Origin: a bacterium
GTDB taxonomy: Bacteria; Patescibacteriota; Andersenbacteria; UBA10190; CAIZMI01
Assembly (NCBI GenBank): GCA_030647555.1
Contig: JAUSJG010000029.1
Coordinates: 1 to 33,870 of the forward strand
DNA: 33,870 nt
Direction of reading: 5' to 3'
Part shown: piece by piece, positions 1-33,870 of the stretch
Numbering within the stretch: position 1 is the first letter of the stretch
Layout: every line of letters begins with the position of its first letter
Position numbers and translations under genes: made by a program
The notes under the pieces: model-generated
Databases searched by the model: none
What the model was told of the DNA's origin: nothing
The model's input: the letters and a program-made list of their open reading frames with translations, nothing else

Positions 1-98
1 AAAATCTTGAGGCGTACTGTAAGTACGGTGAGGGATTTTGTGATTGAGTAGTAATTGTAGTCAGAGATGTAGTGGACATAAGATGAGCAGGTTATTTA
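1..98 (+). repeat. Copy A of a structured repeat core
   Basis: About 98 nt align with 12227-12323 at roughly 80% identity, with one or two single-base indels. Plus-strand RNA can form an outer stem of AAAATCTT with GGGATTTT (two U-G wobbles) around an inner CGTACT/AGTACG stem with a GTA loop. The second copy keeps the same fold with different bases. A conserved 3' part ends in AGTGGACATAAGATG. The left edge is cut by the window start. Reading frame is not conserved between the copies, so coding is unlikely. Confidence 0.6.
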
Positions 99-191
99 AG
101 TTAGTCGCCTTAGCGACCACTCCGCGCCGTAACTAATGACAAGGTGTAAACACGGGGTGGTGATAACTTGCGGTTGCTTATTTATTTAGTT

Positions 192-2081
192 CTACGACGT
201 CGTGAAGCAGGCCGGTAGCGGTGTCCCCGCGGAAGCTTTTAGGGAGTTTTTCAAGTTGGTTAGATTACTTGTCGCCGCTGTTAAGTTATTAGTGGCTGTA
301 GTGAGATTTGCAGATGCTTGAATATAAGCGTTTGCTTCGGCGCTTTTATACATGTTCGTGGATTCATTGTCTGCGATTTTTTTTGCCGCCAAGTACGCAG
401 TATTGGCTGTGTTGTATCGCGTGCTCGCTTCTGTCAATTTCTTATCATACGCAATAATTATTCCGCGTGAAACTTTATTTCTTCGCGCTAGATGTAGATC
501 TCTGCTCGCAGTATTTTTTGCTTTTGCTGCGCTATCTAATTCGGTTTTTGCCAAAGCAAGGTTGTTATTGGCAACATTAATTTTGTTTACTTGCGCGTAT
601 ATTTGTGTTGTTAGTACTGCGTTATTATTATCAAATACTGTTTTTGAGGCATCATACATTGTTTGTGCTGTATTCTTTGCTGTAATCGCGGCCGTGATTG
701 CGGCAGGACACGCAGGAAGTACTCCTGCTGGTGGAGGTGAAAAAGACAAACCCGTGATCGGCAACGGATGCGGTGATGCAATAGGAGGAGGATTTGGACA
801 TGCTTTGGTTGGCAGACCCCAAATACCGCAGACTTTGCATACTTTTGTTTTATACGTCGTGGTGGACATAAATGTGTTCAGGGAGGCCGCCTTAGCGTCC
901 GATATATCTGTAGAAGCATTCGTGTAACACTGCTTAAATCCTTCTCCCAGTTCACTCTCCATGTTTGATTGAAAATATGAAGTACAATTTTCTGTTGAGG
1001 TTATCGGTCCCGGCATTGGTCCAGGAACCGCTGGGTTTGCATAGCAAGATGTAATTTTATTTTGCATGACACTAACCGCAATATTAACAGCGTCAACCAA
1101 AGCATAATGTCTATCATTTATTAAACCTGAAATAATCCCAGAAATACTTACTCCGAATTCATTTTTAATTTTATTTATCTGATCTACAGTTAAACTTGGG
1201 TTAGTTATTGATGCTAAATATGTTCCCTTTTTTATACAACCTACCGAGTCAGGAGCCGTGAAATATACCGATGCGCTTGTTGTATTAGTAGAACCGCACA
1301 ACCGCGCTTTACCGTTTGGATCAATTCCGCACGTGTATTCTTTTGTGTTACAATTGTACTCCGTCTTCGTGTTTACCACGTAATCCGGACTGGAGGGATT
1401 TGGGTAAACAACGATATTATTTCCAGCAGAAAAAGTTTCCTTGCAAAAATCCCACAATATATTGTTTCCATTCTCATACCCATCAATTTCTAAAATTTCC
1501 AGATTTCTATCCTGAAGAATACTGGTAGCAAATTTAAACGTTCCCTTTGGTAAGTACGGACTTCCACTTACAGATGAGCACGTTGCTGTCGACGCCGCTT
1601 CCGCGCTATCTCCAAATAGGTTAGGTAGTGAGATTTTATTTATTGGCAATAATTGAGAAAGAGGCGCATACGGAGTGCGCGTGCTTCCTGCCGGTGTTGG
1701 CGTTGTTGTAAAAGGATAAAACGGACTTGGTGAGCTACCGTAAGGAGTTGGCGTGGGGCTGACTGACGGTGAAGGACAAACCGATGTACACTGCGTATTT
1801 TGAAACGCAACACTTATATCGGGCGCTGAACCTGCAGAAGGAGAAGCACTAGGCGAAGAAGAAGGTTTAACCGAGGCGGAAGGAGACGGTTGAATAACTG
1901 TTGTTTTCGTGAGGGACGAATAACTCTGAACAATCAACCCGAGAGCCAGGACAAAGACGACAACAACACCGCCGATAAACCATTTATTGGGCATCGTTTG
2001 TTTATTCACGCTTCCTTTTAACAAGTTTTCACCTACTTTTGAACTATTTACTTCTTCTTGTTCGTCTTCAATTTCCAGCAT
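192..2081 (-). CDS. Large membrane-anchored Pro/Ser-rich hypothetical protein
   Basis: This 629-residue protein has no family I recognise. A charged cytoplasmic N-terminus (about 1-32) is followed by one transmembrane helix at about 34-54. A low-complexity Ser/Pro/Thr linker at about 64-135 then leads to a Cys-containing central region (about 165-460). The C-terminal part (about 485-610) is rich in Ala, Asn, Lys and Thr with heptad-like spacing and is probably coiled coil. The order suggests a type II membrane protein with a large extracellular part set off the membrane by the linker. The ATG at 2081 is the first start and immediately precedes the acidic N-terminus; no strong ribosome site is visible. 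Function is unknown. Paired cysteines outside the membrane could form disulfides. Confidence 0.8.
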   Translation of the reverse strand: MLEIEDEQEEVNSSKVGENLLKGSVNKQTMPNKWFIGGVVVVFVLALGLIVQSYSSLTKTTVIQPSPSASVKPSSSPSASPSAGSAPDISVAFQNTQCTSVCPSPSVSPTPTPYGSSPSPFYPFTTTPTPAGSTRTPYAPLSQLLPINKISLPNLFGDSAEAASTATCSSVSGSPYLPKGTFKFATSILQDRNLEILEIDGYENGNNILWDFCKETFSAGNNIVVYPNPSSPDYVVNTKTEYNCNTKEYTCGIDPNGKARLCGSTNTTSASVYFTAPDSVGCIKKGTYLASITNPSLTVDQINKIKNEFGVSISGIISGLINDRHYALVDAVNIAVSVMQNKITSCYANPAVPGPMPGPITSTENCTSYFQSNMESELGEGFKQCYTNASTDISDAKAASLNTFMSTTTYKTKVCKVCGIWGLPTKACPNPPPIASPHPLPITGLSFSPPPAGVLPACPAAITAAITAKNTAQTMYDASKTVFDNNNAVLTTQIYAQVNKINVANNNLALAKTELDSAAKAKNTASRDLHLARRNKVSRGIIIAYDKKLTEASTRYNTANTAYLAAKKIADNESTNMYKSAEANAYIQASANLTTATNNLTAATSNLTNLKNSLKASAGTPLPACFTTS

Positions 2082-2162
2082 ATTTCAGGGTTAGTAATTA
2101 ATGATCCCCTATTTATTTAAAGTATATCACTTAATCAATTAAATGTATTAAAGCAAAAGAAA

Positions 2163-2183
2163 AAACCACCCGTGGGGTGGTTT
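2163..2183 (-). terminator. Intrinsic terminator of the 67-residue membrane peptide gene
   Basis: A 9-bp stem (AAACCACCC/GGGTGGTTT) with a 3-nt loop is followed on the minus strand by a T-rich run (the A-rich stretch at 2155-2165 on the plus strand). It lies downstream of the minus-strand gene at 2301-2504. Confidence 0.75.
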
Positions 2184-2203
2184 ACATGTCTGTTTACATG
2201 TCG

Positions 2204-2273
2204 ATCCTTGAGTCCAAAGGTTCCTGGTTGCATCAATGAAGAGGCATAGGTGACACAAAGAGGACTCAAGGAT
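2204..2273. repeat. 12-bp inverted repeat with 46-nt loop
   Basis: ATCCTTGAGTCC at 2204-2215 is perfectly complementary to GGACTCAAGGAT at 2262-2273. It sits in the 3' untranslated region of the 67-residue gene, just before its terminator, and may be part of a structured 3' end. Confidence 0.45.
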
Positions 2274-2300
2274 GAAAGAATGAACGTAACAGATTGAAAT

Positions 2301-2504
2301 CTAACGACGAACGGCTTCGGCGAGGAAGATGATGGCGAGCCAAAAGACGCTCACAGTCACCAATCCTTGTACAACTTTCGTCGTGAGCTTCTTAATTTGT
2401 TTCTTCCCAAAACCAGTCATGTTTGCGCCCACGTTGATGGCAATTAAACAGAGGGCAACAGGAAGAACGAAACGAAGAAGCGGTTCCAAAGCTTGCGGGT
2501 CCAT
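2301..2504 (-). CDS. Small two-helix membrane protein, 67 aa
   Basis: The product has two hydrophobic segments (about residues 10-30 and 45-63) joined by a basic loop containing GKKQIKK, so a hairpin topology in the inner membrane is likely. The start is well supported: GGAGA lies about 8 nt before the ATG, a TTGACA/TAAGAT promoter sits about 105 nt upstream, and a terminator follows. The shape resembles small holin-like or pilin/TrbC-like membrane peptides seen near secretion genes. The sequence alone does not decide between these, and function is unassigned. Confidence 0.75.
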   Translation of the reverse strand: MDPQALEPLLRFVLPVALCLIAINVGANMTGFGKKQIKKLTTKVVQGLVTVSVFWLAIIFLAEAVRR

Positions 2505-2614
2505 GGTTTTTTCTCCAGAGGACTATTTTGGAGTTCTCAAGCACCGTGCAAGAGACACCAAAATCCGCAAGCTTAGAATTTTTTCAGCCTGTCGAATGAA
2601 CAATTACTACCTAT

Positions 2615-2643
2615 ATCTTATGCTAAATAGCCATTTCTGTCAA
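2615..2643 (-). promoter_or_regulatory. Sigma-70-type promoter for the 67-aa gene
   Basis: On the minus strand TTGACA (2643-2638) is followed by a 17-nt spacer and TAAGAT (2620-2615). Transcription would start near 2608, giving a leader of about 100 nt. Confidence 0.65.
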
Positions 2644-2690
2644 ACTTGCCATCAAGCACCCCTCACTTCTTTTTTTTATTCACGAAATAT

Positions 2691-2834
2691 GGGTCGGACT
2701 GCTTAGCGGTCCGACCCGCACTGGACGACGAGACAACGCGACACTACGGCCAATGAGGGTTCGACCTTTCACAAAGTCGAACCCTGCGACGCTACGACCA
2801 ATCAAGAGGTCGGACCTTTCACAAAGTCCGACCT
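2691..2834. repeat. Cluster of three GGTCGGAC-type palindromes
   Basis: Three hairpins in a row: GGGTCGGAC/GTCCGACCC (2691-2717), GGGTTCGAC/GTCGAACCC (2757-2784) and AGGTCGGAC/GTCCGACCT (2807-2834). The second has T-A in place of one G-C pair on both arms, so pairing is kept. The linkers contain variants of GACGCTACGACCAATCA. The same module recurs at 5774, 17943 and 21489. It directly abuts the stop of the CarS-like gene and may also act as its 3' end. Confidence 0.75.
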
Positions 2835-2836
2835 TA

Positions 2837-3385
2837 CTACCACTCCTTCTTTATCTTCAACCAATAACTAACCCAATTAACAATCAGAATCAGAAGCGGT
2901 GAAACGACCAACAAAACAACTACTTGCTGCCACGAAAATCGGTACATAACAAAACCAAAGATCAGACCACCCAGCACCATATCCAACTGATCCCACGGCA
3001 ACCATCTATGACCAGAAGGAATTTTTAAGCGTCTCTTAAAATAACTTTTTACCAAATCCCCCGTCAGCGCTCCAGCCCCCAAAACCAAACCCCAAAGTAA
3101 AAAGTTCTCATAACTGTACGGAAACTCAATAAATAATTTTCCGGCGCCGTTTCTCCGCACCAACAACTGCAAAAAAGCCGTACCAATGCTTGCCAAAATC
3201 CCCGTCACAAACCCACGGTAGGTTTTATTGACCCCAAAAAGCGGATGCATTGTGTCTTTATTACTGCCGTCGATGGAGATATTCAACCTTGGAAAAATAT
3301 TTACTCTCGTTGCCACCACCGGCGCCATGTTGGCGACATAAGCAGGAAGGAACAAATATAAGGTGGAAATCAGCAAATCGAACAT
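2837..3385 (-). CDS. CDP-archaeol synthase-like integral membrane protein (CarS family)
   Basis: The 182-residue protein has about five hydrophobic segments. Its motifs fit the CarS/DUF46 branch of the CdsA cytidylyltransferase superfamily: an Asn/Lys-Thr-Tyr-Arg-Gly motif near residue 53 (GVNKTYRG), a GAGALTGDLVKSYFKRR block near 103-119, and PWDQLD near 130. CarS in archaea joins CTP to an unsaturated archaetidic acid. Bacterial relatives may activate another lipid phosphate. The protein is in the inner membrane. It is divergent to the esterase-glycosyltransferase pair across a repeat, which suggests a shared envelope-lipid theme. Family assignment is fairly sure; substrate is not. Confidence 0.78.
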   Translation of the reverse strand: MFDLLISTLYLFLPAYVANMAPVVATRVNIFPRLNISIDGSNKDTMHPLFGVNKTYRGFVTGILASIGTAFLQLLVRRNGAGKLFIEFPYSYENFLLWGLVLGAGALTGDLVKSYFKRRLKIPSGHRWLPWDQLDMVLGGLIFGFVMYRFSWQQVVVLLVVSPLLILIVNWVSYWLKIKKEW

Positions 3386-3424
3386 ATTGCAAGCTTATCA
3401 CAAGAAAGGCGCAATTGTTGAATA

Positions 3425-3588
3425 AATTTTCAATTATCAATGACCAATTATCAATTAATTTTCCAGCCTTCGCTAAAGCTTCGGCCGGCAGGCAATTCTT
3501 AAATTATCAATTTCGCGATGACGTGGTAATTGATCATTCAAACATTGATAATTAATTGAAAATTGGGAATTGAACATTGATAATTTAA
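3425..3588. repeat. AT-rich long inverted repeat element, copy 1
   Basis: Two arms of caattatcaatgacc-like sequence face each other around a GC-richer centre containing CCTTCGCTAAAGCTTCGG. Near-identical elements lie at 18999-19129 and 29228-29390. It sits between the divergent CarS-like and esterase genes and overlaps the first codons of the longest esterase reading frame. Confidence 0.75.
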
Positions 3589-3650
3589 GTTTGTTAAAAC
3601 AAAATGAGTCTTCTATGAACCACCTTTTCCCCTTATACTCACAATATCCA

Positions 3651-4421
3651 ATGAAAAAACAGCTCATTCCCGGCGCGGAGCCATTCTACCTAAAAACCGA
3701 CGGTAAAGTGGCTTGTCTTTTGGTACACGGTTTCACCAGCACGGCTTACGATGTTCGCGCCTGTGGAGAATATTTAACGGCACACGGTATCGCTACTAAA
3801 GGAGTGCTGGTGGCCGGTCACGGCACTTCTCCGAGAGACCTGGCGAAAACAAATCTCGATGATTGGCTTAATTCCATCCGAACCGCCTATCAAGAATTGA
3901 AAAAAGACTACCCCATTGTTTATGTCCTTGGCATTTCGCTCGGTGGAAATTTTCTCGCAACATTGGCGCAAGAGTTAAACTTTGCCGGAATTATTTTTAT
4001 TGGCGTGCCACTTAAATTTAAACACGAAAAATCCTACAAAGCCCTCTACTACGCCTACCGAGCGCTTGGTATCAATTACCAGCGCAAGTGGTACCAAAAA
4101 TCACTCGACCCACAAATCCGCAAAGTTCGTCCCAACTACAAAAGCATCCCCCTGATTTCGGCACCCGATGTTTTAAAAGTAATCGAAATGTCTCGCACGG
4201 CATTGCCCGGCATCAACTGCCCCGTTCTTGCGGTACAATCTACAACCGATCATGCCGTGGATGATGAAACAATCTCCACCCTCCAAAACAGTATCAACAC
4301 CAAAGATTTTCAGGTAATGTGGGTGGAAAATCGCTATCATGTTGTTCTTATCGATCACGGCAAAGAAGAAGTTTTTGAACGAATCAACAAATTCATCTCT
4401 GAACATCAAGCAAAACAATGA
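3651..4421 (+). CDS. Alpha/beta-hydrolase carboxylesterase (Est30/monoglyceride-lipase-like)
   Basis: From the ATG at 3651 the protein has 256 residues, close to the roughly 247 of Est30-type carboxylesterases. The oxyanion-hole HGF is at 26-28, the nucleophile Ser96 lies in GISLGG, Asp200 is in STTDH, and His230 is in RYHVV. The spacing fits the family well. It should hydrolyse short acyl esters or monoacylglycerols in the cytoplasm. The longest frame starts with TTG at 3570 inside the AT-rich repeat, and another ATG lies at 3615. I prefer 3651 because the family begins about 25 residues before HGF. The stop overlaps the glycosyltransferase start (ATGA), so the two are co-translated. Confidence 0.88.
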   Translation: MKKQLIPGAEPFYLKTDGKVACLLVHGFTSTAYDVRACGEYLTAHGIATKGVLVAGHGTSPRDLAKTNLDDWLNSIRTAYQELKKDYPIVYVLGISLGGNFLATLAQELNFAGIIFIGVPLKFKHEKSYKALYYAYRALGINYQRKWYQKSLDPQIRKVRPNYKSIPLISAPDVLKVIEMSRTALPGINCPVLAVQSTTDHAVDDETISTLQNSINTKDFQVMWVENRYHVVLIDHGKEEVFERINKFISEHQAKQ

Positions 4422-5563
4422 AAATTTTAATGCTCTCCAACCATTACCTTCCGCATATGAGTGGCGTGGCCACTTCCATTACCCGCACGATTCGCAATTT
4501 GGAAAAATTGGGCCATGAAGTAAAATTAATTGTTCCTGCTTTTCCCGAGTTCACCGAAACAAATCCTAAAATTTATCGTGTACCGTCATATCCGTTTCGC
4601 CCCCCACTTATTCCTCTCCCCTATCCGGGAAAGAGTTTTATCGCCAAAGTAGTCACCGATTTTAAACCAGACATCATTCACACCCACCAGCCTTTCATGC
4701 TCGGAAAAACAGGACTCAAGGTGGCACTTAAAAACCATATTCCTTTCGTTTTCACGCACCACGCGATGTATGAACAATATGTTCATTACGCACCATTCCT
4801 CCCGAATAGTTTGCTACAAAAAATTATCGTCAGGCGCGTCATGCGATTTGCCAATAAAGTTTCGGCGGTCGTTGCACCCTCTGAATCGGTGGCAAAAATA
4901 CTGCATGAAAGAAAAATTAAAACGCCGGTTTTTATCATCCCCACGGGCATAAATCCGGAATTTTTTGTTCGTGGGCCGGAAACAAGAAACGCTACTCGTA
5001 AAAAGTGGGGTGTGAAAAAAACCGAGACCGTTATTATTTCTTTTGCCAGGCTAGCCGCCGAAAAGAATTTTGAATTACTTCTCAAAGCCTTTGCCCTACT
5101 ACAAGAAAAAACAAAAAAACCACTTCGCCTAATTTTGGGCGGTGATGGACCCGCCACCAACAGCTTAAAAAAGTTGGCTGAAAAATTGGACTTAGGTAAA
5201 AAAATAATTTTTACCGGCAGTTTTCCCTACACAGATGTTCCCGACTTTCTCATTGGCGCGGACATCTTTGCCTACCCATCTTTAAGTGAAACTCAAGGAC
5301 TTGTAACGCTCGAAGCCTTAGCGACCGGCCTTCCGACCGTTGTCGTGGACGCCCCGGGCAACCGCGATATCGTAAAAGACGGCATCAGCGGACTAATCAC
5401 TAATCCCACCGTCAAAGATTTTACCTCAAAGATACTTTCTCTCATCACTTCCCCCAAACTTCGTACAGCATTAGCTGAACAATCAATCCCCCGCGCCACA
5501 GATTTTTCAGAAGAAAAAATGGCCGAGAAGATGGTGAACTTATATAAATCTTTATTGCGTTAA
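4418..5563 (+). CDS. GT4-family glycosyltransferase
   Basis: The 381-residue protein has the two-Rossmann GT-B layout. The N-terminal half opens with MKILMLSNHYLPHMSGV, whose HMSGV region is the usual acceptor-side glycine motif. The C-terminal half has GGDGP, and an E-x7-E pair at Glu291 and Glu299 that binds the nucleotide-sugar. Similar enzymes transfer glucose or mannose to diacylglycerol or phosphatidylinositol. The overlap with the esterase gene and the nearby CarS-like gene favour glycolipid synthesis at the membrane. The exact sugar and acceptor cannot be read from the sequence. Confidence 0.88.
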   Translation: MKILMLSNHYLPHMSGVATSITRTIRNLEKLGHEVKLIVPAFPEFTETNPKIYRVPSYPFRPPLIPLPYPGKSFIAKVVTDFKPDIIHTHQPFMLGKTGLKVALKNHIPFVFTHHAMYEQYVHYAPFLPNSLLQKIIVRRVMRFANKVSAVVAPSESVAKILHERKIKTPVFIIPTGINPEFFVRGPETRNATRKKWGVKKTETVIISFARLAAEKNFELLLKAFALLQEKTKKPLRLILGGDGPATNSLKKLAEKLDLGKKIIFTGSFPYTDVPDFLIGADIFAYPSLSETQGLVTLEALATGLPTVVVDAPGNRDIVKDGISGLITNPTVKDFTSKILSLITSPKLRTALAEQSIPRATDFSEEKMAEKMVNLYKSLLR

Positions 5564-5570
5564 AGCATTA

Positions 5571-5782
5571 GGATCCGACGTAAGCACTCACGGGTTGAGG
5601 AAATAACCGTAGTGGCCACATTGAAGGTGGCCATTCATGGCTTCCTTCAATGTGGTTTAGGTTCGCGTAACGTCGTTTCGATACTACTAACCTACACCAC
5701 TTCCGATGAAGTGCCTCGGCACCACATCGGAAGTGGGCGTGACTATTCAAATTTTTCCTTGACCTGTGAGTGGTTACGGTCC
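5571..5782 (+). ncRNA. Candidate branched structured RNA or palindromic element
   Basis: A 24-position outer stem (5580-5603 with 5754-5777) has about 20 Watson-Crick pairs and three pairs that are G-U only in plus-strand RNA. Inside are two matching hairpins. CCACATTGAAGG/CCTTCAATGTGG (5616-5655) and CCACTTCCGATG/CATCGGAAGTGG (5697-5736) each have a 12-bp stem, a 2x2 internal loop and a 5-bp apical stem around TC. Between them TAGGTT and AACCTA can pair. The region follows the glycosyltransferase stop by 8 nt. No coding potential is convincing. Confidence 0.5.
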
Positions 5783-5806
5783 GACCTCTTAGAGGTCGGA
5801 CCGTAA
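5774..5806 (+). terminator. Perfect 15-bp palindrome at the end of the esterase/glycosyltransferase unit
   Basis: TTACGGTCCGACCTC pairs with GAGGTCGGACCGTAA around a TTA loop. It is a version of the GGTCGGAC repeat. It shares TTAC with the 3' arm of the preceding branched fold, so the two structures exclude each other at that edge. The downstream T content is only moderate. Confidence 0.5.
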
Positions 5807-5827
5807 TAAAATATTTGTATAAAAAAA

Positions 5828-5849
5828 GTGCGAAGCAATTGCTTCGCAC
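5828..5849 (-). terminator. Intrinsic terminator of the Cys-pair protein genes
   Basis: A perfect 22-bp palindrome (GTGCGAAGCAA/TTGCTTCGCAC) is followed on the minus strand by seven T. It lies 30 nt downstream of the 88-residue gene. Confidence 0.75.
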
Positions 5850-5879
5850 CGCGACATTTAACGACCGGACCGACACGGC

Positions 5880-6146
5880 CTACTTTTTAGTCTTGGCCGG
5901 TTTACCGTTCTTCCTCCCATTCCCGTTCGTTGGCTCCAGAAGCCCTCTGAACACCTTCGTTCTGCCCTCCTTCTCTGCGAGAGCACAGGTGGAACAGAGG
6001 ACAGTTTCCATACGCCCCATGGATTCCCCTTCCTCAAGCTTCCGCCAATCACCCCAGACACCATGGCGCGTCACCCGCGCCCTCCGACACCCGGTGCAAA
6101 ATTCCCTTTGAACGTCCAAATCCCGTTCCAGAACAGCGATAGACAT
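5880..6146 (-). CDS. Small Cys-pair hypothetical protein, 88 aa
   Basis: Two Cys-x2-Cys knuckles (CTGC near residue 17 and CSTC near 51) suggest one zinc ribbon. The C-terminus is a basic tail ending KPAKTKK, suited to nucleic acid contact. AAGGG lies about 9 nt before the ATG. The gene follows the 151-residue gene by 17 nt and shares its terminator, so both are probably one transcript. I do not recognise the family. Confidence 0.7.
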   Translation of the reverse strand: MSIAVLERDLDVQREFCTGCRRARVTRHGVWGDWRKLEEGESMGRMETVLCSTCALAEKEGRTKVFRGLLEPTNGNGRKNGKPAKTKK

Positions 6147-6163
6147 GCCACGAATCCCTTCTA

Positions 6164-6619
6164 CTAGTGCCTTGAGGACAGATTGGAACGAACGAGACGA
6201 GTTTTCGCGAGTTTGACAAGCCGACCGCGAGGACCATCCGAGTAATCGATGTATTCCTCGACTTGGTAACCGTTGTGTCGCGCGCGCCTTTCTTTACGCC
6301 GTAACCGCTTTTGCGAACGGTGCGACTCAAGAGTGAAACCGCTTTCCAAATCTTCAACGCCGTCAATCACGGCCTTGCAGTCATCGCAGTGAACCACGAA
6401 AGCGTCATCTTGTTTATCCAACGACACCGAACCGTCCATGTTCTCATAAATGAAATATCGCCCACAACGCGTGCACTGTGTCCGACACAGATCCTTGGCT
6501 GTTCGTAGAACACGCACGTAACGATGTGGCGTGATGATGCGTAATGCCCCCTCCTCCGAAAGAATTTCCAGCAGTTGCTCGTAACTTTGCCCGCTTGCAG
6601 TTTCTTGTCTGCAAATCAT
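6164..6619 (-). CDS. Cys-pair (zinc-ribbon-like) hypothetical protein, 151 aa
   Basis: The central part contains CTRC (about 49-52) and CDDC (about 78-81), a plausible four-Cys zinc site with a 25-residue insert. Residues about 100-118 are very basic (SQKRLRRKERRARH). GAGG lies about 7 nt before the ATG, and a consensus promoter is 140 nt upstream. It heads a two-gene unit with the 88-residue protein. Function is unknown; a nucleic-acid-binding accessory role is a guess from composition only. Confidence 0.75.
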   Translation of the reverse strand: MICRQETASGQSYEQLLEILSEEGALRIITPHRYVRVLRTAKDLCRTQCTRCGRYFIYENMDGSVSLDKQDDAFVVHCDDCKAVIDGVEDLESGFTLESHRSQKRLRRKERRARHNGYQVEEYIDYSDGPRGRLVKLAKTRLVRSNLSSRH

Positions 6620-6761
6620 GGTAACCTCGTGTTTGTCCTAGAAGCAAAAAATACGACGAACAACAACCCTCCGCTTAGATCGGCTCCTTTCCATTCCGAA
6701 CTAGGTTTTTGAAAACAACAACCCCAAAGGCACCTCCCCCAAAGGCACCCCACAAAGACAA

Positions 6762-6790
6762 ACTATAATAGTAACTGGCTAAAGTGTCAA
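6762..6790 (-). promoter_or_regulatory. Consensus sigma-70 promoter for the 151/88-aa gene pair
   Basis: On the minus strand TTGACA (6790-6785), a 17-nt spacer and TATAGT (6767-6762). The leader of about 135 nt down to 6619 contains a direct repeat of GGTGCCTTTGGGG (6721-6748) and may be regulatory. Confidence 0.75.
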
Positions 6791-6808
6791 AACTGGTTGA
6801 CGGTAACT

Positions 6809-6935
6809 AAAATCCCAATGACCAAACCCCAAATCCCAACAAAACTCTAAAATTTTAAATGACCAAAACGTTTGTTTTTGGAATTTAGATAATTAGGATT
6901 TTGTTGGACATTGGGTTTTGGGGTTTGGAATTTTC
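6809..6935. repeat. Long inverted repeat, 'ccaaaccccaaatccc' variant
   Basis: The left arm (about 6811-6844) and right arm (about 6897-6935) are imperfect reverse complements built from short words such as caaaccccaaa and tttggggtttgg. It resembles the AT-rich elements in layout but not in sequence. It overlaps the 3' end of recG by two or three bases. Confidence 0.65.
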
Positions 6936-9006
6936 ATTCGAAGTGTGTCGTCACATTCAACTGCCCGATTCGTCGTTTAATCAAATCCGCCGTTTTTAAT
7001 TCAGGGTCTCGTTCCAAAAGTCTTTCGGCGGCTTTCCGCACATTGAGCAAGAATGGCACGTCGGTAATATTTGCCACCTTCAGTTTCACGCCACCCGACT
7101 GACGCGTCCCATAAATCTCCCCCGCCCCTCGTCGCTTCAAATCCTCCTCCGCAATCTGCAACCCATTCGACAAAGTTTCCAAAGAAACCAAACGGCTTAA
7201 AATAGCGTCGTCTTCACTTTCGCTAACCAAATAACAAACCGCCTCTTGTCCCCTACGCCCAACCCGACCACGAAATTGGTGCAACTGTGCCAACCCAAAA
7301 CGTTCCGCGCCTTCGATTAGAAGCGCTGTCGCATTGGGAATATCAACACCAACTTCTACCACCGACGAAGCAACCAGCAAATCTAATTTGCCATCCCGAA
7401 AATCCGCCAGAATTTGGCGCTTTTCATCAGACGGCAATTTCCCATGCATCATCCCCACCCGAAAATCCGGAAAAACGACGGACATTAATTTTTTATATTC
7501 CGTGATAACCGACTTGGTGTCATCTTCTTCGTCATCCACTTCTTCCACGCGCGGACAAATGACGAAAACTTGTTCCCCATTTTTCATTCGATCCGCCAGC
7601 AAGCGATATACTTCTTCACGCAGGTTAGGTGGTACCACTTCTGTTTTTACAACCTGTTGCCCTGGTCGACTATCAAGCTGGGTGACATCCACATCTCCAT
7701 ATGCCGTTAATTGCAATGTCCGCGGAATCGGTGTGGCTGTAAGTGAAAGAAAATGCGGTGTTGGTTGTCCCGCTTTTCCCTTTACCAATTCATCACGCTG
7801 ATCAACACCAAAGCGATGCTGCTCATCCACCACAACCAAACCAAGCTTTTTAAAATTCAAATCAGCATGAAACAAGGCATGCGTGCCCACCAACAAATCA
7901 ATCTCACCCGAAGCGACACCATCGGCAATGGCATTACGTTCACTCACCCTTAACGATCCCGTCAAAAGTGCTACCCGCAAACCCATCGGTGCAAAAAGTT
8001 TTGCCATGCTTTCCGCGTGTTGGGTTGCCAGAATTTCTGTCGGTGCCGCCAAGACAACCTGCGCGCCACTTTCTTTTGCGATAATCGCCGCCATCCCGGC
8101 CACCACCGTTTTACCGGAACCAACGTCCCCCGCCACCAAGCGATTCATCGGCACAGCCGAACCGATATCAGAAGCAATTTGTTTTATCGCCTCTAACTGG
8201 GAAGGTGTCAATTCAAACGGCAACTTTTTTTCCGCATCCTTAATTTTACTTTCAGACATCTTCAATTTTATTCCATCTTCTTGCAATCGTTCCTTCTTGC
8301 GCACCAATGAGGCCAACTGCAAAATAAACAATTCATCAAAAGCCAAACGCTTACGACTGGCCGTTAGTTCTTCAAACGAATCCGGAAAATGAATGCCTTT
8401 AATGGCGTCACTAAATACCAAAAGATTTTCCTCTTCTCTAGTGGTTTCGGGTAAATAATCGATAAGTTTTGGCGTAAGTGGCATCGCCCGCGTCACCAAA
8501 TAGCGCAAAAAACGCGAAGATACGTTTTCGGTTTCGGAATAGATAGGAGTAAGCCGGGCCGCGTGAACAGGAGGATGCAAGGTGGTAATTTTTTCCGCTT
8601 CCGGAGAAATAATTGTTACGCCGGTATCCCCTTCCGAAGGTGTACCAACCAATATTACTTCCGTCCCTTTGGGAAAGTTTTTCTCAATAAATCTTTGATG
8701 AAACCAAACCAACGGAATGCTTCCCGACTCGTCCTGAAATAGCGCCTTTGTAATCAAAACCTGTTTTGCCTTCCCATGCCTTTTTCGAAAAGTCGCTTCG
8801 CCACTTATCTTCATAATTTTCCCCTGCAATACGCATGGCGTACCAATCACAACATCGCGCACGTTACTTATTACCCGTCGATCCTCGTGACGATTTGGAA
8901 AATAAAACAAAAGCTGGCGGAGATTTTTTATCCCCAACCGCCGAAGCCCGGCGACAACTTTGTCATTTACGGCCGGCAAATTTCCAACCTGCGTATTTAG
9001 ATCCAT
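6934..9006 (-). CDS. recG: ATP-dependent DNA helicase RecG
   Basis: The protein has 690 residues, the usual RecG length. An N-terminal wedge domain with an OB fold (about 55-140) binds branched DNA. Helicase lobe 1 has Walker A GDVGSGKT at 293-300 and the DEQH box at 394-397 (family motif VVVDEQHRFG). Lobe 2 has the QFRGRVGR motif VI. RecG unwinds and reverses stalled forks and Holliday junctions, and the motifs are complete. The start ATG gives the expected length; there is no strong Shine-Dalgarno site. The stop falls in the arm of the inverted repeat at 6809-6935. Confidence 0.97.
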   Translation of the reverse strand: MDLNTQVGNLPAVNDKVVAGLRRLGIKNLRQLLFYFPNRHEDRRVISNVRDVVIGTPCVLQGKIMKISGEATFRKRHGKAKQVLITKALFQDESGSIPLVWFHQRFIEKNFPKGTEVILVGTPSEGDTGVTIISPEAEKITTLHPPVHAARLTPIYSETENVSSRFLRYLVTRAMPLTPKLIDYLPETTREEENLLVFSDAIKGIHFPDSFEELTASRKRLAFDELFILQLASLVRKKERLQEDGIKLKMSESKIKDAEKKLPFELTPSQLEAIKQIASDIGSAVPMNRLVAGDVGSGKTVVAGMAAIIAKESGAQVVLAAPTEILATQHAESMAKLFAPMGLRVALLTGSLRVSERNAIADGVASGEIDLLVGTHALFHADLNFKKLGLVVVDEQHRFGVDQRDELVKGKAGQPTPHFLSLTATPIPRTLQLTAYGDVDVTQLDSRPGQQVVKTEVVPPNLREEVYRLLADRMKNGEQVFVICPRVEEVDDEEDDTKSVITEYKKLMSVVFPDFRVGMMHGKLPSDEKRQILADFRDGKLDLLVASSVVEVGVDIPNATALLIEGAERFGLAQLHQFRGRVGRRGQEAVCYLVSESEDDAILSRLVSLETLSNGLQIAEEDLKRRGAGEIYGTRQSGGVKLKVANITDVPFLLNVRKAAERLLERDPELKTADLIKRRIGQLNVTTHFE

Positions 9007-9063
9007 AAAGGCATCTTACAGGAAATTAAAGGATTGCTCACATACCACAACCAATCAACTATA

Positions 9064-9570
9064 CTAATATATCACCGTCCAAGGATATTTCGTTTTTGTA
9101 ATCTTCCAGGTGTTTTCTTTGATGCTTACGATATTCCCGATTTTACTCACATCCCGCCTTACAGAATCTTTAAACTTACTCGAATCAGGAGAACCAAAAA
9201 TGTCTTTTTCAGCCCATATTTTATCACTTGTCATGTATATAATAAATCCGGGTCCAAATCCCATCCCCTGTGGCCATATCTCTAATCCGTTTTTCTTATC
9301 ATATTCAACTATCGTTTCTCCATATCTACATAACCTTGTATTATTATTTTCATATTTTTTACCAAGAACTCGGCAACCCTGTGCCTCCAATTTTATTTTT
9401 ATTTCCGAAAGTAAAATGGGTTCAATTTTCACATAGCCAGTATAGAGCGTTCTAGCATTTGGAAAAATATTGACTGAAATAACCCCCTTAAGCACAAGAA
9501 AATACAAACCACCAATAATAACAATTACTCCGCCCGCGCCTATCAATATTATTTTTAGAATATTTTTCAT
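9064..9570 (-). CDS. Membrane-anchored hypothetical protein, 168 aa
   Basis: The ATG at 9570 is preferred over a GTG eight codons upstream because it begins directly before the hydrophobic segment (MKNILKIIL; helix about 3-28). The rest, about 140 residues, would be outside the membrane. It has two Cys (QGC and RLC) that could form a disulfide, and a Trp/Gly-rich middle (IWPQGMGFGPGF). No family is recognised. Confidence 0.7.
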   Translation of the reverse strand: MKNILKIILIGAGGVIVIIGGLYFLVLKGVISVNIFPNARTLYTGYVKIEPILLSEIKIKLEAQGCRVLGKKYENNNTRLCRYGETIVEYDKKNGLEIWPQGMGFGPGFIIYMTSDKIWAEKDIFGSPDSSKFKDSVRRDVSKIGNIVSIKENTWKITKTKYPWTVIY

Positions 9571-9645
9571 ATTTATGCGAATTAAGTATAACACGACAAT
9601 AATTTATTTATTCCCGGCAGGATTCTGTCAGTAAATTTGCTGACG

Positions 9646-9690
9646 CAAATTTTTAATGCCCAAATTGCGTAGTCCTAAAGCGACTTTTTC
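9646..9690. repeat. 45-bp dispersed repeat, copy 1
   Basis: Matches 11864-11908 at 43 of 45 positions. The shared core includes AAATTGCGTAGTCCTAAAGC. The flanks contain GTCAG/CTGAC and AAATTTG/CAAATTT pairs. It lies in the gap between the DUF3800 gene and the next minus-strand gene. Confidence 0.75.
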
Positions 9691-9822
9691 GTTAACCAAG
9701 GGAAAACTGGTTACTGACGTCCGCAAATCCATAACAATCTCCATGAAATATAACGGCATTGACAATTACTAAATACTATTGTAGGTTTAAAGAGGTCGCG
9801 AGCAATCGCGCCCATCAAAAAG

Positions 9823-9848
9823 GGACCTGGTGCCGATAAACTAGGTCC
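9823..9848 (-). terminator. Terminator of the DUF3800 gene
   Basis: GGACCT/AGGTCC with a 14-nt loop, followed on the minus strand by CTTTTT. It lies 24 nt after the DUF3800 stop. The rest of the 9571-9871 gap holds only the 45-bp repeat and a short GCGA/TCGC hairpin. Confidence 0.6.
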
Positions 9849-9871
9849 TATTTTGTATTCAAAGATATGCA

Positions 9872-10594
9872 TTAAATAAATTTTGTACATAACCTTTTCG
9901 AAAGTTTCTTGCCAGTTATTTCCGTATATCGCCAATAATCTTCCGGCTGTTTGCCGTATTCAAAAATATGAAAAATCGGATAACACAGCAAATCGGCAAT
10001 TTGAATTCCAATTGTTTTTCCCGAATCTGAAAAAAGCACTTTTTCGATAATATTCTCACACTTCAATTCTCGATAATCCCACCGCATCGCGTGATGAACC
10101 TCATCCAATTCTTTATCCATAAATTTCTTCACCACTTGTCCTTCTCTCGGATCAATAATGGTAATGCCATAAGCATTTTCCATTTTTAATAAATCATTAA
10201 AACTTTGTAATAACGACGCGTAGGCCATATTATAAACATTTTGCGCCGGATATTTTTCCCAAAATTTTTCCTTATTTACTACAACCGAAAGCAACTCAAC
10301 AGGAATCTTTTGAAGAAATAATTTGAGGTCTGTTTCGAGTTCGTCGTACTTGGCGCGATCGTGCAATTTAATCGGCGAACCTTCTTTTAAATCAGGATTC
10401 GCATAACGAAGAAAGTTGGACTTAATTTCCACGTCCGAATTTTGATAAAATTTGTCTTTTATTTTCCGAAACTCACGCTCAATATCAATCTTGTCGTTTT
10501 CGTGAATAACCGCTCCGCACAAAACCAGATATTTTTTACCCTTTTGTGAAATGGGCGCGGTATCGCCAGATTCGTCTACATACATTAAGTACAT
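9872..10594 (-). CDS. DUF3800 domain protein
   Basis: The first residues contain the YVDESGD signature typical of DUF3800. A late acidic/Gln segment (GIQIADLLCYP) is the other conserved block, in an RNase-H-like fold. The 240 residues are a normal length. The ATG at 10594 (MYLMYVDESGD) is preferred over a GTG six codons upstream. Members occur near phage and defence genes, and a nuclease activity has been proposed but is not general knowledge I can confirm. Here it follows the MFS gene by 42 nt and has its own terminator. Confidence 0.85.
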   Translation of the reverse strand: MYLMYVDESGDTAPISQKGKKYLVLCGAVIHENDKIDIEREFRKIKDKFYQNSDVEIKSNFLRYANPDLKEGSPIKLHDRAKYDELETDLKLFLQKIPVELLSVVVNKEKFWEKYPAQNVYNMAYASLLQSFNDLLKMENAYGITIIDPREGQVVKKFMDKELDEVHHAMRWDYRELKCENIIEKVLFSDSGKTIGIQIADLLCYPIFHIFEYGKQPEDYWRYTEITGKKLSKRLCTKFI

Positions 10595-10636
10595 ATTTTT
10601 ATCATAACACACCAGAGATACATTTAGGTTCTACAC

Positions 10637-11842
10637 CTATACTCCATTAATTAACTCATTTTTTGAGGAAAAAGTTCTTACCCCGATAAAAATAAACCCC
10701 ACAACACCAACTATTACTCCCATAACAATCAATGCCTGCGGTAAGGTGTACACATCAACCACCCACCCCACCAAGGGCGCCATCAGTGCGTAAAATATAT
10801 GCTCAATAAAACCCTTTACAGAAAATGTGGTTGCCCGAACACTCGAATCGGTTTCTTTGTGGATATAATCGGAAATTACGACAGACGAAAAACCGTCGAC
10901 AAATTGCATAATAAAGGCAATAACAAAACCAAAGATAAAAACAATCTTTCCCATTAATAAATAACAAAGACTGGTAAGCACAAACAATGACACTAATGAA
11001 GCTTTCCGACCCAATTTCTCTTCAATCACATGTGAATACTTAGCGCTAACGGCACTAATCAAGTTAAAAGCGGCAAATACCAAACCGAAGTAGACGATTT
11101 TGAGACCAGACAATTCAAAGTAGGGCTGATACAGCCAATAAGCAACACCAGTAGCACTGGTAATAACAGCAGAATAACAAATTAGCCATCGTATTTCTTT
11201 ATTATGAAAAATTGCCTCTTTAATCAATCCCATTGAATTAAATATGGAATTTTTAGGCGTCAAATTGCGATTAAGTTTGGGCTCATAAAAAGAAAGTGAA
11301 ACAAGGACCAACAACAGATAGAATGGAATCATTGCAAAAAACGGGTAGCGTAAATTAAGACCCCCCAACAAACCGCCAACAATACTGGCCACAGCGACTC
11401 CTGCAGAATAAAAGAAAATTGCGTTACCCCAAATTTTTTTATAGGAATGTTCTCTTCCTAACGCTTTTAAATTGTCATACATGAAAGCGGAATCAGCGCC
11501 CGAGATAAATGCACCAGCCAGAGCCCAAGATAAAACTGCAAAAAGAAAATAGTAAAAATTATTTCCAAACGCATATAGTGTCATCGCTAAAGTTGCGAAA
11601 ATACCCGTCATTAACAAGGACTTTTTTCTGCCAATAACATCGGCAAAATGGCCGGTAGGGATTTCCGCGAATATCCAAACAACAGAACTGATTGATTGCA
11701 AAATCATTATCTGAGTTAGTTTCAGGCCATTATTTTGATAAAACAAAACAATAATCGGGGTATAGAACATCATGCTATACAAAATTTCGTATAGATAAAA
11801 TTTCCAAATATTATTTTCTAATTTCTTTTGATCAATTTCCAT
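10637..11842 (-). CDS. Major facilitator superfamily transporter
   Basis: The 401-residue protein shows about 12 hydrophobic segments. The motif A loop between helices 2 and 3 is clear (GHFADVIGRKKS, about 64-75). The sequence suggests a drug- or metabolite-efflux type permease, but the substrate cannot be read. The start ATG lies 22 nt below the 45-bp repeat at 11864-11908. It is upstream of the DUF3800 gene on the same strand. Confidence 0.9.
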   Translation of the reverse strand: MEIDQKKLENNIWKFYLYEILYSMMFYTPIIVLFYQNNGLKLTQIMILQSISSVVWIFAEIPTGHFADVIGRKKSLLMTGIFATLAMTLYAFGNNFYYFLFAVLSWALAGAFISGADSAFMYDNLKALGREHSYKKIWGNAIFFYSAGVAVASIVGGLLGGLNLRYPFFAMIPFYLLLVLVSLSFYEPKLNRNLTPKNSIFNSMGLIKEAIFHNKEIRWLICYSAVITSATGVAYWLYQPYFELSGLKIVYFGLVFAAFNLISAVSAKYSHVIEEKLGRKASLVSLFVLTSLCYLLMGKIVFIFGFVIAFIMQFVDGFSSVVISDYIHKETDSSVRATTFSVKGFIEHIFYALMAPLVGWVVDVYTLPQALIVMGVIVGVVGFIFIGVRTFSSKNELINGV

Positions 11843-11863
11843 GATGGAGTAAATAATCTAACA

Positions 11864-11908
11864 CAAATTTTTAACACCCAAATTGCGTAGTCCTAAAGCG
11901 ACTTTTTC
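11864..11908. repeat. 45-bp dispersed repeat, copy 2
   Basis: Same sequence as 9646-9690 except for two bases. It begins within the stop codon of the broken Bro-N/DinD-like gene and ends 22 nt before the MFS start, so it forms the leader or promoter region of the transporter. Confidence 0.75.
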
Positions 11909-12926
11909 ATTTTCTTAAAAGCTTCAGCTTCTTAAAATTATCACTTGAAACTACTTTCTTTCCCGTTTTTTCTTCAATATCTTTCCGTGTTCGTCCCGCA
12001 ATACCGCCACCAACCTGCGCATCTTTTTTCAACGCTTCCAAACCCTTTGAATCTTTCTCGGTCGTGACTTTTGTCGTGGTCGCCTCACCCAGCATCGTCA
12101 AAATCAATTCGATATCGCCCATATGATCACGCAAATTATCACCCGCTTTTTTACAAAGGGCTTGGTAATAAATAAACACTCTATATTCTGTTCAATACGC
12201 CTCAAATACGACCGCTTTGATTGAACAAAATCTTGAGACGTACTATACGTACGTTGAAAGATTTTTGATTGAGAAGTGGTTGTAGTTGAGGATGGAGTGG
12301 ACATAAGATGGAGTGTTTATTTATTACCAAGCCCTGAGCCCCTTGTGTTCCAAATATTCTTTCGCACTTTTTTCAAAAGCTGCTTTGTATATTTCATCGG
12401 TCAAGATCGCGTACTCAAGGCCTTTTGTCACCCCTCTCTGCTTCCACTCATCGGTTAAAGTATTTCTAACGGCAATACCACGCATTCGCTTATCAACCCA
12501 ATCCTTGGGATAACCCTTCTTGTCATAAATTTCCTTCGCCCTTGTTACCGCCAGTTCCGGATCGGCAATTTCTTCAATCCGCTCTTTCCCCACCCTTGCC
12601 AGCCAGAGCTTAAACGGCTCCGCCTTGGGGGACGGAATGGATTGAATAATGCGAAAGATTCCTTCCAAATCGGCCGTAGTCTCTTTTCTTTTTCTTCCAT
12701 CTTTGGCCACCACCTCAAGGAGGGTACAAATTGTACCCCACTTGGCGGAAAGTTCCGGATCGCGCGTGCGCATCTTTTTAACGTATTGCTTCACGTCCGT
12801 AGACTCAGAAAGCACTTCCACCACGTCGGAAACAGAAAAATACCACTTCTCTAGATGCCAAACTCGACGCACTTCTTTTTCCTCAAAAATAGTGATTTTT
12901 GTTCTATCTGCCTGTTTTTTATTCAT
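11907..12926 (-). pseudogene. Bro-N/DinD-like gene split by a small inverted-repeat element
   Basis: Two frames are halves of one protein. The 5' half (12324-12926, 200 residues) carries the Bro-N-type region (FEEKEVRRVWHLEKWYFSV) and ends YLEHKGL plus three element-derived residues. The 3' half (11907-12179) begins with element-derived residues and resumes with KKAGDNLRDHMGDIEL, which continues the family in register after KGL. Intact relatives are single proteins of about 280 residues, seen as antirepressor-like or DNA-damage-inducible D proteins and common in CPR genomes. The break is exactly the 179-bp element at 12157-12335. The halves could be made separately, but the insertion has probably inactivated the gene. 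Confidence 0.85.
12157..12335. mobile_element. 179-bp MITE-like element with 25-bp perfect terminal inverted repeats
   Basis: The ends AGGGCTTGGTAATAAATAAA... (12157-12181) and its exact reverse complement (12311-12335) enclose 129 nt. The inside holds a TTCAAT/ATTGAA hairpin and then the repeat core shared with 1-84. No transposase is encoded and no clear target duplication is visible. The element sits inside the Bro-N/DinD-like gene, which supports insertion. In plus-strand RNA the core folds as AAAATCTT/AAGATTTT around ACGTAC/GTACGT. Confidence 0.8.
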
Positions 12927-13042
12927 CGCTTTGTTGGTTTAATTCTTAATTTTTCAGGCGTGCGAATCACCCTCGTGATTAGACTATTTAAATCCACAGA
13001 GACATCGTAGCGCAAATACGGAGATTTCTCATCTTGCCACGG

Positions 13043-13106
13043 AAGGATTCCTTTTTACAATTTAATCCCGCCTCGCTTCGCTCGAAGCGAGACTAAATCA
13101 AGAAGC
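13043..13106 (-). repeat. Degenerate module R3 beside tRNA-Arg(TCG)
   Basis: Its minus-strand sequence aligns with the second hairpin and right end of module R1, sharing TCGAGCGAAGCGAGGCG and AAAAAGGAATCC. The first hairpin is missing. It looks like the worn end of the array. The 12927-13042 stretch next to it shows nothing further. Confidence 0.45.
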
Positions 13107-13204
13107 CGGCAGGATTAGGCCTCGAAACTTTCGTTGATACAAAAGTTTCTGGCCACCGGCAATCGGTTTCGTTGCGAACGAAACAACGATTGCCGTTCGA
13201 ATCC
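13107..13204 (-). repeat. tRNA-linked structured module R2
   Basis: On the minus strand the unit opens with GGATTCGAA, a copy of the tRNA-Arg T-loop side. It has a hairpin ending CGAAACCGATTGCCG, the linker GTGGCCAG, a second AAACTTT/AAGTTTC hairpin and GAGGCC, and closes with TAATCCTGCCGG. The GTGGCCAG...GAGGCC frame is shared with 14072-14214 and 32479-32608, although the stems differ. Confidence 0.7.
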
Positions 13205-13233
13205 GCAAGCGACACACGAAGGTGATACAACCC

Positions 13234-13358
13234 CGGCAGGATTCCTTTTTACTGTCAAAAACGCCTCGCTTCGCTCGATGCGTTTTTGACAGTAAAAAGC
13301 CTGGGTAGTTAAAACATTGAAGCAGTTCAATGTTTTAACTACCCTTCGAATCCTGCCG
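13234..13358 (-). repeat. tRNA-linked structured module R1
   Basis: The ends CGGCAGGATTC and GAATCCTGCCG form an 11-bp stem copied from the 3' part of the adjacent tRNA-Arg. Inside is a perfect 19-bp hairpin (13303-13344) with CTGC in the AACTGCTT loop. A perfect 20-bp hairpin follows (13245-13299). The plan is a three-way junction. It lies between the tRNA terminator and module R2. Confidence 0.75.
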
Positions 13359-13367
13359 TACTTTTAG

Positions 13368-13411
13368 AAGTAATATAAAACAGTCCCCAGGGGGACTGTT
13401 TTATATTACTT
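13368..13411 (-). terminator. Hairpin terminator after tRNA-Arg(TCG)
   Basis: A 21-bp perfect stem with a 2-nt loop directly follows the tRNA 3' end. The TAATATAAAA segment at its base is shared with the hairpin after tRNA-Leu (32907-32947). Confidence 0.65.
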
Positions 13412-13412
13412 G

Positions 13413-13486
13413 TGCCCCCGGCAGGATTCGAACCCACGACCTCCTGGTCCGAAGCCAGGCGCTCTATCCAGCTGAGCTACAGGGGC
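13413..13486 (-). tRNA. tRNA-Arg (anticodon TCG)
   Basis: Seventy-four nt fold as a standard cloverleaf. The acceptor is GCCCCTG/CGGGGGC with discriminator A, the anticodon loop CTTCGGA has TCG at 34-36, and the T-loop is TTCGAAT. CCA is not encoded. It decodes CGA and other CGN codons. It is followed by its own hairpin and by modules R1-R3 derived from its 3' end. Confidence 0.95.
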
Positions 13487-13501
13487 TTTATTTTTCTCTT
13501 G

Positions 13502-13573
13502 GGTGGCTAGAGGGTACCGCCCCCTCGTCTCCCGGACCACAACCGGACGTTCTACTATTGAACCATAGCCACC
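13502..13573 (-). tRNA. tRNA-His (anticodon GTG) with non-canonical elbow loops
   Basis: The 7-bp acceptor GTGGCTA/TAGCCAC is extended by an encoded G-1 facing C73, the hallmark of tRNA-His. The anticodon loop TTGTGGT gives GTG. The T-stem GAGGG/CCCTC encloses GGCGGTA instead of the usual TTCRANY, and the D-loop is AATAGTA, lacking the GG pair. All stems are intact, so it is probably functional with an altered elbow. It is 15 nt upstream of tRNA-Arg(TCG). Confidence 0.85.
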
Positions 13574-13663
13574 ACGTTTCAATTGGAAATTTAACCAATC
13601 TCTGAAAAACCAATATGGCAATACTATTCGAAATTCTATTAATAATCAAGCCAAGAAAAATGA

Positions 13664-13680
13664 TACCCACTTACAGTGGG
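13664..13680 (-). terminator. Terminator overlapping the stop of the 82-aa gene
   Basis: ACCCACT/AGTGGGT with a 3-nt loop that contains part of the TAA stop. The minus strand continues ATCATTTTT. The arrangement ends transcription immediately after the coding region. Confidence 0.6.
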
Positions 13681-13919
13681 TGTTCGTGTGCAGATATTTC
13701 CTTCCCTGAAGGAGTCTCCTCTGTGCCTGAATAGTCTTCATCGACCACAAGCCGTTGACCCATTTCACTCCAGGCCTGTCCTGCTCGTATAATTTCCGGA
13801 TCATCACCGGTCGCTTCAAGCAATTCCTTTCGATGATCCTCTTCCAAATCAGCTACCGCAGAACAAGGCTCGGGATTTGGAAAAAAGTCTTCTGGTCGCT
13901 TTATTATGGGTTCGTTCAT
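13671..13919 (-). CDS. Small acidic hypothetical protein, 82 aa
   Basis: The ATG at 13919 has TGGAGGA 9 nt upstream, one of the best ribosome sites in the window. The 54 extra codons of the longest frame overlap the partial tRNA copy and are not coding. The product begins MNEPIIKRPEDFFPNPEP. It is acidic, has no membrane segment and one Cys, and I do not recognise it. Confidence 0.75.
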   Translation of the reverse strand: MNEPIIKRPEDFFPNPEPCSAVADLEEDHRKELLEATGDDPEIIRAGQAWSEMGQRLVVDEDYSGTEETPSGKEISAHEHPL

Positions 13920-14017
13920 GACTATTTTCCTCCAGTACAACGTGCAAAACAAATTGATCTTACAACACATTTTAAACCTTGAAAACATGCCTTGTTTAAA
14001 GTAGTATTCGTTCTTAA

Positions 14018-14071
14018 GCGCTCGTAGCTCAACTGGATAGAGCAAAGGGTTTCTAACCCTTAGGTTGGTGG
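14018..14071 (+). pseudogene. Truncated duplicate of tRNA-Arg(TCT), first 54 nt
   Basis: Identical to the first 54 nt of the complete gene at 14258-14311, 240 bp downstream. Identity stops at the start of the T-loop. The acceptor 3' strand is missing, replaced by the hairpin module at 14072-14214. On its own it cannot make a tRNA. Confidence 0.9.
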
Positions 14072-14214
14072 CTAAAATCAAGATTCACGAGCCAACTGCT
14101 TGGCTCGTGAACTGATTTTAGGCCCGGAGCGATGTTTTGCTCGCATTTGGCGAGCAAAACCGCGAGGGCGTGGCCAGACAAAATTTTCGGAAGAAAATTT
14201 TAGTCGAGGCCGAG
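14072..14214 (+). repeat. tRNA-linked structured module T1
   Basis: The order of hairpins is the family plan. H1 is CTAAAATCA/TGATTTTAG enclosing TTCACGAGCCAA/TTGGCTCGTGAA, with the AACTGCTT loop (14072-14121). HA (14122-14169) contains CGATGTTTTGC...AAAACCG. The linker GTGGCCA follows (14170-14176). HB is GACAAAATTTTC/GAAAATTTTAGTC (14177-14205). GAGGCCGAG closes it. It is fused directly to the partial tRNA. The remaining 43 nt before the full tRNA show nothing. Confidence 0.75.
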
Positions 14215-14257
14215 TACAGTTTATTAATTTGCGAAAATAATCTAAAGTCATAAGTAG

Positions 14258-14331
14258 GCGCTCGTAGCTCAACTGGATAGAGCAAAGGGTTTCTAACCCT
14301 TAGGTTGGTGGTTCGAGTCCCCCCGAGCGCA
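14258..14331 (+). tRNA. tRNA-Arg (anticodon TCT)
   Basis: Seventy-four nt with acceptor GCGCTCG/CGAGCGC, discriminator A, D-arm AGCTCAACTGGATAGAGCA, anticodon loop TTTCTAA (TCT) and T-loop TTCGAGT. All canonical positions are present. It reads AGA/AGG codons. A structured tail begins at the next base. Confidence 0.95.
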
Positions 14332-14606
14332 CTCGAGATTTGTTTCGCTTTGCGAAACTATCAAATGTACACAAAACGACTGCACGCCCTGTGCAGTCGT
14401 TTTGCACAAGAATCGAAGAACTCTCGAAATAGGTTTTGCTTAGCAAAACAAATATTAACGTACACAAACACGATTTTTACGGAACGTAAAAACGTGTTTG
14501 CACAAAGTTTGAAGAACTCTGGCGCAAGGTTTATCCGCGATAAACCGAGTGGCAGAGCAAGAGAATTTGCGATAAGAGACGCAAATTTTCGGAGCATCTT
14601 CTATAA
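14332..14606 (+). repeat. Structured tail element, copy 1, abutting tRNA-Arg(TCT)
   Basis: It begins CTCGAGATTTG and contains six hairpins, including GTTTCGC/GCGAAAC, AAAACGACTGCAC/GTGCAGTCGTTTT (14373-14403) and GTTTTGC/GCAAAAC. Others are built on GATTTTTACG/CGTAAAAAC, GGTTTATC/GATAAACC and AATTTGCG/CGCAAATT. Two tandem half-units share GTACACAAA...TTGCACAA and GAAGAACTCT. An inverted copy is at 32208-32481. It ends just before the receiver gene stop. Confidence 0.8.
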
Positions 14607-14629
14607 ACAACTCCGCAACCCCACCTTTT

Positions 14630-15016
14630 TTAAACGTATCTTATTTTTTTCTTCTGTGGCAAATATTTTTCTATCAAATCACACAGGCCACTCAAGCCAT
14701 AACTTGTCTTAATAATGCTTTTGGAAACACCTAACTCCGCGGCCGCGTGAGCTTTCGATTCATCACCGGATTCCAGCAAAAAAACAATCGGCACATTTTT
14801 TAGATCTTGGTCACCCTTTATTTGTGCCAATAAAGTTAGCCCATCAATGTCTGTCAGAATTCCATCTATAACTATCACATCCGGTCGAACATGCAACTTG
14901 CGTAACGCCTCCCCACCATTAGTGGCCGGATCTACATCAAAACCGCGTTCCTCCAACTCTTCGCACAACGTGGAAAGTAACGCTTGCTCGCTTTCAACTA
15001 CCAGAATTTTTGGCAT
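14630..15016 (-). CDS. Stand-alone response-regulator receiver domain
   Basis: The 128 residues are one CheY-like receiver with no output domain. Asp51 (VIDG) is the expected phosphoacceptor, and the conserved Lys is in SIIKTSY near 103. The usual acidic pair after strand 1 is Glu-Ser-Glu (residues 8-10), and the Thr/Ser after strand 4 is in LLESGD. It overlaps the kinase gene by 23 nt and is its likely partner. As it has no DNA-binding domain it would act by protein contacts. Confidence 0.88.
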   Translation of the reverse strand: MPKILVVESEQALLSTLCEELEERGFDVDPATNGGEALRKLHVRPDVIVIDGILTDIDGLTLLAQIKGDQDLKNVPIVFLLESGDESKAHAAAELGVSKSIIKTSYGLSGLCDLIEKYLPQKKKIRYV

Positions 15017-15908
15017 TGTTATTATTATTTTCGTACGGATCCATTACGGGAAGCGTAAAGAAAAATGTTGACCCGTAACCTTCGCGTGATGAAAACCAAA
15101 TCGCCCCATCATGTTGTTCAATTATTTTCTTCACCAAAAAAAGTCCTAATCCTGTACCGCTTTCATCGGTCGCCACTGCTTTCTGACCGCGAAAAAATTG
15201 GGTAAAGATATTTACTTGTTCCTCTTTGGCAATACCGATACCCGTGTCTTCGATACTGCACACTACATATTCCGCTTTAATATTTTCATCCAAGACATTA
15301 TGAACAACATCGGCCGGAGCAATCTCCCGCGTTTTTCTAACCGTGACTGTAATGGTGCCCCCGCGTGGCGTATATTTCACCGCATTACTCAAGATGTTTA
15401 CAGTGACCTGATAGATTCTTTCCGGATCGCCAATCGTTAAGGGAATCTGCGCGGAATCGGCCGACCATTTTACAACAACGCCCCTTTTCAATGCTTCTCG
15501 CTCGTTTGTTCGCAATGCCCTTCTCACCACTTCCACCAACTGCATCGGCCGTTTTGCTACCAAAAAAGCACCTTCTTGCATCTTGGCGACGTTTAATAAG
15601 TCTTCTACCAATGTTACCAATCGAGTATTCGCTTCACTAATCCGTTTTAAAACTTTTGTAACATCCGGCTTATTCGCTTCTTCACCTAAAACTTTTAGAA
15701 GTCGCTCCATATTCCAAGAAAGCGAGGTAATCGGCACCTGCATCTCATGCGCTGTCATCGATAAAAATCTTTCCGAAGGCATCGGGAAAGTTTCTTTAGC
15801 CACTTCCTTTGTCGGTGTTTTTTTTAGACCGGTTGCGAAGTTCGGCGCCTTATTGGCAAAATTGACTATGTTTATGTCGTTCTCTGTCACAAGGACATGA
15901 TAGCACAA
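14994..15908 (-). CDS. Soluble sensor histidine kinase
   Basis: The longest frame has 304 residues starting with TTG; a GTG lies six codons later, so the start is uncertain. His54 lies in SMTAHEMQVPI (HisKA), followed by HATPase_c with N-box NILSNAVKYTP (171-181), DTGIGI (221-226) and GTGLGL (251-256). No transmembrane helix or PAS/GAF domain is present. The roughly 45-residue N-terminus is too short for a sensor, so the signal must come from a partner protein. It is translationally coupled to the receiver gene. Confidence 0.9.
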   Translation of the reverse strand: MCYHVLVTENDINIVNFANKAPNFATGLKKTPTKEVAKETFPMPSERFLSMTAHEMQVPITSLSWNMERLLKVLGEEANKPDVTKVLKRISEANTRLVTLVEDLLNVAKMQEGAFLVAKRPMQLVEVVRRALRTNEREALKRGVVVKWSADSAQIPLTIGDPERIYQVTVNILSNAVKYTPRGGTITVTVRKTREIAPADVVHNVLDENIKAEYVVCSIEDTGIGIAKEEQVNIFTQFFRGQKAVATDESGTGLGLFLVKKIIEQHDGAIWFSSREGYGSTFFFTLPVMDPYENNNNNAKNSGS

Positions 15909-16006
15909 TTTTTAATTTGAAATTTACAATTTGAAAGACACAAATTTTAAATATCTAAAACAACATTTTCAAATTGATTAAAAATTTCAAATTAAAAATT
16001 AAAAAT
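15908..16006. repeat. AT-rich inverted repeat, 'aatttgaaattt' variant
   Basis: Arms of taatttgaaatttacaatt and its imperfect reverse complement face each other upstream of the kinase gene. It has the layout of the elements at 3425 and 18999 but lacks the GC-rich centre. Confidence 0.6.
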
Positions 16007-16025
16007 TCGATAGCGATTACGCACA

Positions 16026-16055
16026 AAAAAACTGGCTCAACCGAACCAGTTTTTT
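16026..16055. terminator. Bidirectional terminator-like hairpin
   Basis: AAAAAACTGG pairs with CCAGTTTTTT, with T runs on both strands. A second nested structure at about 16119-16162 (GAGCGTC/GACGCTC) lies just after the stop of the 169-residue gene. Confidence 0.6.
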
Positions 16056-16170
16056 CCCCTTATCAGTAACCACTAAATAATTAATGATTACTGGTAAGTG
16101 GACGAGTTTTTATTCGGCACTCGTTACTTGGCAGAGCGTCCAATTGACGCTCCGCGAAACGAGTCTCGTC

Positions 16171-16680
16171 CTACGCCGGAAGTTTCTCGGGCAGTTTCTC
16201 ATGCCCCACTTCGAGGATTTCTGACTCCTCGAGCGGTCGAAAAACTCCCACTCCCCTCAACCCTGTGTCGACAGGTCGCCCTTCTTCCCAGTGGATTCCA
16301 CAGGGCGGTTCGAGGGTGAGTATTTCACCACGGAAGGTTTCCCCGTCAATCACTTTTTGGGAGACACAGATGATCCGCCCTTGTCCGCCCACCAAGAGCT
16401 TGTGGTAGAACTTATCGGTCCATACTGTTGTTCCAACAGCGACCAATGTCCGAACCACCGCGAGTCGAACCATTTCAGAATCAAGCTCCGTAGGCTTAGT
16501 TGCACTAAAGACCACGTTCTTGATCCGCCGAACGCTCCCGCATATGGAGAATTCCACCTCCTTCGGCTGTGGTTTCAACAAAATAGTGACTCCCTCTCCC
16601 GCGCAACACAAATTAACGTTGTGTTGTAACAGATACCAAAACGCCTCCTCCCTAGTCATAAATTTTAGCTCCAACACCAC
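16171..16680 (-). CDS. Hypothetical soluble protein, 169 aa
   Basis: GAGGAGGT stands just before the GTG at 16680; the TTG that follows has better spacing, so the start may be one codon later. The N-terminal segment (MTREEAFWYLLQHN) looks helical and the rest a mixed beta protein. There are four Cys in unrelated contexts and no membrane segment. I do not recognise it. Confidence 0.7.
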   Translation of the reverse strand: MVLELKFMTREEAFWYLLQHNVNLCCAGEGVTILLKPQPKEVEFSICGSVRRIKNVVFSATKPTELDSEMVRLAVVRTLVAVGTTVWTDKFYHKLLVGGQGRIICVSQKVIDGETFRGEILTLEPPCGIHWEEGRPVDTGLRGVGVFRPLEESEILEVGHEKLPEKLPA

Positions 16681-16778
16681 ACACCTCCTCTCTAAAGACC
16701 CAGAACGGGACTGAAAAGTTTACAACAAGAGACCAATTCTGAAAGAACGGCCCCCTTTATACACATGGTATTCCTATA

Positions 16779-16898
16779 TTATTTTTTTTGCACCTTTTCA
16801 CGCAGATCAATAATCCACGCGATCAGGTACACAACGATCCATGGCAACACCGCCCAAAAAATCAGCGACGGTGACCAGACGTTAATGTGATCAAACAT
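16779..16898 (-). CDS. Single-helix membrane peptide, 39 aa
   Basis: A short frame starting MFDHINVW has AAGGAG 6-7 nt before its ATG. One hydrophobic helix (about 10-30, Trp and Ile rich) is followed by a basic end (LREKVQKK), so the C-terminus should be cytoplasmic. Function is unknown, but the ribosome site and clean composition favour a real gene. Confidence 0.6.
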   Translation of the reverse strand: MFDHINVWSPSLIFWAVLPWIVVYLIAWIIDLREKVQKK

Positions 16899-17028
16899 TC
16901 CGCACTCCTTTGTTTACCACGTGGTCGCGTGAGTGCGAAGCACTTTTACGCGACTTTACGTGGCAAAAAATCCACCTTCTCGATTCAGCAACATCCATAC
17001 TGCTAAATCCAGAAGTAGATTCGTTCGC

Positions 17029-17056
17029 GTAGGGGCAATTCATGAATTGCCCCTAC
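17029..17056. repeat. 28-bp perfect palindrome around GGGCAATTCATGAATTGCCC
   Basis: The sequence is its own reverse complement over 28 bp. The 20-bp core recurs at 23883-23902. It lies in the gap between two small genes and has no gene of its own. Confidence 0.7.
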
Positions 17057-17123
17057 AACGGAACTAATTCATATATTTAGAACATCATCTAAACATTCGA
17101 AAAAATCGAATACTTAGAAATGC

Positions 17124-17150
17124 CTCGGTTCTCAACGTGGAGAACCGAGT
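17124..17150 (-). terminator. Hairpin after the 123-aa gene
   Basis: CTCGGTTCTC pairs with GAGAACCGAG around a 6-nt loop. Another hairpin (CACA-CCGACC/GGTCG-TGTG) lies between it and the gene. The nearest T run is about 20 nt beyond, so the terminator call is tentative. Confidence 0.4.
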
Positions 17151-17208
17151 AGACTGCACACCGACCCCAATTGGTCGATGTGTGAAAAAAGAACACTACT
17201 AACTACTG

Positions 17209-17580
17209 TCACGATGCGGCGCGCTCCCGCGGCGGAACCTTCGACATCGTGCCAGAGATCGTCGTCACCCGCACTTCGGTGACCTCGATTTTTTCGATAA
17301 CATCGCCGAATGGGGGAAACTGACTCCCCGGCCAGTATACGACCGCAATAAGATCGCCGGCCAAGGGCAACACTTCGCCTGCGCGACTCAAAAAGCCATT
17401 GCCACCGCATCCACCGTAGGACTTATACTCACCGTCCGGGAGGAGGCTGTAGTTCAGCGGTTTTCCGATCAACTTCTTCCGCTGCTGTGCGAGGTCGCGA
17501 TTCCTCTTCGCCACAACCAACAAAGAGATCACTCCGAACAAAACCGCCAAACCCACGTACCCAGTTTCCATCCACGTCAT
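17209..17580 (-). CDS. Membrane-anchored hypothetical protein, 123 aa
   Basis: An N-terminal helix (about 6-24, GYVGLAVLFGVISLLVV) is followed by a basic segment (KRNRDLAQQRKK) and a roughly 85-residue soluble part. That part includes GEVLPLAGDLIAVVYWPG, which looks like a small beta barrel. GGAGGG is 8 nt before the ATG. The family is not recognised. Confidence 0.7.
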   Translation of the reverse strand: MTWMETGYVGLAVLFGVISLLVVAKRNRDLAQQRKKLIGKPLNYSLLPDGEYKSYGGCGGNGFLSRAGEVLPLAGDLIAVVYWPGSQFPPFGDVIEKIEVTEVRVTTISGTMSKVPPRERAAS

Positions 17581-17718
17581 GGCCGAAGCCCTCCGTAAAA
17601 AACAAACTCAAACATCGAGTCGCCGGAGCTGAACACCCCTCAAACGACTCCCGCTTCTAGTGGCAAATTGCCAACAAAAGTGAGAGGCGGATTTCATGGT
17701 TTGAAATCCGCACAAAAG

Positions 17719-17925
17719 TTACTGCTTCACGACACGGAAACCGGTCGCATCGAGACGCAACCGGTTGCCGTTCACGAGCCCGGGTCTTTGCAGACAAAGC
17801 TCGTGAAACGCTTCCCGTTCGCCGGGAAGAAGCGGGTGCGGTTGCCTTAGCAACTGCACTAACTTTCGCCACGACCGCCGCTTATGCAAACGGCCCATGG
17901 CAACAAAAAATTCCATTGTGCTCAT
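17719..17925 (-). CDS. Small basic hypothetical protein, 68 aa
   Basis: AAGGAGGG lies 4-5 nt before the ATG, a strong site that decides the start. The product is Arg/Leu rich (GRLHKRRSWRKLVQLLRQ), probably helical and basic enough to bind nucleic acid. No homologue is recognised. Confidence 0.6.
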   Translation of the reverse strand: MSTMEFFVAMGRLHKRRSWRKLVQLLRQPHPLLPGEREAFHELCLQRPGLVNGNRLRLDATGFRVVKQ

Positions 17926-17942
17926 TCTTCCCTCCTTGAATC

Positions 17943-18064
17943 GGGTCGGACTGCTGTAGCGGTCCGACCCGCATTGGACGACGCGACGCTACGACCAATC
18001 AAGGTCGGACCGCTCGGCAGTCCGACCTTATTGTCAATGGGACCGACCCAACAAGAGTTGGTCC
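17943..18064. repeat. GGTCGGAC palindrome pair with linker, plus a related hairpin
   Basis: GGGTCGGAC/GTCCGACCC (17943-17970) and AAGGTCGGAC/GTCCGACCTT (18001-18029) are joined by a linker. The linker ends ATTGG and CCAAT can pair, and it reads ACGACGCGACGCTACGA between them, almost the same as the one at 2718-2756. A third hairpin, GGGACC/GGTCCC, ends at 18064. Confidence 0.8.
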
Positions 18065-18116
18065 CTTACGCGACTCATCACCAAAGACAAATCATATTAT
18101 CTTCATTGATGAGTTT

Positions 18117-18150
18117 CCCAAGTCGTTGTGTCTAGCACAAACGACTTGGG
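18117..18150. terminator. Strong hairpin after the 83-aa gene
   Basis: CCCAAGTCGTT pairs with AACGACTTGGG, continued by GTG/CAC with one bulged A. It lies about 25 nt downstream of the 83-residue gene. There is no T run, so it may be a processing or repeat structure instead. Confidence 0.4.
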
Positions 18151-18174
18151 ATAAATTGATTATTTCGCCCGCGA

Positions 18175-18426
18175 CTAGCGCAGTCTGGGCTTCTGCGACG
18201 CGCCGAGCGAGCGACGGGCGGTGTCGCCCATCACGCGCACGTACACGTCGCTCGACGTGTTCGTCTGGGCGTAACGAATCCTCTCGTTATGCCACGCCGG
18301 CGACGGAGACGGCATCTCCACCGTCACCCGCGCGAGCGAAACGATCGACGTCGGCTTCTTCTGCCGTGCCGCCATCCTCGCCCGCACACTCGCCACCGCC
18401 ACCGGGTCCTTCAACAAATTCGCCAT
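18175..18426 (-). CDS. Small basic hypothetical protein, 83 aa
   Basis: The ATG at 18426 (MANLLKDPVAVASVRARMAARQKK) has AAGGA about 9 nt upstream; the longest frame begins six codons earlier. It is Arg and Ala rich at both ends with a short Ser/Pro segment near residue 45. There is no membrane segment and no recognised family. It is the last of the row of tiny genes from 16779. Confidence 0.6.
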   Translation of the reverse strand: MANLLKDPVAVASVRARMAARQKKPTSIVSLARVTVEMPSPSPAWHNERIRYAQTNTSSDVYVRVMGDTARRSLGASQKPRLR

Positions 18427-18532
18427 TTTCTGGATCCTTATCAAATGGCTTCGACCGCTTTGTCCTTCACCAATCCAAGTGAAACACGGTCAAAAGAAAA
18501 ATTACTCTCGGGACAATCAAGAGCTCCTCCGA

Positions 18533-18617
18533 TATTCTTGAATAATGAAATATGAGTAATGAATTATGATACGCGTTGTCCGCCTTCATCATTCATTTTT
18601 CGTCATTCATCATTCAC
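18533..18617. repeat. Inverted repeat of 'aatgaatgatgaa' words
   Basis: The left arm ttgaataatgaaatatgag and the right arm cattcatcattca are imperfect reverse complements around a GC-richer centre (ACGCGTTGTCCGCC). It is a third sequence type with the same plan as the other AT-rich elements. Confidence 0.55.
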
Positions 18618-18644
18618 CGTCTTTCCCCCATCAATGGCGACCAG

Positions 18645-18860
18645 CTAGAAAACTAACTGTGCCGCCATAGATGAGGTGCCGAAATTTCTTTCAGCACCCT
18701 TCAGGTTGATTAAGTATGAAGTGCAATCGCTTTTATACGATTGTGCCGGCCTTTTTAAGACCGTTGGTCTTCGGGGTGTGTTTTGACAGCAAAAGCCGTA
18801 AAATATTCCCGCTCCATACTCAATTCCCGTATTCAATTGTCAAAGGATCTGGTCTCTCTT
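18645..18860 (-). other. Gene-free structured stretch
   Basis: Several short hairpins (GGTGC-GAAA/TTTC-GCACC, CAATCG/CGATTG, AAGACC/GGTCTT) follow a TTGACA box on the minus strand near 18842. The only frame starts with TTG and reads through the hairpins. It could be a small RNA, but no known family was recognised. The rest of the 18427-19179 gap holds the two inverted repeats. Confidence 0.3.
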
Positions 18861-18998
18861 CCGAACCCTGTGATTAGATAAGGGATAATTGTACTCCCAA
18901 AATACGAAAATGTCAATAGTAACTTAAAGACACTACTATTTTATGGCTTTTATTAGGCATTTTCTTTTGTTCCAAACACACACAAATCCTATCGCTTT

Positions 18999-19129
18999 TA
19001 ATTATCAATTTTCAATGACCAATTATCAATTAATAATCAATTCTTAAATTATCAAGTAACGGCGTCGTCAATTGATAATTGTATCATTGATAATTAATTG
19101 AAAATTGGGAATTGAACATTGAAAATTTG
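18999..19129. repeat. AT-rich long inverted repeat element, copy 2
   Basis: The arms match those of 3425-3588, including the same gaattgaacatt and gataattaattgaaaa words. The centre is shorter and reads GTAACGGCGTCGTC. It lies 50 bp past the ComM stop. Confidence 0.75.
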
Positions 19130-19179
19130 ATTCCATATTGAGATTGCTTCGGTGCTGAAGCATCTCGCAAGGACTACAA

Positions 19180-20691
19180 TTATATTTCCCCCAGTGGCGT
19201 CCTGTACTGCAACGCTTCTCCCAGATGTTTCTCCAATATCTCCGCTTCATCCTCCAAATCAGCAATCGTGCGAGCAACCTTTATTGTGCGATGTACCGCA
19301 CGCGTACTAAGACGCAAACTATCCGCTGCCCGCGCTAAAAGGTTTCGACTTTCCGGTGACAACGCGCAATACTGTCGAATTTGCGCCCCACTCATTTCGG
19401 CGTTCGACTTTTCCTCCGTAAATCTTTCACGCTGTTTCGTCCGCGCTTTCTCAATCCGTTCCCGAATTTTTTCCGACGACTCCGCTTCAAAGTGATCCAA
19501 AACTATATCGGCTTTCACTGCCGGCACATGCACATGCAAATCAATGCGATCTAAAAGTGGACCGGAAACCCGTCGTTGATATTTCGCCACCTCCCCCGAC
19601 GCGCAAGAACAGGTGCGATTACTGTCACCAAAATACCCACATGGACAAGGATTCATCGCCGCCACCAAACAAAACCGCGCCGGAAAACTTTGACTGCCCG
19701 CCGCCCTACTCACCGTGACAAAACCTTCTTCCAACGGTTCGCGCATATGATCCAACACAGTACGTGGAAATTCCGCAAATTCGTCTAAAAATAACACGCC
19801 ACGGTGTGCCAACGTCACCTCGCCCGGTTGTGGGATACTTCCCCCGCCAATCAACGCCACGGCCGAAGTGGAATGATGTGGCGAACGAAATGGCCGTGTA
19901 CTAATCAAAGCGTCCTGCGCCGAAAGTAATCCCTTGATGCTATATATTTTAGTTACCTCAAAAGCTTCCGACTTGCTTAGGCGCGGCAAAATTCCCGCGA
20001 AAGCCCGTGCCAACAAAGTTTTTCCCGACCCGGGCGGACCATGTAATAGAACATTATGCCCGCCGGCGGCCGCCACTTCCAATGCCCTTTTGGCGTGTGC
20101 TTGCCCGGCTATTTCTCGAAAATTTGTACCGACATAGTATTCAACCGTTTCTTCTTTTTCGTCTTTTGCAACCAAGGATAACGGCGCGCGGTTTTCCAAA
20201 TGATCCACAATCGCCCGCAAACTTTCCACAGCAATCACATCCCCGCCGGCCAAAACGGCTTCGCGCCCGTTTTCCTTGGGAACAAATAAAATATCCGCCG
20301 TACTGTTTTTAACATAATCCCCCATTGCCACTGTTCCCAAAATCGGTTGCAGTTTTCCATCCAACCCCAGCGACCCCGCAAAAACAAATCGCTCCAATCT
20401 TGCCGTCAATTGCCCGGTGGCCAGCAAAAAAGCAAGCGCAATGGGTAAATCGAATTGCGGACCAACTTTACGAACATGCGCCGGCATCAAATTAACAATC
20501 GTCCGATGGCGCGGTGGTTCGAAACCGGAATTTCCCAGCGCGGCAATAATTCTTTCTTTTGCTTCTTTCACCGCCGTATCGGGCAACCCGACGATTGTTA
20601 TAGAAGGCAACCCCGCTAAAACTTCCACCTCCACTTCCACTGGATGCACATCCAGGCCAGTGAGTGTAACCGAGCGAACTATCGCGGACAT
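19180..20691 (-). CDS. comM: ComM/YifB family Mg-chelatase-like AAA+ ATPase
   Basis: All parts of the family are present in 503 residues. An N-terminal S5-fold/Lon-like region (1-170) contains GLPSITIVGLPD. Walker A GPPGSGKT is at 218-225, followed by a Cys cluster (CPCGYFGD...CSC, about 353-370) and a C-terminal lid domain. In naturally transformable bacteria ComM is a hexameric helicase that extends branch migration of incoming DNA. Its presence with RecG suggests recombination capacity. A TATAAT promoter lies about 45 nt upstream. Confidence 0.95.
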   Translation of the reverse strand: MSAIVRSVTLTGLDVHPVEVEVEVLAGLPSITIVGLPDTAVKEAKERIIAALGNSGFEPPRHRTIVNLMPAHVRKVGPQFDLPIALAFLLATGQLTARLERFVFAGSLGLDGKLQPILGTVAMGDYVKNSTADILFVPKENGREAVLAGGDVIAVESLRAIVDHLENRAPLSLVAKDEKEETVEYYVGTNFREIAGQAHAKRALEVAAAGGHNVLLHGPPGSGKTLLARAFAGILPRLSKSEAFEVTKIYSIKGLLSAQDALISTRPFRSPHHSTSAVALIGGGSIPQPGEVTLAHRGVLFLDEFAEFPRTVLDHMREPLEEGFVTVSRAAGSQSFPARFCLVAAMNPCPCGYFGDSNRTCSCASGEVAKYQRRVSGPLLDRIDLHVHVPAVKADIVLDHFEAESSEKIRERIEKARTKQRERFTEEKSNAEMSGAQIRQYCALSPESRNLLARAADSLRLSTRAVHRTIKVARTIADLEDEAEILEKHLGEALQYRTPLGEI

Positions 20692-20736
20692 AAGGGCGTT
20701 TTTTGCGAGTGTTTATTATTGCTTTTCATTACCTAT

Positions 20737-20742
20737 ATTATA
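20737..20742 (-). promoter_or_regulatory. -10 box of the comM promoter
   Basis: TATAAT preceded by GTG on the minus strand, with a weak -35 (TTCGCA). The leader would be about 40 nt. Confidence 0.55.
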
Positions 20743-20767
20743 CACGAAAACGACTGCGAACCCACGC

Positions 20768-20809
20768 CCACTCACGGAACGGAGCAACCTTGCTCCGTTC
20801 CGTGAGTGG
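20768..20809. repeat. Perfect 20-bp hairpin upstream of comM
   Basis: CCACTCACGGAACGGAGCAA and its exact complement are separated by CC. No T run follows on either strand. It lies between the 53-residue gene and the comM promoter and could affect transcription of comM. Confidence 0.6.
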
Positions 20810-20867
20810 TGTTGGTCGTCTTTACGCCATTTTCTTTCTTCAAATACTTTTAAATAAAAACCTATTC

Positions 20868-21029
20868 CTAACGAGACTTGTGTGCCGATTCATTTGTCGC
20901 CAAAAACGAAATTGCTTTCCAGACCCGCCGTTCCGCTTCGCTTTTGGACAAACGATTATCCAAATAAGCCTCTTCTAGAAATTTCATTCTATTGCTTTTT
21001 CTTCCTGTTTTATTTTTACCCCCAAACAT
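20868..21029 (-). CDS. Small basic hypothetical protein, 53 aa
   Basis: GAGGAGGT stands 9-10 nt before the ATG. The sequence begins MFGGKNKTGRKSNRMK and continues with an amphipathic helix (FLEEAYLDNRLSKSEAERR) and WKAISFLATNE. It may be a short DNA- or protein-binding helix pair. No family is recognised. Confidence 0.6.
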   Translation of the reverse strand: MFGGKNKTGRKSNRMKFLEEAYLDNRLSKSEAERRVWKAISFLATNESAHKSR

Positions 21030-21151
21030 TATAAATTCACCTCCTCATATTTTGCGTAGTCTTTGCCAGGCCGACTTCGCAGGCCGAAGCCGCCCATCTG
21101 GGCGAGCCTCGCTCTGAAGAGCGGGCAATCTCCGCAATTAAATTAACAACA

Positions 21152-21397
21152 TTACGCACTGCGCAACATTCTTCCGACGTATACCACAATTACCGCGCCC
21201 ATTATTGCAACAATAATGCTGTAAACATTAAAGCCAACAATACCGGATTGTCCGAATAGCGTCATCATAAACCCGCCCACCAACGCGCCCGTCACACCTA
21301 AAACAATGTCCCAGGTAGCACCGGTATTACTTTTTGTAATCGTAGCCGTCGCCCACCCGGCGAGAGCTCCTAAAATTATCCAAGTAATTAATCCCAT
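21152..21397 (-). CDS. GlsB/YeaQ/YmgE family membrane protein
   Basis: The 81-residue protein has three hydrophobic helices and the family pattern of a Gly-rich start (GLITWIILGALAGWATA), a middle GALVGGF and a last VVYVGRML. Members are stress-induced inner-membrane proteins of unclear role, often named transglycosylase-associated. AGGAGG precedes the ATG. Short GC-rich hairpins at 21069-21125 follow the gene. Confidence 0.9.
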   Translation of the reverse strand: MGLITWIILGALAGWATATITKSNTGATWDIVLGVTGALVGGFMMTLFGQSGIVGFNVYSIIVAIMGAVIVVYVGRMLRSA

Positions 21398-21488
21398 ACT
21401 TCCCCCCTCCTTTCTTCTTAAAATGATATTTACTTAACAAGAAGAACATACAACGGATTTAAAAACCGCGAAGTGAGAAACATCACAA

Positions 21489-21581
21489 AAGGTCGGACTT
21501 TGCGAAAAGGTCCGACCTTGATTGGTCGTCAATATTACGTCCGCCAATGAAGGTCGGACCTCTCTTTGGAAGTCCGACCTT
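21489..21581. repeat. GGTCGGAC palindrome pair overlapping the lspA 3' end
   Basis: AAGGTCGGAC/GTCCGACCTT occurs twice (21489-21519 and 21550-21581), joined by a linker with GATTGG and CCAAT ends. The second palindrome lies inside the lspA reading frame and supplies its last codons. Confidence 0.8.
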
Positions 21582-22008
21582 TTCGCTTCTTTATTAATTC
21601 AAACAACATTAAAAGAATCCCCACCCCAATTACCACATCTGCGAAATTAAAATATCCCAAATTACCAATCGCGAAATTATCTTTTACAAAACCCATTGTA
21701 ATTCTCTCAAATAAATTAAGGGCTCCTCCAGAGATAATTAAAAACAACGAAACACGCTCTCGCTCATTTTCAGATTTCCAAATTAAAAACGCGATCGCCC
21801 CAAACACAATTATGCTGATTAAAATTATTTCAGTAATACCCACCAGCCCAAAAAGCCCCTGCGGATTTTGATAATTACCAATTCTAAAAAAACCAAGCGC
21901 GAACTCGCGCACCAAATATCTTTCCACGGCATACTTTATTGCGACGTCTAAAATTATGACACCCAAAACAAAACCAAAGTATTTTGAATACCTTGATTTT
22001 ACCGACAT
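21535..22008 (-). CDS. lspA: Lipoprotein signal peptidase (signal peptidase II)
   Basis: Four membrane helices and the conserved blocks identify LspA: NPQGLFG near 48-54, Asp110 in GFVKDNF, and Asp124 in FNFAD, which together form the catalytic aspartyl pair. It removes the signal peptide from diacylglyceryl-modified prolipoproteins in the inner membrane. The ATG at 22008 is preferred over a TTG one codon earlier. The last 12 or so residues (RTSKERSDLHWRT) come from the GGTCGGAC repeat, so the original stop has been displaced. It follows the DksA-like gene by 20 nt, a probable operon. Confidence 0.92.
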   Translation of the reverse strand: MSVKSRYSKYFGFVLGVIILDVAIKYAVERYLVREFALGFFRIGNYQNPQGLFGLVGITEIILISIIVFGAIAFLIWKSENERERVSLFLIISGGALNLFERITMGFVKDNFAIGNLGYFNFADVVIGVGILLMLFELIKKRKGRTSKERSDLHWRT

Positions 22009-22028
22009 CAAAATATAATCCCAAAAAA

Positions 22029-22385
22029 TTACTTACACGTGACGCAACGCATCGCCGACGGCATCACCGCAAGTCTTTCTTGTTCCAACTCCGCGCCACA
22101 CTTGTTGCACACGCCGTATTTATTTTCAATAATATTATTCAGAGCCAGATTAACATCCTGCAATTTTAGCTCGAGTGAATTTTCAATTCCCACCCTTGAA
22201 GAATATTCTTCTCCCTCTGTCGCGTTATCTTCCGGCGATCTGCCGTAATCCGGAAAGTTAGCGTCAAAGTTCCCTTCCAAATTATTATCCTTGGTGGAAA
22301 TTTTATTTAGTTCCGATTCCAACAATATTTTTTCAGCTAACAATTTTTCTTTCTGACCGGCAATAAATTCTTTGGCGAGAGTCAT
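22029..22385 (-). CDS. DksA/TraR-type C4 zinc-finger protein
   Basis: The 118-residue protein has an N-terminal coiled-coil-like helix (about 1-85) and the C-terminal finger CNKCG...CVTC, with four Cys in the DksA spacing. DksA proteins bind RNA polymerase through the secondary channel; short forms can be transcription or stress regulators. It lacks an obvious Asp-Ala tip, so a DksA-like activity is not certain. It leads the lspA gene. Confidence 0.88.
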   Translation of the reverse strand: MTLAKEFIAGQKEKLLAEKILLESELNKISTKDNNLEGNFDANFPDYGRSPEDNATEGEEYSSRVGIENSLELKLQDVNLALNNIIENKYGVCNKCGAELEQERLAVMPSAMRCVTCK

Positions 22386-22460
22386 TTGTTTTTTATAATA
22401 AATAAAATTAATAGATATGGAAAAGCCCTAGATAACGGCCAATAAATAAATATGTGCCTA

Positions 22461-22577
22461 CTAGGGCTTTGAGTCCAAGGTATCTGCACAGCGTGCGCCA
22501 GCTTCTGGACAAAATTCTTTTTGTACAAGAGTTGGCGCAGGCCATGACTTCATGACGCCTTGAACGATTTCACTCAC
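22461..22577 (-). CDS. Possible peptide gene, 30-38 aa
   Basis: The frame from GTG at 22577 gives 38 residues; an ATG at 22553 with AAGG upstream gives 30 (MKSWPAPTLVQKEFCPEAG...). The TAG stop lies in AAAGCCCTAG, which can pair with CTAGGGCTTT about 30 nt on and may end the transcript. Coding is only suggested; a structured RNA is the alternative. Confidence 0.3.
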   Translation of the reverse strand: MSEIVQGVMKSWPAPTLVQKEFCPEAGARCADTLDSKP

Positions 22578-22749
22578 TCTTCTGCACGATTGAGCAAGTC
22601 GGTGACTCCGATCTTCCGGTGAAGAAAAAGATTAATCTCCCAAAAACTCTTTTTCCTACCTATCTCCTCCAAAGATCAAAAGTGCAATCTTTTCGAGGTG
22701 TTTGTTTTTGTTTTTTTGATGGATGCGTGCACATCACTTTGTTCAGAGA

Positions 22750-22793
22750 CACCTTACGACCACTAATAGGGGGAGATTAGTGGTCGAAAGGTG
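22750..22793. repeat. 17-bp hairpin with one mismatch
   Basis: CACCTT-a-CGACCACTAAT pairs with ATTAGTGGTCG-a-AAGGTG around an 8-nt loop. GGTGACTCC, which ends it, also occurs at about 22601. It lies upstream of the possible peptide gene. Confidence 0.55.
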
Positions 22794-23993
22794 ACTCCAA
22801 TTCTATTAACACCTTCGACCGATGGATTTAAGTCAATTTCGAATGAACAAATTACTAACTACCCATTTATCATAGCAGAAAAAACACGTCTCGTCAAGAA
22901 TACGTTAAAAAATATATATTTTGGCTTAACTAAGCACGCGAAATATATATTTGCTTCCGGAAATCAATGGCTATGATTAGAAACTTTATTACATCGCCTC
23001 CCCACTTTATCCACAAGGCAAAATAACTAGGCATTAAGCGACATATATTAAGTAATGTGCCCATTATGACTGGGCTTTGTGGGATCAATATTTGTGTATG
23101 GTATTTGGTGTGTAGTATATGGGTGTATGAAGATCATTTTCACATCAGGTATATGTGATGTTTTTAAGTTAAATAGAAAAATTTGTCTGCGCCTACCGGC
23201 CAAAGTAATACCCCGTAATAATGTCATTCCTGCCACAAGCAGGAAACAAAAGAGCGATCATGAATAATATCATTACCACAAATATCCCAAACCACCACTC
23301 CAAATCGCGAATCCATAACTCCTTCAAAAAGTAGTATGAGTACTCCGCATCGAGGTAAAAGCGTCGCAATTCCCTCCCTTTCAGTGTCCCACATAACCTT
23401 GTGTGACGTGGGATTCAAGGGAGGGTGGGGAGGGGTGGATTTTATCGAATAATATTTCAAATACATATCACATTTTTACTCGTATTGATTAGTAATTAAG
23501 TAATATCTTGATCAATATTTCGCGTTATTAATACAAATTTTCGACACGTATTTTGCGCGTAATTATTCTCATATTTAAGTGTAATTTGAAGCCATTTCGT
23601 GCTCATATTTAACTACTGAACACTATATGTGTTCTGACTGTACAACGATAGTGTTCATACCATATCATTTTTTCGTAACCTACTATAATACTTACTATTG
23701 CGAAATTATTTGGCGCATTAAGGTCCAACTTTAAAATCACCACCCGTCTTTGCGAGCCCCGCACCCTTGTGGTGCGCGGGCGAAGCAATCCCCAATTATT
23801 GCCGCCAGCGACGAACAATAAAAAGACATTTCTGATTTATTTAATTCCAATAAATCAATTTTTGTTTTACGTAATCTATTTAGGGCAATTCATGAATTGC
23901 CCCTACGCGATTCTTTGTTTACTTTTTGCGTTCGCCCCCTTCCCTACTTTAGTCAACATTCATACAAATTATATTTGCTAATTTTTTACATAA
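22794..23993. other. Gene-poor stretch of about 1.2 kb
   Basis: I see no credible coding region here. It holds an imperfect GCAGGAAT/ATTCCTGC motif near 23223, nested hairpins at about 23370-23430 (CCCTCCCTT/AAGGGAGGG around TCCCAC/GTGGGA), and a GCGAGCCCC...GCGAAGCAATCC repeat at about 23750-23795. The 20-bp palindrome core at 23883-23902 is shared with 17029. Composition is AT-rich. A non-coding RNA cannot be excluded. Confidence 0.4.
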
Positions 23994-24024
23994 AAAAACA
24001 CCCTCGACGACGCATCGCCCGGGT
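23994..24024 (-). terminator. Terminator of the ORF at 24100
   Basis: On the minus strand CACCC/GGGTG flanks a GCGATGCGTCG stretch and is followed by seven T. It is about 75 nt past the stop. Confidence 0.6.
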
Positions 24025-24099
24025 GAATAATATTTTGAGATCACACCAACAGGGTTGTCCCCGTACAATCTTGATTAATACTTGGACACTCATCATCTG

Positions 24100-24975
24100 T
24101 CAAAAAAGCGGCAAGAGCCCATTGGGAGTACGAATACCAAACTCCCCAATTTCTTCCCTTTTGTGCCAACGCCGTAGGGTGGCCGCCCTGAGTCGAATTG
24201 CGATGCGCAACATTTCTTCACGACTTGGAATACGATCGGGAGTAATAAACCTAATCGCGCGTCGCAATGATGCCTCCAGAAGAAGAAAGTCATTGAAACT
24301 AACTAGAATATTGGTGTCTGCAACATGTCCTTCGTCATACTCTGGTCGATCACAGACAGTGTTCCAATCAAACTCCCGATCTGAACCGTTTGAATCACGC
24401 TGTACAACGGCGACACCCTGATGCTTCATGAATAACTCAAGATTATCAAGGGCATCCCAAAGTTTTCCGATCGAAGTAGAAACAACACTACCAACGGCTT
24501 CTAGGGCATCAGTAGCCTGGTCGTGCCGCATTCCGTGGTCGTTCTCCATCAAGTAACGCAAGGCCAACGAATCCTTGCTATCCAAATAGACCATTATCAT
24601 TCCGACATGACTACCCATAATGTCTCTCCAAAACAAAGGACTATCCGTCAAGAAATACCGATCCTCATAGTACCACAACATCGTGAAAAGACAATGCGTA
24701 TGCAGTGCGATTTTTTCCCTGTTTTCACGATGGTAACTAGAACCAAGCACCCCGTATTTGCTTTCAAGCGCCTTTGAGACTTTTTGTCGCAACAAAAAGC
24801 GATTGAGCGAGACCAATGGCGTAGTTCGCCATTGGTCGCAGTGCGCGATTGAAGGCAAATACGGGGTGCTACTTATTGAACACGAACGTCGTAGCACAAG
24901 AGCGACACGGATTCCTGCTTTCGGCAGGAATGACAAACGACGGGAGATTGCTCCGTCAAAGCTCATAAAGATCAA
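24100..24975 (-). CDS. Hypothetical protein with repeat-derived N-terminus
   Basis: The frame is 291 codons, but the first 80 or so translate a palindromic repeat (24746-24870) and a GGATTCCTGC...GGCAGGAAT repeat, so they are unlikely to be native. The plausible body is from about residue 81, with the first internal ATG at 24681 (MLWYYEDRYFLTDSP), giving about 193 residues. It is mostly helical with no membrane span (VVSTSIGKLWDALDNLELFMK, DTNILVSFNDFLLLEASLRR). No family is recognised. The gene may be truncated at its 5' end by repeat insertion. Confidence 0.55.
   Translation of the reverse strand: MIFMSFDGAISRRLSFLPKAGIRVALVLRRSCSISSTPYLPSIAHCDQWRTTPLVSLNRFLLRQKVSKALESKYGVLGSSYHRENREKIALHTHCLFTMLWYYEDRYFLTDSPLFWRDIMGSHVGMIMVYLDSKDSLALRYLMENDHGMRHDQATDALEAVGSVVSTSIGKLWDALDNLELFMKHQGVAVVQRDSNGSDREFDWNTVCDRPEYDEGHVADTNILVSFNDFLLLEASLRRAIRFITPDRIPSREEMLRIAIRLRAATLRRWHKREEIGEFGIRTPNGLLPLF
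24746..24870. repeat. Three-way palindrome inside the ORF N-terminal region
   Basis: AGCACCCCGTATTTGC (24746-24761) and its exact complement (24855-24870) form a 16-bp outer stem, supported by TTCAA/TTGAA just inside. Within it are CTTTTTGT/ACAAAAAG (24780-24799) and GACCAATGGCG/CGCCATTGGTC (24811-24837). The plan is the same as that of the tRNA-linked modules, but the sequence differs. Confidence 0.7.
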
Positions 24976-25104
24976 CTTTCAACTCAACTCATAAACCCAC
25001 ACAACTTTTATGTGCGAATAAACTTTATAAATCCATATACTATATACCAAATACCATATACAAATCTGAATCTCCCCTCGCTCTTCTTCAAACAAAGCAA
25101 CTAT

Positions 25105-25149
25105 AAAAAATTAGGGATTCTCCTGCGAAAGGAAAATCCCTAATTTTTT
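25105..25149. terminator. Bidirectional terminator
   Basis: AAAAAATTAGGGATT pairs with AATCCCTAATTTTTT, with an inner TCC/GGA. It ends the large membrane-protein gene at 25167 and is symmetrical on both strands. Confidence 0.8.
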
Positions 25150-25166
25150 CATCCCCTACCCCCTCG

Positions 25167-26915
25167 TCAGTACGCGATATTACCCGTGAAAACTCCCGTC
25201 TTGATTGGTTCAAAATAGGTTGAGGTAAAACCGGAGAGCATTGTTTTTAAAGCCGTCGGCAAACGACCTACGGTATTTTCATCCAAACGCATATATTGCC
25301 AATCGGCTTGACCGGTGCTTTGCAGTGCAAAGTTGTTTGCAAAGTTTTCCGCGTCTCCTTTATAGGCATCAATCATCTGTTCCATACTGGTTTTTGACGT
25401 AGAAACCAAAAGCAATGAATCGACAATGGCATAATCAAGAGAACGGCTGGGGTCGCCAAAGTTTACATACCGAATAGCGACATCTTTGTAAATGTTGTCT
25501 TCAAATACAACGTCCGAATATGGCGCCCCGCCAATTAGTGGACCCAAAAGTTTCAATGCGTCTTCAAGACTGGACATTTGCTCTTTAACCAAGACGGATA
25601 TTTTCACCTTAAACAAGGTGGACACTTGCTCTTTAACCAAGGCGGAAGTCCCGTCTTTTAATGGTAAAACCGCTATCCCATCAGGAATCGGCGTCGTATT
25701 CGCCAATGTTCCAACCACAAAATTGTCGGCAAGATTCGCTTTTAGCGCGTCACTTGTTTTAACTTGCGCGGTTAAAGCATTAAGGAAACCTTGCATTTGC
25801 GGATTATTTGATTGAACTTGACGCCACTGTTCCGCGCTGGCAGACAAGCTCCCGTGACCGGCCAACGCGATAATCGAAGCAGGAATTGCTTTTATAGGCG
25901 TCTCCCACGAAATCTGATTTTTTACGAAATTTTCATTACTGCCGTTTGTACCCATTAAAGAAAAGGTTTTTCCACCTTCCGTAGAGGGTGCGACCGCAAA
26001 AAGATAAGCGGGACTTTGTTCTTTAGTCAAAAGAGAAAAAACTGACAACATAGAGGCGCTTTCTCCCGGGCCGAGATAAATATATTCAGGACTTGCCGGT
26101 AATTTAGATGACAAAGCGCGAAAATCGCCATTATCACCCAAACTCTTACCGCTTAATCCATCCAAACGACCCGCCTCTTTTGCATCGACAATCGCTCCGT
26201 TACCATTGGCGAGATTTTTCAAAACAAAATTTGAATTTTCACCAAGACTAATAGAGCTCGCGTCATCTGTCATAAGAAAACTAACAGGTTCGGATGACGT
26301 GCTTCCGGGAATAACCACGTATACCAGATCACTCCACTTAGTGCCAAGAGCGTTGCTATCCAACCCCATACTGGCAAGAATTTTTGGTAAAACGACATTT
26401 TCCAATGCCCCTGAACCGCGTTTGATACTAACGAATGCAATAGTTTCTGCCGGAATTTTATCCGCGATTGTGCTGGTTTTCTTTGGCCAAAAAATATAAA
26501 CCGCAAAAATTACGGCTGCGATTATTACTGCCGTCCCTCCACCCAAAAGCATACTCACAAAAAACGACTTTTTATCGGCTTGAGTAGTGACACTTGGCAT
26601 CGCCACCGTGTTACCAACGATTGGTTTTGGCGTTACACTAGGAATTGGAAATACTGCCGGACGCGAAACCGGTGGTTTTTGCGCCGTAGACGTCTGCCTT
26701 ACTACAGGCATTACAGACACTGTTGGTTGTTGCACCGTCTTTACCACGACAACAGGCGCCTCTGCCGTAACAGGAACCGAAACTCCCTTACTTACTTCCA
26801 ACAAATCATCAGCCATTGTCCTAATAACCGGCATCACAAAAGTAGCAGAGAGCGCATCCTCTGCTTTCTTTTGCAATTCATTGTTTTGTGGTTGTTGGTT
26901 TTGTTGTTGGTTCAT
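25167..26915 (-). CDS. DUF3352-like membrane-anchored protein, 582 aa
   Basis: The ATG at 26915 begins MNQQQNQQPQNNE; the longest frame adds five codons from a TTG. A Gln/Pro/Val-rich linker (about 1-110) precedes one helix (about 116-146, FFVSMLLGGGTAVIIAAVIF). The roughly 430-residue extracellular part has the pattern of DUF3352 proteins: ADKIPAETIAFVSIKRG, YIYLGPGES, and a late YAIVDSLLLVSTSKTSMEQMI. The role of the family is unknown. Assignment is from memory of these motifs and should be taken as likely. Confidence 0.75.
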   Translation of the reverse strand: MNQQQNQQPQNNELQKKAEDALSATFVMPVIRTMADDLLEVSKGVSVPVTAEAPVVVVKTVQQPTVSVMPVVRQTSTAQKPPVSRPAVFPIPSVTPKPIVGNTVAMPSVTTQADKKSFFVSMLLGGGTAVIIAAVIFAVYIFWPKKTSTIADKIPAETIAFVSIKRGSGALENVVLPKILASMGLDSNALGTKWSDLVYVVIPGSTSSEPVSFLMTDDASSISLGENSNFVLKNLANGNGAIVDAKEAGRLDGLSGKSLGDNGDFRALSSKLPASPEYIYLGPGESASMLSVFSLLTKEQSPAYLFAVAPSTEGGKTFSLMGTNGSNENFVKNQISWETPIKAIPASIIALAGHGSLSASAEQWRQVQSNNPQMQGFLNALTAQVKTSDALKANLADNFVVGTLANTTPIPDGIAVLPLKDGTSALVKEQVSTLFKVKISVLVKEQMSSLEDALKLLGPLIGGAPYSDVVFEDNIYKDVAIRYVNFGDPSRSLDYAIVDSLLLVSTSKTSMEQMIDAYKGDAENFANNFALQSTGQADWQYMRLDENTVGRLPTALKTMLSGFTSTYFEPIKTGVFTGNIAY

Positions 26916-26950
26916 TTGATTTAATTTCAACGGGGATTATCCCCTACCCT

Positions 26951-29062
26951 TTATTCTACCTTTTTTGCGCGTTTATGCGAAAGGTTAATCCGGCCCTTAT
27001 CATCAATCTCGATTACAACGACTGCAATTCTATCGCCAACCTTCACGACATCTTCCACACGGTTCACGCGTTGATCCGCCAATTCGGAAATGTGCACCAT
27101 CCCTTCAATGCCCGGCAAAACTTCCACAAAAGCGCCAAAATTCATCAAACGAGTGACGCGACCATCGAAACGTTCGCCGGCTTTTACTTCGTGCGTCAGG
27201 TTTTCCACCCATACTTTGGCTTTTTCCATACCGACCGGATCTTTGGCGGTAATGGTCACCAAACCGTCATCTTCAACATCGATTTGGACACCGGTTTCTT
27301 CAATAATCTTATTGATATTCTTGCCTTTTGGACCAATTAAATCACCAATCTTTTCCGGGTTGATGCGAATCGTAATTAAACGTGGTGCAAATGGCGACAT
27401 TTCTTTACGCGCTTCTTTAATCACTGCCTCCATCGTTTCCATAATGCTCAAGCGCGCCGTTTTAGCACCCTTGATCGCCTGTTCAATCACATCCATCGAA
27501 ATTCCGTGGGTTTTGATATCCACCTGCACCGCCGTGACACCCTTTTTCGTGCCGGCCACTTTGAAGTCCATATCACAACCTTCGTCTTCCATTCCGGCAA
27601 TATCGGTTAGCACAACAGACTTGCGACCTTGAGATTTCTCATCAGTAACCAAACCCATTGCAATTCCGGCAATCGTGGAAGGAATCGGTACACCCGCGTC
27701 CATCAAGGCCAGCGAGCTACCACAAGTAGAACCCATCGAGCTAGAACCGTTCGATGAAAGCACTTCAGAAACGGCCATAATTGAGTAACCAAATTTTTCC
27801 TTGTCAGGAATGAGCCCCGAAACAGCCTTTTCTGCCAAAGCACCGTGACCGATATCACGACGACCGGGACCACGATTTGGACGCACTTCATGCACGGAAA
27901 AGCCCGGAAAATTGTAGAAATGCATATAGCGTTTCTCAAAATCATTGTCCGTCATTGTGTCGAGCAACATCGCGTCGCCGGGAGAACCAAGCGTGATTGT
28001 GGTCAATACTTGTGTTTCACCACGTTCAAACAAAGCCGAGCCGTGGGTTCGCGGGACGATACCAAGACGTGCTGTAATTTTACGCACTTCATCCAAACCA
28101 CGACTGTTCATCCGCTTCCCTTCGTTCAAAATTTTCTCACGCGTGATATCGCGATAAATTTCTCGAATCGCTTTTTTGGCAAAAGAAACATCTTTGTCTT
28201 TAAGACCCAATTCAGCGACAACTTTCGCCGTTAGTTCCGAATATCCTTTTTCGATGTCCAACTTTCGACCGCCTTTTTCAAAAATCTCTTCGGCTGATTT
28301 TTGGGCGACTTCCTTAATACGCGCCACTAATTCCGCCGGAACATCCGATTTAATATAGTCACTCTTCTGGACGCCAAATTGTTTTTGAATGTCCAAAATC
28401 AATTCGGCAATTGCGGAAACTTCTTTCTGCCCCACTTTGATTGCCTCAAATAAAGTATCCTCGGCCACTTCCTTGCCTTCGGCTTCAATCATCACTACCT
28501 CATCCTTATTGCCCGAAACAATCAAATCCAATTCACTCTTTACGATATCAGCGACTTTTGGGTTGATCACAAATTGACCGTCGATTTTACCAACGCGCAC
28601 CATCGCGAGTGGACCGGCCCACGGTGTACGAGAAATAGTCAACGCGGTACTGGCGGCAATCATCGCCGGAACGTCCGGTTGGTGTTCCCCATCATAAGAC
28701 AAGACAGTCGTGACCACTTGCACGTCGTTTAACATATTATCGGGAAACAGTGGACGCAAAGCGCGATCAATCATCCGACTGGTTGTTACTGCCGTATCTG
28801 TTGGACGCCCTTCACGTTTTACAAAACGACTGCCCTTTATTTTACCGGCGGCATAATATTTTTCTTCGTATTCCACCAAAAGTGGCATATAATCCACCCC
28901 CGGACGACATTCGCCCGACATTACCACTGTTGCCAACACAAAAGTCCCGCCAATTTGACAGGTCACCGATGCGTCGGCTTGTGGCGCTAATTCGCCGATT
29001 GTTAATACAAACTCTTCACCACCGATGGTTTTTTTAAACTCGTTTGATTTGGCTTCCGCCAT
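26951..29062 (-). CDS. pnp: Polyribonucleotide nucleotidyltransferase (PNPase)
   Basis: At 703 residues it has both RNase PH-like cores, the linking alpha domain, KH (IGPKGKNINKIIEETG) and S1 (FDGRVTRLMNFGAFVEVLPG) domains in order. The catalytic half retains VLSSNGSSSMGSTCGSSLALMDAG and the Asp region MEDEGCDMDFK. It degrades RNA 3' to 5' with phosphate, or adds nucleotides in reverse. Downstream of rpsO in the usual gene order, separated by the AT-rich repeat. Confidence 0.97.
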   Translation of the reverse strand: MAEAKSNEFKKTIGGEEFVLTIGELAPQADASVTCQIGGTFVLATVVMSGECRPGVDYMPLLVEYEEKYYAAGKIKGSRFVKREGRPTDTAVTTSRMIDRALRPLFPDNMLNDVQVVTTVLSYDGEHQPDVPAMIAASTALTISRTPWAGPLAMVRVGKIDGQFVINPKVADIVKSELDLIVSGNKDEVVMIEAEGKEVAEDTLFEAIKVGQKEVSAIAELILDIQKQFGVQKSDYIKSDVPAELVARIKEVAQKSAEEIFEKGGRKLDIEKGYSELTAKVVAELGLKDKDVSFAKKAIREIYRDITREKILNEGKRMNSRGLDEVRKITARLGIVPRTHGSALFERGETQVLTTITLGSPGDAMLLDTMTDNDFEKRYMHFYNFPGFSVHEVRPNRGPGRRDIGHGALAEKAVSGLIPDKEKFGYSIMAVSEVLSSNGSSSMGSTCGSSLALMDAGVPIPSTIAGIAMGLVTDEKSQGRKSVVLTDIAGMEDEGCDMDFKVAGTKKGVTAVQVDIKTHGISMDVIEQAIKGAKTARLSIMETMEAVIKEARKEMSPFAPRLITIRINPEKIGDLIGPKGKNINKIIEETGVQIDVEDDGLVTITAKDPVGMEKAKVWVENLTHEVKAGERFDGRVTRLMNFGAFVEVLPGIEGMVHISELADQRVNRVEDVVKVGDRIAVVVIEIDDKGRINLSHKRAKKVE

Positions 29063-29227
29063 AATTTAGACCTTTCTGTTTTCGCCGGTTTTACCAATTT
29101 ATTTAACCGATCATCATGCAACAAGGTTTATTGAGGATTTTCCCGCAAACCATGTGTGTATGAAGACCGTCTAAGAAGTTGGGCGCTCTAATTGCCGATC
29201 GAAATAATAATGAGAGAACGCAACGCT

Positions 29228-29390
29228 AATTTTCAATTTTCAATGATCAATTTTCAATTAATGTTCCAGCCTTCGCTAAAGCTTCGGCCGGCAAGCAATT
29301 CCCCAATTTTCAATAAACATCGTCGCGGTTTTTGGTTATTGAATCATTGGACAATTGATTGAAAATTGGAAATTGATAATTGAAAATTTG
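29228..29390. repeat. AT-rich long inverted repeat element, copy 3
   Basis: Arms of aattttcaatgatcaatt and tgattgaaaattgg face each other. The centre carries CCTTCGCTAAAGCTTCGG, identical to copy 1 at 3425. It separates rpsO from pnp; the remaining bases of this 400-bp gap show nothing. Confidence 0.75.
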
Positions 29391-29465
29391 GGAACCAACT
29401 TACACAGCTGACGGATAGGTGAACACAATATCTTATTTCCTGAACCACAACTATTGTGCTCCCTC

Positions 29466-29735
29466 TTATCCTTTAAGCTTGAGTTTTTTGACGATTTGCG
29501 TATAGCGCGGCAAATCTTCACGCTGTAAATAGGTTAACAAACGCTTGCGCTTGCTTACCATTCCCAAAAGACCACGACGAGAGTGTTGATCTTTCTTGTG
29601 CGTCTTCAAATGTTCGGTCAATTCCACGATTTTTTCCGTGAAAATGGCAATTTGAACCTCCGGTGAACCGGTGTCCGTCTCATGAATACGAAACTTTTGA
29701 ATAATCTTCGGTTTTTCAGAATCGACTTTGCTCAT
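29466..29735 (-). CDS. rpsO: 30S ribosomal protein S15
   Basis: The 89 residues match S15 in length and in the conserved [31 protein letters not shown] and KRKRLLTYL blocks. It binds 16S rRNA helices 20-22 early in 30S assembly. It is upstream of pnp, as in most bacteria. No Shine-Dalgarno is obvious before the ATG. Confidence 0.97.
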
Positions 29736-29805
29736 ATGTATGGTTTATAGGGTAACATAAGAGTGTTTTTTCTGCAACCGACGATGCCTAGCACGGCATC
29801 GTCAT

Positions 29806-29936
29806 TGCGAGCCATCGACAATTGTTAAAATTGTCGAGGCGCGGCAATCCCCTCACTTGCCAAATACGGAAGATTGCTTTATCGGTAACCCTCGCAGGGT
29901 CTGCCTCGCCTCGGGCGATGGCTCGCAAAGACTTAC
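29806..29936. repeat. TTGCGAGCCATCG inverted repeat element
   Basis: The outer arms TTGCGAGCCATCG and CGATGGCTCGCAA enclose an ACAATT/AATTGT hairpin and GCGGCAATCCCC...GATTGC. It belongs to the widespread 'CATTGCGAG...CGGCAATC' type of palindromic element; a partial relative is at about 23750. Confidence 0.65.
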
Positions 29937-29975
29937 ATCAAAAAAAATCCCCATCGGCCGAAACCAGTAGAAAAA

Positions 29976-29996
29976 ACCGCGGGACGTATCCGCGGT
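29976..29996 (-). terminator. Terminator of the 110-aa gene
   Basis: ACCGCGG/CCGCGGT with a 7-nt loop, followed on the minus strand by six T in total. It is 24 nt past the stop. Confidence 0.75.
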
Positions 29997-30020
29997 TGGT
30001 GACTTCGACTAACAGTCAAA

Positions 30021-30353
30021 CTACAAAGGGGTTAAGTCGACCCTTATCTTTTCCCCAAAAAAGGAGGCCCCAATGGTTCCTACTGTTTGAACTCCGTCCG
30101 TAACCCTTGCGATAAATGAACCAAACAAACGGGGAGACCTATCTCCAATCACCCGAATGCGAAATCCGTCCACCACAGTTTCGCTCATCCGGTCAAAAAA
30201 GAGCTCAAGACTAGCCTCACGATCAATCACCTCGGAAATCTTTACCAGTTCGTTGTGTTCAGGAAACTGCGCCCCAGTTGTTTCCACCAACAAGGGCTGT
30301 ATTGTTTGCGTCCACAAACGAAGCAATTCTCTTTCTTTGTCTTCATTATCCAT
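30021..30353 (-). CDS. Hypothetical soluble protein, 110 aa
   Basis: The ATG at 30353 (MDNEDKERELLRLW) has GGGAG 8 nt upstream; the longer frame begins 15 codons earlier without support. A helical N-terminal half is followed by beta-rich sequence (GFRIRVIGD, FIARVTDGVQTVGTIGASFFG). No family is recognised. Confidence 0.65.
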   Translation of the reverse strand: MDNEDKERELLRLWTQTIQPLLVETTGAQFPEHNELVKISEVIDREASLELFFDRMSETVVDGFRIRVIGDRSPRLFGSFIARVTDGVQTVGTIGASFFGEKIRVDLTPL

Positions 30354-30468
30354 GACATTCTCCCACAAACCAAAGGAACAAAAAACAACACCAAACAATT
30401 TTTCGCAGGTTCAAGGTAACACAGTATTCAATAGTTGTCCACTTTAAGGATCATCCCTAAAGTGCGCG

Positions 30469-30498
30469 TTGACGAAACCTCCCCCCTTCTGCTATCTT
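30469..30498 (+). promoter_or_regulatory. Promoter suited to a leaderless mRNA
   Basis: TTGACG, an 18-nt spacer and TATCTT end 8 nt before the ATG at 30507. Transcription would start at or beside the start codon. Confidence 0.6.
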
Positions 30499-30506
30499 GC
30501 TCTGTC

Positions 30507-31418
30507 ATGGCAAAGATACTTTTAATCACAAATCCTCGTCCCACAGCCCAAGAGCAAGAGGTTGCTTTGCAACTTTTGTGGCAATATCGAAAACGCGAAA
30601 ACGATGCTTCACTGCAACCGGGTGGTTTTTTTTCGACACTTGTCTCCCTGTTTACAACCAATGCGGATGTTTATGATTTTCACGATCTCCATTCCGCCCT
30701 ACTCATTCCGTTGTTCCAAATTTTGCGCCGAAACTCGTCTATCGTCTTTTCATTGTATGGATCCGAACGAACGAAGGGTCTCGGTTACTACATCGGGATA
30801 AAATTTGCGGACCAAATAGTAACTTCAGAAAAGACATTGCAGTATGAAATTTATCGAAAATATGGACGCCTTCCCACCTATGTTCCACTTGGTGCCACAC
30901 TTTCAAAGAAATTTTTAAGACAAGGAAAGAAAAATTTCACGCGCCTTGGCCTGATTGCCGATCAAAAACGTACCAATAACATCACACGACGTTATAAATC
31001 CAAACGCGTGAAATTTTGCGCAATTTCTGAAAACGAAATTGATTCCGATGACTCATTTACCACGATGCAAAATGTGGCCGCGCTCTTCTTGTTAAAAACT
31101 AACTTGGATACCGGAACGCTAAGAAAAATTGCATTGTTGGGTTTACCAATCGTCACGTTTGATACCGAACACAGCAGAGACATTTTCCGCAATAATGCGT
31201 TATATATTCCCTTTGCTTCCCCACTTGCGGTTGAAAACGCAATTAAAGAATTAAAAAGGAATTATTCGCAATACCGCGCGAAAGCAAAGTCTCTCCAAAA
31301 ATTCACAACTAATCTATTTAGCTGGGAAACCGTTGCAGGCGAATACCTTAACGTATATCAAAAATCAAAACTGACCGGCGTGCCCTTGGACTCTTTATCC
31401 AAAGCGGAAGCGGTATAA
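30507..31418 (+). CDS. Glycosyltransferase-like protein (GT-B C-terminal features)
   Basis: The ATG at 30507 gives 303 residues beginning MAKILLITNPRP; 24 upstream codons overlap the promoter. The C-terminal part has the GT4-like pattern of a conserved pocket (LLGLPIVTFDTE), a mid-sequence PFASPLAVENAIKEL, and a final helix WETVAGEYLNVY. A clear E-x7-E or sugar-nucleotide signature is not visible, so it may be a degenerate or divergent transferase. It is likely cytoplasmic and stands alone on the plus strand. Confidence 0.65.
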   Translation: MAKILLITNPRPTAQEQEVALQLLWQYRKRENDASLQPGGFFSTLVSLFTTNADVYDFHDLHSALLIPLFQILRRNSSIVFSLYGSERTKGLGYYIGIKFADQIVTSEKTLQYEIYRKYGRLPTYVPLGATLSKKFLRQGKKNFTRLGLIADQKRTNNITRRYKSKRVKFCAISENEIDSDDSFTTMQNVAALFLLKTNLDTGTLRKIALLGLPIVTFDTEHSRDIFRNNALYIPFASPLAVENAIKELKRNYSQYRAKAKSLQKFTTNLFSWETVAGEYLNVYQKSKLTGVPLDSLSKAEAV

Positions 31419-31479
31419 AGGGGCGGAAGCTAAGCGAAGTACAAACCCGATCTATACCATATATTGTATTTTGCGGATG

Positions 31480-31971
31480 TCAACACCCCGAGCTAAACTC
31501 GGAGGATGCGGGCACATATTTCGCTCGTACCTCGGCGATACGTGCCCAATGCTGACGATAAAAAGCAACAACCTCGGGCTTACACGCATATAGATTGGGT
31601 TTTTTTAGGTAATCGATGGGTGTGGTGGGTATACCTGGCCATTCAAGCTCGTATTCATTCCAAAAGTTTGTAAACAGTCGATTATCTCTTTCAAACACCA
31701 GCAATATCTCGATCATAATCTCATGACACAGAAAGGCGCGTTTATGAGGAAAGTGTTTCGCTGGTATTTCTGTTATATCGATCTGTTTTTTTATAAATAC
31801 GTCAACTTTCTTGAAACTATCGCTTATATACAGAATATCTATGTCGCTGTGTTGTCGAGGTGCAATTGCACCTGTTAATTCTTCAGCCCAACCACCGAAG
31901 ATTACGCACGCAATACCCGCTTGTTGCAATCTAGTAACTATGTAGCGGAGAAAGTCAAAGTTATTTTCCAT
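31480..31971 (-). CDS. Nucleotidyltransferase-fold protein (ANT/LinB-like)
   Basis: The N-terminal 50 residues have the pattern VIFGGWAEELTGAIAPRQHSDIDIL: a GG helix followed by Arg-x-His-x-Asp-Ile-Asp. This is typical of aminoglycoside 2''- or lincosamide nucleotidyltransferase-like proteins, where the two Asp bind metal. The 163 residues are a normal size. It may modify a small molecule or be a divergent nucleotidyl-transfer enzyme. Resistance activity is not implied. The gene follows the 83-residue frame by 23 nt. Confidence 0.75.
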   Translation of the reverse strand: MENNFDFLRYIVTRLQQAGIACVIFGGWAEELTGAIAPRQHSDIDILYISDSFKKVDVFIKKQIDITEIPAKHFPHKRAFLCHEIMIEILLVFERDNRLFTNFWNEYELEWPGIPTTPIDYLKKPNLYACKPEVVAFYRQHWARIAEVRAKYVPASSEFSSGC

Positions 31972-31994
31972 GTTGACGATCGGTTTTTCCTGTT

Positions 31995-32246
31995 TTAATA
32001 ATCTTCTTCCGTATCACTCCGACAAACAAACGAAATGCTGAGTGCTTTCATTGTTTCTAAAATTTCCTCGGTGGGTATCATAAAAGAGAGTATACCAGAT
32101 TTGATAAGAATTTCTCGCCCTTTCGTCCGCTTTTCCATACCAAAAAAGACACGTGCACATTCAAAAAATGGTGATTCACTCGCGGAAGCCAAGCAGTTGT
32201 GTTGTGATATAGAAGATGCTCCGAAAATTTGCGTCTCTTGTCGCAA
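31995..32246 (-). CDS. Small ORF whose 5' part lies in repeat sequence
   Basis: The 83-codon frame begins inside the structured tail at 32208. It includes a half copy of the GGAAGCCAAGCAGTTG hairpin word at 32183-32199. The C-terminal segment (about 30-83, VFFGMEKRTKGREILIKSGILSFMI...) looks coding and could start at ATG 32138. It may be the end of a gene truncated by the tail insertion, or a small independent gene leading the nucleotidyltransferase. No family is recognised. Confidence 0.45.
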   Translation of the reverse strand: MRQETQIFGASSISQHNCLASASESPFFECARVFFGMEKRTKGREILIKSGILSFMIPTEEILETMKALSISFVCRSDTEEDY

Positions 32247-32481
32247 ATTCTCTTGCTCTGCCGTGCGGTTTATTGCAAATAACCCGCACGCCAGAGTTCT
32301 TCAATCTTTGTGCAAACACGTTTTTACGTTCCGTAAAAATCATGTTTGTGTACATTAATAATTGTTTTGCTAAGCAAAACTCATTTCGAGAGTTCTTCGA
32401 TTCTTGTGCAAAATGACCAAACTGGATGTTTGGTCATTTTGTGTACATTGTATGGTTTCGCAAAGCGAAACAAATCTCGAG
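32208..32481 (-). repeat. Structured tail element, copy 2
   Basis: The reverse complement matches 14332-14606 along its length. The first and third hairpins are identical. The second differs: AAAATGACCAAAC/GTTTGGTCATTTT (32410-32440) replaces AAAACGACTGCAC/GTGCAGTCGTTTT, with four changed pairs, each compensated. The distal end TATAGAAGATGCTCC is shared. It continues directly from module L2. Confidence 0.8.
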
Positions 32482-32608
32482 AGACTCGGCCTCGAAACTT
32501 GAAATGATTTTCAAGTTTCTGGCCACCGGAAATCGGTTTCGCTTAAGCGAAACATCGATTTCCGTTCGAGTCTCTCACGGAAGCCAAGCAGTTGGCTTCC
32601 TCGTGCCC
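32479..32608 (-). repeat. tRNA-linked structured module L2
   Basis: On the minus strand it starts with GGGCACG (the 5' acceptor strand of tRNA-Leu). The hairpin GGAAGCCAA/TTGGCTTCC with its AACTGCTT loop follows, then GAGAGACTCGAA. Next come a CGGAAATCGATGTTTCGC hairpin, GGTGGCCAG, an AAACTTGAAA/TTTCAAGTTT hairpin and GAGGCC, ending in GAGTCTCTC. The 3' acceptor strand is lost where the tail begins. Confidence 0.75.
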
Positions 32609-32615
32609 TACCAAT

Positions 32616-32648
32616 AAAAAACATCAGACCTTCGGTCTGATGTTTTTT
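32616..32648. terminator. Symmetrical terminator between modules L1 and L2
   Basis: AAAAAACATCAGACC and its exact complement around a 3-nt loop, with T runs on both strands. It directly follows module L1. Confidence 0.75.
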
Positions 32649-32649
32649 A

Positions 32650-32802
32650 GCACGGAGAGACTCGGTCACGAATAAATTTCCTGACGGAAATTTTTCGCGA
32701 CCCCCGCTCGCGGTTTTTGCCTTGCCCCGTTGGGGCAAACAAAAACATCGCTGCGCGTTTCGAGTCTCTCACGGAAGCCAAGCAGTTGGCTTCCTCGTGC
32801 CC
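32650..32802 (-). repeat. tRNA-linked structured module L1
   Basis: Starts GGGCACG and ends CGTGC, copying the tRNA-Leu acceptor, so the unit closes like a tRNA. Inside are the same GGAAGCCAA/TTGGCTTCC hairpin as L2, then GAGAGACTCG/CGAGTCTCTC, copied from the T-arm. This second stem encloses a TTTGCCCC/GGGGCAA hairpin and a GAAAAATTTCC/GGAAATTTATTC hairpin. The GTGGCCAG word is not retained here. Confidence 0.75.
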
Positions 32803-32805
32803 TAC

Positions 32806-32908
32806 TACTGATATTTTCACATTAACTTAACTTTTTTGTGCCTATTACGAGCTTATATTAGCCATAATTGGGGGCAATAAACATTAAGCTAATGTGAAAA
32901 TATCAGTA
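32806..32908. repeat. 19-bp perfect inverted repeat enclosing 65 bp
   Basis: TACTGATATTTTCACATTA (32806-32824) and its exact complement (32890-32908) bound the element; pairing continues inward with one mismatch (ACTTAA/TTAAGC). It has no reading frame. It lies between the tRNA-Leu terminator and module L1 and has a TIR-like plan, but shares no end sequence with the 179-bp element. Confidence 0.7.
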
Positions 32909-32947
32909 ATATAAAACATCCGGCTCGCGGCCGGATATTTTATATTA
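32907..32947 (-). terminator. Hairpin terminator after tRNA-Leu
   Basis: TAATATAAAA-ATCCGGC pairs with GCCGGAT-TTTTATATTA apart from one mismatch. The base of the stem repeats the TAATATAAAA of the tRNA-Arg(TCG) terminator. Confidence 0.65.
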
Positions 32948-32949
32948 AG

Positions 32950-33030
32950 TGGGCACGGAGAGACTCGAACTCTCACGACTTGCGTCACATGGTCCTAAGC
33001 CATGCGCGTATACCATTCCGCCACGTGCCC
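32950..33030 (-). tRNA. tRNA-Leu (anticodon TAG)
   Basis: Eighty-one nt fold as a class II tRNA. The acceptor is GGGCACG/CGTGCCC with discriminator A, and the anticodon stem CATGG/CCATG holds loop CTTAGGA (TAG). A GAC-GCAA-GTC variable arm and T-loop TTCGAGT complete it. It decodes CUN codons. CCA is not encoded. Modules L1 and L2 copy its acceptor and T-arm. Confidence 0.95.
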
Positions 33031-33067
33031 TTAAACGATAACCAAATTGTGCCCTTAAATTAAATTA

Positions 33068-33096
33068 TTGACAAGATAAATAATATATGCTAAAAA
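33068..33096 (+). promoter_or_regulatory. Promoter of the secreted-protein gene
   Basis: TTGACA (33068-33073), a 17-nt spacer and TAAAAA (33091-33096). The leader of about 50 nt ends in the AAGGAG site. Confidence 0.55.
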
Positions 33097-33152
33097 AAGA
33101 GCACGTAACGAGTCCTTTTTCACCCAACGGTCAAACTCAGAAGGAGTTAATC

Positions 33153-33731
33153 ATGACCAAGATCTGTGTCCTGTTGGTTCTATTTTTCGGTTTCAATACG
33201 GAGATGTTCGCGGCCCAACACGGTGGCGGACACGGCCACAGACACGGCGGAGGAGGACACCACGGCGGTGGCGCACATTTCAATGCGCCACGGAGTGCCC
33301 ATCGGCCAAGCATGAACCATAGCAGTGTTCACATGAACGCACCACGCGTTGCACCACGCGTTATGGTTCATCACGCTCCGCGACCCAGTGTGCATGTCAA
33401 CACGCCACGACCGCAGACCTACTCGTACCGTCAACCTCACTACGTTCCGGCTCCCCGACCGCATTACCCGCCGGTAAGATCGTACGCCAGGCCGTACAAT
33501 ACCAACCACTTTCACGGCGGTTATGGCGGTTACAGCTACGGCGGATACGGAGTTGGACTGGCCACATCCATTGTGGATAGCGTCCTGTCCCAGCGGTATT
33601 ATTCCGCGCCTCCACGCTGCGTTCATGGGACCACGCAGGTTTGGTCTGAAGAATATGGAGTCTGGCTCTGCCCAACGTGCGGACAACCGGTTCCACCCCC
33701 ACCAACCCGCGTGCACTACTACGAGCCGTAG
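33153..33731 (+). CDS. Secreted His/Gly/Pro-rich protein with C-terminal Cys motif
   Basis: The ATG at 33153 has AAGGAG 6-7 nt upstream; the 22 extra codons before it are not supported. Residues 1-20 form a signal peptide (MTKICVLLVLFFGFNTEMFA), with cleavage likely before AQHGGG. A His/Gly tract (HGGGHGHRHGGGGHH, about 22-38) is followed by His-Pro-Arg repeats and a Gly/Tyr segment. Near the C-terminus Cys-x2-Cys (CPTC), with another Cys about 20 residues earlier, may bind zinc. Metal binding outside the cell is plausible, but the role is unknown. The stop abuts a perfect palindrome. Confidence 0.78.
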   Translation: MTKICVLLVLFFGFNTEMFAAQHGGGHGHRHGGGGHHGGGAHFNAPRSAHRPSMNHSSVHMNAPRVAPRVMVHHAPRPSVHVNTPRPQTYSYRQPHYVPAPRPHYPPVRSYARPYNTNHFHGGYGGYSYGGYGVGLATSIVDSVLSQRYYSAPPRCVHGTTQVWSEEYGVWLCPTCGQPVPPPPTRVHYYEP

Positions 33732-33870
33732 CGCACGGAAAAAAAGAAGCTCGACCCACCCGGCGTTCACCACGAACGCCTTTTTTTTGTTTTCTTTCGC
33801 GAAAGAAAACAAAAAAAAGGCGTTCGTGGTGAACGCCGGGTGGGTCGAGCTTCTTTTTTTCCGTGCGCTA
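33729..33870. repeat. 142-bp perfect palindrome ending at the last base
   Basis: The 71 bases from 33729 (starting with the stop codon TAG) are repeated in exact reverse complement from 33800 to 33870, with no spacer. The left half contains the natural terminator at 33762. The mirror ends with the window, suggesting either a fold-back assembly or amplification artefact at a contig end, or a true inverted repeat continuing outside. Confidence 0.9.
33762..33788 (+). terminator. Terminator of the secreted-protein gene
   Basis: GGCGTTC/GAACGCC with a 5-nt loop followed by eight T. It is 31 nt after the stop and lies in the left arm of the palindrome. Confidence 0.85.

Follow-up and report, generated by a model that had tools for sequence, protein, structure and literature searches.

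The ends of tRNA genes in this genome and its relatives carry a family of structured units. It is well supported that these units copy local tRNA sequence in both sense and antisense, occur as presence/absence alleles and are selected on one strand. We interpret them as structure-bearing insertion cassettes, absent from Rfam, placed at the T-loop/3′ end of tRNA genes. The case for this reading is in our judgement evenly balanced, and we prefer it to the reading of each unit as a tRNA-like RNA gene.

The window (the whole stretch of DNA analysed, 33,870 nt) is one contig of a 1.32-Mb genome of 31 contigs, the source genome G000. The genome of its sister species, G001, shares about 80% nucleotide identity with it in syntenic blocks. 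The window includes four full units and a reduced variant, R1, arranged as follows.

13106–13232, minus strand: R2, full unit (model match 13113–13203; fold), composed of H0 (loop CTTC, about 13205–13232), antisense T-arm, H1, GTGGCCAG, H2, GAGGCC and right arm TAATCCTGCCGG
13233–13357, minus strand: R1, reduced variant, composed of antisense T-arm, hairpin (loop AACTGCTT), long hairpin and copy of the T-arm 3′ half (fold; stems replaced in the sister species, pairing kept)
13367–13411, minus strand: Y, perfect terminator-like palindrome immediately 3′ of tRNA-Arg (TCG) (sequence, fold)
13412–13486, minus strand: tRNA-Arg (TCG), owner of R1 and R2 (ARAGORN, Rfam)
14015–14071, plus strand: partial tRNA-Arg (TCT) copy ending at the T-stem 5′ strand, with a unit set into its T-loop (98% identity to 14255–14311; Rfam score under the cut-off)
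14072–14219, plus strand: full unit (model match 14114–14216; fold), composed of H0 (14072–14121), H1 (14122–14169), linker and H2 (14170–14211) and a decayed right arm GAGTACAG
14258–14332, plus strand: intact tRNA-Arg (TCT) (ARAGORN, Rfam)
14332–14605, plus strand: array of element A, a second structured family, beginning right after tRNA nt 74 (repeat; copies after other tRNAs)
32208–32481, minus strand: inverted copy of the element A array, adjoining the right arm of the next unit
32476–32608, minus strand: full unit (best model match 32483–32572; fold), composed of acceptor complement GGGCACG (32602–32608), H0, antisense T-arm, H1, GTGGCCAG, H2, GAGGCC and right arm GAGTCTCTC
32614–32649, minus strand: Y, terminator-like palindrome separating the two tRNA-Leu (TAG) units (sequence, fold)
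about 32650–32802, minus strand: fourth full unit, of the second H2 subtype (GGGTCGCG...CGTGACC; model match 32659–32766), with right arm GAGTCTCTCCGTGC (32650–32663)
32949–33030, minus strand: tRNA-Leu (TAG), owner of the units at 32476–32608 and 32650–32802 (ARAGORN, Rfam)

The three units of the preliminary description (13107–13204, 14072–14214 and 32479–32608) were recovered in place and in the order hairpin, linker, second hairpin, GAGGCC, and R1 indeed carries the loop AACTGCTT attributed to it. A preceding hairpin, H0, had been counted in two units only. This hairpin exists, but in all full units; it had been missed at 13107–13204, where the core loop is CTTC instead of CTGC.

On the tRNA-sense strand, the tRNA 3′ end is first repeated in antisense (X′, split by H0); GAAC, H1, GUG, H2 and a copy of tRNA nt 57–74 (X) follow. 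The inserted stretch itself runs from X, often through a Y hairpin, to X′ split by H0, then GAAC, H1, GUG and H2, after which comes the second X. The tRNA's own 3′ end stays complete, and the second X lies at the far side of the cassette, which is gene-less and has a median size of 168 nt (range 97–226, 55 close cases). The core loop of H0 is CTGC, TAAT, TAGT or CTTC. H1 contains a bulge of two bases (AT), joined in most units from outside the source genus by a GGA/GA internal loop. H2, of which two subtypes occur across the family and both within this window, is closed by four covarying pairs (GGCC/GGCC, GGCT/AGCC, GCCC/GGGC or GGTC/GACC).

The units had been proposed to copy tRNA sequence at their ends, and in many of them the right arm exactly repeats the last 18 nt of the tRNA, R57 to C74. 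At least 17 of the 18 positions agreed with the unit's own tRNA in about 42% of testable copies (33/74), compared to 0.1% with other tRNAs. Sequence often diverges immediately past this X copy; in many other copies the distal X is decayed or carries small insertions. That one arm repeats the local tRNA 3′ end (nt 57–74) in sense and the other in antisense goes beyond the preliminary description, as do the filled and empty alleles of the sister species and the assignment of the structured strand, described below.

Folding of the stretches holding the three units first described gave z-scores of −6.2, −7.9 and −15.9 against shuffles, the first and third stretches also including tRNA or R1 sequence. 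Across 41 sequences, 93.1% of cells pair, compared to 69.3% in shuffles and 24–46% in slid controls, and changes on both sides were found at 29 of 30 pairs; these alignments were fitted to the covariance model, so that the pairing figures lean toward the structure. With this reservation, covariation exceeds that of shuffles in sequences from several lineages. In the paired columns of 98 sequences, G-U cells outnumber A-C cells (88 versus 29). Since mutation alone should give equal numbers, the tRNA-sense strand is the folded and selected one, with which RNA and ssDNA are both compatible. Circularised between nt 57 and the H2 end, the cassette folds as a closed multi-arm molecule (median z −7.4), with X and X′ paired in 49 of 55 close copies.

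A DNA search of the source genome gave more copies, mostly adjoining tRNA genes. With a first covariance model, built from eight of the source-genome copies, we obtained 18 matches in G000 and 17 in the sister species (E ≤ 1), and others in three further families of the phylum. A second model, built from 41 matches, located about 100 copies; their carriers number 22 among 380 genomes of the phylum, with no carrier in a small control of 12 genomes from other phyla. This recurrence outside the window, on many contigs and in 22 genomes, shows that the units do not stem from an artefact of a single contig. Upstream of 80 of 99 copies, a same-strand tRNA gene lies within 500 nt, and for 58 within 100 nt, with about 35 isoacceptor kinds represented; matches do cluster at tRNA genes. 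Most copies for which no tRNA was recognised nearby still bear tRNA-like arms, and some sit at contig ends. Tandem units occur at single tRNAs. Distribution is patchy, with no copy in the same-family genome G002 or in ten sampled genomes of the same order. The same head is present across many families of the phylum. In a comparison with Rfam 15 only tRNAs matched, the weak sub-threshold matches being microRNA-type hairpins. Group I or II introns and known ncRNAs were ruled out on this basis, and the initial view that the plan fits no known family is borne out among the RNA and mobile-element families tested, together with the general view of a tRNA-linked structured family with covarying stems and fixed linkers. 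A literature search, largely confined to papers outside subscription journals, returned no description of such elements.

The suggested comparison of related genomes revealed two loci polymorphic between the sister species. Both tRNA-Tyr and tRNA-Leu(CAG) are filled in G000 and empty in G001, the filled allele corresponding to the empty one plus a unit and an 18-nt duplication of the tRNA end. In G001 the tRNA runs straight into element A, whereas in G000 Y, the unit and a second X, in this order, come between the tRNA and element A. Synteny holds on both flanks at tRNA-Leu(CAG) and on the upstream flank at tRNA-Tyr, where the other flank is rearranged. A clean gain or loss with an 18-nt repeat of the tRNA end at its borders separates the alleles, which are as readable in one direction as in the other. 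At tRNA-Arg(TCG), R1 and R2 are retained in both species. The R2 head is 94% identical between them, against about 79–84% for adjacent coding blocks, while the stems of R1 have changed almost wholly with pairing intact. For 51 of 90 heads the nearest relative lies in the same genome, and for 11 of 90 at the same tRNA kind; heads with 95–99% identity belong to units that differ in tRNA, H0 and arms, for instance those at tRNA-Asn and tRNA-Pro in G238. This likeness by genome rather than by tRNA kind suggests that heads move or convert between tRNA loci, the arms being local.

Two companion families were found at tRNA genes. Element A has 19 matches in G000 and 16 in G001 and follows X in both filled and empty alleles. 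At the loci examined, it usually begins just past tRNA nt 74 or past the distal X of a unit. Family C lies upstream of tRNAs and starts with a copy of the tRNA's first ~12 nt (nt 1–12). Such a mirror arrangement favours insertion with duplication of a tRNA end as a general process over one special RNA.

Among the genomes tested, the presence of units is not paralleled by a dedicated integrase, an HUH transposase or a reverse transcriptase. A phage-integrase-type gene is present in every genome tested, carrier or not, with a single one each in G000, G001 and the non-carrier G002. A dedicated integrase was rejected as no carrier-specific one was seen among these genomes; the units themselves are too short to encode a gene. 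Origin from HUH transposons (REP/RAYT, IS200/IS605) was discarded because the Y1 transposase gene is missing in several carriers (G036, G065, G238, G132, G048 and G145), and a retroelement origin because reverse transcriptase is missing in G000, G036, G132, G162 and G290. Scans of viral contigs with three exact patterns, which may miss variants, gave two matches, neither scoring with the model; a virus origin was set aside, these scans being empty or at chance. A similar pattern scan of GTDB contigs gave 16 stretches, of which only three, from the sister genome CAIZMI01, scored with the model, the others being chance. A Xer-type tyrosine recombinase, present in all genomes tested, is the sole candidate enzyme seen, a candidacy reached only by elimination.

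How could such units arise? The insertion cassette accounts for copy number, tRNA adjacency, right arms copied from the own tRNA, filled and empty alleles, near-identical heads at different tRNAs, tandem units and patchy distribution, as well as for the circular fold, one-strand selection and the mirror family C. Against it stand the enzyme result above, the retention of the tRNA-Arg(TCG) unit since the sister split at an identity above that of coding blocks, as a host function predicts, the decay of the distal copy in many units and the two possible directions of change at the polymorphic loci. Nor would a circle simply passing from one tRNA to a different one give local arms. The unit could instead be a tRNA-like RNA gene, transcribed with or after the tRNA and processed by tRNA enzymes to a stable RNA, a possibility that we consider rather doubtful. 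The antisense arm would form the 5′ acceptor strand and T-strand, matched by the right arm as 3′ strand; H0 would stand in for the D and anticodon arms and H1/H2 for the T-loop. The strongest support for such a gene is the long retention seen at tRNA-Arg(TCG). Selection of the tRNA-sense strand, with G-U pairs, and conservation of bulge, internal loops and linkers agree with it, as do the acceptor complement, H0 and T-helix, which mimic tRNA topology in many units, and two tRNA copies that retain D and anticodon arms with a unit in the T-loop (window 14015–14219; locus L049). However, Y is a clear intrinsic terminator between tRNA and unit in 19 of 59 close cases, the acceptor complement is absent from many units outside the source genus, and the G-U share of canonical pairs is lower in units than in same-locus tRNAs (3.5% versus 6.0%, the tRNA yardstick being ARAGORN-accepted pairs only). 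Presence/absence between sister species also speaks against an RNA gene, which moreover gives no reason to expect a mirror family at the 5′ ends of tRNAs.

Neutral by-products of replication, i.e. slippage or tandem duplication with template-switch correction of quasipalindromes, would make the covariation mutational. The long perfect hairpins and fast sequence turnover of R1, the low G-U share and the tandem copies fit with this, yet correction would be strand-symmetric, in contrast to the G-U excess over A-C, and would erase bulges, while the AT bulge, the GGA/GA loop and the linkers GAAC, GTG and GAGGCC are conserved across units. Since an identical head type also occurs in many families of the phylum, this explanation, already disfavoured, appears improbable. 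Splicing from the T-loop of a tRNA intron that spans nt 57 through H2, with the distal copy completing the tRNA, would agree with boundaries between C56 and R57 and with excision restoring a tRNA. It is very improbable, as the tRNA is already complete with the proximal copy, the distal one is decayed in many units and no Rfam intron family matches.

For the preferred insertion cassette, we infer the mode of movement, and any RNA action, from these features. The tRNA-sense single strand, as ssDNA or RNA, would fold, and its paired sense and antisense arms would recreate, next to the conserved head of H1 and H2, a tRNA end in double-stranded form. A recombinase could then swap the tRNA end of the folded cassette with that of the chromosome, by analogy with the folded attachment sites of integron attC or phage CTX attP, but at tRNA genes. 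Gene conversion among heads or copying of the target may place a head between local tRNA arms. Somewhat short of an even case, we propose a new class of minimal mobile element. This would be a gene-less, self-folding single-stranded cassette, which would use the universal T-loop of some 35 tRNA kinds, carry the last 18 nt in sense and antisense so that the tRNA survives, and be moved by a host enzyme, the mirror family doing likewise at the tRNA 5′ end.

tRNA genes are favoured docking sites of mobile DNA; to our knowledge, the elements that use them are large and encode an integrase. Imperfect hairpins with one structured strand, in which stems vary with pairing kept, also make up integron attC sites and, in phage CTX, the folded attP. 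The units resemble these sites in such respects, but are tied to tRNA genes instead of cassette genes and have a three-way head and tRNA-copying arms, with no IntI identified; G000 and G001 have neither cassette genes between units nor an extra integrase. tRNA-like RNAs such as tmRNA and bacterial Y RNA join an acceptor/T-stem stack to extra domains, a combination also seen in the units. The latter differ by the absence of an Rfam match and by their multiplicity within a genome, every copy having the acceptor and T sequence of the tRNA next to it. Integrative elements of tRNA genes with tyrosine recombinases use the T stem-loop or the 3′ end as att site, according to PMC8371274 (citing Williams 2002). 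As in these, direct repeats of the tRNA 3′ part, starting in the T-loop, flank the insert, the tRNA is restored and units may be in tandem. In contrast to these, the units are about 170 nt long, encode no gene and hence no integrase, have an internal antisense copy of the tRNA end and a conserved folded head, and occupy about 35 tRNA kinds with local arms, a dedicated integrase not having been found. Compared to REP/REPIN elements and their RAYT transposases (e.g. PMC3116915), the units are likewise short, gene-less, palindromic, multicopy and structured, but they are restricted to tRNA ends, have a different anatomy and occur in several carriers devoid of a Y1 transposase gene.

Small genomes with about 45 tRNAs, as found here, would fit Patescibacteria. 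As judged from the loci, a gene-less unit of ~170 nt occupies up to about a third of the tRNA genes of a small genome. The cassette and RNA readings can be separated by experiment. Either the units would rank with the smallest known integration modules, or they would represent a tRNA-derived structured RNA of a new class.

Besides the gene-less structured units carried at tRNA 3′ ends, a second structured and covarying family, element A, follows the plan TCGAGATTTG-hairpin-ATGTACACAAA-hairpin-GCACAAGAATCGAAGAACTC. The element is frequently arranged in arrays and in most cases starts immediately 3′ of tRNA nt 74; strong matches are confined to the genus of the window's genome (G000). Family C comprises three-hairpin elements located immediately 5′ of tRNA genes. 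At their start these elements repeat roughly the opening 12 nt of the tRNA, as with GCGCGCGTAGCT ahead of tRNA-Val. It occupies four places in G000 and one in the sister species G001. Both families were located as follows (locus coordinates are local):

14332-14605 and 32208-32481, window: element A
L139-L149, other loci: element A
L192, about 1500-1620: family C
L198, L199, L200 and L193: family C

At another locus of G000 (L049, about 1394-1660, contig C5), a unit lies inside the T-loop of a tRNA-Arg copy adjoined by an intact tRNA-Arg(CCG), an arrangement matching that of window 14015-14332. Upstream of tRNA-Arg(TCG), the minus strand carries an additional tRNA (13502-13572), which was detected by Rfam but not by ARAGORN. 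The tRNA cluster is adjoined by a gene (12324-12926) whose protein product contains a Bro-N domain (E 6e-10); such domains are frequent in viruses.

Other repeats were also observed in the window. One type, A/T-rich and palindromic (AATTTTCAATTATCAAT), occurs in several copies and both orientations (3423-3602, 18997-19128 and 29228-29389). The extreme end of the contig (33729-33870) is a perfect 71-nt inverted repeat without spacer, representing either a genuine hairpin terminus or a fold-back introduced during assembly.

The window's two arrays of element A themselves form 274-nt inverted repeats (14332-32481), 89% complementary and separated by 17.6 kb, which could mediate inversion of the intervening stretch.

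Follow-up and report, generated by a model that had tools for sequence, protein, structure and literature searches.

Structured elements at tRNA 3' ends in Andersenbacteria and a companion module across the phylum: candidates for non-autonomous mobile elements

Why do two hairpin-rich stretches, about 18 kb apart and in opposite orientations, each follow a tRNA or a tRNA-derived unit, and what keeps their stems paired where their sequences differ? The locus lies on contig JAUSJG010000029.1 of an Andersenbacteria assembly (GCA_030647555.1; phylum Patescibacteriota), of which we analyzed a stretch of 33,870 nt, referred to here as the window. An earlier note on this DNA had described positions 14332-14606 and 32208-32481 as reverse-complement homologues that both begin with CTCGAG at the end of a tRNA or tRNA-derived unit. 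The pair indeed aligns at 14332-14605 (+) and 32208-32481 (-), over 274 nt that are 89% identical as reverse complements (blastn E = 4.9e-99), and both copies begin C^TCGAG (the caret marks the joint). Copy 1 starts at the last base that ARAGORN gives to tRNA-Arg(TCT), 14258-14332 (...GCGCA-C^TCGAG), and copy 2 starts in the T-stem of a unit derived from tRNA-Leu(TAG) (...CGAGTCTC^TCGAG). The copies point in opposite directions because their host tRNAs are on opposite strands. Hosts and tails are arranged as follows:

14258..14332 (+): tRNA-Arg(TCT), host of copy 1, whose last base C74 joins the tail (ARAGORN, Rfam)
14332..14605 (+): copy 1, a composite tail in which one unit is interrupted in its last hairpin by a second one
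14332..14422 (+): first unit of copy 1, with closing stem P1, hairpin P2 and the compensated 14-bp hairpin P3
14423..14558 (+): second unit of copy 1, lying within P4 of the first unit
about 14559-14595 (+): last hairpin P4 of the first unit of copy 1 resumes
32208..32481 (-): copy 2, composite tail behind the tRNA-Leu(TAG) array
32255..32390 (-): second (nested) unit of copy 2
32949..33030 (-): tRNA-Leu(TAG), which hosts the array with copy 2 at its end (ARAGORN, Rfam)

Of the aligned positions, 31 differ between the copies. In five base pairs both partners have changed with pairing retained, and four of these belong to a single hairpin, much as first reported, except that this hairpin has 14 bp rather than 13; one further pair goes from C-G to U.G, one is broken, one position is unpaired in copy 1 and paired in copy 2, and the remaining differences fall outside the drawn pairs. 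The GTTTCGC and GTTTTGC hairpins are identical in both copies, in line with the two invariant hairpins claimed earlier, but invariance does not extend to the CACG.. hairpin, which has a wobble, or to the CTCTGGCG.. stem, which differs. When folding is compared with that of dinucleotide shuffles, the two copies give z = -9.2 and -8.8.

What had been read as one tail of ~270 nt is really one unit nested in another: The 5' strand of the first unit's last hairpin is interrupted by the second unit (compare the uninterrupted hairpin in stretch L012). This composite is present at at least 8 loci across the window's genome and that of a congeneric species, and 8 composites show double changes in 23 of 84 pairs. 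Nor is the pair a matter of two inverted copies. The composite sequence matches 24 places in the window's genome by blastn, and a covariance model built from 18 single units recovers ~30 convincing units of ~130 nt there, the orientation of which is simply that of the host tRNA. The same model finds 30 units in the one congeneric genome searched (G001) and none among the rest of 79 relatives, bar one weak match in another genus of the order; among the relatives searched, the tail is confined to one genus.

Each unit runs from CTCGAGATT through a hairpin (GTTTCGC/GCGAAAC), TGTACA, a long variable hairpin and TGCACAAGAATCGAAGAACTC to a last hairpin. Past it, where REP hairpins have a conserved tetranucleotide (GTAG or like) at their foot, many tails have CGGAGCTACC and others GGAGCATC. 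Units are found nested inside other units and inside the T-modules described below. We infer that a three-way junction is closed by pairing of the first bases of the tail with AATCGA(AGA), because the TCATTGATT of a second subtype can pair with AATCAATGA and because nested units alternate AAT/ATT with GGT/ACC. The unit would then fold into a closing stem (P1), hairpins P2 and P3, and finally hairpin P4.

Inspection of the sequence 3' to almost every tRNA in the two genomes showed that nearly all tail units begin directly after C74 of a tRNA or of a copy of a tRNA 3' end. In the window's genome, a tail follows C74 at about 11 tRNAs (Arg x3, Thr x3, Ile, Leu, Ser, Val x2). Tails also follow one tRNA that a group I intron interrupts and several copies of 3' ends (Leu, Trp, Tyr, Glu) that T-modules have left. 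Tailless tRNAs often encode CCA, and tailed ones have ..C^TCGAG in its place. The left junction, C74^TCGAG, is clear; we noticed no target-site duplication, which together with terminal inverted repeats marks a classical MITE, and for none of the tails can both junctions be aligned with an empty site. The element turned up in tRNA regions only. The intron-split host, at L014:3116-3427 (G000:C30), is a tRNA gene interrupted in its anticodon loop and followed by a tail unit; its intron (L014:3134-3388) scores 43.1 bits against Rfam (E 1.8e-9), below the gathering score of 50. A tmRNA that appeared to host a tail (L014:3200-3427) proved to be this split tRNA-like gene.

Such a placement could mean that tails are functional 3' trailers of pre-tRNAs, acting in processing, stability or regulation, and that T-modules are switch-like regulatory RNAs, in which an antisense T-arm pairs with the 3' half of its own tRNA or with the downstream copy. 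Agreeing with this, we noticed no tail opposite in orientation to its tRNA and saw no terminator between tRNA and tail among the 3' flanks of both genomes, and the core motifs are strongly conserved across the phylum. However, only part of the tRNAs carry elements at all, and the tail is limited to one genus among the relatives searched; further evidence on this reading comes from the pairing, the T-modules and the comparison of species.

Pairing is maintained throughout the family. Among 60 tail units, 94.9% of cells pair and both partners have changed in 32 of 41 pairs, with a covariation score of 0.388, compared with 0.133 after shuffling (0/500) and at most 0.109 with slid partners; the T-module behaves alike, with 26 of its 26 drawn pairs covarying in 63 sequences (0/500 shuffles). 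The homologues that the earlier note had proposed to look for thus exist, and uncompensated changes are rare among them. The changes come pair by pair and in varying combinations, so swaps of whole hairpins are not the only process at work, and identical last hairpins do recur at different loci. That selection is the sole possible cause is not supported. G.U pairs occupy only ~2.5% of cells and, on the tRNA-sense strand, only mildly outnumber A.C (54 vs 33 in tails, 27 vs 14 in T-modules), an excess for which per-pair sign tests are not significant. The mild excess fits the folding of one particular strand, as RNA or single-stranded DNA, and, being on the tRNA-sense strand, also suits a trailer; the low G.U fraction and its small margin over A.C leave room for a contribution from palindrome correction at the DNA level.

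Taken to its limit, the latter process would make the elements passive palindromic repeats, spread by recombination between tRNA regions, with arms kept complementary by DNA-level correction and conversion, and with no selection on the fold. The scarcity of G.U, the same last hairpins at different loci and the tandem growth of T-module units all agree with such a history. It accounts poorly for the unpaired motifs conserved across copies (CACAAGAATCGAAGAACTC; GATGT..ACCG; GGTGGCCAGA), for a joint that is exact at C74, for the closing stem P1, which is long-range, carries compensated changes and is no simple palindrome, and for persistence throughout the phylum. We regard passive spread as improbable.

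Two examples of a companion element, the T-module, separate tRNA-Leu from the copy 2 tail, and further ones accompany the Arg tRNAs of the window:

32480..32576 (-): T-module between tRNA-Leu and the tail, with antisense T-arm, two-hairpin core and a copy of the tRNA-Leu T-arm 3' strand (R2 model 102.4 bits; arms match tRNA-Leu(TAG))
32656..32769 (-): first T-module behind tRNA-Leu(TAG), with a variant core (R2 model 62 bits; arms match tRNA-Leu(TAG))
14018..14073 (+): duplicate of tRNA-Arg(TCT) without T-arm and 3' end (repeat D5; Rfam tRNA 24.7 bits, below gathering score)
14110..14219 (+): T-module replacing the T-arm of the tRNA-Arg(TCT) duplicate (R2 model 42.8 bits)
13110..13207 (-): T-module behind tRNA-Arg(TCG) (R2 model 99 bits)
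about 13250-13345 (-): related two-hairpin unit, its first hairpin with a AACTGCTT loop, between tRNA-Arg(TCG) and its T-module (sequence)
13412..13486 (-): tRNA-Arg(TCG), host of the T-module at 13110..13207 (ARAGORN, Rfam)

Next to the last of these, at 13502-13572 (-), is a further tRNA, apparently His(GTG), that scores 49 bits against Rfam and was missed by ARAGORN.

A T-module locus reads, in order, as a tRNA 3' end, a terminator-like palindrome, often a hairpin with a AACTGCTT loop, an antisense T-arm (..GGATTCGAAC), a two-hairpin core (CGG..GCGATGT..ACCGC..CCG; GTGGCCAGA..TCGAGGCC) and a copy of the tRNA's 3' end. The palindrome precedes most T-modules, which speaks against the reading as trailers and switch-like RNAs. 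T-modules occur in 46 of 381 genomes of the phylum with a broader covariance model (20 with the first model) and normally follow a tRNA; among 11 loci outside the training of the broader model, seven follow a same-strand tRNA at a distance of 25-60 nt and one follows a tmRNA. In distant genomes, the direct repeat can extend to 40-60 nt, from the T-loop to past the tRNA end, and units can stand in tandem.

The arms of the T-module match the particular tRNA next to which it lies. When 53 T-modules with an identifiable upstream tRNA were ranked against 93 different tRNA 3' ends, the right arm matched its own upstream tRNA best in 42 of the 53, and the left arm did so, alone or tied, in 28 of the 53 (mean rank 5.5%). 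The left arm might be thought the degenerate 5' T-stem of a duplicated tRNA, and, at stem positions where the two readings differ, 8 agree with antisense, 4 with a 5' strand and 8 with neither. The antisense reading is favored by the non-palindromic loops (AATCGAA for TTCGATT, ACTCGAA for TTCGAGT) and by the host ranking.

Comparison of the two congeneric species shows how little the tails follow the tRNAs that bear them. For tRNAs tailed in both species, 20 comparisons gave just one in which a tail had its ortholog as nearest relative (the closest relative of the first unit in the window's Leu copy, for instance, is a tail that follows tRNA-Ala(GGC) in the second species); the tail therefore turns over or moves. 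At Arg-CCG, Glu-CTC, Thr-GGT, Trp, Leu-CAG, Arg-TCT and Lys-TTT, an occupied tRNA in one species corresponds to an empty or differently occupied ortholog in the other. Ectopic gene conversion could yield part of this turnover, and, judged from the sequences of both species, we read the differing occupancy and ancestry as mobility. Functional trailers would be expected neither to differ between orthologous tRNAs of two congeners nor to ignore tRNA orthology, and we judge that reading unlikely, while granting it appreciable weight.

We propose instead, with a probability of roughly 0.58, that the tail and the T-module are non-autonomous structured mobile elements that target tRNA 3' ends. This reading is based on the ~30 units per genome, the same joint base at tRNAs of many specificities, the differing occupancy of orthologous tRNAs, the 1 in 20 orthologous nearest relatives, the nested units, the covariation and the host-matching arms of T-modules. 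Counting against it, there are no filled and empty alleles within one species, and confinement to tRNA regions also fits a tRNA-linked function. As mobile elements, tails would join the tRNA after C74 and in its orientation, in place of the remainder of the encoded CCA, leaving its supply to a CCA-adding enzyme, and could also insert into one another (nested in P4) and into T-modules. The T-module would place its two-hairpin core at the T-loop, flanked on the left by an arm of antisense T-arm sequence and on the right by one repeating the host's 3' end, such that the tRNA would stay intact because its 3' end is brought along or duplicated. Movement would presumably proceed by transposition or site-specific insertion, driven in trans by an enzyme; stems may be kept because a single strand must fold, either an RNA transcript or a single-stranded DNA intermediate, and tRNA 3' ends would serve as safe landing sites.

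The match between T-module arms and their hosts raises a further, more tentative possibility, which we think plausible without favoring it: that of a new, target-programmed kind of element, in which the folded core gains antisense and sense copies of the host tRNA's 3' end upon insertion, as could happen if it folded back or primed on the sequence of the tRNA. If so, one core family would be able to colonize tRNAs of many specificities throughout the phylum while breaking none.

Which enzyme might move such elements? Also counting against mobility, no recombinase or transposase was found linked to either the tail or the T-module. The one tyrosine recombinase of the window's genome is Xer-like in appearance and sited away from the elements, and it reaches 69.5 bits with integron integrase models against a cut-off of 265 bits, so the genome shows no integron integrase. 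Y1/RAYT transposases were rejected as movers: No tail or T-module motifs were found near the Y1 genes of both genomes, and the RAYT-like genes are flanked by another hairpin. That hairpin, GCTCCACCTACGAGGTGGAGC, accompanies RAYT-like Y1 genes in both species (L135:4450-5950; L136:1900-3300).

The tRNA regions also contain LAGLIDADG_3 ORFs of 195-415 aa that lie, in one or both species, directly between tandem tRNAs or immediately after tRNA-Leu(CAA) (L089:2051-3181 (G000:C27), L147:1500-2396 (tRNA-Cys), L149:4833-5700, L136:5428-6300, L098:7800-9345). They are candidates for free-standing homing endonucleases and occur in the orders Met-HEG-Asp, Cys-HEG-Leu, and Arg-GCG with T-module and tail, then HEG, then Ser. 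In phage T4, the homing endonuclease SegB, encoded in a tRNA cluster, drives the mobility of a tRNA region; by comparison, the enzymes here are LAGLIDADG and not GIY-YIG, and any association of enzyme with element is putative. Endonucleases of this kind might cut tRNA 3' regions, with hairpin elements carried or left behind by repair; in favor of this, they lie directly between tandem tRNAs in both species. However, the two genomes hold only 3 and 4 matches, mostly at tailless tRNAs, against ~30 tail units each, and five distant genomes with T-modules yielded no LAGLIDADG_3 match when tested, making this origin very improbable.

Several known systems share features with the elements that we take to be mobile. 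REP/BIME sequences with RAYT are likewise short, non-coding hairpin elements dispersed in many copies per genome with compensated stems, but the tail has a fixed target (the tRNA 3' end, in one orientation), a multi-hairpin unit and a closing stem, and the RAYT-like genes here adjoin a hairpin other than tail or T-module. Integrases that target tRNAs bring along or duplicate the tRNA 3' end and so leave the gene whole, and tycheposons are integrative elements of this tRNA-targeting type. Like the phage and island integrases' elements, the T-module lies in the 3' half of the tRNA and is bounded on its far side by a directly repeated tRNA 3' end, which is a feature of the T-module and not of the tail; in contrast to them, the elements here span ~0.1-0.3 kb, lack an integrase gene and use one core family over many specificities, and the T-module adds an antisense copy of the T-arm. 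The attC sites of integrons are hairpin sites folded from a single strand, with conserved structure and variable sequence. Tail and T-module resemble them in these respects, but no attC boxes were recognized, and conserved internal-loop motifs stand in their place. Group I introns are also structured elements in tRNA genes of the same genome; tail and T-module have no Rfam Intron_gpI match, although that library does recover the intron at L014:3134-3388, and they lie at or behind the 3' end rather than in the anticodon loop.

At gathering score, Rfam recognizes only tRNA in the window, and around the elements, with E up to 1, it gives only chance-level matches, such that T-box, self-cleaving ribozymes and other families were rejected. 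We obtained no blastn match of the tail to phages and plasmids or of the T-module to phages, and the abstracts and hit lists of the literature searched contain no description of either. A viral origin was rejected: Pattern scans of viral contigs gave 0, 0, 0 and 3 matches, and those three, which lack a tRNA and, by covariance model, a T-module, resemble chance matches in coding sequence. Within these searches of Rfam, of the phage and plasmid collections and of those abstracts and hit lists, no counterpart was seen of a non-coding tRNA-capping element of ~0.1-0.3 kb or of its phylum-wide companion. The ends of tRNA genes are classic landing sites of large mobile DNA, and, if mobile, these elements would offer a small, testable system of target-adapted insertion; if functional, many tRNA precursors of the lineage would bear large structured extensions, often with CCA missing from the tRNA gene.

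Other sequences also adjoin tRNAs in these genomes. Homologous GyrI-like ORFs (~205 aa) lie right behind different tRNA-Gly genes, GCC (L014) and CCC (L152), in the two species, as if they were cargo. GC-rich, REP-like palindromes (CCCGCC..GGCGGGC) break the T-loop of a duplicated tRNA-Glu (L019, about 1181-1280) and of a tRNA-like fragment (L141, near tRNA-Pro(CGG)), each time with an intact copy adjoining. Within the window, a perfect 71-bp inverted repeat without spacer occupies 33729-33870, at the contig's very end, and is possibly an assembly fold-back, and an A/T-rich dispersed repeat family (AATTGATAATTG..) occurs at four sites: 3425-3586, 15950-16008, 18998-19128 and 29228-29389.
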